Shown: positions 1 through 64,000 of the stretch, piece by piece | How positions within the stretch are numbered: position 1 is the stretch's first letter | How the letters are laid out: every line of letters starts with the position of its first letter | The notes under the pieces: model-generated | The model's database searches: none | What the model was told of the DNA's origin: nothing | The model's input: only the letters and a program-made list of their open reading frames with translations | Made by a program: the position numbers and the translations under genes | Assembly (NCBI GenBank): GCA_027574665.1 | Contig: CM050672.1 | Location: 8,974,001 to 9,038,000, forward strand | DNA from: Rhynochetos jubatus | Taxonomy: Eukaryota > Chordata > Aves > Eurypygiformes > Rhynochetidae | Direction of reading: 5' to 3' | DNA: 64,000 nucleotides

Positions 1-10
1 TAGGGTTAGG

Positions 11-1350
11 GTCCGGAGAACCAGATAGCCCACAGCTCCAGGGATAATTGGGATTGCAAAGGCCTGCCAAAAGGAGCACGACACTGCTCTGACATGGCTC
101 CTTCCCCAGCTTTCCTAGCCAGAACCCAGTGGGGGGCCGTGGCCGGAAACCGCGGTCGGCAACTTCTAGGGTTAGGGTTAGGGTCCGGAGAACCAGAAAG
201 CCCACAGCTCCAGGGATAATTGGGATTGCAAAGGCCTGCCAAGAGGAGCACGACACTGCACAGACATGGCTCCTTCCCCAGCTTTCCTAGCCAGAACCCG
301 GGGGGGGCCGTGACCGGAAACCACGGTCGGCAACTTCTAGGGTTAGGGTTAGGGTTAGGGTCCGGAGAACCAGAAAGCCCACAGCTCCAGGGATAATTGG
401 GATTGCAAAGGCCTGCCAAGAGGAGCACGACACTGCACAGACATGGCTCCTTCCCCTGCTTTCCTAGCCAGAACCCAGGGGGGGCCGAGGCCGGAAACCG
501 CGGTCGGCAACTTCTAGGGTTAGGGTTAGGGTTAGGGTTAGGGTCCGGAGAACCAGATAGCCCACAGCTCCAGGGATAATTGGGATTGCAAAGGCCTGCC
601 AAAAGGAGCACGACACTGCTCCGACATGGCTCCTTCCCCAGCTTTCCTAGCCAGAACCCAGTGGGGGGCCGTGGCCGGAAACCGCGGTCGGCAACTTCTA
701 GGGTTAGGGTTAGGGTCCGGAGAACCAGAAAGCCCACAGCTCCAGGGATAATTGGGATTGCAAAGGCCTGCCAAGAGGAGCACGACACTGCACAGACATG
801 GCTCCTTCCCCTGCTTTCCTAGCCAGAACCCGGGGGGGGCCGTGGCCGGAAACCACGGTCGGCAACTTCTAGGGTTAGGGTTAGGGTTAGGGTCCGGAGA
901 ACCAGAAAGCCCACAGCTCCAGGGATAATTGGGATTGCAAAGGCCTGCCAAGAGGAGCACGACACTGCACCGACATGGCTCCTTCCCCTGCTTTCCTAGC
1001 CAGAACCCAGGGGGGGCCGTGGCCGGAAACCGCGGTCGGCAACTTCTAGGGTTAGGGTTAGGGTTAGGGTCCGGAGAACCAGAAAGCCCACAGCTCCAGG
1101 GATAATTGGGATTGCAAAGGCCTGCCAAGAGGAGCACGACACTGCACAGACATGGCTCCTTCCCCAGCTTTCCTAGCCAGAACCCAGGGGGGGCCGTGGC
1201 CAGAAACCGCGGTCGGCAACTTCTAGGGTTAGGGTTAGGGTTAGGGTCCGGAGAACCAGAAAGCCCACAGCTCCAGGGATAATTGGGATTGCAAAGGCCT
1301 GCCAAGAGCAGCACGACACTGCACAGACATGGCTCCTTCCCCAGCTTTCC
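11..1350 (+). repeat. Left-edge block with 532 bp three-unit repeat
   Basis: The first units repeat as a trimer of 172 + 177 + 183 bp. Landmarks at 11, 183 and 360 recur 532 bp later at 543 and 715, including the odd sequence acccagtggggggcc, the ccagatagcc variant and ctgctc(c/t)gac. From about 11 to 1350 the order of variants recurs at about 4072-5410 (offset 4061), including the rare caagagcagcac at about 1305 and 5366. Block ends are approximate. Confidence 0.8.
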
Positions 1351-2302
1351 TAGCCAGAACCCAGGGGGGGCCATGGCCGGAAACCGCGGTCGGCAACTTC
1401 TAGGGTTAGGGTTAGGGTTAGGGTCCGGAGAACCAGAAAGCCCACAGCTCCAGGGATAATTGGGATTGCAAAGGCCTGCCAAGAGGAGCACGACACTGCA
1501 CAGATATGGCTCCTTCCCCTGCTTTCCTAGCCAGAACCCGGGGGGGGCCGTGGCCGGAAACCGCGGTCAGCAACTTCTAGGGTTAGGGTTAGGGTCCGGA
1601 GAAGCAGAAAGCCCACAGCTCCAGGGATAATTGGGATTGCAAAGGCCTGCCAAGAGGAGCACGACACTGCACAGACATGGCTCCTTCCCCTGCTTTCCTA
1701 GCCAGAACCCAGGGGGGGCCGTGGCCGGAAACCGCGGTCGGCAACTTCTAGGGTTAGGGTTAGGGTTAGGGTCCGGAGAACCAGAAAGCCCACAGCTCCA
1801 GGGATAATTGGGATTGCAAAGGCCTGCCAAGAGGAGCACGACACTGCACAGACATGGCTCCTTCCCCAGCTTTCCTAGCCAGAACCCCGGGGGGGCCGTG
1901 GCCGGAAACCGCGGTCGGCAACTTCTAGGGTTAGGGTTAGGGTTAGGGTCCGGAGAACCAGAAAGCCCACAGCTCCAGGGATAATTGGGATTGCAAAGGC
2001 CTGCCAAGAGGAGCACGACACTGCACAGACATGGCTCCTTCCCCAGCTTTCCTAGCCAGAACCCGGGGGGGGCCATGCCCAGAAACCGCGGTCGGCAACT
2101 TCTAGGGTTAGGGTTAGGGTTAGGGTCCGGAGAACCAGAAAGCCCACAGCTCCAGGGATAATTGGGATTGCAAAGGCCTGCCAAGAGGAGCACGACACTG
2201 CACAGACATGGCTCCTTCCCCAGCTTTCCTAGCCAGAACCCGGGGGGGGCCGTGGCCGGAAACCACGGTCGGCAACTTCTAGGGTTAGGGTTAGGGTTAG
2301 GG

Positions 2303-2479
2303 TCCGGAGAACCAGAAAGCCCACAGCTCCAGGGATAATTGGGATTGCAAAGGCCTGCCAAGAGGAGCACGACACTGCACAGACATGGCTCCTTCCCCAG
2401 CTTTCCTAGCCAGAACCCAGGGGGGGCCGTGGCCGGAAACCGCGGTCGGCAACTTCTAGGGTTAGGGTTAGGGTTAGGG
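2303..2479 (+). repeat. Representative consensus monomer (177 bp, three TTAGGG)
   Basis: This copy matches my by-eye consensus at every position. Order within the unit: tccggagaaccagaaag; an A/T-richer patch containing ggataattgggattgc; the palindrome AGGCCT; cacgacactgcacagac; atggctccttccccagc; cctagccagaaccca followed by seven G; the CpG-rich segment ccgtggccggaaaccgcgg; ggcaacttc; and the telomeric block. By hand count it has 106 G or C bases of 177 and seven CpG, five of them within about 24 bp just upstream of the hexamers. No RNA polymerase III box and no CENP-B box was seen. Confidence 0.95.
2457..2479 (+). repeat. Telomeric block, standard form (TAGGG + 3 TTAGGG)
   Basis: Twenty-three bases of perfect vertebrate-type telomere repeat lie between cttc and tccgga. 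The block has exactly four GGG runs separated by TTA, the minimum for one intramolecular telomeric G-quadruplex. It also contains overlapping TAGGGTTA sites of the kind bound by the Myb domains of TRF1 and TRF2. Most units in the window carry this form, always on the + strand. Quadruplex formation and shelterin binding are inferred from motif identity only. Confidence 0.95.
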
Positions 2480-2603
2480 TCCGGAGAACCAGAAAGTCCA
2501 CAGCTCCAGGGATAATTGGGATTGCAAAGGCCTGCCAAGAGGAGCACGACACTGCACCGACATGGCTCCTTCCCCAGCTTTCCTAGCCAGAACCCAGGGG
2601 GGG

Positions 2604-2622
2604 CCGTGGCCGGAATCCACGG
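2604..2622. repeat. Short dyad, potential hairpin (ccgtgg / ccacgg)
   Basis: CCGTGG at 2604-2609 and CCACGG at 2617-2622 are perfect inverted repeats around a 7 base loop. Allowing one G-T pair, the stem can extend to about 8 bp. In the common unit the right arm is CCGCGG, which pairs through one G-T wobble in RNA. The perfect version occurs in scattered units, often with the sister change ggaatccacgg (for example 30894, 46714, 50606, 54680 and 63536). Function is unknown. Confidence 0.6.
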
Positions 2623-4061
2623 TCGGCAACTTCTAGGGTTAGGGTTAGGGTTAGGGTCCGGAGAACCAGAAAGCCCACAGCTCCAGGGATAATTGGGATT
2701 GCAAAGGCCTGCCAAGAGGAGCACGACACTGCACAGATATGGCTCCTTCCCCTGCTTTCCTAGCCAGAACCCGGGGGGGGCCGTGGCCGGAAACCGCGGT
2801 CAGCAACTTCTAGGGTTAGGGTTAGGGTCCGGAGAACCAGAAAGCCCACAGCTCCAGGGATAATTGGGACTGCAAAGGCCTGCCAAGAGGAGCACGGCAC
2901 TGCTCCGACATGGCTCCTTCCCCTGCTTTCCTAGCCAGAACCCAGGGGGGGCCGTGGCCGGAAACCGCGGTCGGCAACTTCTAGGGTTAGGGTTAGGGTT
3001 AGGGTCCGGAGAACCAGAAAGCCCACAGCTCCAGGGATAATTGGGATTGCAAAGGCCTGCCAAGAGGAGCACGACACTGCACAGACATGGCTCCTTCCCC
3101 AGCATTCCTAGCCAGAACCCAGGGGGGGCCGTGGCCGGAAACCGCGGTCGGCAACTTCTAGGGTTAGGGTTAGGGTTAGGGTCCGGAGAACCAGAAAGCC
3201 CACAGCTCCAGGGATAATTGGGATTGCAAAGGCCTGCCAAGAGGAGCACGACACTGCACAGACATGGCTCCTTCCCCAGCTTTCCTAGCCAGAACCCGGG
3301 GGGGGCCATGCCCAGAAACCGCGGTCGGCAACTTCTAGGGTTAGGGTTAGGGTTAGGGTCCGGAGAACCAGAAAGCCCACAGCTCCAGGGATAATTGGGA
3401 TTGCAAAGGCCTGCCAAGAGGAGCACGACACTGCACCGACATGGCTCCTTCCCCAGCTTTCCTAGCCAGAACCCGGGGGGGGCCGTGGCCGGAAACCACG
3501 GTCGGCAACTTCTAGGGTTAGGGTTAGGGTTAGGGTCCGGAGAACCAGAAAGCCCACAGCTCCAGGGATAATTGGGATTGCAAAGGCCTGCCAAGAGGAG
3601 CACGACACTGCACCGACATGGCTCCTTCCCCAGCATTCCTAGCCAGAACCCAGGGGGGGCCGTGGCCGGAAACCGCGGTCGGCAACTTCTAGGGTTAGGG
3701 TTAGGGTTAGGGTCCGGAGAACCAGAAAGCCCACAGCTCCAGGGATAATTGGGATTGCAAAGGCCTGCCAAGAGGAGCACGACACTGCACAGACATGGCT
3801 CCTTCCCCAGCTTTCCTAGCCAGAACCCGGGGGGGGCCATGCCCAGAAACCGCGGTCGGCAACTTCTAGGGTTAGGGTTAGGGTTAGGGTCCGGAGAACC
3901 AGAAAGCCCACAGCTCCAGGGATAATTGGGATTGCAAAGGCCTGCCAAGAGGAGCACGACACTGCACAGACATGGCTCCTTCCCCTGCTTTCCTAGCCAG
4001 AACCCCGTGGGGGCCGTGGCCGGAAACCGCGGTCGGCAACTTCTAGGGTTAGGGTTAGGGT

Positions 4062-5410
4062 TAGGGTTAGGGTCCGGAGAACCAGATAGCCCACAGCTCC
4101 AGGGATAATTGGGATTGCAAAGGCCTGCCAAAAGGAGCACGACACTGCTCCGACATGGCTCCTTCCCCAGCTTTCCTAGCCAGAACCCAGTGGGGGGCCG
4201 TGGCCGGAAACCGCGGTCGGCAACTTCTAGGGTTAGGGTTAGGGTCCGGAGAACCAGAAAGCCCACAGCTCCAGGGATAATTGGGATTGCAAAGGCCTGC
4301 CAAGAGGAGCACGACACTGCACAGACATGGCTCCTTCCCCAGCTTTCCTAGCCAGAACCCGGGGGGGGCCGTGGCCGGAAACCGCGGTCGGCAACTTCTA
4401 GGGTTAGGGTTAGGGTTAGGGTCCGGAGAACCAGAAAGCCCACAGCTCCAGGGATAATTGGGATTGCAAAGGCCTGCCAAGAGGAGCACGACACTGCACA
4501 GACATGGCTCCTTCCCCTGCTTTCCTAGCCAGAACCCAGGGGGGGCCGTGGCCGGAAACCGCGGTCGGCAACTTCTAGGGTTAGGGGTAGGGTTAGGGTT
4601 AGGGTCCGGAGAACCAGATAGCCCACAGCTCCAGGGATAATTGGGATTGCAAAGGCCTGCCAAAAGGAGCACGACACTGCTCCGACATGGCTCCTTCCCC
4701 AGCTTTCCTAGCCAGAACCCAGTGGGGGGCCGTGGCCGGAAACCGCGGTCGGCAACTTCTAGGGTTAGGGTTAGGGTCCGGAGAACCAGAAAGCCCACAG
4801 CTCCAGGGATAATTGGGATTGCAAAGGCCTGCCAAGAGGAGCACGACACTGCACAGACATGGCTCCTTCCCCTGCTTTCCTAGCCAGAACCCGGGGGGGG
4901 CCGTGGCCGGAAACCACGGTCGGCAACTTCTAGGGTTAGGGTTAGGGTTAGGGTCCGGAGAACCAGAAAGCCCACAGCTCCAGGGATAATTGGGATTGCA
5001 AAGGCCTGCCAAGAGGAGCACGACACTGCACCGACATGGCTCCTTCCCCTGCTTTCCTAGCCAGAACCCAGGGGGGGCCGTGGCCGGAAACCGCGGTCGG
5101 CAACTTCTAGGGTTAGGGTTAGGGTTAGGGTCCGGAGAACCAGAAAGCCCACAGCTCCAGGGATAATTGGGATTGCAAAGGCCTGCCAAGAGGAGCACGA
5201 CACTGCACAGACATGGCTCCTTCCCCAGCTTTCCTAGCCAGAACCCAGGGGGGGCCGTGGCCAGAAACCGCGGTCGGCAACTTCTAGGGTTAGGGTTAGG
5301 GTTAGGGTCCGGAGAACCAGAAAGCCCACAGCTCCAGGGATAATTGGGATTGCAAAGGCCTGCCAAGAGCAGCACGACACTGCACAGACATGGCTCCTTC
5401 CCCTGCTTTC
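4062..5410 (+). repeat. Second copy of the left-edge block
   Basis: This segment matches about 1-1350 at an offset of 4061 bp. It carries two copies of the 532 bp trimer (landmarks at 4072 and 4604). One hexamer differs between the copies: ttaggggtaggg near 4581 is a local shift of one G within the block, leaving its length unchanged. The match ends near 5400, where cccctgc replaces ccccagc. Confidence 0.78.
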
Positions 5411-5461
5411 CTAGCCAGAACCCAGGGGGGGCCGTGGCCGGAAACCGCGGTCGGCAACTTC

Positions 5462-5490
5462 TAGGGTTAGGGTTAGGGTTAGGGTTAGGG
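5462..5490 (+). repeat. Telomeric block, long form (TAGGG + 4 TTAGGG)
   Basis: This is an example of the 29 bp block with five GGG runs. I identified 32 units with this form. They lie across 0.4-54.9 kb, for example ending near 541, 4070, 8500, 10258, 12370, 13951, 24562, 31121, 32896, 41079, 42861, 50835 and 54909. In 19 of the 32 the next unit begins with the variant ccagatagcc instead of ccagaaagcc. A second group is linked to the variant cctgctctcctag earlier in the same unit (near 19507, 22692, 23587, 28194, 34584, 36005 and 37262). Confidence 0.88.
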
Positions 5491-8069
5491 TCCGGAGAAC
5501 CAGAAAGCCCACAGCTCCAGGGATAATTGGGATTGCAAAGGCCTGCCAAGAGGAGCACGACACTGCACAGACATGGCTCCTTCCCCAGCTTTCCTAGCCA
5601 GAACCCGGGGGGGGCCATGCCCAGAAACCGCGGTCGGCAACTTCTAGGGTTAGGGTTAGGGTTAGGGTCCGGAGAACCAGAAAGCCCACAGCTCCAGGGA
5701 TAATTGGGATTGCAAAGGCCTGCCAAGAGGAGCACGACACTGCACAGACATGGCTCCTTCCCCTGCTTTCCTAGCCAGAACCCAGGGGGGGCCGTGGCCG
5801 GAAACCGCGGTCGGCAACTTCTAGGGTTAGGGTTAGGGTTAGGGTCCGGAGAACCAGAAAGCCCACAGCTCCAGGGATAATTGGGATTGCAAAGGCCTGC
5901 CAAGAGGAGCACGACACTGCACAGACATGGCTCCTTCCCCTGCTTTCCTAGCCAGAACCCCGTGGGGGCCGTGGCCGGAAACCGCGGTCGGCAACTTCTA
6001 GGGTTAGGGTTAGGGTTAGGGTTAGGGTCCGGAGAACCAGATAGCCCACAGCTCCAGGGATAATTGGGATTGCAAAGGCCTGCCAAGAGGAGCACGACAC
6101 TGCTCCGACATGGCTCCTTCCCCAGCTTTCCTAGCCAGAACCCAGGGGGGGCCGTGGCCGGAAACCGCGGTCGGCAACTTCTAGGGTTAGGGTTAGGGTT
6201 AGGGTCCGGAGAACCAGAAAGCCCACAGCTCCAGGGATAATTGGGATTGCAAAGGCCTGCCAAGAGGAGCACGACACTGCACCGACATGGCTCCTTCCCC
6301 TGCTTTCCTAGCCAGAACCCAGGGGGGGCCGTGGCCGGAAACCGCGGTCGGCAACTTCTAGGGTTAGGGTTAGGGTTAGGGTCCGGAGAACCAGAAAGCC
6401 CACAGCTCCAGGGATAATTGGGATTGCAAAGGCCTGCCAAGAGGAGCACGACACTGCACAGACATGGCTCCTTCCCCAGCTTTCCTAGCCAGAACCCAGG
6501 GGGGGCCGTGGCCGGAAACCACGGTCGGCAACTTCTAGGGTTAGGGTTAGGGTTAGGGTCCGGAGAACCAGAAAGCCCACAGCTCCAGGGATAATTGGGA
6601 TTGCAAAGGCCTGCCAAGAGGAGCACGACACTGCACCGACATGGCTCCTTCCCCAGCTTTCCTAGCCAGAACCCAGGGGGGGCCGTGGCCAGAAACCGCG
6701 GTCGGCAACTTCTAGGGTTAGGGTTAGGGTTAGGGTCCGGAGAACCAGAAAGCCCACAGCTCCAGGGATAATTGGGATTGCAAAGGCCTGCCAAGAGGAG
6801 CACGACACTGCACAGACATGGCTCCCTCCCCAGCTTTCCTAGCCAGAACCCAGGGGGGGCCGTGGCCGGAAACCGCGGTCGGCAACTTCTAGGGTTAGGG
6901 TTAGGGTTAGGGTCCGGAGAACCAGAAAGCCCACAGCTCCAGGGATAATTGGGATTGCAAAGGCCTGCCAAAAGGAGCACGACACTGCACAGATATGGCT
7001 CCTTCCCCTGCTTTCCTAGCCAGAACCCGGGGGGGGCCGTGGCCGGAAACCGCGGTCAGCAACTTCTAGGGTTAGGGTTAGGGTCCGGAGAACCAGAAAG
7101 CCCACAGCTCCAGGGATAATTGGGATTGCAAAGGCCTGCCAAGAGGAGCACGACACTGCACAGACATGGCTCCTTCCCCTGCTTTCCTAGCCAGAACCCG
7201 GGGGGGGCCGTGGCCGGAAACCACGGTCGGCAACTTCTAGGGTTAGGGTTAGGGTTAGGGTCCGGAGAACCAGAAAGCCCACAGCTCCAGGGATAATTGG
7301 GATTGCAAAGGCCTGCCAAGAGGAGCACGACACTGCACAGACATGGCTCCTTCCCCAGCTTTCCTAGCCAGAACCCGGGGGGGGCCGTGGCCGGAAACCG
7401 CGGTCGGCAACTTCTAGGGTTAGGGTTAGGGTTAGGGTCCGGAGAACCAGAAAGCCCACAGCTCCAGGGATAATTGGGATTGCAAAGGCCTGCCAAGAGG
7501 AGCACGACACTGCACAGACATGGCTCCTTCCCCAGCTTTCCTAGCCAGAACCCAGGGGGGGCCGTGGCCAGAAACCGCGGTCGGCAAATTCTAGGGTTAG
7601 GGTTAGGGTCCGGAGAACCAGAAAGCCCACAGCTCCAGGGATAATTGGGATTGCAAAGGCCTGCCAAGAGGAGCACGACACTGCACAGACATGGCTCCTT
7701 CCCCTGCTTTCCTAGCCAGAACCCGGGGGGGGCCGTGGCCGGAAACCGCGGTCGGCAACTTCTAGGGTTAGGGTTAGGGTTAGGGTCCGGAGAACCAGAA
7801 AGCCCACAGCTCCAGGGATAATTGGGATTTCAAAGGCCTGCCAAGAGGAGCACGACACTGCACCGACATGGCTCCTTCCCCAGCTTTCCTAGCCAGAACC
7901 CAGGGGGGGCCGTGGCCGGAAACCGCGGTCGGCAACTTCTAGGGTTAGGGTTAGGGTTAGGGTCCGGAGAACCAGAAAGCCCACAGCTCCAGGGATAATT
8001 GGGATTGCAAAGGCCTGCCAAGAGGAGCACGACACTGCACAGACATGGCTCCTTCCCCAGCTTTCCTAG

Positions 8070-11000
8070 CCAGAACCCAGGGGGGGCCATGCCCAGAAAC
8101 CGCGGTCGGCAACTTCTAGGGTTAGGGTTAGGGTTAGGGTCCGGAGAACCAGAAAGCCCACAGCTCCAGGGATAATTGGGATTGCAAAGGCCTGCCAAGA
8201 GGAGCACGACAGTGCACAGACATGGCTCCTTCCCCTGCTTTCCTAGCCAGAACCCAGGGGGGGCCGTGGCCGGAAACCGCGGTCGGCAACTTCTAGGGTT
8301 AGGGTTAGGGTTAGGGTCCGGAGAACCAGAAAGCCCACAGCTCCAGGGATAATTGGGATTGCAAAGGCCTGCCAAGAGGAGCACGACACTGCACAGACAT
8401 GGCTCCTTCCCCTGCTTTCCTAGCCAGAACCCCGTGGGGGCCGTGGCCGGAAACCGCGGTCGGCAACTTCTAGGGTTAGGGTTAGGGTTAGGGTTAGGGT
8501 CCGGAGAACCAGATAGCCCACAGCTCCAGGGATAATTGGGATTGCAAAGGCCTGCCAAGAGGAGCACGACACTGCACAGACATGGCTCCTTCCCCAGCTT
8601 TCCTAGCCAGAACCCAGGGGGGGCCGTGGCCGGAAACCGCGGTCGGCAACTTCTAGGGTTAGGGTTAGGGTTAGGGTCCGGAGAACCAGAAAGCCCACAG
8701 CTCCAGGGGTAATTGGGATTGCAAAGGCCTGCCAAGAGGAGCACGACACTGCACAGATATGGCTCCTTCCCCTGCTTTCCTAGCCAGAACCCGGGGGGGG
8801 CCGTGGTTGGAAACCGCGGTCGGCAACTTCTAGGGTTAGGGTTAGGGTCCGGAGAACCAGAAAGCCCACAGCTCCAGGGATAATTGGGATTGCAAAGGCC
8901 TGCCAAGAGGAGCACGACACTGCACAGACATGGCTCCTTCCCCAGCTTTCCTAGCCAGAACCCAGGGGGGGCCGTGGCCGGAAACCGCGGTCGGCAACTT
9001 CTAGGGTTAGGGTTAGGGTTAGGGTCCGGAGAACCAGAAAGCCCACAGCTCCAGGGATAATTGGGATTGCAAAGGCCTGCCAAGAGGAGCACGACACTGC
9101 ACCGACATGGCTCCTTCCCCAGCTTTCCTAGCCAGAACCCAGGGGGGGCCGTGGCCAGAAACCGCGGTCGGCAACTTCTAGGGTTAGGGTTAGGGTTAGG
9201 GTCCGGAGAACCAGAAAGCCCACAGCTCCAGGGATAATTGGGATTGCAAAGGCCTGCCAAGAGGAGCACGACACTGCACAGACATGGCTCCTTCCCCAGC
9301 TTTCCTAGCCAGAACCCAGGGGGGGCCGTGGCCGGAAACCGCGGTCGGCAACTTCTAGGGTTAGGGTTAGGGTCCGGAGAACCAGATAGCCCACAGCTCC
9401 AGGGATAATTGGGATTGCAAAGGCCTGCCAAGAGGAGCACGACACTGCACAGACATGGCTCCTTCCCCTGCTTTCCTAGCCAGAACCCGGGGGGGGCCGT
9501 GGTTGGAAACCGCGGTCGGCAACTTCTAGGGTTAGGGTTAGGGTTAGGGTCCGGAGAACCAGAAAGCCCACAGCTCCAGGGATAATTGGGATTGCAAAGG
9601 CCTGCCAAGAGGAGCACGACACTGCACAGACATGGCTCCTTCCCCAGCTTTCCTAGCCAGAACCCAGGGGGGGCCGTGGCCGGAAACCGCGGTCGGCAAC
9701 TTCTAGGGTTAGGGTTAGGGTTAGGGTCCGGAGAACCAGAAAGCCCACAGCTCCAGGGATAATTGGGATTGCAAAGGCCTGCCAAGAGGAGCACGACACT
9801 GCACAGACATGGCTCCTTCCCCTGCTTTCCTAGCCAGAACCCGGGGGGGGCCGTGGCCGGAAACCGCGGTCAGCAACTTCTAGGGTTAGGGTTAGGGTCC
9901 GGAGAACCAGAAAGCCCACAGCTCCAGGGATAATTGGGATTGCAAAGGCCTGCCAAGAGGAGCACGACACTGCACAGACATGGCTCCTTCCACTGCTTTC
10001 CTAGCCAGAACCCGGGGGGGGCCGTGGCCGGAAACCACGGTCGGCAACTTCTAGGGTTAGGGTTAGGGTTAGGGTCCGGAGAACCAGAAAGCCCACAGCT
10101 CCAGGGATAATTGGGATTGCAAAGGCCTGCCAAGAGGAGCACGACACTGCACAGACATGGCTCCTTCCCCTGCTTTCCTAGCCAGAACCCCGTGGGGGCC
10201 GTGGCCGGAAACCGCGGTCGGCAACTTCTAGGGTTAGGGTTAGGGTTAGGGTTAGGGTCCGGAGAACCAGATAGCCCACAGCTCCAGGGATAATTGGGAT
10301 TGCAAAGGCCTGCCAAGAGGAGCACGACACTGCTCCGACATGGCTCCTTCCCCAGCTTTCCTAGCCAGAACCCAGGGGGGGCCGTGGCCGGAAACCGCGG
10401 TCGGCAACTTCTAGGGTTAGGGTTAGGGTTAGGGTCCGGAGAACCAGAAAGCCCACAGCTCCAGGGGTAATTGGGATTGCAAAGGCCTGCCAAGAGGAGC
10501 ACGACACTGCACAGATATGGCTCCTTCCCCTGCTTTCCTAGCCAGAACCCGGGGGGGGCCGTGGTTGGAAACCGCGGTCGGCAACTTCTAGGGTTAGGGT
10601 TAGGGTCCGGAGAACCAGAAAGCCCACAGCTCCAGGGATAATTGGGATTGCAAAGGCCTGCCAAGAGGAGCACGACACTGCACAGACATGGCTCCTTCCC
10701 CAGCTTTCCTAGCCAGAACCCAGGGGGGGCCGTGGCCGGAAACCGTGGTCGGCAACTTCTAGGGTTAGGGTTAGGGTTAGGGTCCGGAGAACCAGAAAGC
10801 CCACAGCTCCAGGGATAATTGGGATTGCAAAGGCCTGCCAAGAGGAGCACGACACTGCACCGACATGGCTCCTTCCCCAGCTTTCCTAGCCAGAACCCAG
10901 GGGGGGCCGTGGCCAGAAACCGCGGTCGGCAACTTCTAGGGTTAGGGTTAGGGTTAGGGTCCGGAGAACCAGAAAGCCCACAGCTCCAGGGATAATTGGG

Positions 11001-14000
11001 ATTGCAAAGGCCTGCCAAGAGGAGCACGACACTGCACAGACATGGCTCCTTCCCCTGCTTTCCTAGCCAGAACCCAGGGGGGGCCGTGGCCGGAAACCGC
11101 GGTCGGCAACTTCTAGGGTTAGGGTTAGGGTCCGGAGAACCAGAAAGCCCACAGCTCCAGGGATAATTGGGATTGCAAAGGCCTGCCAAGAGGAGCACGA
11201 CACTGCACCGACATGGCTCCTTCCCCTGCTTTCCTAGCCAGAACCCGGGGGGGGCCGTGGTTGGAAACCGCGGTCGGCAACTTCTAGGGTTAGGGTTAGG
11301 GTTAGGGTCCGGAGAACCAGAAAGCCCACAGCTCCAGGGATAATTGGGATTGCAAAGGCCTGCCAAGAGGAGCACGACACTGCACAGACATGGCTCCTTC
11401 CCCAGCTTTCCTAGCCAGAACCCAGGGGGGGCCGTGGCCGGAAACCGCGGTCGGCAACTTCTAGGGTTAGGGTTAGGGTTAGGGTCCGGAGAACCAGAAA
11501 GCCCACAGCTCCAGGGATAATTGGGATTGCAAAGGCCTGCCAAGAGGAGCACGACACTGCACAGATATGGCTCCTTCCCCTGCTTTCCTAGCCAGAACCC
11601 GGGGGGGGCCGTGGCCGGAAACCGCGGTCAGCAACTTCTAGGGTTAGGGTTAGGGTCCGGAGAACCAGAAAGCCCACAGCTCCAGGGATAATTGGGATTG
11701 CAAAGGCCTGCCAAGAGGAGCACGACACTGCACAGACATGGCTCCTTCCCCTGCTTTCCTAGCCAGAACCCGGGGGGGGCCGTGGCCGGAAACCACGGTC
11801 GGCAACTTCTAGGGTTAGGGTTAGGGTTAGGGTCCGGAGAACCAGAAAGCCCACAGCTCCAGGGATAATTGGGATTGCAAAGGCCTGCCAAGAGGAGCAC
11901 GACACTGCACAGACATGGCTCCTTCCCCAGCTTTCCTAGCCAGAACCCAGGGGGGGCCGTGGCCGGAAACCGCGGTCGGCAACTTCTAGGGTTAGGGTTA
12001 GGGTTAGGGTCCGGAGAACCAGAAAGCCCACAGCTCCAGGGATAATTGGGATTGCAAAGGCCTGCCAAGAGGAGCACGACACTGCACCGACATGGCTCCT
12101 TCCCCAGCTTTCCTAGCCAGAACCCAGGGGGGGCCGTGGCCAGAAACCGCGGTCGGCAACTTCTAGGGTTAGGGTTAGGGTTAGGGTCCGGAGAACCAGA
12201 AAGCCCACAGCTCCAGGGATAATTGGGATTGCAAAGGCCTGCCAAGAGGAGCACGACACTGCACAGACATGGCTCCTTCCCCAGCTTTCCTAGCCAGAAC
12301 CCGGGGGGGGCCATGCCCAGAAACCGCGGTCGGCAACTTCTAGGGTTAGGGTTAGGGTTAGGGTTAGGGTCCGGAGAACCAGATAGCCCACAGCTCCAGG
12401 GATAATTGGGATTGCAAAGGCCTGCCAAGAGGAGCACGACACTGCTCCGACATGGCTCCTTCCCCAGCTTTCCTAGCCAGAACCCAGGGGGGGCCGTGGC
12501 CGGAAACCGCGGTCGGCAACTTCTAGGGTTAGGGTTAGGGTTAGGGTCCGGAGAACCAGAAAGCCCACAGCTCCAGGGGTAATTGGGATTGCAAAGGCCT
12601 GCCAAGAGGAGCACGACACTGCACAGATATGGCTCCTTCCCCTGCTTTCCTAGCCAGAACCCGGGGGGGGCCGTGGTTGGAAACCGCGGTCGGCAACTTC
12701 TAGGGTTAGGGTTAGGGTCCGGAGAACCAGAAAGCCCACAGCTCCAGGGATAATTGGGATTGCAAAGGCCTGCCAAGAGGAGCACGACACTGCACAGACA
12801 TGGCTCCTTCCCCAGCTTTCCTAGCCAGAACCCAGGGGGGGCCGTGGCCGGAAACCGCGGTCGGCAACTTCTAGGGTTAGGGTTAGGGTTAGGGTCCGGA
12901 GAACCAGAAAGCCCACAGCTCCAGGGATAATTGGGATTGCAAAGGCCTGCCAAGAGGAGCACGACACTGCACCGACATGGCTCCTTCCCCAGCTTTCCTA
13001 GCCAGAACCCAGGGGGGGCCGTGGCCGGAAACCGCGGTCGGCAACTTCTAGGGTTAGGGTTAGGGTCCGGAGAACCAGAAAGCCCACAGCTCCAGGGATA
13101 ATTGGGATTGCAAAGGCCTGCCAAGAGGAGCACGACACTGCACAGACATGGCTCCTTCCCCTGCTTTCCTAGCCAGAACCCGGGGGGGGCCGTGGTTGGA
13201 AACCGCGGTCGGCAACTTCTAGGGTTAGGGTTAGGGTTAGGGTCCGGAGAACCAGAAAGCCCACAGCTCCAGGGATAATTGGGATTGCAAAGGCCTGCCA
13301 AGAGGAGCACGACACTGCACAGACATGGCTCCTTCCCCAGCTTTCCTAGCCAGAACCCAGGGGGGGCCGTGGCCGGAAACCGCGGTCGGCAACTTCTAGG
13401 GTTAGGGTTAGGGTTAGGGTCCGGAGAACCAGAAAGCCCACAGCTCCAGGGATAATTGGGATTGCAAAGGCCTGCCAAGAGGAGCACGACACTGCACAGA
13501 CATGGCTCCTTCCCCTGCTTTCCTAGCCAGAACCCGGGGGGGGCCGTGGCCGGAAACCGCGGTCAGCAACTTCTAGGGTTAGGGTTAGGGTCCGGAGAAC
13601 CAGAAAGCCCACAGCTCCAGGGATAATTGGGATTGCAAAGGCCTGCCAAGAGGAGCACGACACTGCACAGACATGGCTCCTTCCCCTGCTTTCCTAGCCA
13701 GAACCCGGGGGGGGCCGTGGCCGGAAACCACGGTCGGCAACTTCTAGGGTTAGGGTTAGGGTTAGGGTCCGGAGAACCAGAAAGCCCACAGCTCCAGGGA
13801 TAATTGGGATTGCAAAGGCCTGCCAAGAGGAGCACGACACTGCACAGACATGGCTCCTTCCCCTGCTTTCCTAGCCAGAACCCCGTGGGGGCCGTGGCCG
13901 GAAACCGCGGTCGGCAACTTCTAGGGTTAGGGTTAGGGTTAGGGTTAGGGTCCGGAGAACCAGATAGCCCACAGCTCCAGGTATAATTGGGATTGCAAAG

Positions 14001-15319
14001 GCCTGCCAAGAGGAGCACGACACTGCACAGACATGGCTCCTTCCCCAGCTTTCCTAGCCAGAACCCAGGGGGGGCCGTGGCTGGAAACCACGGTCGGCAA
14101 CTTCTAGGGTTAGGGTTAGGGTTAGGGTCCGGAGAACCAGAAAGCCCACAGCTCCAGGGGTAATTGGGATTGCAAAGGCCTGCCAAGAGGAGCACGACAC
14201 TGCACAGATATGGCTCCTTCCCCTGCTTTCCTAGCCAGAACCCGGGGGGGGCCGTGGTTGGAAACCGCGGTCGGCAACTTCTAGGGTTAGGGTTAGGGTC
14301 CGGAGAACCAGAAAGCCCACAGCTCCAGGGATAATTGGGATTGCAAAGGCCTGCCAAGAGGAGCACGACACTGCACAGACATGGCTCCTTCCCCAGCTTT
14401 CCTAGCCAGAACCCAGGGGGCCCGTGGCCGGAAACCGCGGTCGGCAACTTCTAGGGTTAGGGTTAGGGTTAGGGTCCGGAGAACCAGAAAGCCCACAGCT
14501 CCAGGGATAATTGGGATTGCAAAGGCCTGCCAAGAGGAGCACGACACTGCACCGACATGGCTCCTTCCCCAGCTTTCCTAGCCAGAACCCAGGGGGGGCC
14601 GTGGCCAGAAACCGCGGTCGGCAACTTCTAGGGTTAGGGTTAGGGTTAGGGTCCGGAGAACCAGAAAGCCCACAGCTCCAGGGATAATTGGGATTGCGAA
14701 GGCCTGCCAAGAGGAGCACGACACTGCACAGACATGGCTCCTTCCCCTGCTTTCCTAGCCAGAACCCAGGGGGGGCCGTGGCCGGAAACCGCGGTCGGCA
14801 ACTTCTAGGGTTAGGGTTAGGGTCCGGAGAACCAGAAAGCCCACAGCTCCAGGGATAATTGGGATTGCAAAGGCCTGCCAAGAGGAGCACGACACTGCAC
14901 AGACATGGCTCCTTCCCCTGCTTTCCTAGCCAGAACCCGGGGGGGGCCGTGGTTGGAAACCGCGGTCGGCAACTTCTAGGGTTAGGGTTAGGGTTAGGGT
15001 CCGGAGAACCAGAAAGCCCACAGCTCCAGGGATAATTGGGATTGCAAAGGCCTGCCAAGAGGAGCACGACACTGCACAGACATGGCTCCTTCCCCAGCTT
15101 TCCTAGCCAGAACCCAGGGGGGGCCGTGGCCGGAAACCGCGGTCGGCAACTTCTAGGGTTAGGGTTAGGGTTAGGGTCCGGAGAACCAGAAAGCCCACAG
15201 CTCCAGGGATAATTGGGATTGCAAAGGCCTGCCAAGAGGAGCACGACACTGCACAGATATGGCTCCTTCCCCTGCTTTCCTAGCCAGAACCCGGGGGGGG
15301 CCGTGGCCGGAAACCGCGG
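8070..15319 (+). repeat. Ten-unit higher-order repeat, about four copies
   Basis: The junction ggtcagcaac plus a two-hexamer block recurs at about 9870, 11628, 13563 and 15320. The copies are 1758 bp (10 units), 1935 bp (exactly one extra 177 bp unit) and 1757 bp (one base lost in the G run near 14411). A partial copy of about eight units lies at about 8.1-9.87 kb. Shared internal order includes gggggccgtggttgg with two hexamers, cagatatgg beside ccagggg(a/g)taattg, and accccgtggggg with four hexamers. The eleven-unit copy at 11628-13562 has a different arrangement in its left half. Confidence 0.85.
9881..9897 (+). repeat. Telomeric block, short form (TAGGG + 2 TTAGGG)
   Basis: This is an example of the 17 bp block with only three GGG runs. 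Other examples lie near 169, 699, 1579, 2812, 4229, 4761, 7068, 7594, 8829, 9354, 10589, 11113, 11640, 12700, 13049, 13575, 14280, 14806, 15330, 16740, 18328, 19925, 21511, 25423 and 27010. I found none to the right of about 27.03 kb. Many follow the ggtcagcaac variant of the flank, which marks a junction between higher-order repeats. Confidence 0.9.
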
Positions 15320-16729
15320 TCAGCAACTTCTAGGGTTAGGGTTAGGGTCCGGAGAACCAGAAAGCCCACAGCTCCAGGGATAATTGGGATTGCAAAGGCC
15401 TGCCAAGAGGAGCACGACACTGCACAGACATGGCTCCTTCCCCTGCTTTCCTAGCCAGAACCCGGGGGGGGCCGTGGTCGGAAACCACGGTCGGCAACTT
15501 CTAGGGTTAGGGTTAGGGTTAGGGTCCGGAGAACCAGAAAGCCCACAGCTCCAGGGATAATTGGGATTGCAAAGGCCTGCCAAGAGGAGCACGACACTGC
15601 ACAGACATGGCTCCTTCCCCAGCTTTCCTAGCCAGAACCCAGGGGGGGCCGTGGCCGGAAACCGCGGTCGGCAACTTCTAGGGTTAGGGTTAGGGTTAGG
15701 GTCCGGAGAACCAGAAAGCCCACAGCTCCAGGGATAATTGGGATTGCAAAGGCCTGCCAAGAGGAGCACGACACTGCACCGACATGGCTCCTTCCCCAGC
15801 TTTCCTAGCCAGAACCCAGGGGGGGCCGTGGCCAGAAACCGCGGTCGGCAACTTCTAGGGTTAGGGTTAGGGTTAGGGTCCGGAGAACCAGAAAGCCCAC
15901 AGCTCCAGGGATAATTGGGATTGCAAAGGCCTGCCAAGAGGAGCACGACACTGCACAGACATGGCTCCTTCCCCAGCTTTCCTAGCCAGAACCCGGGGGG
16001 GGCCATGCCCAGAAACCGCGGTCGGCAACTTCTAGGGTTAGGGTTAGGGTTAGGGTCCGGAGAACCAGAAAGCCCACAGCTCCAGGGATAATTGGGATTG
16101 CAAAGGCCTGCCAAGAGGAGCACGACACTGCACAGACATGGCTCCTTCCCCTGCTTTCCTAGCCAGAACCCAGGGGGGGCCGTGGCCGGAAACCGCGGTC
16201 GGCAACTTCTAGGGTTAGGGTTAGGGTTAGGGTCCGGAGAACCAGAAAGCCCACAGCTCCAGGGATAATTGGGATTGCAAAGGCCTGCCAAGAGGAGCAC
16301 GACACTGCACCGACATGGCTCCTTCCCCAGCTTTCCTAGCCAGAACCCAGGGGGGGCCGTGGCCAGAAACCGCGGTCGGCAACTTCTAGGGTTAGGGTTA
16401 GGGTTAGGGTCCGGAGAACCAGAAAGCCCACAGCTCCAGGGATAATTGGGATTGCAAAGGCCTGCCAAGAGCAGCACGACACTGCACAGACATGGCTCCT
16501 TCCCCAGCTTTCCTAGCCAGAACCCAGGGGGGGCCGTGGCCGGAAACCGCGGTCGGCAACTTCTAGGGTTAGGGTTAGGGTTAGGGTCCGGAGAACCAGA
16601 AAGCCCACAGCTCCAGGGATAATTGGGATTGCAAAGGCCTGCCAAGAGGAGCACGACACTGCACAGATATGGCTCCTTCCCCTGCTTTCCTAGCCAGAAC
16701 CCAGGGGGGGCCGTGGCCGGAAACCGCGG
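15320..16729 (+). repeat. Eight-unit block bridging two higher-order repeat families
   Basis: This 1410 bp block is bounded by ggtcagcaac plus two-hexamer junctions. Its right part (about 16.2-16.73 kb) matches about 17.8-18.32 kb at an offset of 1587 bp, including caagagcagcac and gtggccagaaac. Its left part is closer to the ten-unit repeat before it. It therefore looks like a transition produced by unequal exchange. Confidence 0.65.
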
Positions 16730-19700
16730 TCAGCAACTTCTAGGGTTAGGGTTAGGGTCCGGAGAACCAGAAAGCCCACAGCTCCAGGGATAATTGGGAT
16801 TGCAAAGGCCTGCCAAGAGGAGCACGACACTGCACAGACATGGCTCCTTCCCCTGCTTTCCTAGCCAGAACCCGGGGGGGGCCGTGGCCGGAAACCGCGG
16901 TCGGCAACTTCTAGGGTTAGGGTTAGGGTTAGGGTCCGGAGAACCAGAAAGCCCACAGCTCCAGGGATAATTGGGATTGCAAAGGCCTGCCAAGAGGAGC
17001 ACGACACTGCACAGACATGGCTCCTTCCCCAGCTTTCCTAGCCAGAACCCGGGGGGGGCCATGCCCAGAAACCGCGGTCGGCAACTTCTAGGGTTAGGGT
17101 TAGGGTTAGGGTCCGGAGAACCAGAAAGCCCACAGCTCCAGGGATAATTGGGATTGCAAAGGCCTGCCAAGAGGAGCACGACACTGCACAGACATGGCTC
17201 CTTCCCCTGCTTTCCTAGCCAGAACCCAGGGGGGGCCGTGGCCGGAAACCGCGGTCGGCAACTTCTAGGGTTAGGGTTAGGGTTAGGGTCCGGAGAACCA
17301 GAAAGCCCACAGCTCCAGGGATAATTGGGATTGCAAAGGCCTGCCAAGAGGAGCACGACACTGCACAGACATGGCTCCTTCCCCAGCTTTCCTAGCCAGA
17401 ACCCCGTGGGGGCCGTGGCCGGAAACCGCGGTCGGCAACTTCTAGGGTTAGGGTTAGGGTTAGGGTCCGGAGAACCAGATAGCCCACAGCTCCAGGGATA
17501 ATTGGGATTGCAAAGGCCTGCCAAGAGGAGCACGACACTGCTCCGACATGGCTCCTTCCCCAGCTTTCCTAGCCAGAACCCAGGGGGGGCCGTGGCCGGA
17601 AACCGCGGTCGGCAACTTCTAGGGTTAGGGTTAGGGTTAGGGTCCGGAGAACCAGAAAGCCCACAGCTCCAGGGATAATTGGGATTGCAAAGGCCTGCCA
17701 AGAGGAGCACGACACTGCACCGACATGGCTCCTTCCCCTGCTTTCCTAGCCAGAACCCAGGGGGGGCCGTGGCCGGAAACCGCGGTCGGCAACTTCTAGG
17801 GTTAGGGTTAGGGTTAGGGTCCGGAGAACCAGAAAGCCCACAGCTCCAGGGATAATTGGGATTGCAAAGGCCTGCCAAGAGGAGCACGACACTGCACCGA
17901 CATGGCTCCTTCCCCAGCTTTCCTAGCCAGAACCCAGGGGGGGCCGTGGCCAGAAACCGCGGTCGGCAACTTCTAGGGTTAGGGTTAGGGTTAGGGTCCG
18001 GAGAACCAGAAAGCCCACAGCTCCAGGGATAATTGGGATTGCAAAGGCCTGCCAAGAGCAGCACGACACTGCACAGACATGGCTCCTTCCCCAGCTTTCC
18101 TAGCCAGAACCCAGGGGGGGCCGTGGCCGGAAACCGCGGTCGGCAACTTCTAGGGTTAGGGTTAGGGTTAGGGTCCGGAGAACCAGAAAGCCCACAGCTC
18201 CAGGGATAATTGGGATTGCAAAGGCCTGCCAAGAGGAGCACGACACTGCACAGATATGGCTCCTTCCCCTGCTTTCCTAGCCAGAACCCAGGGGGGGCCG
18301 TGGCCGGAAACCGCGGTCAGCAACTTCTAGGGTTAGGGTTAGGGTCCGGAGAACCAGAAAGCCCACAGCTCCAGGGATAATTGGGATTGCAAAGGCCTGC
18401 CAAGAGGAGCACGACACTGCACAGACATGGCTCCTTCCCCTGCTTTCCTAGCCAGAACCCGGGGGGGGCCGTGGCCGGAAACCGCGGTCGGCAACTTCTA
18501 GGGTTAGGGTTAGGGTTAGGGTCCGGAGAACCAGAAAGCCCACAGCTCCAGGGATAATTGGGATTGCAAAGGCCTGCCAAGAGGAGCACGACACTGCACC
18601 GACATGGCTCCTTCCCCAGCTTTCCTAGCCAGAACCCGGGGGGGCCGTGGCCGAAAACCGCGGTCGGCAACTTCTAGGGTTAGGGTTAGGGTTAGGGTCC
18701 GGAGAACCAGAAAGCCCACAGCTCCAGGGATAATTGGGATTGCAAAGGCCTGCCAAGAGGAGCACGACACTGCACAGACATGGCTCCTTCCCCAGCTTTC
18801 CTAGCCAGAACCCAGGGGGGGCCGTGGCCGGAAACCGCGGTCGGCAACTTCTAGGGTTAGGGTTAGGGTTAGGGTCCGGAGAACCAGAAAGCCCACAGCT
18901 CCAGGGATAATTGGGATTGCAAAGGCCTGCCAAGAGGAGCACGACACTGCACAGACATGGCTCCTTCCCCAGCTTTCCTAGCCAGAACCCGGGGGGGGCC
19001 GTGGCCGGAAACCGCGGTCGGCAACTTCTAGGGTTAGGGTTAGGGTTAGGGTCCGGAGAACCAGAAAGCCCACAGCTCCAGGGATAATTGGGATTGCAAA
19101 GGCCTGCCAAGAGGAGCACGACACGGCACAGACATGGCTCCTTCCCCAGCTTTCCTAGCCAGAACCCGGGGGGGGCCGTGGCCGGAAACCGCGGTCGGCA
19201 ACTTCTAGGGTTAGGGTTAGGGTTAGGGTCCGGAGAACCAGAAAGCCCACAGCTCCAGGGATAATTGGGATTGCAAAGGCCTGCCAAGAGGAGCACGACA
19301 CTGCACAGACATGGCTCCTTCCCCTGCTTTCCTAGCCAGAACCCCGGGGGGGCCGTGGCCGGAAACCGCGGTCGGCAACTTCTAGGGTTAGGGTTAGGGT
19401 TAGGGTTAGGGTCCGGAGAACCAGAAAGCCCACAGCTCCAGGGATAATTGGGATTGCAAAGGCCTGCCAAGAGGAGCACGACACTGCACCGACATGGCTC
19501 CTTCCCCTGCTCTCCTAGCCAGAACCCCGGGGGGGCCGTGGCCGGAAACCGCGGTCGGCAACTTCTAGGGTTAGGGTTAGGGTTAGGGTTAGGGTCCGGA
19601 GAACCAGAAAGCCCACAGCTCCAGGGATAATTGGGATTGCAAAGGCCTGCCAAGAGCAGCACGACACTGCACAGACATGGCTCCTTCCCCAGCTTTCCTA

Positions 19701-19914
19701 GCCAGAACCCAGGGGGGGCCGTGGCCGGAAACCGCGGTCGGCAACTTCTAGGGTTAGGGTTAGGGTTAGGGTCCGGAGAACCAGAAAGCCCACAGCTCCA
19801 GGGATAATTGGGATTGCAAAGGCCTGCCAAGAGGAGCACGACACTGCACAGATATGGCTCCTTCCCCTGCTTTCCTAGCCAGAACCCAGGGGGGGCCGTG
19901 GCCGGAAACCGCGG
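16730..19914 (+). repeat. Large higher-order repeat, copy A (3185 bp, 18 units)
   Basis: An 18-unit block in which internal junctions fall at 16730 and 18317. It contains a distinctive 176 bp unit (gggggggccgtggccgaaaacc near 18640), cgacacggcacag near 19120 and two adjacent four-hexamer units (19265-19630). Positions 16730 to about 19650 recur at 19915 to about 22835 (offset 3185), with no difference noticed at the landmarks I compared. Its last ~265 bp recur at 25149-25412 (offset 5498). Confidence 0.85.
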
Positions 19915-22900
19915 TCAGCAACTTCTAGGGTTAGGGTTAGGGTCCGGAGAACCAGAAAGCCCACAGCTCCAGGGATAATTGGGATTGCAAAGGCCTGCCA
20001 AGAGGAGCACGACACTGCACAGACATGGCTCCTTCCCCTGCTTTCCTAGCCAGAACCCGGGGGGGGCCGTGGCCGGAAACCGCGGTCGGCAACTTCTAGG
20101 GTTAGGGTTAGGGTTAGGGTCCGGAGAACCAGAAAGCCCACAGCTCCAGGGATAATTGGGATTGCAAAGGCCTGCCAAGAGGAGCACGACACTGCACAGA
20201 CATGGCTCCTTCCCCAGCTTTCCTAGCCAGAACCCGGGGGGGGCCATGCCCAGAAACCGCGGTCGGCAACTTCTAGGGTTAGGGTTAGGGTTAGGGTCCG
20301 GAGAACCAGAAAGCCCACAGCTCCAGGGATAATTGGGATTGCAAAGGCCTGCCAAGAGGAGCACGACACTGCACAGACATGGCTCCTTCCCCTGCTTTCC
20401 TAGCCAGAACCCAGGGGGGGCCGTGGCCGGAAACCGCGGTCGGCAACTTCTAGGGTTAGGGTTAGGGTTAGGGTCCGGAGAACCAGAAAGCCCACAGCTC
20501 CAGGGATAATTGGGATTGCAAAGGCCTGCCAAGAGGAGCACGACACTGCACAGACATGGCTCCTTCCCCAGCTTTCCTAGCCAGAACCCCGTGGGGGCCG
20601 TGGCCGGAAACCGCGGTCGGCAACTTCTAGGGTTAGGGTTAGGGTTAGGGTCCGGAGAACCAGATAGCCCACAGCTCCAGGGATAATTGGGATTGCAAAG
20701 GCCTGCCAAGAGGAGCACGACACTGCTCCGACATGGCTCCTTCCCCAGCTTTCCTAGCCAGAACCCAGGGGGGGCCGTGGCCGGAAACCGCGGTCGGCAA
20801 CTTCTAGGGTTAGGGTTAGGGTTAGGGTCCGGAGAACCAGAAAGCCCACAGCTCCAGGGATAATTGGGATTGCAAAGGCCTGCCAAGAGGAGCACGACAC
20901 TGCACCGACATGGCTCCTTCCCCTGCTTTCCTAGCCAGAACCCAGGGGGGGCCGTGGCCGGAAACCGCGGTCGGCAACTTCTAGGGTTAGGGTTAGGGTT
21001 AGGGTCCGGAGAACCAGAAAGCCCACAGCTCCAGGGATAATTGGGATTGCAAAGGCCTGCCAAGAGGAGCACGACACTGCACCGACATGGCTCCTTCCCC
21101 AGCTTTCCTAGCCAGAACCCAGGGGGGGCCGTGGCCAGAAACCGCGGTCGGCAACTTCTAGGGTTAGGGTTAGGGTTAGGGTCCGGAGAACCAGAAAGCC
21201 CACAGCTCCAGGGATAATTGGGATTGCAAAGGCCTGCCAAGAGCAGCACGACACTGCACAGACATGGCTCCTTCCCCAGCTTTCCTAGCCAGAACCCAGG
21301 GGGGGCCGTGGCCGGAAACCGCGGTCGGCAACTTCTAGGGTTAGGGTTAGGGTTAGGGTCCGGAGAACCAGAAAGCCCACAGCTCCAGGGATAATTGGGA
21401 TTGCAAAGGCCTGCCAAGAGGAGCACGACACTGCACAGATATGGCTCCTTCCCCTGCTTTCCTAGCCAGAACCCAGGGGGGGCCGTGGCCGGAAACCGCG
21501 GTCAGCAACTTCTAGGGTTAGGGTTAGGGTCCGGAGAACCAGAAAGCCCACAGCTCCAGGGATAATTGGGATTGCAAAGGCCTGCCAAGAGGAGCACGAC
21601 ACTGCACAGACATGGCTCCTTCCCCTGCTTTCCTAGCCAGAACCCGGGGGGGGCCGTGGCCGGAAACCGCGGTCGGCAACTTCTAGGGTTAGGGTTAGGG
21701 TTAGGGTCCGGAGAACCAGAAAGCCCACAGCTCCAGGGATAATTGGGATTGCAAAGGCCTGCCAAGAGGAGCACGACACTGCACCGACATGGCTCCTTCC
21801 CCAGCTTTCCTAGCCAGAACCCGGGGGGGCCGTGGCCGAAAACCGCGGTCGGCAACTTCTAGGGTTAGGGTTAGGGTTAGGGTCCGGAGAACCAGAAAGC
21901 CCACAGCTCCAGGGATAATTGGGATTGCAAAGGCCTGCCAAGAGGAGCACGACACTGCACAGACATGGCTCCTTCCCCAGCTTTCCTAGCCAGAACCCAG
22001 GGGGGGCCGTGGCCGGAAACCGCGGTCGGCAACTTCTAGGGTTAGGGTTAGGGTTAGGGTCCGGAGAACCAGAAAGCCCACAGCTCCAGGGATAATTGGG
22101 ATTGCAAAGGCCTGCCAAGAGGAGCACGACACTGCACAGACATGGCTCCTTCCCCAGCTTTCCTAGCCAGAACCCGGGGGGGGCCGTGGCCGGAAACCGC
22201 GGTCGGCAACTTCTAGGGTTAGGGTTAGGGTTAGGGTCCGGAGAACCAGAAAGCCCACAGCTCCAGGGATAATTGGGATTGCAAAGGCCTGCCAAGAGGA
22301 GCACGACACGGCACAGACATGGCTCCTTCCCCAGCTTTCCTAGCCAGAACCCGGGGGGGGCCGTGGCCGGAAACCGCGGTCGGCAACTTCTAGGGTTAGG
22401 GTTAGGGTTAGGGTCCGGAGAACCAGAAAGCCCACAGCTCCAGGGATAATTGGGATTGCAAAGGCCTGCCAAGAGGAGCACGACACTGCACAGACATGGC
22501 TCCTTCCCCTGCTTTCCTAGCCAGAACCCCGGGGGGGCCGTGGCCGGAAACCGCGGTCGGCAACTTCTAGGGTTAGGGTTAGGGTTAGGGTTAGGGTCCG
22601 GAGAACCAGAAAGCCCACAGCTCCAGGGATAATTGGGATTGCAAAGGCCTGCCAAGAGGAGCACGACACTGCACCGACATGGCTCCTTCCCCTGCTCTCC
22701 TAGCCAGAACCCCGGGGGGGCCGTGGCCGGAAACCGCGGTCGGCAACTTCTAGGGTTAGGGTTAGGGTTAGGGTTAGGGTCCGGAGAACCAGAAAGCCCA
22801 CAGCTCCAGGGATAATTGGGATTGCAAAGGCCTGCCAAGAGGAGCACGACACTGCACAGACATGGCTCCTTCCCCAGCTTTCCTAGCCAGAACCCAGGGG

Positions 22901-25412
22901 GGGCCGTGGCCGGAAACCGCGGTCGGCAACTTCTAGGGTTAGGGTTAGGGTTAGGGTCCGGAGAACCAGAAAGCCCACAGCTCCAGGGATAATTGGGATT
23001 GCAAAGGCCTGCCAAGAGGAGCACGACACTGCACCGACATGGCTCCTTCCCCAGCTTTCCTAGCCAGAACCCGGGGGGGGCCGTGGCCGGAAACCGCGGT
23101 CGGCAACTTCTAGGGTTAGGGTTAGGGTTAGGGTCCGGAGAACCAGAAAGCCCACAGCTCCAGGGATAATTGGGATTGCAAAGGCCTGCCAAGAGGAGCA
23201 CGACACTGCACAGACATGGCTCCTTCCCCTGCTTTCCTAGCCAGAACCCAGGGGGGGCCGTGGCCGGAAACCGCGGTCGGCAACTTCTAGGGTTAGGGTT
23301 AGGGTTAGGGTCCGGAGAACCAGAAAGCCCACAGCTCCAGGGATAATTGGGATTGCAAAGGCCTGCCAAGAGGAGCACGACACTGCACAGACATGGCTCC
23401 TTCCCCTGCTTTCCTAGCCAGAACCCAGGGGGGGCCGTGGCCGGAAACCGCGGTCGGCAACTTCTAGGGTTAGGTTTAGGGTTAGGGTCCGGAGAACCAG
23501 AAAGCCCACAGCTCCAGGGATAATTGGGATTGCAAAGGCCTGCCAAGAGGAGCACGACACTGCACCGACATGGCTCCTTCCCCTGCTCTCCTAGCCAGAA
23601 CCCAGGGGGGGCCGTGGCCGGAAACCGCGGTCGGCAACTTCTAGGGTTAGGGTTAGGTTTAGGGTTAGGGTCCGGAGAACCAGAAAGCCCACAGCTCCAG
23701 GGATAATTGGGATTGCAAAGGCCTGCCAAGAGGAGCACGACACTGCACAGACATGGCTCCTTCCCCAGCTTTCCTAGCCAGAACCCAGGGGGGGCCGTGG
23801 CCGGAAACCGCGGTCGGCAACTTCTAGGGTTAGGGTTAGGGTTAGGGTCCGGAGAACCAGAAAGCCCACAGCTCCAGGGATAATTGGGATTGCAAAGGCC
23901 TGCCAAGAGGAGCACGACACTGCACCGACATGGCTCCTTCCCCAGCTTTCCTAGCCAGAACCCAGGGGGGGCCGTGGCCAGAAACCGCGGTCGGCAACTT
24001 CTAGGGTTAGGGTTAGGGTTAGGGTCCGGAGAACCAGAAAGCCCACAGCTCCAGGGATAATTGGGATTGCAAAGGCCTGCCAAGAGGAGCACGACACTGC
24101 ACAGACATGGCTCCTTCCCCAGCTTTCCTAGCCAGAACCCGGGGGGGGCCATGCCCAGAAACCGCGGTCGGCAACTTCTAGGGTTAGGGTTAGGGTTAGG
24201 GTCCGGAGAACCAGAAAGCCCACAGCTCCAGGGATAATTGGGATTGCAAAGGCCTGCCAAGAGGAGCACGACACTGCACAGACATGGCTCCTTCCCCTGC
24301 TTTCCTAGCCAGAACCCAGGGGGGGCCGTGGCCGGAAACCGCGGTCGGCAACTTCTAGGGTTAGGGTTAGGGTTAGGGTCCGGAGAACCAGAAAGCCCAC
24401 AGCTCCAGGGATAATTGGGATTGCAAAGGCCTGCCAAGAGGAGCACGACACTGCACAGACATGGCTCCTTCCCCAGCTTTCCTAGCCAGAACCCAGGGGG
24501 GGCCGTGGCCGGAAACCGCGGTCGGCAACTTCTAGGGTTAGGGTTAGGGTTAGGGTTAGGGTCCGGAGAACCAGATAGCCCACAGCTCCAGGGATAATTG
24601 GGATTGCAAAGGCCTGCCAAGAGGAGCACGACACTGCTCCGACATGGCTCCTTCCCCATCTTTCCTAGCCAGAACCCAGGGGGGGCCGTGGCCGGAAACC
24701 GCGGTCGGCAACTTCTAGGGTTAGGGTTAGGGTTAGGGTCCGGAGAACCAGAAAGCCCACAGCTCCAGGGATAATTGGGATTGCAAAGGCCTGCCAAGAG
24801 GAGCACGACACTGCACCGACATGGCTCCTTCCCCTGCTTTCCTAGCCAGAACCCAGGGGGGGCCGTGGCCGGAAACCGCGGTCGGCAACTTCTAGGGTTA
24901 GGGTTAGGGTTAGGGTCCGGAGAACCAGAAAGCCCACAGCTCCAGGGATAATTGGGATTGCAAAGGCCTGCCAAGAGGAGCACGACACTGCACCGACATG
25001 GCTCCTTCCCCAGCTTTCCTAGCCAGAACCCAGGGGGGGCCGTGGCCAGAAACCGCGGTCGGCAACTTCTAGGGTTAGGGTTAGGGTTAGGGTCCGGAGA
25101 ACCAGAAAGCCCACAGCTCCAGGGATAATTGGGATTGCAAAGGCCTGCCAAGAGCAGCACGACACTGCACAGACATGGCTCCTTCCCCAGCTTTCCTAGC
25201 CAGAACCCAGGGGGGGCCGTGGCCGGAAACCGCGGTCGGCAACTTCTAGGGTTAGGGTTAGGGTTAGGGTCCGGAGAACCAGAAAGCCCACAGCTCCAGG
25301 GATAATTGGGATTGCAAAGGCCTGCCAAGAGGAGCACGACACTGCACAGATATGGCTCCTTCCCCTGCTTTCCTAGCCAGAACCCAGGGGGGGCCGTGGC
25401 CGGAAACCGCGG
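19915..25412 (+). repeat. Large higher-order repeat, copy B with 2313 bp internal expansion
   Basis: Copy B equals copy A plus an extra 2313 bp (13 units and two extra hexamers), lying between about 22,840 and 25,150. The right part of the extra segment (about 24.13-25.15 kb) resembles 17.04-18.06 kb of copy A apart from one hexamer. The expansion therefore came from the array itself. Hexamer variants with TTAGGTTTAGGG occur inside it at about 23471 and 23651. Confidence 0.83.
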
Positions 25413-28400
25413 TCAGCAACTTCTAGGGTTAGGGTTAGGGTCCGGAGAACCAGAAAGCCCACAGCTCCAGGGATAATTGGGATTGCAAAGGCCTGCCAAG
25501 AGGAGCACGACACTGCACAGACATGGCTCCTTCCCCTGCTTTCCTAGCCAGAACCCGGGGGGGGCCGTGGCCGGAAACCGCGGTCGGCAACTTCTAGGGT
25601 TAGGGTTAGGGTTAGGGTCCGGAGAACCAGAAAGCCCACAGCTCCAGGGATAATTGGGATTGCAAAGGCCTGCCAAGAGGAGCACGACACTGCACAGACA
25701 TGGCTCCTTCCCCAGCTTTCCTAGCCAGAACCCGGGGGGGGCCATGCCCAGAAACCGCGGTCGGCAACTTCTAGGGTTAGGGTTAGGGTTAGGGTCCGGA
25801 GAACCAGAAAGCCCACAGCTCCAGGGATAATTGGGATTGCAAAGGCCTGCCAAGAGGAGCACGACACTGCACAGACATGGCTCCTTCCCCTGCTTTCCTA
25901 GCCAGAACCCAGGGGGGGCCGTGGCCGGAAACCGCGGTCGGCAACTTCTAGGGTTAGGGTTAGGGTTAGGGTCCGGAGAACCAGAAAGCCCACAGCTCCA
26001 GGGATAATTGGGATTGCAAAGGCCTGCCAAGAGGAGCACGACACTGCACAGACATGGCTCCTTCCCCAGCTTTCCTAGCCAGAACCCCGTGGGGACCGTG
26101 GCCGGAAACCGCGGTCGGCAACTTCTAGGGTTAGGGTTAGGGTTAGGGTCCGGAGAACCAGAAAGCCCACAGCTCCAGGGATAATTGGGATTGCAAAGGC
26201 CTGCCAAGAGGAGCACGACACTGCACCGACATGGCTCCTTCCCCAGCTTTCCTAGCCAGAACCCAGGGGGGGCCGTGGCCGGAAACCGCGGTCGGCAACT
26301 TCTAGGGTTAGGGTTAGGGTTAGGGTCCGGAGAACCAGAAAGCCCACAGCTCCAGGGATAATTGGGATTGCAAAGGCCTGCCAAGAGGAGCACGACACTG
26401 CACCGACATGGCTCCTTCCCCTGCTTTCCTAGCCAGAACCCAGGGGGGGCCGTGGCCGGAAACCGCGGTCGGCAACTTCTAGGGTTAGGGTTAGGGTTAG
26501 GGTCCGGAGAACCAGAAAGCCCACAGCTCCAGGGATAATTGGGATTGCAAAGGCCTGCCAAGAGGAGCACGACACTGCACCGACATGGCTCCTTCCCCAG
26601 CTTTCCTAGCCAGAACCCAGGGGGGGCCGTGGCCAGAAACCGCGGTCGGCAACTTCTAGGGTTAGGGTTAGGGTTAGGGTCCGGAGAACCAGAAAGCCCA
26701 CAGCTCCAGGGATAATTGGGATTGCAAAGGCCTGCCAAGAGCAGCACGACACTGCACAGACATGGCTCCTTCCCCAGCTTTCCTAGCCAGAACCCAGGGG
26801 GGGCCGTGGCCGGAAACCGCGGTCGGCAACTTCTAGGGTTAGGGTTAGGGTTAGGGTCCGGAGAACCAGAAAGCCCACAGCTCCAGGGATAATTGGGATT
26901 GCAAAGGCCTGCCAAGAGGAGCACGACACTGCACAGATATGGCTCCTTCCCCTGCTTTCCTAGCCAGAACCCAGGGGGGGCCGTGGCCGGAAACCGCGGT
27001 CAGCAACTTCTAGGGTTAGGGTTAGGGTCCGGAGAACCAGAAAGCCCACAGCTCCAGGGATAATTGGGATTGCAAAGGCCTGCCAAGAGGAGCACGACAC
27101 TTCACAGACATGGCTCCTTCCCCTGCTTTCCTAGCCAGAACCCGGGGGGGGCCGTGGCCGGAAACCGCGGTCGGCAACTTCTAGGGTTAGGGTTAGGGTT
27201 AGGGTCCGGAGAACCAGAAAGCCCACAGCTCCAGGGATAATTGGGATTGCAAAGGCCTGCCAAGAGGAGCACGACACTGCACCGACATGGCTCCTTCCCC
27301 AGCTTTCCTAGCCAGAACCCGGGGGGGCCGTGGCCGAAAACCGCGGTCGGCAACTTCTAGGGTTAGGGTTAGGGTTAGGGTCCGGAGAACCAGAAAGCCC
27401 ACAGCTCCAGGGATAATTGGGATTGCAAAGGCCTGCCAAGAGGAGCACGACACTGCACAGACATGGCTCCTTCCCCAGCTTTCCTAGCCAGAACCCAGGG
27501 GGGGCCGTGGCCGGAAACCGCGGTCGGCAACTTCTAGGGTTAGGGTTAGGGTTAGGGTCCGGAGAACCAGAAAGCCCACAGCTCCAGGGATAATTGGGAT
27601 TGCAAAGGCCTGCCAAGAGGAGCACGACACTGCACAGACATGGCTCCTTCCCCAGCTTTCCTAGCCAGAACCCGGGGGGGGCCGTGGCCGGAAACCACGG
27701 TCGGCAACTTCTAGGGTTAGGGTTAGGGTTAGGGTCCGGAGAACCAGAAAGCCCACAGCTCCAGGGATAATTGGGATTGCAAAGGCCTGCCAAGAGGAGC
27801 ACGACACGGCACAGACATGGCTCCTTCCCCTGCTTTCCTAGCCAGAACCCAGGGGGGGCCGTGGCCGGAAACCGCGGTCGGCAACTTCTAGGGTTAGGGT
27901 TAGGGTTAGGGTCCGGAGAACCAGAAAGCCCACAGCTCCAGGGATAATTGGGATTGCAAAGGCCTGCCAAGAGGAGCACGACACTGCACAGACATGGCTC
28001 CTTCCCCTGATTTCCTAGCCAGAACCCAGGGGGGGCCGTGGCCGGAAACCGCGGTCGGCAACTTCTAGGGTTAGGGTTAGGGTTAGGGTTAGGGTCCGGA
28101 GAACCAGAAAGCCCACAGCTCCAGGGATAATTGGGATTGCAAAGGCCTGCCAAGAGGAGCACGACACTGCACCGACATGGCTCCTTCCCCTGCTCTCCTA
28201 GCCAGAACCCCGGGGGGGCCGTGGCCGGAAACCGCGGTCGGCAACTTCTAGGGTTAGGGTTAGGGTTAGGGTTAGGGTCCGGAGAACCAGAAAGCCCACA
28301 GCTCCAGGGATAATTGGGATTGCAAAGGCCTGCCAAGAGGAGCACGACACTGCACAGACATGGCTCCTTCCCCAGCTTTCCTAGCCAGAACCCAGGGGGG

Positions 28401-29400
28401 GCTGTGGCCGGAAACCGCGGTCGGCAACTTCTAGGGTTAGGGTTAGGGTTAGGGTCCGGAGAACCAGAAAGCCCACAGCTCCAGGGATAATTGGGATTGC
28501 AAAGGCCTGCCAAGAGGAGCACGACACTGCACAGACATGGCTCCTTCCCCTGCTTTCCTAGCCAGAACCCGGGGGGGGCCGTGGCCGGAAACCGCGGTCG
28601 GCAACTTCTAGGGTTAGGGTTAGGGTTAGGGTCCGGAGAACCAGAAAGCCCACAGCTCCAGGGATAATTGGGATTGCAAAGGCCTGCCAAGAGGAGCACG
28701 ACACTGCACAGACATGGCTCCTTCCCCTGCTTTCCTAGCCAGAACCCAGGGGGGGCCGTGGCCGGAAACCGCGGTCGGCAACTTCTAGGGTTAGGGTTAG
28801 GGTTAGGGTCCGGAGAACCAGAAAGCCCACAGCTCCAGGGATAATTGGGATTGCAAAGGCCTGCCAAGAGGAGCACGACACTGCACAGACATGGCTCCTT
28901 CCCCTGCTTTCCTAGCCAGAACCCAGGGGGGGCCGTGGCCGGAAACCGCGGTCGGCAACTTCTAGGGTTAGGTTTAGGGTTAGGGTCCGGAGAACCAGAA
29001 AGCCCACAGCTCCAGGGATAATTGGGATTGCAAAGGCCTGCCAAGAGGAGCACGACACTGCACCGACATGGCTCCTTCCCCTGCTCTCCTAGCCAGAACC
29101 CAGGGGGGGCCGTGGCCGGAAACCGCGGTCGGCAACTTCTAGGGTTAGGGTTAGGTTTAGGGTTAGGGTCCGGAGAACCAGAAAGCCCACAGCTCCAGGG
29201 ATAATTGGGATTGCAAAGGCCTGCCAAGAGGAGCACGACACTGCACAGACATGGCTCCTTCCCCAGCTTTCCTAGCAGAACCCAGGGGGGGCCGTGGCCG
29301 GAAACCGCGGTCGGCAACTTCTAGGGTTAGGGTTAGGGTTAGGGTCCGGAGAACCAGAAAGCCCACAGCTCCAGGGATAATTGGGATTGCAAAGGCCTGC
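25413..29400 (+). repeat. Large higher-order repeat, copy C (partial, more diverged)
   Basis: The order of variants follows copy B at an offset of 5498 bp, including the first part of B's private expansion (23524-23706 matches 29022-29204). Agreement stops near 29.4 kb. Copy C has more private changes than A versus B: ggggaccgtgg near 26092, cacttcacag near 27101, a ccacgg allele near 27695 and a one-base loss at cctagcagaac near 29272. C therefore shares B's expansion but is older than the A-B split, or was converted differently. Confidence 0.78.
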
Positions 29401-32400
29401 CAAGAGGAGCACGACACTGCACAGATATGGCTCCTTCCCCAGCTTTCCTAGCCAGAACCCAGGGGGGGCTGTGGCCGGAAACCGCGGTCGGCAACTTCTA
29501 GGGTTAGGGTTAGGGTTAGGGTCCGGAGAACCAGAAAGCCCACAGCTCCAGGGATAATTGGGATTGCAAAGGCCTGCCAAGAGGAGCACGACACTGCACA
29601 GATATGGCTCCTTCCCCAGCTTTCCTAGCCAGAACCCAGGGGGGGCTGTGGCCGGAAACCGCGGTCGGCAACTTCTAGGGTTAGGGTTAGGGTTAGGGTC
29701 CGGAGAACCAGAAAGCCCACAGCTCCAGGGATAATTGGGATTGCAAAGGCCTGCCAAGAGGAGCACGACACTGCACAGACATGGCTCCTTCCCCTGCTTT
29801 CCTAGCCAGAACCCAGGGGGGGCCGTGGCCGGAAACCGCGGTCGGCAACTTCTAGGGTTAGGGTTAGGGTTAGGGTCCGGAGAACCAGAAAGCCCACAGC
29901 TCCAGGGATAATTGGGATTGCAAAGGCCTGCCAAGAGGAGCACGACACTGCACAGACATGGCTCCTTCCCCAGCTTTCCTAGCCAGAGCCCGGGGGGGGC
30001 CGTGGCCAGAAACCGCGGTCGGCAACTTCTAGGGTTAGGGTTAGGGTTAGGGTCCGGAGAACCAGAAAGCCCACAGCTCCAGGGATAATTGGGATTGCAA
30101 AGGCCTGCCAAGAGGAGCACGACACTGCACCGACATGGCTCCTTCCCCAGCTTTCCTAGCCAGAACCCAGGGGGGGCCGTGGCCGGAAACCGCGGTCGGC
30201 AACTTCTAGGGTTAGGGTTAGGGTTAGGGTCCGGAGAACCAGAAAGCCCACAGCTCCAGGGATAATTGGGATTGCAAAGGCCTGCCAAGAGGAGCACGAC
30301 ACTGCACAGACATGGCTCCTTCCCCAGCTTTCCTAGCCAGAGCCCGGGGGGGGCCGTGGCCGGAAACCGCGGTCGGCAACTTCTAGGGTTAGGGTTAGGG
30401 TTAGGGTCCGGAGAACCAGAAAGCCCACAGCTCCAGGGATAATTGGGATTGCAAAGGCCTGCCAAGAGGAGCACGACACTGTACCGACATGGCTCCTTCC
30501 CCAGCTTTCCTAGCCAGAACCCCGGGGGGGCCGTGGCCGAAAACCGCGGTCGGCAACTTCTAGGGTTAGGGTTAGGGTTAGGGTCCGGAGAACCAGAAAG
30601 CCCACAGCTCCAGGGATAATTGGGATTGCAAAGGCCTGCCAAGAGGAGCACGACACTGCACAGACATGGCTCCTTCCCCAGCTTTCCTAGCCAGAACCCA
30701 GGGGGGGCCGTGGCCGGAAACCGCGGTCAGCAACTTCTAGGGTTAGGGTTAGGGTTAGGGTCCGGAGAACCAGAAAGCCCACAGCTCCAGGGATAATTGG
30801 GATTGCAAAGGCCTGCCAAGAGGAGCACGACACTTCACAGACATGGCTCCTTCCCCTGCTTTCCTAGCCAGAACCCAGGGGGGGCCGTGGCCGGAATCCA
30901 CGGTCGGCAACTTCTAGGGTTAGGGTTAGGGTTAGGGTCCGGAGAACCAGAAAGCCCACAGCTCCAGGGATAATTGGGATTGCAAAGGCCTGCCAAGAGG
31001 AGCACGACACTGCACAGACATGGCTCCTTCCCCTGCTTTCCTAGCCAGAACCCAGGGGGGGCCGTGGCCGGAAACCGCGGTCGGCAACTTCTAGGGTTAG
31101 GGTTAGGGTTAGGGTTAGGGTCCGGAGAACCAGATAGCCCACAGCTCCAGGGATAATTGGGATTGCAAAGGCCTGCCAAGACGAGCACGACACTGCACAG
31201 ACATGGCTCCTTCCCCTGCTTTCCTAGCCAGAACCCAGGGGGGGCCGTGGCCGGAAACCGCGGTCGGCAACTTCTAGGGTTAGGGTTAGGGTTAGGGTCC
31301 GGAGAACCAGAAAGCCCACAGCTCCAGGGATAATTGGGATTGCAAAGGCCTGCCAAGAGGAGCACGACACTGCACCGACATGGCTCCTTCCCCAGCGTTC
31401 CTAGCCAGAGCCCGGGGGGGGCCGTGGCCGGAAACCACGGTCGGCAACTTCTAGGGTTAGGGTTAGGGTTAGGGTCCGGAGAACCAGAAAGCCCACAGCT
31501 CCAGGGATAATTGGGATTGCAAAGGCCTGCCAAGAGGAGCACGACACTGCACAGACATGGCTCCTTCCCCTGCTTTCCTAGCCAGAACCCAGGGGGGGCC
31601 GTGGCCGGAAACCGCGGTCGGCAACTTCTAGGGTTAGGGTTAGGGTTAGGGTCCGGAGAACCAGAAAGCCCACAGCTCCAGGGATAATTGGGATTGCAAA
31701 GGCCTGCCAAGAGGAGCACGACACTTCACAGACATGGCTCCTTCCCCTGCTTTCCTAGCCAGAACCCGGGGGGGGCCGTGGCCGGAAACCACGGTCGGCA
31801 ACTTCTAGGGTTAGGGTTAGGGTTAGGGTCCGGAGAACCAGAAAGCCCACAGCTCCAGGGATAATTGGGATTGCAAAGGCCTGCCAAGAGGAGCACGACA
31901 CTGCACAGACATGGCTCCTTCCCCTGCTTTCCTAGCCAGAACCCGGGGGGGGCCGTGGCCGGAAACCGCGATCGGCAACTTCTAGGGTTAGGGTTAGGGT
32001 TAGGGTCTGGAGAACCAGAAAGCCCACAGCTCCAGGGATAATTGGGATTGCAAAGGCCTGCCAAGAGGAGCACGACACTGCACCGACATGGCTCCTTCCC
32101 CAGCTTTCCTAGCCAGAACCCAGGGGGGGCCGTGGCCGGAAACCGCGGTCGGCAACTTCTAGGGTTAGGGTTAGGGTTAGGGTCCGGAGAACCAGAAAGC
32201 CCACAGCTCCAGGGATAATTGGGATTGCAAAGGCCTGCCAAGAGGAGCACGACACTGCACAGACATGGCTCCTTCCCCAGCTTTCCTAGCCAGAACCCAG
32301 GGGGGGCCATGGCCGGAAACCGCGGTCAGCAACTTCTAGGGTTAGGGTTAGGGTTAGGGTCCGGAGAACCAGAAAGCCCACAGCTCCAGGGATAATTGGG

Positions 32401-35400
32401 ATTGCAAAGGCCTGCCAAGAGGAGCACGACACTTCACAGACATGGCTCCTTCCCCTGCTTTCCTAGCCAGAACCCGGGGGGGTCGTGGCCGGAAACCACG
32501 GTCGGCAACTTCTAGGGTTAGGGTTAGGGTTAGGGTCCGGAGAACCAGAAAGCCCACAGCTCCAGGGATAATTGGGATTGCAAAGGCCTGCCAAGAGGAG
32601 CACGACACTGCACCGACATGGCTCCTTCCCCTGCTTTCCTAGCCAGAACCCCGTGGGGTCCGTGGCCGGAAACCGCGGTCAGCAACTTCTAGGGTTAGGG
32701 TTAGGGTTAGGGTCCGGAGAACCAGAAAGCCCACAGCTCCAGGGATAATTGGGATTGCAAAGGCCTGCCAAGAGGAGCACGACACTGCACAGACATGGCT
32801 CCTTCCCCAGCTTTCCTAGCCAGAACCCAGGGGGGGCCGTGGCCGGAAACCGCGGTCGGCAACTTCTAGGGTTAGGGTTAGGGTTAGGGTTAGGGTCCGG
32901 AGAACCAGATAGCCCACAGCTCCAGGGATAATTGGGATTGCAAAGGCCTGCCAAGAGGAGCACGACACTGCACAGACATGGCTCCTTCCCCTGCTTTCCT
33001 AGCCAGAACCCAGGGGGGGCCGTGGCCGGAAACCGCGGTCGGCAACTTCTAGGGTTAGGGTTAGGGTTAGGGTCCGGAGAACCAGAAAGCCCACAGCTCC
33101 AGGGATAATTGGGATTGCAAAGGCCTGCCAAGAGGAGCACGACACTGTACCGACATGGCTCCTTCCCCAGCTTTCCTAGCCAGAACCCGGGGGGGCCGTG
33201 GCCGAAAACCGCGGTCGGCAACTTCTAGGGTTAGGGTTAGGGTTAGGGTCCGGAGAACCAGAAAGCCCACGGCTGCAGGGATAATTGGGATTGCAAAGGC
33301 CTGCCAAGAGGAGCACGACACTGCACAGACATGGCTCCTTCCCCAGCTTTCCTAGCCAGAACCCAGGGGGGGCCGTGGCCGGAAACCGCGGTCAGCAACT
33401 TCTAGGATTAGGGTTAGGGTTAGGGTCCGGAGAACCAGAAAGCCCACAGCTCCAGGGATAATTGGGATTGCAAAGGCCTGCCAAGAGGAGCACGACACTT
33501 CACAGACATGGCTCCTTCCCCTGCTTTCCTAGCCAGAACCCGGGGGGGGCCGTGGCCGGAAACCACGGTCGGCAACTTCTAGGGTTAGGGTTAGGGTTAG
33601 GGTCCGGAGAACCAGAAAGCCCACAGCTCCAGGGATAATTGGGATTGCAAAGGCCTGCCAAGAGGAGCACGACACTGCACAGACATGGCTCCTTCCCCTG
33701 CTTTCCTAGCCAGAACCCGGGGTGGGCCGTGGCCGGAAACCGCGGTCGGCAACTTCTAGGGTTAGGGTTAGGGTTAGGGTCCGGAGAACCAGAAAGCCCA
33801 CAGCTCCAGGGATAATTGGGATTGCAAAGGCCTGCCAAGAGGAGCACGACACTGCACCGACATGGCTCCTTCCCCAGCTTTCCTAGCCAGAACCCGGGGG
33901 GGCCGTGGCCGAAAACCGCGGTCGGCAACTTCTAGGGTTAGGGTTAGGGTTAGGGTCCGGAGAACCAGAAAGCCCACAGCTCCAGGGATAATTGGGATTG
34001 CAAAGGCCTGCCAAGAGGAGCACGACACTGCACAGACATGGCTCCTTCCCCAGCTTTCCTAGCCAGAACCCAGGGGGGGCCATGGCCGGAAACCGCGGTC
34101 AGCAACTTCTAGGGTTAGGGTTAGGGTTAGGGTCCGGAGAACCAGAAAGCCCACAGCTCCAGGGATAATTGGGATTGCAAAGGCCTGCCAAGAGGAGCAC
34201 GACACTTCACAGACATGGCTCCTTCCCCTGCTTTCCTAGCCAGAACCCGGGGGGGTCGTGGCCGGAAACCACGGTCGGCAACTTCTAGGGTTAGGGTTAG
34301 GGTTAGGGTCCGGAGAACCAGAAAGCCCACAGCTCCAGGGATAATTGGGATTGCAAAGGCCTGCCAAGAGGAGCACGACACTGCACCGACATGGCTCCTT
34401 CCCCTGCTTTCCTAGCCAGAACCCCGGGGGGGACGTGGCCGGAAACCGCGGTCGGCAACTTCTAGGGTTAGGGTTAGGGTTAGGGTCCGGAGAACCAGAA
34501 AGCCCACAGCTCCACGGATAATTGGGATTGCAAAGGCCTGCCAAGAGGAGCACGACACTGCACAGACATGGCTCCTTCCCCTGCTCTCCTAGCCAGAACC
34601 CTGGGGGGGCCGTGGCCGGAAACCGCGGTCGGCAACTTCTAGGGTTAGGGTTAGGGTTAGGGTTAGGGTCCGGAGAACCAGAAAGCCCACAGCTCCAGGG
34701 ATAATTGGGATTGCAAAGGCCTGCCAAGAGGAGCACGACACTGCACAGACATGGCTCCTTCCCCAGCTTTCCTAGCCAGAACCCAGGGGGGGCCGTGGCC
34801 GGAAACCGCGGTCGGCAACTTCTAGGGTTAGGGTTAGGGTTAGGGTCCGGAGAACCAGAAAGCCCACAGCTCCAGGGATAATTGGGATTGCAAAGGCCTG
34901 CCAAGAGGAGCACGACACTGCACAGACATGGCTCCTTCCCCTGCTTTCCTAGCCAGAACCCAGGGGGGGCCGTGGCCGGAAACCGCGGTCGGCAACTTCT
35001 AGGGTTAGGGTTAGGGTTAGGGTCCGGAGAACCAGAAAGCCCACAGCTCCAGGGATAATTGGGATTGCAAAGGCCTGCCAAGAGGAGCACGACACTGCAC
35101 AGACATGGCTCCTTCCCCAGCTTTCCTAGCCAGAACCCGGGGGGGCCGTGGCCGAAAACCGCGGTCGGCAACTTCTAGGGTTAGGGTTAGGGTTAGGGTC
35201 CGGAGAACCAGATAGCCCACAGCTCCAGGGATGATTGGGATTGCAAAGGCCTGCCAAGAGGAGCACGACACTGCACAGACATGGCTCCTTCCCCTGCTTT
35301 CCTAGCCAGAACCCAGGGGGGGCCGTGGCCGGAAACCGCGGTCAGCAACTTCTAGGGTTAGGGTTAGGGTTAGGGTCCGGAGAACCAGAAAGCCCACAGC

Positions 35401-35749
35401 TCCAGGGATAATTGGGATTGCAAAGGCCTGCCAAGAGGAGCACGACACTTCACAGACATGGCTCCTTCCCCTGCTTTCCTAGCCAGAACCCGGGGGGGGC
35501 CGTGGCCGGAAACCACGGTCGGCAACTTCTAGGGTTAGGGTTAGGGTTAGGGTCCGGAGAACCAGAAAGCCCACAGCTCCAGGGATAATTGGGATTGCAA
35601 AGGCCTGCCAAGAGGAGCACGACACTGCACAGACATGGCTCCTTCCCCTGCTTTCCTAGCCAGAACCCGGGGTGGGCCGTGGCCGGAAACCGCGGTCGGC
35701 AACTTCTAGGGTTAGGGTTAGGGTTAGGGTCCGGAGAACCAGAAAGCCC

Positions 35750-36780
35750 ACAGCTCCAGGGATAATTGGGATTGCAAAGGCCTGCCAAGAGGAGCACGAC
35801 ACTGCACCGACATGGCTCCTTCCCCTGCTTTCCTAGCCAGAACCCCGGGGGGGCCGTGGCCGGAAACCGCGGTCGGCAACTTCTAGGGTTAGGGTTAGGG
35901 TTAGGGTCTGGAGAACCAGAAAGCCCACAGCTCCAGGGATAATTGGGATTGCAAAGGCCTGCCAAGAGGAGCACGACACTGCACAGACATGGCTCCTTCC
36001 CCTGCTCTCCTAGCCAGAACCCCGGAGGGGCCGTGGCCGGAAACCGCGGTCGGCAACTTCTAGGGTTAGGGTTAGGGTTAGGGTTAGGGTCCGGAGAACC
36101 AGAAAGCCCACAGCTCCAGGGATAATTGGGATTGCAAAGGCCTGCCAAGAGGAGCACGACACTGCACAGACATGGCTCCTTCCCCAGCTTTCCTAGCCAG
36201 AACCCAGGGGGGGCCGTGGCTGGAAACCGCGGTCGGCAACTTCTAGGGTTAGGGTTAGGGTTAGGGTCCGGAGAACCAGAAAGCCCACAGCTCCAGGGAT
36301 AATTGGGATTGCAAAGGCCTGCCAAGAGGAGCACGACACTGCACAGACATGGCTCCTTCCCCAGCTTTCCTAGCCAGAACCCAGGGGGGGCCGTGGCCGG
36401 AAACCGCGGTCGGCAACTTCTAGGGTTAGGGTTAGGGTTAGGGTCCGGAGAACCAGAAAGCCCACAGCTCCAGGGATAATTGGGATTGCAAAGGCCTGCC
36501 AAGAGGAGCACGACACGGCACAGACATGGCTCCTTCCCCTGCTCTCCTAGCCAGAACCCCGGGGGGGCCGTGGCCGGAAACCGCGGTCGGCAACTTCTAG
36601 GGTTAGGGTTAGGGTTAGGGTTAGGGTCCGGAGAACCAGATAGCCCACAGCTCCAGGGATAATTGGGATTGCAAAGGCCTGCCAAGAGGAGCACGACACT
36701 GCACAGACATGGCTCCTTCCCCTGCTTTCCTAGCCAGAACCCAGGGGGGGCCGTGGCCGGAAACCGCGGTCGGCAACTTC
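35750..36780 (+). repeat. Block recurring 2854 bp downstream
   Basis: About six units match 38,600-39,635 at an offset of 2854 bp. The match includes the rare accccggaggggcc (about 36016 and 38873), cgacacggcacag with cctgctctcctag, and a four-hexamer block followed by ccagatagcc. In this copy a further four-hexamer unit follows (36663-36845). In the downstream copy the next unit has three hexamers and a private gaacataggg. Confidence 0.75.
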
Positions 36781-38599
36781 TAGGGTTAGGGTTAGGGTTA
36801 GGGTTAGGGTCCGGAGAACCAGATAGCCCACAGCTCCAGGGATAATTGGGATTGCAAAGGCCTGCCAAGAGGAGCACGACACTGCACAGACATGGCTCCT
36901 TCCCCTGCTTTCCTAGCCAGAACCCAGGGGGGGCCGTGGCCGGAAACCGCGGTCGGCAACTTCTAGGGTTAGGGTTAGGGTTAGGGTCCGGAGAACCAGA
37001 AAGCCCACAGCTCCAGGGATAATTGGGATTGCAAAGGCCTGCCAAGAGGAGCACGACACTGCACCGACATGGCTCCTTCCCCTGCTTTCCTAGCCAGAAC
37101 CCCGGGGGGGCCGTGGCCGGAAACCGCGGTCAGCAACTTCTAGGGTTAGGGTTAGGGTTAGGGTCCGGAGAACCAGAAAGCCCACAGCTCCACGGATAAT
37201 TGGGATTGCAAAGGCCTGCCAAGAGGAGCACGACACTGCACAGACATGGCTCCTTCCCCTGCTCTCCTAGCCAGAACCCCGGGGGGGCCGTGGCCGGAAA
37301 CCGCGGTCGGCAACTTCTAGGGTTAGGGTTAGGGTTAGGGTTAGGGTCCGGAGAACCAGAAAGCCCACAGCTCCAGGGATAATTGGGATTGCAAAGGCCT
37401 GCCAAGAGGAGCACGACACTGCACAGACATGGCTCCTTCCCCAGCTTTCCTAGCCAGAACCCAGGGGGGGCCGTGGCCGGAAACCGCGGTCGGCAACTTC
37501 TAGGGTTAGGGTTAGGGTTAGGGTCCGGAGAACCAGAAAGCCCACAGCTCCAGGGATAATTGGGATTGCAAAGGCCTGCCAAGAGGAGCACGACACTGCA
37601 CAGACATGGCTCCTTCCCCTGCTTTCCTAGCCAGAACCCAGGGGGGGCCGTGGCCGGAAACCGCGGTCGGCAACTTCTAGGGTTAGGGTTAGGGTTAGGG
37701 TCCGGAGAACCAGAAAGCCCACAGCTCCAGGGATAATTGGGATTGCAAAGGCCTGCCAAGAGGAGCACGACACTGTACCGACATGGCTCCTTCCCCAGCT
37801 TTCCTAGCCAGAACCCGGGGGGGCCGTGGCCGAAAACCGCGGTCGGCAACTTCTAGGGTTAGGGTTAGGGTTAGGGTCCGGAGAACCAGAAAGCCCACAG
37901 CTCCAGGGATAATTGGGATTGCAAAGGCCTGCCAAGAGGAGCACGACACTGCACAGACATGGCTCCTTCCCCAGCTTTCCTAGCCAGAACCCAGGGGGGG
38001 CCGTGGCCGGAAACCGCGGTCAGCAACTTCTAGGGTTAGGGTTAGGGTTAGGGTCCGGAGAACCAGAAAGCCCACAGCTCCAGGGATAATTGGGATTGCA
38101 AAGGCCTGCCAAGAGGAGCACGACACTTCACAGACATGGCTCCTTCCCCTGCTTTCCTAGCCAGAACCCGGGGGGGGCCGTGGCCGGAAACCACGGTCGG
38201 CAACTTCTAGGGTTAGGGTTAGGGTTAGGGTCCGGAGAACCAGAAAGCCCACAGCTCCAGGGATAATTGGGATTGCAAAGGCCTGCCAAGAGGAGCACGA
38301 CACTGCACAGACATGGCTCCTTCCCCAGCTTTCCTAGCCAGAACCCGGGGTGGGCCGTGGCCGGAAACCGCGGTCGGCAACTTCTAGGGTTAGGGTTAGG
38401 GTTAGGGTCCGGAGAACCAGAAAGCCCACAGCTCCAGGGATAATTGGGATTGCAAAGGCCTGCCAAGAGGAGCACGACACTTCACAGACATGGCTCCTTC
38501 CCCTGCTTTCCTAGCCAGAACCCGGGGGGGTCGTGGCCGGAAACCACGGTCGGCAACTTCTAGGGTTAGGGTTAGGGTTAGGGTCCGGAGAACCAGAAA

Positions 38600-39635
38600 G
38601 CCCACAGCTCCAGGGATAATTGGGATTGCAAAGGCCTGCCAAGAGGAGCACGACTCTGCACAGACATGGCTCCTTCCCCTGCTTTCCTAGCCAGAACCCC
38701 GGGGGGGCCGTGGCCGGAAACCGCGGTCAGCAACTTCTAGGGTTAGGGTTAGGGTTAGGGTCCGGAGAACCAGAAAGCCCACAGCTCCAGGGATAATTGG
38801 GATTGCAAAGGCCTGCCAAGAGGAGCACGACACTGCACAGACATGGCTCCTTCCCCTGCTTTCCTAGCCAGAACCCCGGAGGGGCCGTGGCCGGAAACCG
38901 CGGTCGGCAACTTCTAGGGTTAGGGTTAGGGTTAGGGTTAGGGTCCGGAGAACCAGAAAGCCCACAGCTCCAGGGATAATTGGGATTGCAAAGGCCTGCC
39001 AAGAGGAGCACGACACTGCACAGACATGGCTCCTTCCCCAGCTTTCCTAGCCAGAACCCAGGGGGGGCCGTGGCCGGAAACCGCGGTCGGCAACTTCTAG
39101 GGTTAGGGTTAGGGTTAGGGTCCGGAGAACCAGAAAGCCCACAGCTCCAGGGATAATTGGGATTGCAAAGGCCTGCCAAGAGGAGCACGACACTGCACAG
39201 ACATGGCTCCTTCCCCAGCTTTCCTAGCCAGAACCCAGGGGGGGCCGTGGCCGGAAACCGCGGTCGGCAACTTCTAGGGTTAGGGTTAGGGTTAGGGTCC
39301 GGAGAACCAGAAAGCCCACAGCTCCAGGGATAATTGGGATTGCAAAGGCCTGCCAAGAGGAGCACGACACGGCACAGACATGGCTCCTTCCCCTGCTCTC
39401 CTAGCCAGAACCCCGGGGGGGCCGTGGCCGGAAACCGCGGTCGGCAACTTCTAGGGTTAGGGTTAGGGTTAGGGTTAGGGTCCGGAGAACCAGATAGCCC
39501 ACAGCTCCAGGGATAATTGGGATTGCAAAGGCCTGCCAAGAGGAGCACGACACTGCACAGACATGGCTCCTTCCCCTGCTTTCCTAGCCAGAACATAGGG
39601 GGGGCCGTGGCCGGAAACCGCGGTCGGCAACTTCT
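38600..39635 (+). repeat. Downstream copy of the 2854 bp-offset block
   Basis: Counterpart of about 35,750-36,780. Private changes include cgactctgcac near 38653 and gaacataggg near 39592. The ends are approximate because unit-level identity is high everywhere. Confidence 0.72.
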
Positions 39636-42600
39636 AGGGTTAGGGTTAGGGTTAGGGTCCGGAGAACCAGAAAGCCCACAGCTCCAGGGATAATTGGGAT
39701 TGCAAAGGCCTGCCAAGAGGAGCACGACACTGCACAGACATGGCTCCTTCCCCTGCTTTCCTAGCCAGAACCCAGGGGGGGCCGTGGCCGGAAACCGCGG
39801 TCGGCAACTTCTAGGGTTAGGGTTAGGGTTAGGGTCCGGAGAACCAGAAAGCCCACAGCTCCAGGGATAATTGGGATTGCAAAGGCCTGCCAAGAGGAGC
39901 ACGACACTGCACAGACATGGCTCCTTCCCCAGCTTTCCTAGCCAGAGCCCGGGGGGGGCCGTGGCCGGAAACCACGGTCGGCAACTTCTAGGGTTAGGGT
40001 TAGGGTTAGGGTCCGGAGAACCAGAAAGCCCACAGCTCCAGGGATAATTGGGATTGCAAAGGCCTGCCAAGAGGAGCACGACACTGCACAGACATGGCTC
40101 CTTCCCCAGCTTTCCTAGCCAGAACCCGGGGGAGGCCGTGGCCGGAAACCGCGGTCGGCAACTTCTAGGGTTAGGGTTAGGGTTAGGGTCTGGAGAACCA
40201 GAAAGCCCACAGCTCCAGGGATAATTGGGATTGCAAAGGCCTGCCAAGAGGAGCACGACACTGCACAGACATGGCTCCTTCCCCAGCTTTCCTAGCCAGA
40301 ACCCAGGGGGGGCCGTGGCCGGAAACCGCGGTCGGCAACTTCTAGGGTTAGGGTTAGGGTTAGGGTCCGGAGAACCAGAAAGCCCACAGCTCCAGGGATA
40401 ATTGGGATTGCAAAGGCCTGCCAAGAGGAGCACGACACTGCACAGACATGGCTCCTTCCCCAGCTTTCCTAGCCAGAGCCCGGGGGGGGCCGTGGCCGGA
40501 AACCACGGTCGGCAACTTCTAGGGTTAGGGTTAGGGTTAGGGTCCGGAGAACCAGAAAGCCCACAGCTCCAGGGATAATTGGGATTGCAAAGGCCTGCCA
40601 AGAGGAGCACGACACTGCACAGACATGGCTCCTTCCCCAGCTTTCCTAGCCAGAACCCAGGGGGGGCCGTGGCCGGAAACTGCGGTCGGCAACTTCTAGG
40701 GTTAGGGTTAGGGTTAGGGTCCGGAGAACCAGAAAGCCCACAGCTCCAGGGATAATTGGGATTGCAAAGGCCTGCCAAGAGGAGCACGACACTGCTCCGA
40801 CATGGCTCCTTCCCCAGCTTTCCTAGCCAGAACCCGGGGGGGCCGTGGCCGAAAACCGCGGTCGGCAACTTCTAGGGTTAGGGTTAGGGTTAGGGTCCGG
40901 AGAACCAGAAAGCCCACAGCTCCAGGGATAATTGGGATTGCAAAGGCCTGCCAAGAGGAGCACGACACTGCACAGACATGGCTCCTTCCCCTGCTTTCCT
41001 AGCCAGAACCCAGGGGGGGCCGTGGCCGGAAAACGCGGTCGGCAACTTCTAGGGTTAGGGTTAGGGTTAGGGTTAGGGTCCGGAGAACCAGATAGCCCAC
41101 AGCTCCAGGGATAATTGGGATTGCAAAGGCCTGCCAAGAGGAGCACGACACTGCACAGACATGGCTCCTTCCCCAGCTTTCCTAGCCAGAACCCAGGGGG
41201 GGCCGTGGCCGGAAACCGCGGTCGGCAACTTCTAGGGTTAGGGTTAGGGTTAGGGTCCGGAGAACCAGAAAGCCCACAGCTCCAGGGATAATTGGGATTG
41301 CAAAGGCCTGCCAAGAGGAGCACGACACTGCACAGACATGGCTCCTTCCCCAGCTTTCCTAGCCAGAGCCCGGGGGGGGCCGTGGCCGGAAACCGCGGTC
41401 AGCAAATTCTAGGGTTAGGGTTAGGGTTAGGGTCCGGAGAACCAGAAAGCCCACAGCTCCAGGGATAATTGGGATTGCAAAGGCCTGCCAAGAGGAGCAC
41501 GACACTGCACAGACATGGCTCCTTCCCCAGTTTTCCTAGCCAGAACCCGGGGGGGGCCGTGGCCGGAAACCACGGTCGGCAACTTCTAGGGTTAGGGTTA
41601 GGGTTAGGGTCCGGAGAACCAGAAAGCCCACAGCTCCAGGGATAATTGGGATTGCAAAGGCCTGCCAAGAGGAGCACGACACTGCACAGACATGGCTCCT
41701 TCCCCTGCTTTCCTAGCCAGAACCCCGGGGGGGCCGTGGCCGGAAACCGCGGTCAGCAACTTCTAGGGTTAGGGTTAGGGTTAGGGTCCGGAGAACCAGA
41801 AAGCCCACAGCTCCAGGGATAATTGGGATTGCAAAGGCCTGCCAAGAGGAGCACGACACTGCACAGACATGGCTCCTTCCCCAGCTTTCCTAGCCAGAAC
41901 CCAGGGGGGGCCGTGGCCGGAAACCGCGGTCGGCAACTTCTAGGGTTAGGGTTAGGGTTAGGGTCCGGAGAACCAGAAAGCCCACAGCTCCAGGGATAAT
42001 TGGGATTGCAAAGGCCTGCCAAGAGGAGCACGACACTGCACAGACATGGCTCCTTCCCCAGCTTTCCTAGCCAGAACCCAGGGGGGGCCGTGGCCGGAAA
42101 CCGCGGTCGGCAACTTCTAGGGTTAGGGTTAGGGTTAGGGTTAGGGTCCGGAGAACCAGAAAGCCCACAGCTCCAGGGATAATTGGGATTGCAAAGGCCT
42201 GCCAAGAGGAGCACGACACTGCACAGACATGGCTCCTTCCCCTGCTTTCCTAGCCAGAACCCAGGGGGGGCCGTGGCCGGAAACCGCGGTCGGCAACTTC
42301 TAGGGTTAGGGTTAGGGTTAGGGTCCGGAGAACCAGAAAGCCCACAGCTCCAGGGATAATTGGGATTGCAAAGGCCTGCCAAGAGGAGCACGACACTGCA
42401 CCGACATGGCTCCTTCCCCAGCTTTCCTAGCCAGAAACCCGGGGGGGCCGTGGCCGGAAACCGCGGTCGGCAACTTCTAGGGTTAGGGTTAGGGTTAGGG
42501 TCCGGAGAACCAGAAAGCCCACAGCTCCAGGGATAATTGGGATTGCAAAGGCCTGCCAAGAGGAGCACAACACTGCACAGACATGGCTCCTTCCCCAGCT

Positions 42601-43229
42601 TTCCTAGCCAGAAGCCAGGGGGGGCCGTGGCCGGAATCCACGGTTAGCAACTTCTAGGGTTAGGGTTAGGGTTAGGGTCCGGAGAACCAGAAAGCCCACA
42701 GCTCCAGGGATAATTGGGATTGCAAAGGCCTGCCAAGAGGAGCACGACACTGCACAGACATGGCTCCTTCCCCAGCTTTCCTAGCCAGAACCCAGGGGGG
42801 GCCGTGGCCAGAAATCGCGGTCGGCAACTTCTAGGGTTAGGGTTAGGGTTAGGGTTAGGGTCCGGAGAACCAGATAGCCCACAGCTCCAGGGATGATTGG
42901 GATTGCAAAGGCCTGCCAAGAGGAGCACGACACTGCACAGACATGGCTCCTTCCCCTGCTTTCCTAGCCAGAACCCAGGGGGGGGCCGTGGACGGAAACC
43001 ACGGTCGGCAACTTCTAGGGTTAGGGTTAGGGTTAGGGTCCGGAGAACCAGAAAGCCCACAGCTCCAGGGATAATTGGGATTGCAAAGGCCTGCCAAGAG
43101 GAGCACGACACTGCACCGACATGGCTCCTTCCCCTGCTTTCCTAGCCAGAACCCCGGGGGGGCCGTGGCCGGAAACCTCGGTCAGCAACTTCTAGGGTTA
43201 GGGTTAGGGTTATGGTCCGGAGAACCAGA

Positions 43230-44080
43230 AAGCCCACAGCTCCAGGGATAATTGGGATTGCAAAGGCCTGCCAAGAGGAGCACGACACTGCACAGACATG
43301 GCTCCTTCCCCAGCTTTCCTAGCCAGAACCCAGGGGGGGCCGTGGCCGGAAACCGTGGTCGGCAAATTCTAGGGTTAGGGTTAGGGTTAGGGTCCGGAGA
43401 ACCAGAAAGCCCACAGCTCCAGGGATAATTGGGATTGCAAAGGCCTGCCAAGAGGAGCACGACACTGCACCGACATGGCTCCTTCCCCCGGTTTCCTAGC
43501 CAGAACCCAGGGGGGGCTGTGGCCAGAAACCGCGGTCGGCAACTTCTAGGGTTAGGGTTAGGGTTAGGGTCCGGAGAACCAGAAAGCCCACAGCTCCAGG
43601 GATAATTGGGATTGCAAAGGCCTGCCAAGAGGAGCACAACACTGCACAGACATGGCTCCTTCCCCAGCTTTCCTAGCCAGAACGCAGAGGGGGCCGTGGC
43701 CGGAAACCGCGGTCGGCAACTTCTAGGGTTAGGGTTAGGGTTAGGGTCCGGAGAACCAGAAAGCCCACAGCTCCAGGGATAATTGGGATTGCAAAGGCCT
43801 GCCAAGAGGAGCACGACACTGCACAGACATGGCTCCTTCCCCAGCTTTCCTAGCCAGAACCCAGGGGGGGCCGTGGCCGGAAACCGTGGTCGGCAAATTC
43901 TAGGGTTAGGGTTAGGGTTAGGGTCCGGAGAACCAGAAAGCCCACAGCTCCAGGGATAATTGGGATTGCAAAGGCCTGCCAAGAGGAGCACGACACTGCA
44001 CCGACATGGCTCCTTCCCCCGGTTTCCTAGCCAGAACCCAGGGGGGGCTGTGGCCAGAAACCGCGGTCGGCAACTTCTAG
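43230..44080 (+). repeat. 531 bp three-unit duplication
   Basis: Linked rare variants occur twice, 531 bp apart: aaccgtggtcggcaaattct (43352 and 43883), cccccggtttcctag (43486 and 44017) and gggggctgtggccag (43513 and 44044). The flanking units differ (cgcagaggggg near 43683 only). This is a local three-unit duplication within the right-hand subfamily. Confidence 0.8.
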
Positions 44081-44734
44081 GGTTAGGGTTAGGGTTAGGG
44101 TCCGGAGAACCAGAAAGCCCACAGCTCCAGGGATAATTGGGATTGCAAAGGCCTGCCAAGAGGAGCACGACACTGCACCGACATGGCTCCTTCCCCAGCT
44201 TTCCTAGCCAGAACCCAGGGGGGGCCGTGGCCGGAAACCGCGGTCGGCAACTTCTAGGGTTAGGGTTAGGGTTAGGGTCCGGAGAACCAGAAAGCCCACA
44301 GCTCCAGGGATAATTGGGATTGCAAAGGCCTGCCAAGAGGAGCACGACACTGCACAGACATGGCTCCTTCCCCAGCTTTCCTAGCCAGAACCCAGGGGGG
44401 GCCGTGGCCGGAAACCGCGGTCGGCAACTTCTAGGGTTAGGGTTAGGGTTAGGGTCCGGAGAACCAGAAAGCCCACAGCTCCAGGGATAATTGGGATTGC
44501 AAAGGCCTGCCAAGAGGAGCACGACACTGCACCGACATGGCTCCTTCCCCTGCTTTCCTAGCCAGAACCCAGGGGGGGCCGTGGCCGGAAACCGCGGTCG
44601 GCAACTTCTAGGGTTAGGGTTAGGGTTAGGGTCCGGAGAACCAGAAAGCCCACAGCTCCAGGGATAATTGGGATTGCAAAGGCCTGCCAAGAGGAGCACG
44701 ACACTGCACCGACATGGCTCCTTCCCCAGCTTTC

Positions 44735-47700
44735 CTAGCCAGAACCCAGGGGGGGCCATGCCCAGAAACCGCGGTCGGCAACTTCTAGGGTTAGGGTTAG
44801 GGTTAGGGTCCGGAGAACCAGAAAGCCCACAGCTCCAGGGATAATTGGGATTGAAAGGCCTGCCAAGAGGAGCACGACACTGCACAGACATGGCTCCTTC
44901 CCCAGCTTTCCTAGCCAGAACCCAGGGGGGGCCGTGGCCGGAATCCACGGTCGGCAACTTCTAGGGTTAGGGTTAGGGTTAGGGTCCGGAGAACCAGAAA
45001 GCCCACAGCTCCAGGGATAATTGGGATTGCAAAGGCCTGCCAAGAGGAGCACGACACTGCACAGACATGGCTCCTTCCCCAGCTTTCCTAGCCAGAACCC
45101 AGGGGGGGCCGTGGCCGGAAACCGCGGTCGGCAACTTCTAGGGTTAGGGTTAGGGTTAGGGTCCGGAGAACCAGAAAGCCCACAGCTCCAGGGATAATTG
45201 GGATTGCAAAGGCCTGCCAAGAGGAGCACGACACTGCACAGACATGGCTCCTTCCCCAGCTTTCCTAGCCAGAACCCAGGGGGGGCCGTGGCCAGAAACC
45301 GCGGTCGGCAACTTCTAGGGTTAGGGTTAGGGTTAGGGTCCGGAGAACCAGAAAGCCCACAGCTCCAGGGATAATTGGGATTGCAAAGGCCTGCCAAGAG
45401 GAGCACGACACTGCACAGACATGGCTCCTTCCCCAGCTTTCCTAGCCAGAACCCAGGGGGGGCCGTGGCCGGAAACCGCGGTCGGCAACTTCTAGGGTTA
45501 GGGTTAGGGTTAGGGTCCGGAGAACCAGAAAGCCCACAGCTCCAGGGATAATTGGGATTGCAAAGGCCTGCCAAGAGGAGCACGACACTGCACAGACATG
45601 GCTCCTTCCCCAGCTTTCCTAGCCAGAAACCCGGGGGGGCCGTGGCCGGAAACCGCGGTCGGCAACTTCTAGGGTTAGGGTTAGGGTTAGGGTCCGGAGA
45701 ACCAGAAAGCCCACAGCTCCAGGGATAATTGGGATTGCAAAGGCCTGCCAAGAGGAGCACGACACTGCACAGACATGGCTCCTTCCCCTGCTTTCCTAGC
45801 CAGAACCCAGGGGGGGCCGTGGCCGGAATCCACGGTCGGCAAATTCTAGGGTTAGGGTTAGGGTTAGGGTCCAGAGAACCAGAAAGCCCACAGCTCCACG
45901 GATAATTGGGATTGAAAGGCCTGCCGAAAGGAGCACGACACTGCACAGACATGGCTCCTTCCCCTGCTTTCCTAGCCAGAACCCAGGGGGGGCCGTGGCC
46001 GGAAACCACGGTCGGCAACTTCTAGTGTTAGGGTTAGGGTTAGGGTCCGGAGAACCAGAAAGCCCACAGCTCCAGGGATAATTGGGATTGCAAAGGCCTG
46101 CCAAGAGGAGCACGACACTGCACAGACATGGCTCCTTCCCCTGCTTTCCTAGCCAGAACCCAGGGGGGGCCGTGGCCGGAAACCGCGGTCGGCAACTTCT
46201 AGGGTTAGGGTTAGGGTTAGGGTCCGGAGAACCAGAAAGCCCACAGCTCCAGGGATAATTGGGATTGCAAAGGCCTGCCAAGAGGAGCACGACACTGCAC
46301 AGACATGGCTCCTTCCCCTGCTTTCCTAGCCAGAACCCAGGGGGGGCCGTGGCCGGAATCCACGGTCGGCAAATTCTAGGGTTAGGGTTAGGGTTAGGGT
46401 CCAGAGAACCAGAAAGCCCACAGCTCCACGGATAATTGGGATTGAAAGGCCTGCCGAAAGGAGCACGACACTGCACAGACATGGCTCCTTCCCCAGCTTT
46501 CCTAGCCAGAACCCAGGGGGGGCCGTGGCCGGAAACCACGGTCGGCAACTTCTAGGGTTAGGGTTAGGGTTAGGGTCTGGAGAACCAGAAAGCCCACAGC
46601 TCCAGGGATAATTGGGATTGCAAAGGCCTGCCAAGAGGAGCACGACACTGCACCGACATGGCTCCTTCCCCAGCTTTCCTAGCCAGAACCCAGGGGGGGC
46701 CGTGGCCGGAATCCACGGTCGGCAACTTCTAGGGTTAGGGTTAGGTTTAGGGTCCGGAGAACCAGAAAGCCCACAGCTCCAGGGATAATTGGGATTGCAA
46801 AGGCCTGCCAAGAGGAGCACGACACTGCACCGACATGGCTCCTTCCCCGGCTTTCCTAGCCAGAACCCAGGGGGGGCCATGCCCAGAAACCGCGGTCGGC
46901 AACTTCTAGGGTTAGGGTTAGGGTTAGGGTCCGGAGAACCAGAAAGCCCACAGCTCCAGGGATAATTGGGATTGCAAAGGCCTGCCAAGAGGAGCACGAC
47001 ACTGCACAGACATGGCTCCTTCCCCAGCTTTCCTAGCCAGAACCCAGGGGGGGCCATGCCCAGAAACCGCGGTCGGCAACTTCTAGGGTTAGGGTTAGGG
47101 TTAGGGTCCGGAGAACCAGAAAGCCCACAGCTCCAGGGATAATTGGGATTGCAAAGGCCTGCCAAGAGGAGCACGACACTGCACAGACATGGCTCCTTCC
47201 CCTGCTTTCCTAGCCAGAACCCAGGGGGGGCCGTGGCCGGAATCCACGGTCGGCAAATTCTAGGGTTAGGGTTAGGGTTAGGGTCCAGAGAACCAGAAAG
47301 CCCACAGCTCCAGGGATAATTGGGATTGCAAAGGCCTGCCAAGAGGAGCACGACACTGCACAGACATGGCTCCTTCCCCAGCTTTCCTAGCCAGAACCCA
47401 GGGGGGGCCGTGGCCGGAATCCACGGTCGGCAACTTCTAGGGTTAGGGTTAGGGTTAGGGTCCAGAGAACCAGAAAGCCCACAGCTCCACGGATAATTGG
47501 GATTGAAAGGCCTGCCAAAAGGAGCACGACACTGCACAGACATGGCTCCTTCCCCTGCTTTCCTAGCCAGAACCCAGGGGGGGCCGTGGCCGGAAACCGC
47601 GGTCGGCAACTTCTAGGGTTAGGGTTAGGGTTAGGGTCTGGAGAACCAGAAAGCCCACAGCTCCAGGGATAATTGGGATTGCAAAGGCCTGCCAAGAGGA

Positions 47701-50700
47701 GCACGACACTGCACCGACATGGCTCCTTCCCCAGCTTTCCTAGCCAGAACCCAGGGGGGGCCGTGGCCGGAAACCGCGGTTGGCAACTTCTAGGGTTAGG
47801 GTTAGGTTTAGGGTCCGGAGAACCAGAAAGCCCACAGCTCCAGGGATAATTGGGATTGCAAAGGCCTGCCAAGAGGAGCACGACACTGCACAGACATGGC
47901 TCCTTCCCCAGCTTTCCTAGCCAGAAACCCGGGGGGGCCGTGGCCGGAAACCGCGGTCGGCAACTTCTAGGGTTAGGGTTAGGGTTAGGGTCCGGAGAAC
48001 CAGAAAGCCCACAGCTCCAGGGATAATTGGGATTGCAAAGGCCTGCCAAGAGGAGCACGACACTGCACAGACATGGCTCCTTCCCCTGCTTTCCTAGCCA
48101 GAACCCAGAGGGGGCCGTGGCCGGAATCCACGGTCGGCAACTTCTAGGGTTAGGGTTAGGGTTAGGGTCCGGAGAACCAGAAAGCCCACAGCTCCAGGGA
48201 TAATTGGGATTGCAAAGGCCTGCCAAGAGGAGCACGACACTGCACAGACATGGCTCCTTCCCCTGCTTTCCTAGCCAGAACCCAGGGGGGGCCGTGGCCG
48301 GAAACCGCGGTCGGCAACTTCTAGGTTTAGGGTTAGGGTTAATGTTAGGGTCCGGAGAACCAGATAGCCCACAGCTCCAGGGATGATTGGGATTGCAAAG
48401 GCCTGCCAAGAGGAGCACGACACTGCACAGACATGGCTCCTTCCCCTGCTTTCCTAGCCAGAACCCGGGGGGGGCCGTGGCAGGAAACCGCGGTCGGCAA
48501 CTTCTAGGGTTAGGGTTAGGGTTAGGGTCCGGAGAACCAGAAAGCCCACAGCTCCAGGGATAATTGGGATTGCAAAGGCCTGCCAAGAGGAGCACGACAC
48601 TGCACCGACATGGCTCCTTCCCCGGCTTTCCTAGCCAGAACCCAGGGGGGGCCATGCCCAGAAACCACGGTCGACCACTTCTAGGGTTAGGGTTAGGGTT
48701 AGGGTCCGGAGAACCAGAAAGCCCACAGCTCCAGGGATAATTGGGATTGCAAAGGCCTGCCAAGAGGAGCACGACACTGCACAGACATGGCTCCTTCCCC
48801 AGCTTTCCTAGCCAGAACCCGGGGGGGGCCGTGGCCGGAAACCGCGGTCGGCAACTTCTAGGGTTAGGGTTAGGGTTAGGGTCCGGAGAACCAGAAAGCC
48901 CACAGCTCCAGGGATAATTGGGATTGCAAAGGCCTGCCAAGAGGAGCATGACACTGCACAGACATGGCTCCTTCCCCAGCTTTCCTAGCCAGAACCCAGG
49001 GGGGGCCATGCCCAGAAACGGCGGTCGGCAACTTCTAGGGTTAGGGTTAGGGTTAGGGTCCGGAGAACCAGAAAGCCCACAGCTCCAGGGATAATTGGGA
49101 TTGCAAAGGCCTGCCAAGAGGAGCACAACACTGCACCGACATGGCTCCTTCCCCTGCTTTCCTAGCCAGAACCCAGGGGGGGCCGTGGCCGGAAACCGCG
49201 GTCGGCAACTTCTAGGGTTAGGGTTAGGGTTAGGGTCCGGAGAACCAGAAAGCCCACAGCTCCAGGGATAATTGGGATTGCAAAGGCCTGCCAAGAGGAG
49301 CACGACACTGCACAGACATGGCTCCTTCCCCAGCTTTCCTAGCCAGAAACCCGGGGGGGCCGTGGCCGGAAACCGCGGTCGGCAACTTCTAGGGTTAGGG
49401 TTAGGGTTCGGGTCCGGAGAACCAGAAAGCCCACAGCTCCAGGGATAATTGGGATTGCAAAGGCCTGCCAAGAGGAGCACGACACTGCACAGACATGGCT
49501 CCTTCCCCTGCTTTCCTAGCCAGAACCCAGGGGGGGCCGTGGCCGGAAACCGCGGTCGGCAACTTCTAGGGTTAGGGTTAGGGTTAGGGTCCGGAGAACC
49601 AGAAAGCCCACAGCTCCAGGGATAATTGGGATTGCAAAGGCCTGCCAAGAGGAGCACGACACTGCACAGACATGGCTCCTTCCCCAGCTTTCCTAGCCAG
49701 AACCCAGGGGGGGCCGTGGCCGGAAACCGCGGTCGGCAACTTCTAGGGTTAGGGTTAGGGTTAGGGTCCGGAGAACCAGAAAGCCCACAGCTCCAGGGAT
49801 AATTGGGATTGCAAAGGCCTGCCAAGAGGAGCACGACACTGCACAGACATGGCTCCTTCCCCTGCTTTCCTATCCAGAACCCGGGGGGGGCCGTGGCCGG
49901 AAACCGCGGTTGGCAACTTCTAGGGTTAGGGTTAGGGTTAGGGTCCGGAGAACCAGAAAGCCCACAGCTCCAGGGATAATTGGGATTGCAAAGGCCTGCC
50001 AAGAGGAGCACGACACTGCACAGACATGGCTCCTTCCCCTGCTTTCCTATCCAGAACCCGGGGGGGGCCGTGGCCGGAAACCGCGGTCGGCAACTTCTAG
50101 GGTTAGGGTTAGGGTTCGGGTCCGGAGAACCAGAAAGCCCACAGCTCCAGGGATAATTGGGATTGCAAAGGCCTGCCAAGAGGAGCACGACACTGCACAG
50201 ACATGGCTCCTTCCCCTGCTTTCCTAGCCAGAACCCAGGGGGGGCCGTGGCCGGAAACCGCGGTCGGCAACTTCTAGGGTTAGGGTTAGGTTTAGGGTCC
50301 GGAGAACCAGAAAGCCCACAGCTCCAGGGATAATTGGGATTGCAAAGGCCTGCCAAGAGGAGCACGACACTGCACAGACATGGCTCCTTCCCCAGCTTTC
50401 CTAGCCAGAAACCCGGGGGGGCCGTGGCCGGAAACCGCGGTCGGCAACTTCTAGAGTTAGGGTTAGGGTTCGGGTCCGGAGAACCAGAAAGCCCACAGCT
50501 CCAGGGATAATTGGGATTGCAAAGGCCTGCCAAGAGGAGCACGACACTGCACAGACATGGCTCCTTCCCCTGCTTTCCTAGCCAGAACCCAGAGGGGGCC
50601 GTGGCCGGAATCCACGGTCGGCAACTTCTAGGGTTAGGGTTAGGGTTAGGGTCCGGAGAACCAGAAAGCCCACAGCTCCAGGGATAATTGGGATTGCAAA

Positions 50701-53140
50701 GGCCTGCCAAGAGGAGCACGACACTGCACAGACATGGCTCCTTCCCCTGCTTTCCTAGCCAGAACCCAGGGGGGGCCGTGGCCGGAAACCGCGGTCGGCA
50801 ACTTCTAGGTTTAGGGTTAGGGTTAGGGTTAGGGTCCGGAGAACCAGATAGCCCACAGCTCCAGGGATGATTGGGATTGCAAAGGCCTGCCAAGAGGAGC
50901 ACGACACTGCACAGACATGGCTCCTTCCCCTGCTTTCCTAGCCAGAACCCAGGGGGGGCCGTGGCCGGAAACCGCGGTCGGCAACTTCTAGGGTTAGGGT
51001 TAGGGTTAGGGTCCGGAGAACCAGAAAGCCCACAGCTCCAGGGATAATTGGGATTGCAAAGGCCTGCCAAGAGGAGCACGACACTGCACAGACATGGCTC
51101 CTTCCCCAGCTTTCCTAGCCAGAACCCAGGGGGGGCCGTGGCCGGAAACCGCGGTCGGCAACTTCTAGGGTTAGGGTTAGGGTTAGGGTCCGGAGAACCA
51201 GAAAGCCCACAGCTCCAGGGATAATTGGGATTGCAAAGGCCTGCCAAGAGGAGCACGACACTGCACAGACATGGCTCCTTCCCCAGATTTCCTAGCCAGA
51301 ACCCAGGGGGGGCCGTGGCCGGAAACCGCGGTCGGCAACTTCTAGGGTTAGGGTTAGGTTTAGGGTCCGGAGAACCAGAAAGCCCACAGCTCCAGGGATA
51401 ATTGGGATTGCAAAGGCCTGCCAAGAGGAGCACGACACTGCACAGACATGGCTCCTTCCCCTGCTTTCCTAGCCAGAACCCAGGGGGGGCCGTGGCCGGA
51501 AACCGCGGTCGGCAACTTCTAGGGTTAGGGTTAGGGTTAGGGTCCGGAGAACCAGAAAGCCCACAGCTCCAGGGATAATTGGGATTGCAAAGGCCTGCCA
51601 AGAGGAGCACGACACTGCACAGACATGGCTCCTTCCCCTGCTTTCCTAGCCAGAACCCAGGGGGGGCCGTGGCCGGAATCCACGGTCGGCAACTTCTAGG
51701 GTTAGGGTTAGGGTTAGGGTCCAGAGAACCAGAAAGCCCACAGCTCCACGGATAATTGGGATTGAAAGGCCTGCCAAAAGGAGCACGACACTGCACAGAC
51801 ATGGCTCCTTCCCCTGCTTTCCTAGCCAGAACCCAGGGGGGGCCGTGGCCGGAAACCGCGGTCGGCAACTTCTAGGGTTAGGGTTAGGGTTAGGGTCCGG
51901 AGAACCAGAAAGCCCACAGCTCCAGGGATAATTGGGATTGCAAAGGCCTGCCAAGAGGAGCACGACACTGCACAGACATGGCTCCTTCCCCAGATTTCCT
52001 AGCCAGAACCCAGGGGGGGCCGTGGCCGGAAACCGCGGTCGGCAACTTCTAGGGTTAGGGTTAGGGTTAGGGTCCGGAGAACCAGAAAGCCCACAGCTCC
52101 AGGGATAATTGGGATTGCAAAGGCCTGCCAAGAGGAGCACGACACTGCACAGACATGGCTCCTTCCCCTGCTTTCCTAGCCAGAACCCAGGGGGGGCCGT
52201 GGCCGGAATCCACGGTCGGCAACTTCTAGGGTTAGGGTTAGGGTTAGGGTCCAGAGAACCAGAAAGCCCACAGCTCCACGGATAATTGGGATTGAAAGGC
52301 CTGCCAAAAGGAGCACGACACTGCACAGACATGGCTCCTTCCCCTGCTTTCCTAGCCAGAACCCAGGGGGGGCCGTGGCCGGAAACCGCGGTCGGCAACT
52401 TCTAGGGTTAGGGTTAGGGTTAGGGTCTGGAGAACCAGAAAGCCCACAGCTCCAGGGATAATTGGGATTGCAAAGGCCTGCCAAGAGGAGCACGACACTG
52501 CACCGACATGGCTCCTTCCCCAGCTTTCCTAGCCAGAACGCAGGGGGGGCCGTGGCCGGAATCCACGGTCGGCAACTTCTAGGGTTAGGGTTAGGGTTAG
52601 GGTCCAGAGAACCAGAAAGCCCACAGCTCCACGGATAATTGGGATTGAAAGGCCTGCCAAAAGGAGCACGACACTGCACAGACATGGCTCCTTCCCCTGC
52701 TTTCCTAGCCAGAACCCAGGGGGGGCCGTGGCCGGAAACCGCGGTCGGCAACTTCTAGGGTTAGGGTTAGGGTTAGGGTCTGGAGAACCAGAAAGCCCAC
52801 AGCTCCAGGGATAATTGGGATTGCAAAGGCCTGCCAAGAGGAGCACGACACTGCACCGACATGGCTCCTTCCCCAGCTTTCCTAGCCAGAACCCAGGGGG
52901 GGCCGTGGCCGGACACCACGGTCGGCAACCTCTAGGGTTAGAGTTAGGTTTAGGGTCCGGAGAACCAGAAAGCCCACAGCTCCAGGGATAATTGGGATTG
53001 CAAAGGCCTGCCAAGAGGAGCACGACACTGCACCGACATGGCTCCTTCCCCGGCTTTCCTAGCCAGAACCCAGGGGGGGCCATGCCCAGAAACCGCGGTC
53101 GACAACCTCTAGGGTTAGAGTTAGGTTTAGGGTCCGGAGA
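44735..53140 (+). repeat. Right-hand subfamily with variant trimers
   Basis: A linked variant unit of 176 bp recurs: gtccagagaacc, then ctccacggataattg, then attgaaaggcctgcc(a/g)aaagg. It starts near 45869, 46399, 47460, 51719, 52249 and 52602. It is usually preceded by a ggaatccacgg unit and followed by a gtctggagaacc unit, so it travels as a trimer. Two copies at 45.84 and 46.37 kb are 530 bp apart. A 14-unit segment around 48.1 kb recurs around 50.6 kb, marked by acccagagggggcc and a long block beginning ctaggtttaggg, and partly again near 54.66 kb. Confidence 0.78.
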
Positions 53141-55389
53141 ACCAGAAAGCCCACAGCTCCAGGGATAATTGGGATTGCAAAGGCCTGCCAAGAGGAGCAC
53201 GACACTGCACAGACATGGCTCCTTCCCCAGCTTTCCTAGCCAGAACCCGGGGGGGGCCGTGGCCGGAAACCGCGGTCGGCAACTTCTAGGGTTAGGGTTA
53301 GGGTTAGGGTCCGGAGAACCAGAAAGCCCACAGCTCCAGGGATAATTGGGATTGCAAAGGCCTGCCAAGAGGAGCACGACACTGCACAGACATGGCTCCT
53401 TCCCCTGCTTTCCTAGCCAGAACCCAGGGGGGGCCGTGGCCGGAAACCGCGGTCGGCAACTTCTAGGGTTAGGGTTAGGGTTAGGGTCCGGAGAACCAGA
53501 AAGCCCACAGCTCCAGGGATAATTGGGATTGTAAAGGCCTGCCAAGAGGAGCACGACACTGCACAGACATGGCTCCTTCCCCAGCTTTCCTAGCCAGAAA
53601 CCCGGGGGGGCCGTGGCCGGAAACCGCGGTCGGCAACTTCTAGGGTTAGGGTTAGGGTTAGGGTCCGGAGAACCAGAAAGCCCACAGCTCCAGGGATAAT
53701 TGGGATTGCAAAGGCCTGCCAAGAGGAGCACGACACTGCACAGACATGGCTCCTTCCCCTGCTTTCCTAGCCAGAACCCGGGGGGGGCCGTGGCCGGAAA
53801 CCGCGGTCGGCAACTTCTAGGGTTAGGGTTAGGGTTAGGGTCCGGAGAACCAGAAAGCCCACAGCTCCAGGGATAATTGGGATTGCAAAGGCCTGCCAAG
53901 AGGAGCACGACACTGCACAGACATGGCTCCTTCCCCAGCTTTCCTAGCCAGAACCCAGGGGGGGCCGTGGCCGGAAACCGCGGTCGGCAACTTCTAGGGT
54001 TAGGGTTAGGGTTAGGGTCCGGAGAACCAGAAAGCCCACAGCTCCAGGGATAATTGGGATTGCAAAGGCCTGCCAAGAGGAGCACGACACTGCACAGACA
54101 TGGCTCCTTCCCCTGCTTTCCTATCCAGAACCCGGGGGGGGCCGTGGCCGGAAACCGCGGTCGGCAACTTCTAGGGTTAGGGTTAGGGTTAGGGTCCGGA
54201 GAACCAGAAAGCCCACAGCTCCAGGGATAATTGGGATTGCAAAGGCCTGCCAAGAGGAGCATGACACTGCACAGACATGGCTCCTTCCCCAGCTTTCCTA
54301 GCCAGAACCCAGGGGGGGCCGTGGCCGGAAACCGCGGTCGGCAACTTCTAGGGTTAGGGTTAGGTTTAGGGTCCGGAGAACCAGAAAGCCCACAGCTCCA
54401 GGGATAATTGGGATTGCAAAGGCCTGCCAAGAGGAGCACGACACTGCACAGACATGGCTCCTTCCCCAGCTTTCCTAGCCAGAAACCCGGGGGGGCTGTG
54501 GCCGGAAACCGCGGTCGGCAACTTCTAGGGTTAGGGTTAGGGTTAGGGTCCGGAGAACCAGAAAGCCCACAGCTCCAGGGATAATTGGGATTGCAAAGGC
54601 CTGCCAAGAGGAGCACGACACTGCACAGACATGGCTCCTTCCCCTGCTTTCCTAGCCAGAACCCAGAGGGGGCCGTGGCCGGAATCCACGGTCGGCAACT
54701 TCTAGGGTTAGGGTTAGGGTTAGGGTCCGGAGAACCAGAAAGCCCACAGCTCCAGGGATAATTGGGATTGCAAAGGCCTGCCAAGAGGAGCACGACACTG
54801 CACAGACATGGCTCCTTCCCCTGCTTTCCTAGCCAGAACCCAGGGGGGGCCGTGGCCGGAAACCGCGGTCGGCAACTTCTAGGGTTAGGGTTAGGGTTAG
54901 GGTTAGGGTCCGGAGAACCAGATAGCCCACAGCTCCAGGGATGATTGGGATTGCAAAGGCCTGCCAAGAGGAGCACGACACTGCACAGACATGGCTCCTT
55001 CCCCTGCTTTCCTAGCCAGAACCCAGTGGGGGCCGTGGCCGGAAACCGCGGTCGGCAACTTCTAGTGTTAGGGTTAGGGTTAGGGTCCGGAGAAACAGAA
55101 AGCCCACAGCTCCAGGGATAATTGGGATTGCAAAGGCCTGCCAAGAGGAGCACGACACTGCACCGACATGGCTCCTTCCCCTGCTTTCCTAGCCAGAACC
55201 CAGGGGGGGCCGTGGCCGGAAACCGCGGTCGGCAACTTCTAGGGTTAGGGTTAGGGTTAGGGTCCGGAGAACCAGAAAGCCCACAGCTCCAGGGATAATT
55301 GGGATTGCAAAGGCCTGCCAAGAGGAGCACGACACTGCACCGACATGGCTCCTTCCCCAGCTTTCCTAGCCAGAACCCAGGGGGGGCCA

Positions 55390-56450
55390 TGCCCAGAAAC
55401 CGCGGTCGGCAACTTCTAGGGTTAGGGTTAGGGTTAGGGTCCGGAGAACCAGAAAGCCCACAGCTCCAGGGATAATTGGGATTGCAAAGGCCTGCCAAGA
55501 GGAGCACGACACTGCACAGACATGGCTCCTTCCCCAGCTTTCCTAGCCAGAACCCAGGGGGGGGCGTGGCCGGAATCCACGGTCGGCAACTTCTAGGGTT
55601 AGGGTTAGGGTTAGGGTCCAGAGAACCAGAAAGCACACAGCTCCACGGATAATTGGGATTGCAAAGGCCTGCCAAAAGGAGCACGACACTGCACAGACAT
55701 GGCTCCTTCCCCAGCTTTCCTAGCCAGAACCCAGGGGGGGCCGTGGCCGGAAACCGCGGTCGGCAACTTCTAGGGTTAGGGTTAGGGTTAGGGTCCCTAG
55801 AACCAGAAAGCCCACAGCTCCAGGGATAATTGGGATTGCAAAGGCCTGCCAAGAGGAGCACGACACTGCACAGACATGGCTCCTTCCCCAGCTTTCCTAG
55901 CCAGAACCCAGGGGGGGCCGTGGCCGGAAACCGCGGTCGGCAACTTCTAGGGTTAGGGTTAGGGTTAGGGTCCGGAGAACCAGAAAGCCCACAGCTCCAG
56001 GGATAATTGGGATTGCAAAGGCCTGCCAAGAGGAGCACGACACTGCACAGACATGGCTCCTTCCCCTGCTTTCCTAGCCAGAACCCAGGGGGGGCCGTGG
56101 CCGGAAACCGCGGTCGGCAACTTCTAGGGTTAGGGTTAGGGTTAGGGTCCGGAGAACCAGAAAGCCCACAGCTCCAGGGATAATTGGGATTGCAAAGGCC
56201 TGCCAAGAGGAGCACGACACTGCACAGACATGGCTCCTTCCCCTGCTTTCCTAGCCAGAACCCAGGGGGGGCCGTGGCCGGAAACCGCGGTCGGCAACTT
56301 CTAGGGTTAGGGTTAGGGTTAGGGTCCGGAGAACCAGAAAGCCCACAGCTCCAGGGATAATTGGGATTGCAAAGGCCTGCCAAGAGGAGCATGACACTGC
56401 ACAGACATGGCTCCTTCCCCAGCTTTCCTAGCCAGAACCCAGGGGGGGCC
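55390..56450 (+). repeat. 1062 bp tandem duplication, copy 1 (six units)
   Basis: Six units repeat immediately at an offset of 1062 bp. Diagnostic pairs: ggggggggcgtgg with ggaatccacgg; gtccagagaaccagaaagcacac (55616 and 56678, described by position); gggtccctagaacc (about 55791 and 56853); and gagcatgacac (about 56390 and 57452). I saw no difference between the copies in the stretches compared. This copy begins just after a ccatgcccag unit. Confidence 0.85.
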
Positions 56451-57513
56451 ATGCCCAGAAACCGCGGTCGGCAACTTCTAGGGTTAGGGTTAGGGTTAGG
56501 GTCCGGAGAACCAGAAAGCCCACAGCTCCAGGGATAATTGGGATTGCAAAGGCCTGCCAAGAGGAGCACGACACTGCACAGACATGGCTCCTTCCCCAGC
56601 TTTCCTAGCCAGAACCCAGGGGGGGGCGTGGCCGGAATCCACGGTCGGCAACTTCTAGGGTTAGGGTTAGGGTTAGGGTCCAGAGAACCAGAAAGCACAC
56701 AGCTCCACGGATAATTGGGATTGCAAAGGCCTGCCAAAAGGAGCACGACACTGCACAGACATGGCTCCTTCCCCAGCTTTCCTAGCCAGAACCCAGGGGG
56801 GGCCGTGGCCGGAAACCGCGGTCGGCAACTTCTAGGGTTAGGGTTAGGGTTAGGGTCCCTAGAACCAGAAAGCCCACAGCTCCAGGGATAATTGGGATTG
56901 CAAAGGCCTGCCAAGAGGAGCACGACACTGCACAGACATGGCTCCTTCCCCAGCTTTCCTAGCCAGAACCCAGGGGGGGCCGTGGCCGGAAACCGCGGTC
57001 GGCAACTTCTAGGGTTAGGGTTAGGGTTAGGGTCCGGAGAACCAGAAAGCCCACAGCTCCAGGGATAATTGGGATTGCAAAGGCCTGCCAAGAGGAGCAC
57101 GACACTGCACAGACATGGCTCCTTCCCCTGCTTTCCTAGCCAGAACCCAGGGGGGGCCGTGGCCGGAAACCGCGGTCGGCAACTTCTAGGGTTAGGGTTA
57201 GGGTTAGGGTCCGGAGAACCAGAAAGCCCACAGCTCCAGGGATAATTGGGATTGCAAAGGCCTGCCAAGAGGAGCACGACACTGCACAGACATGGCTCCT
57301 TCCCCTGCTTTCCTAGCCAGAACCCAGGGGGGGCCGTGGCCGGAAACCGCGGTCGGCAACTTCTAGGGTTAGGGTTAGGGTTAGGGTCCGGAGAACCAGA
57401 AAGCCCACAGCTCCAGGGATAATTGGGATTGCAAAGGCCTGCCAAGAGGAGCATGACACTGCACAGACATGGCTCCTTCCCCAGCTTTCCTAGCCAGAAC
57501 CCAGGGGGGGCCA
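56451..57513 (+). repeat. 1062 bp tandem duplication, copy 2 (six units)
   Basis: Second copy of the six-unit block. It contains the same private changes, including gtccctagaacc, a combination seen nowhere else in the window. Homology to copy 1 ends at the next unit, where cccctgc replaces ccccagc near 57655. Confidence 0.85.
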
Positions 57514-60300
57514 TGCCCAGAAACCGCGGTCGGCAACTTCTAGGGTTAGGGTTAGGGTTAGGGTCCGGAGAACCAGAAAGCCCACAGCTCCAGGGATAAT
57601 TGGGATTGCAAAGGCCTGCCAAGAGGAGCACGACACTGCACAGACATGGCTCCTTCCCCTGCTTTCCTAGCCAGAACCCAGGGGGGGCCGTGGCCGGAAA
57701 CCGCGGTCGGCAACTTCTAGGGTTAGGGTTAGGGTTAGGGTCTGGAGAACCAGAAAGCCCACAGCTCCAGGGATAATTGGGATTGCAAAGGCCTGCCAAG
57801 AGGAGCACGACACTGCACCGACATGGCTCCTTCCCCAGCTTTCCTAGCCAGAACCCAGGGGGGGCCGTGGCCGGAAACCGCGGTCGGCAACTTCTAGGGT
57901 TAGGGTTAGGGTTAGGGTCCGGAGAACCAGAAAGCCCACAGCTCCAGGGATAATTGGGATTGCAAAGGCCTGCCAAGAGGAGCACGACACTGCACCGACA
58001 TGGCTCCTTCCCCAGTTTTCCTAGCCAGAACCCAGGGGGGGCCATGCCCAGAAACAGCGGTCGGCAACTTCTAGGGTTAGGGTTAGGGTTAGGGTCCGGA
58101 GAACCAGAAAGCCCACAGCTCCAGGGATAATTGGGATTGCAAAGGCCTGCCAAGAGGAGCACGACACTGCACCAACATGGCTCCTTCCCCTGCTTTCCTA
58201 GCCAGAACCCAGGGGGGGCCGTGGCCGGAAACCGCGGTCGGCAACTTCTAGGGTTAGGGTTAGGGTTAGGGTCCGGAGAACCAGAAAGCCCACAGCTCCA
58301 GGGATAATTGGGATTGCAAAGGCCTGCCAAGAGGAGCACGACACTGCACAGACATGGCTCCTTCCCCTGCTTTCCTAGCCAGAACCCAGGGGGGTCCGTG
58401 GCCGGAAACCGCGGTCGGCAACTTCTAGGGTTAGGGTTAGGGTTAGGGTCCGGAGAACCAGAAAGCCCACAGCTCCAGGGATAATTGGGATTGCAAAGGC
58501 CTGCCAAGAGGAGCACGACACTGCACAGACATGGCTCCTTCCCCTGCTTTCCTAGCCAGAACCCAGGGGGGGCCGTGGCCGGAATCCACGGTCGGCAACT
58601 TCTAGGGTTAGGGTTAGGGTTAGGGTCCGGAGAACCAGAAAGCCCACAGCTCCAGGGATAATTGGGATTGCAAAGGCCTGCCAAGAGGAGCACGACACTG
58701 CACCGACATGGCTCCTTCCCCAGCTTTCCTAGCCAGAACCCAGGGGGGGCCGTGGCCGGAAACCGTGGTCGGCAACTTCTAGGGTTAGGGTTAGGGTTAG
58801 GGTCCGGAGAACCAGAAAGCCCACAGCTCCAGGGATAATTGGGATTGCAAAGGCCTGCCAAGAGGAGCACGACACTGCACCGACATGGCTCCTTCCCCTG
58901 CTTTCCTAGCCAGAACCCAGGGGGGGCCGTGGCCGGAAACCGCGGTCGGCAACTTCTAGGGTTAGGGTTAGGGTTAGGGTCCGGAGAACCAGAAAGCCCA
59001 CAGCTCCAGGGATAATTGGGATTGCAAAGGCCTGCCAAGAGGAGCACGACACTGCACAGACATGGCTCCTTCCCCTGCTTTCCTAGCCAGAACCCAGGGG
59101 GGGCCGTGGCCGGAAACCGCGGTCGGCAACTTCTAGGGTTAGGGTTAGGGTTAGGGTCCGGAGAACCAGAAAGCCCACAGCTCCACGGATAATTGGGATT
59201 GCAAAGGCCTGCCAAGAGGAGCATGACACTGCACAGACATGGCTCCTTCCCCAGCTTTCCTAGCCAGAACCCAGGGGGGGCCATGCCCAGAAACCGCGGT
59301 CGGCAAATTCCAGGGTTAGGGTTAGGGTTAGGGTCCGGAGAACCAGAAAGCCCACAGCTCCAGGGATAATTGGGATTGCAAAGGCCTGCCAAGAGGAGCA
59401 CGACACTGCACAGACATGGCTCCTTCCCCTGCTTTCCTAGCCAGAACCCAGGGGGGGCCGTGGCCGGAAACCGCGGTCGGCAACTTCTAGGGTTAGGGTT
59501 AGGGTTAGGGTCTGGAGAACCAGAAAGCCCACAGCTCCAGGGATAATTGGGATTGCAAAGGCCTGCCAAGAGGAGCACGACACTGCACCGACATGGCTCC
59601 TTCCCCAGCTTTCCTAGCCAGAACCCAGGGGGGGCCGTGGCCGGAAACCGCGGTCGGCAACTTCTAGGGTTAGGGTTAGGGTTAGGGTCCGGAGAACCAG
59701 AAAGCCCACAGCTCCAGGGATAATTGGGATTGCAAAGGCCTGCCAAGAGGAGCACGACACTGCACCGACATGGCTCCTTCCCCAGCTTTCCTAGCCAGAA
59801 CCCAGGGGGGGCCATGCCCAGAAACCGCGGTCGGCAACTTCTAGGGTTAGGGTTAGGGTTAGGGTCCGGAGAACCAGAAAGCCCACAGCTCCAGGGATAA
59901 TTGGGATTGCAAAGGCCTGCCAAGAGGAGCACGACACTGCACCGACATGGCTCCTTCCCCTGCTTTCCTAGCCAGAACCCAGGGGGGGCCGTGGCCGGAA
60001 ACCGCGGTCGGCAACTTCTAGGGTTAGGGTTAGGGTTAGGGTCCGGAGAACCAGAAAGCCCACAGCTCCAGGGATAATTGGGATTGCAAAGGCCTGCCAA
60101 GAGGAGCACAACACTGCACAGACATGGCTCCTTCCCCTGCTTTCCTAGCCAGAACCCAGGGGGGGCCGTGGCCGGAAACCGCGGTCGGCAACTTCTAGGG
60201 TTAGGGTTAGGGTTAGGGTCCGGAGAACCAGAAAGCCCACAGCTCCAGGGATAATTGGGATTGCAAAGGCCTGCCAAGAGGAGCATGACACTGCACAGAC
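57452..60300 (+). repeat. 1770 bp (ten-unit) duplication, second copy partial
   Basis: Landmarks gagcatgacac with ccatgcccag (57452 and 59222) and gtctggagaacc (57740 and 59510) recur at 1770 bp, exactly ten units. The following ccatgcccag units also match (58041 and 59811). A third gagcatgacac unit appears after only six units (60284), so the second copy is cut short. Private changes such as gaaacagcgg (58050) and aaattccaggg (59306) show some divergence. Confidence 0.78.
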
Positions 60301-63300
60301 ATGGCTCCTTCCCCAGCTTTCCTAGCCAGAACCCAGGGGGGGCCATGCCCAGAAACCGCGGTCGGCAACTTCTAGGGTTAGGGTTAGGTTTAGGGTCCGG
60401 AGAACCAGAAAGCCCACAGCTCCAGGGATAATTGGGATTGCAAAGGCCTGCCAAGAGGAGCACGACACTGCACCGACATGGCTCCTTCCCCGGCTTTCCT
60501 AGCCAGAACCCAGGGGGGGCCATGCCCAGAAACCGCGGTCGGCAACTTCTAGGGTTAGGGTTAGGGTTAGGGTCCGGAGAACCAGAAAGCCCACAGCTCC
60601 AGGGATAATTGGGATTGCAAAGGCCTGCCAAGAGGAGCACGACACTGCACCGACATGGCTCCTTCCCCAGCTTTCCTAGCCAGAACCCAGGGGGGGCCGT
60701 GGCCGGAATCCACGGTCGGCAACTTCTAGGGTTAGGGTTAGGGTTAGGGTCCGGAGAACCAGAAAGCCCACAGCTCCACGGATAATTGGGATTGAAAGGC
60801 CTGCCAAAAGGAGCACGACACTGCACAGACATGGCTCCTTCCCCTGCTTTCCTAGCCAGAACCCAGGGGGGGCCGTGGCCGGAAACCGCGGTCGGCAACT
60901 TCTAGGGTTAGGGTTAGGGTTAGGGTCTGGAGAACCAGAAAGCCCACAGCTCCAGGGATAATTGGGATTGCAAAGGCCTGCCAAGAGGAGCACGACACTG
61001 CACCGACATGGCTCCTTCCCCTGCTTTCCTAGCCAGAACCCAGGGGGGGCCGTGGCCGGAAACCGCGGTCGGCAACTTCTAGGGTTAGGGTTAGGGTTAG
61101 GGTCCGGAGAACCAGAAAGCCCACAGCTCCAGGGATAATTGGGATTGCAAAGGCCTGCCAAGAGGAGCACGACACTGCACCGACATGGCTCCTTCCCCGG
61201 CTTTCCTAGCCAGAACCCAGGGGGGGCCGTGGCCGGAAACCGCGGTCGGCAACTTCTAGGGTTAGGGTTAGGGTTAGGGTCCGGAGAACCAGAAAGCCCA
61301 CAGCTCCAGGGATAATTGGGATTGCAAAGGCCTGCCAAGAGGAGCACGACACTGCACCGACATGGCTCCTTCCCCAGCTTTCCTAGCCAGAACCCAGGGG
61401 GGGCCGTGGCCGGAAACCGTGGTCGGCAACTTCTAGGGTTAGGGTTAGGGTTAGGGTCCGGAGAACCAGAAAGCCCACAGCTCCAGGGATAATTGGGATT
61501 GCAAAGGCCTGCCAAGAGGAGCACGACACTGCACCGACATGGCTCCTTCCCCTGCTTTCCTAGCCAGAACCCAGGGGGGGCCGTGGCCGGAAACCGCGGT
61601 CGGCAACTTCTAGGGTTAGGGTTAGGGTTAGGGTCCGGAGAACCAGAAAGCCCACAGCTCCAGGGATAATTGGGATTGCAAAGGCCTGCCAAGAGGAGCA
61701 CGACACTGCACAGACATGGCTCCTTCCCCAGCTTTCCTAGCCAGAAACCCGGGGGGGCCGTGGCCGGAAACCGCGGTCGGCAACTTCTAGGGTTAGGGTT
61801 AGGGTTAGGGTCCGGAGAACCAGAAAGCCCACAGCTCCAGGGATAATTGGGATTGCAAAGGCCTGCCAAGAGGAGCACGACACTGCACAGACATGGCTCC
61901 TTCCCCTGCTTTCCTAGCCAGAACCCAGGGGGGGCCGTGGCCGGAATCCACGGTCGGCAAATTCTAGGGTTAGGGTTAGGGTTAGGGTCCGGAGAACCAG
62001 AAAGCCCACAGCTCCAGGGATAATTGGGATTGCAAAGGCCTGCCAAGAGGAGCACGACACTGCACAGACATGGCTCCTTCCCCAGCTTTCCTAGCCAGAA
62101 CCCGGGGGGGGCCGTGGCCGGAAACCGCGGTCGGCAACTTCTAGGGTTAGGGTTAGGGTTAGGGTCCGGAGAACCAGATAGCCCACAGCTCCAGGGATGA
62201 TTGGGATTGCAAAGGCCTGCCAAGAGGAGCACGACACTGCACAGACATGGCTCCTTCCCCTGCTTTCCTAGCCAGAACCCAGGGGGGGCCGTGGCCGAAA
62301 ACCGCTGTCGGCAACTTCTAGGGTTAGGGTTAGGGTTAGGGTCCGGAGAACCAGAAAGCCCACAGCTCCAGGGATAATTGGGATTGCAAAGGCCTGCCAA
62401 GAGGAGCACGACACTGTACAGACATGGCTCCTTCCCCTGCTTTCCTAGCCAGAACCCGGGGGGGGCCGTGGCCGGAAACCGCGGTCGGCAACTTCTAGGG
62501 TTAGGGTTAGGGTTAGGGTCCGGAGAACCAGAAAGCCCACAGCTCCAGGGATAATTGGGATTGCAAAGGCCTGCCAAGAGGAGCACGACACTGCACCGAC
62601 ATGGCTCCTTCCCCAGCTTTCCTAGCCAGAACCCAGGGGGGGCCATGCCCAGAAACCGTGGTCGGCAACTTCTAGGGTTAGGGTTAGGGTTAGGGTCCGG
62701 AGAACCAGAAAGCCCACAGCTCCAGGGATAATTGGGATTGCAAAGGCCTGCCAAGAGGAGCACGACACTGCACAGACATGGCTCCTTCCCCTGCTTTCCT
62801 AGCCAGAACCCAGGGGGGGCCGTGGCCGGAATCCACGGTCGGCAACTTCTAGGGTTAGGGTTAGGGTTAGGGTCCGGAGAACCAGAAAGCCCACAGCTCC
62901 AGGGATAATTGGGATTGCAAAGGCCTGCCAAGAGGAGCACGACACTGCACAGACATGGCTCCTTCCCCTGCTTTCCTAGCCAGAACCCAGGGGGGGCCGT
63001 GGCCGGAAACCGCGGTCGGCAACTTCTAGGGTTAGGGTTAGGGTTAGGGTCCGGAGAACCAGAAAGCCCACAGCTCCAGGGATAATTGGGATTGCAAAGG
63101 CCTGCCAAGAGGAGCACGACACTGCACAGACATGGCTCCTTCCCCAGCTTTCCTAGCCAGAACCCGGGGGGGGCCGTGGCCGGAAACCGCGGTCGGCAAC
63201 TTCTAGGCTTAGGGTTAGGGTTAGGGTCCGGAGAACCAGAAAGCCCACAGCTCCAGGGATAATTGGGATTGCAAAGGCCTGCCAAGAGGAGCACGACACT

Positions 63301-64000
63301 GCACAGACATGGCTCCTTCCCCTGCTTTCCTAGCCAGAACCCAGGGGGGGCCGTGGCCGGAAACCGCGGTCGGCAACTTCTAGGGTTAGGGTTAGGGTTA
63401 GGGTCCGGAGAACCAGAAAGCCCACAGCTCCACGGATAATTGGGATTGCAAAGGCCTGCCAAGAGGAGCACGACACTGCACAGACATGGCTCCTTCCCCT
63501 GCTTTCCTAGCCAGAACCCAGGGGGGGCCGTGGCCGGAATCCACGGTCGGCAACTTCTAGGGTTAGGGTTAGGGTTAGGGTCCAGAGAACCAGAAAGCCC
63601 ACAGCTTCACGGATAATTGGGATTGAAAGGCCTGCCAAAAGCAGCACGACACTGCACAGACATGGCTCCTTCCCCTGCTTTCCTAGCCAGAACCCAGGGG
63701 GGGCCGTGGCCGGAAACTGCCGTCGGCAACTTCTAGGGTTAGGGTTAGGGTTAGGGTCCGGAGAACCAGAAAGCCCACAGCTCCAGGGATAATTGGGATT
63801 GCAAAGGCCTGCCAAGAGGAGCACGACACTGCACCGACATGGCTCCTTCCCCAGCTTTCCTAGCCAGAACCCAGGGGGGGCCGTGGCCGGAAACCGCGGT
63901 CGGCAACTTCTAGGGTTAGGGTTAGGTTTAGGGTCCGGAGAACCAGAAAGCCCACAGCTCCAGGGATAATTGGGATTGCAAAGGCCTGCCAAGAGGAGCA
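60301..64000 (+). repeat. Right-edge part of the array
   Basis: Ordinary units of the right-hand subfamily continue to the edge. A variant unit with ctccacgg and attgaaagg occurs near 60751, and a full gtccagag form near 63580 carries acagcttcacgg and caaaagcagcac. Near 62178 a standard block is followed by ccagatagcc and ggatgattgg, the allele pair linked to long blocks elsewhere. The last bases end inside a unit, so no array border is visible. Confidence 0.85.

Follow-up and report, generated by a model that had tools for sequence, protein, structure and literature searches.

Array and unit

The window, meaning the whole stretch of 64,000 bases that was analysed, is filled by one head-to-tail tandem array, for which Tandem Repeats Finder reports a period of 177, 361.4 copies, 96 % matches and 1 % indels; its remaining 32 rows are individual five-hexamer blocks. 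Units were delimited by a 25-base core motif with up to four substitutions allowed, which occurs 362 times and thereby encloses 361 complete units. The motif-to-motif spacing is 177 bp in 279 cases, 183 bp in 33, 171 bp and 176 bp in 22 each, 172 bp in four and 178 bp in one, and every unit between the first and the last motif is therefore in register. The array and its constituent parts are exemplified by the following features, all on the plus strand:

1..64000, +, entire head-to-tail array with its 361 complete units, modal unit length 177 bp (Tandem Repeats Finder, motif spacing); both window ends lie inside the array
338..514, +, example of a modal unit of 177 bp, comprising block 338–360 and core 361–514 (sequence, length tally)
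361..514, +, example of the non-telomeric core, 154 bp, matching no family in Rfam or Pfam (sequence)
338..360, +, example of the modal telomeric block TAGGG(TTAGGG)3, 23 bp (sequence, block tally)
167..183, +, example of a short block, 17 bp, as in 26 of 361 units (sequence, block tally)
515..543, +, example of a long block, 29 bp, as in 33 of 361 units (sequence, Tandem Repeats Finder, block tally)

The preliminary description had the pattern spread over more than 64 kb, in agreement with an array that runs through both ends of the window. The unit of about 177 bp has a G+C content of 60 % (consensus core 61 %), and mean identity is 97.9 % between units and consensus and 96.5 % between pairs of units. 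A long head-to-tail array of such near-identical, non-coding units has the generic properties of satellite DNA.

Searches for known families were uniformly negative. Rfam, which includes vertebrate telomerase RNA, gave no match at gathering scores over the whole window or at E ≤ 1 over bases 1–3000, the tRNA count in the window was zero, a 531-base query found no phage or plasmid relatives, and the core was absent from viral and prokaryote contigs in an exact pattern search. Likewise, 12 unit fragments of 14–18 bases were absent from the full text of the literature library searched. A coding array was considered on account of 41 open frames of at least 150 amino acids, all on the minus strand and up to 2,789 amino acids long, yet translation of the consensus in six frames gave no Pfam match; we attribute the long frames to the unit length, which is a multiple of three.

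Compared with 60 mononucleotide shuffles, the core scores 13 in forward self-alignment (shuffle 95th percentile 19), 16 in inverted self-alignment (26) and 13 against the telomeric repeat (14), so that internal repeats and degenerate telomeric repeats in the core were rejected. A stable single-strand fold was rejected as well, as 154 of 200 shuffles of the 177-base stretch 163–339 fold at least as well as the original (z 0.76).

Telomeric block and sequence variation

We defined the telomeric block as the stretch between the CTTC and TCCGGA junctions, allowing up to three and up to five edits in the respective anchors, and found it in all 361 units at a single site and in a single orientation. 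The modal length of 23 bp is found in 302 units, while 33 have a block of 29 bp and 26 one of 17 bp, the steps corresponding to one hexamer (6 bp). The TTAGGG phase is perfect in 336 blocks, the other 25 carry substitutions, and 282 have exactly the modal sequence. A scan independent of the unit definition detected 363 runs with at least two in-phase AGGG, flanked by exact GCAACTTC on the left in 340 cases and by exact TCCGGAGA on the right in 326. The strand bias is complete, with 1,070 TTAGGG on the plus strand and no CCCTAA in the window, and TTAGGGTTAGGG matches 697 times, whereas 100 dinucleotide-shuffled sequences contain it 0.05 times on average and never more than once.

Hexamers at a fixed place in every unit, mostly in perfect phase, mark the array as a composite satellite with telomeric repeats. 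The junctions between a segment of about 154 bp and a short perfect block, as initially described, thus recur in all units, but the block proved less constant than stated, with its three lengths and its minority of substituted copies. The telomeric density, estimated before at about 13 %, was measured as 12.7 % of the window. We also considered assignment to the heterochromatic type of interstitial telomeric sequence and rejected it, given this density and a longest perfect run of only 29 bp.

Over all variants, the block is substituted less often (0.34 %) than the core (1.64 %), the higher core total being largely due to a few shared variants, while variants found in at most five units are similarly frequent in the block (0.23 %) and the non-CpG core (0.19 %). 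By intactness, the block comes 16th among the 177 windows if gaps are ignored (93.4 % vs a median of 84.8 %), whereas counting gaps it ranks 63rd (86.1 % vs 82.8 %). Because of this latter rank and the few variants behind the core excess, we see no good sign of specific constraint on the block or of its special maintenance, which falls short of a strong exclusion. At CpG columns, 209 variant copies are C>T or G>A changes as compared to 8 of any other kind, an excess that represents a signature of cytosine methylation.

Origin of the array and competing readings

Traces of recent amplification are found in two exact tandem duplications:

16387..22841, +, 3,270 bp at 16387–19656 repeated exactly at 19572–22841, shift 3,185 bp or 18 units (exact-repeat match)
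55342..57659, +, second recent duplication, 1,256 bp exact, shift 1,062 bp or 6 units (exact-repeat match)

Across the 18-unit duplication, 19 monomers at lag 18 share a mean identity of 0.9997. In the array as a whole, identity is almost flat with distance, at 0.966 for units 1–5 apart and 0.964 for units 151–360 apart, which, together with the high identity to the consensus and between pairs, is expected from array-wide homogenisation. No prominent higher-order repeat was seen among lags 1–119, the best value being 0.970 at lag 31 against a background of about 0.966. Both the lag-31 and the lag-18 signal fall where recent local duplications lie, at about 16–29 kb.

Block length is inherited together with the core: only 4 of 56 multi-copy core haplotypes contain mixed block lengths, and a tree of the units requires 19 block-length changes as compared to 43–53 in 50 shuffles. 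The proposal of the preliminary description that one ancestral junction was amplified is supported by this inheritance, by the single site of the block and by the exact in-register duplications; a single founding junction followed by amplification would thus fit the measurements.

Taken together, the array is probably a composite satellite in which a captured telomeric tract was amplified as a passive part of the unit, from a genome, likely that of a vertebrate, with CpG methylation and TTAGGG telomeres. The founding event would have been a single one that placed a short telomeric tract next to a GC-rich segment or within it, whether at the junction of telomere and subtelomere or through insertion during the repair of a double-strand break. 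The fused segment may then have become the unit, which unequal exchange among the copies, or some process of like effect, would have amplified and homogenised into an array of more than 64 kb. The block would be carried along passively, with an occasional whole-hexamer change, probably by slippage, and no rebuilding by telomerase. As other satellites of this type suggest by analogy, the array would most likely form subterminal or pericentromeric heterochromatin without a sequence-specific job.

A centromeric satellite, in which the array would be the kinetochore-bearing repeat and telomeric sequence would have been co-opted as in collared brown lemurs, is the best of the other readings, though we consider it rather doubtful. 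This reading is about where the array lies and how it is used, and the same origin by amplification would suit it, so its odds do not exclude the composite satellite favoured above. The unit is roughly nucleosome-sized and the array homogeneous, as a centromere would suggest, but the consensus contains no CENP-B box: in the form of the box that we assumed, the full 17 bp found no match within 6 mismatches, and the core positions matched at best with 3. CENP-B boxes are missing from many centromeric satellites. The lack of a higher-order repeat at lags 1–119 also speaks against a centromere, though not every centromeric satellite has one. Long TTAGGG arrays do function as centromeres in Eulemur collaris according to the available part of PMC13228423, but Ec6 is described there as pure TTAGGG with interspersed 548-bp repeats and not as a composite unit.

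An unlikely reading is that of a functional docking array, whose blocks would be kept for TRF1/TRF2 binding or G-quadruplex folding and would recruit shelterin or protect or silence a chromosome region. Each consensus unit has three predicted YTAGGGTTR sites, all in one orientation, a motif which we take to be the consensus of the duplex telomere protein site, and four GGG runs with short loops are present in 315 of 361 blocks (exactly four in 288). The four runs may merely reflect the founder length, however, and the 46 blocks that miss this motif persist in the array. Similarly, the lower total substitution frequency of the block would agree with docking, but its private substitutions are about as frequent as elsewhere, and with gaps counted its intactness is unexceptional. 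Slightly less probable still is a more specific version. The array would here be a previously undescribed satellite whose evenly spaced duplex telomere-protein sites, with one block of some four GGG runs in each nucleosome-sized unit, would draw shelterin or factors that bind G-quadruplexes into non-telomeric heterochromatin and titrate or reposition them.

We regard as improbable a terminal array that spreads units between chromosome ends by recombination or telomerase, with the blocks as live telomere seeds. The repeated duplication of units and the single TTAGGG orientation would suit a chromosome end, but one orientation is equally expected for any head-to-tail satellite, block length is inherited and takes three values only, and the window is devoid of long TTAGGG tracts. 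Least credible is a core derived from telomerase RNA that was retrotranscribed with telomeric repeats and later amplified, on the model of the TERC-ITS insertions, of which 41 loci are described from 22 of the 30 vertebrate species surveyed (available part of PMC8537989): Rfam detected no telomerase RNA fragment beside the telomeric repeats in either search, though published fragments measure 25–98 bp and such short lengths could escape it.

As a composite satellite, the array records the fate of a telomeric tract captured in a repeat unit: the tract seems to follow the same evolutionary course as the remainder of the unit, changing by whole hexamers on rare occasions and without growing as it would under telomerase. 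If such arrays are abundant in the species, non-telomeric signal could enter telomere FISH as well as telomere-length assays by PCR or hybridisation, and TTAGGG-bearing short reads could be misassigned.

Comparison with known repeats

The array is best judged an ordinary composite satellite of a type already in print, a new example without a new mechanism. The heavy satellite of baleen whales, which is terminal, also combines unique sequence with TTAGGG subrepeats within every unit, but its unit is some 422 bp long as compared to 177 bp here. The 177-bp repeat of Trypanosoma brucei resembles the present unit in length alone, which we judge a coincidence; it is AT-rich, as opposed to 60 % G+C here, and telomeres of this organism are known only from chromosome ends. 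FA-SAT, the major satellite of the domestic cat, has a unit of 483 bp containing telomere-like hexamers.

The following likenesses draw on the accessible portions of the cited papers. FA-SAT shares a GC-rich composition with CpG sites and occurs chiefly at the telomeres of the cat and, as a second location, at some of its centromeres (PMC6379292); the term TTAGGG is absent from that paper. CpeSat05-72 of the bat Carollia perspicillata carries (TTAGGG) repeats inside a satellite unit, though one of 72 bp and 56 % A+T (PMC12467311). DraI of Pagellus erythrinus and RUSI of Rumex induratus are subtelomeric satellites associated with or containing telomeric motifs, those of RUSI being degenerate whereas most blocks here are perfect (cited in PMC12467311). 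With satellites of this kind published for bat, fish and plant, the novelty implied in the preliminary description is weaker than thought. Interstitial telomeric sequences can form part of longer repetitive sequences (PMC9498494), and a satellite with this unit of about 177 bp is not named in the accessible portions of PMC12818792, PMC6820872, PMC5615363, PMC9498494 and PMC8122249.

MarmoSAT, the subterminal satellite of Callitrichini, has a 170/171-bp unit that, by length only, is near our minor 171-bp class (22 of 361) and differs from the modal 177 bp; as here, no array-specific homogenisation is reported (PMC7767330, PMC13041921). A 338-bp higher-order unit is described in the common marmoset, whereas none was seen here (PMC7767330), and the term TTAGGG is absent from PMC13041921. 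The centromeric Ec6/Ec548 repeats of Eulemur likewise show a telomeric repeat amplified off chromosome ends beside a longer repeat, but as megabase pure TTAGGG arrays, unlike the fused unit (PMC13228423). At muntjac fusion sites, telomeric repeats are joined to satellite I in one direction, where one to a few telomeric blocks of 22–837 bp adjoin the satellite array, whereas here one block is present in each unit (PMC2760882).

Array structure and the telomeric block

The window is occupied by a single array covering bases 1–64000, in which Tandem Repeats Finder counts 361.4 copies at a period of 177 with 96% matches, the remaining 32 rows of its output being single five-hexamer blocks within the same array. 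The G+C content is steady along the window at 58.9–60.5% in 2-kb steps. A 25-base core motif was found 362 times with up to 4 substitutions allowed, and since its 361 intervals all lie near 177 bp (177 bp in 279 cases, 183 bp in 33, 171 bp and 176 bp in 22 each, 172 bp in four and 178 bp in one), there is no out-of-register unit or inserted element from the first to the last core motif. The telomeric strand is always the plus strand, with 1,070 copies of TTAGGG and none of CCCTAA in the window.

The consensus unit joins TAGGG(TTAGGG)3 to a core of 154 bp with 61% G+C. A preliminary description had proposed a short perfect block between the same junctions in every unit, at a telomeric density of about 13%. 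Using a 12-base left anchor with up to 3 edits and a 21-base right anchor with up to 5 edits, we find the block at this one site, between CTTC and TCCGGA, in 361 of 361 units, and telomeric runs indeed amount to 12.7% of the window. Perfection and uniformity hold in part only: 336 of the blocks are in perfect telomeric phase (282 carry the identical 23-mer) and the rest are imperfect, with lengths falling into three classes of 23 bp (302), 29 bp (33) and 17 bp (26). The site consensus for duplex telomere proteins is YTAGGGTTR. The motif TTAGGGTTAGGG has 697 matches, whereas 100 shuffles gave 0.05 on average and never more than 1. Four GGG runs with short loops are present in 315 of 361 blocks; as side effects, the sequence might bind duplex telomere proteins and fold into G-quadruplexes.

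Inheritance, decay and homogeneity

If blocks were rebuilt by telomerase or subject to strong slippage, their length would not track the core. Block length does follow the core and is thus inherited with it: only 4 of 56 multi-copy core haplotypes have mixed block lengths, and a FastTree core tree with the block columns excluded requires 19 block-length changes, compared to 43–53 in 50 label shuffles. Under special constraint, private substitutions would be expected to be rarer in the block; the block columns, however, carry variants found in at most 5 units at a frequency of 0.23%, compared to 0.34% for CpG columns and 0.19% for the remaining columns. In favour of constraint, the total substitution frequency is lower in the block (0.34%) than in the core (1.64%), a difference that comes mostly from a few variable core columns, and block intactness ranks 16th of 177 windows when gaps are ignored and 63rd when they are counted. 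Taken together, these figures make no good case that the block is constrained, although it may be so weakly. The one-hexamer length classes and the tie of block length to the core are a small but useful finding about the ageing of captured telomeric tracts.

At the 14 CpG columns, 209 variant copies show C>T or G>A and 8 show other changes, while the other C/G columns outside the block hold 78 transitions and 121 transversions, variant copies being non-independent events. Counted as distinct variants, the CpG columns show 13 C>T/G>A and 7 other changes, against 20 and 31 in the other C/G columns. This transition excess is, as read from the substitution pattern, the mark of methylated CpG. Combined with the TTAGGG telomere motif and an array of this type, it suggests a vertebrate host, although other methylating genomes could show the same pattern.

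Mean identity is 97.9% to the consensus and 96.5% between pairs, nearly flat with distance (0.966 at lags of 1–5 units, 0.964 at 151–360), and no higher-order repeat is marked at any lag of 1–119 units. The array contains 370 maximal exact repeats of at least 300 bp, of which the 45 longest were detailed, including two recent exact duplications:

16387 and 19572: 3,270 bp, shift 3,185 bp
55342 and 56404: 1,256 bp, shift 1,062 bp

Recent amplification seems to have centred on 16135–27102, which contains 9 of the 10 longest exact repeats, with shifts of about 9, 18, 22, 27, 31, 40 and 49 units. The duplications and the homogeneity fit unequal exchange or a similar process acting in register; that it was unequal exchange and not, for example, rolling-circle reinsertion is what we infer.

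Origin and relation to known satellites

Amplification of one ancestral junction, as first proposed, is a sensible reading given the single block site in all units, the block length inherited with the core and the in-register duplications. Most likely a telomeric tract adjoining a GC-rich segment was captured once, the pair became the repeat unit of a satellite, and the tract is a passenger within it. Short interstitial telomeric tracts and telomeric insertion at repaired breaks have been described (PMC6410037, PMC8537989), and such an insertion is a plausible founding event. As for its role, the entire array most likely forms heterochromatin close to centromeres or chromosome ends.

Compared by published description and not by sequence, the array resembles CpeSat05-72 of Carollia (PMC12467311) as well as DraI of Pagellus erythrinus and RUSI of Rumex induratus, both as cited there, all being described as satellites including telomeric repeats; it is a clean example of this known kind. 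The 177-bp unit was not found in the open-access literature searched, a collection with few subscription papers and no repeat database. Other accounts describe FA-SAT of cats as GC-rich and mainly at telomeres (PMC6379292), MarmoSAT as subterminal with a 170/171-bp unit and without array-specific homogenisation (PMC13041921, PMC7767330), brown lemur centromeres as formed by telomeric repeats (PMC13228423), and telomeric repeats as adjoining satellite I at muntjac fusion sites (PMC2760882). Subtelomeres are described in reviews as often interspersed with telomeric tracts, which can belong to longer repeats (PMC5615363, PMC9498494).

The core segment

No Rfam family reached the gathering score in the whole window, or E = 1 in bases 1–3000; no tRNA was found in the array, and six frames of the consensus gave no Pfam match up to E = 1. 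Phage and plasmid records held no match to a 531-base query, viral and prokaryote contigs no exact 22-base match and viral contigs no 19-base junction match, absences that say little because these collections are ill-suited to a vertebrate satellite. Within the core, no internal repeat or relic telomeric stretch exceeded shuffles, and the CENP-B box is absent from the consensus unit.

Two consensus sites of the anchor-based unit are polymorphic across the 361 units: position 76 is nearly even for A and T (185 A, 169 T, 2 C, 5 G), and position 96 carries A, G or C (237 A, 88 G, 35 C, 1 T). A core run of about seven G (e.g. 478–484) apparently varies by one base between units, which may account for part of the 176-bp class. 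Three long open frames were noted:

52529–60898, minus strand: 2,789 aa
47387–51868, minus strand: 1,493 aa
21810–25337, minus strand: 1,175 aa

They probably arise from a unit length that is a multiple of three, and a gene finder could miscall such minus-strand satellite frames as proteins.
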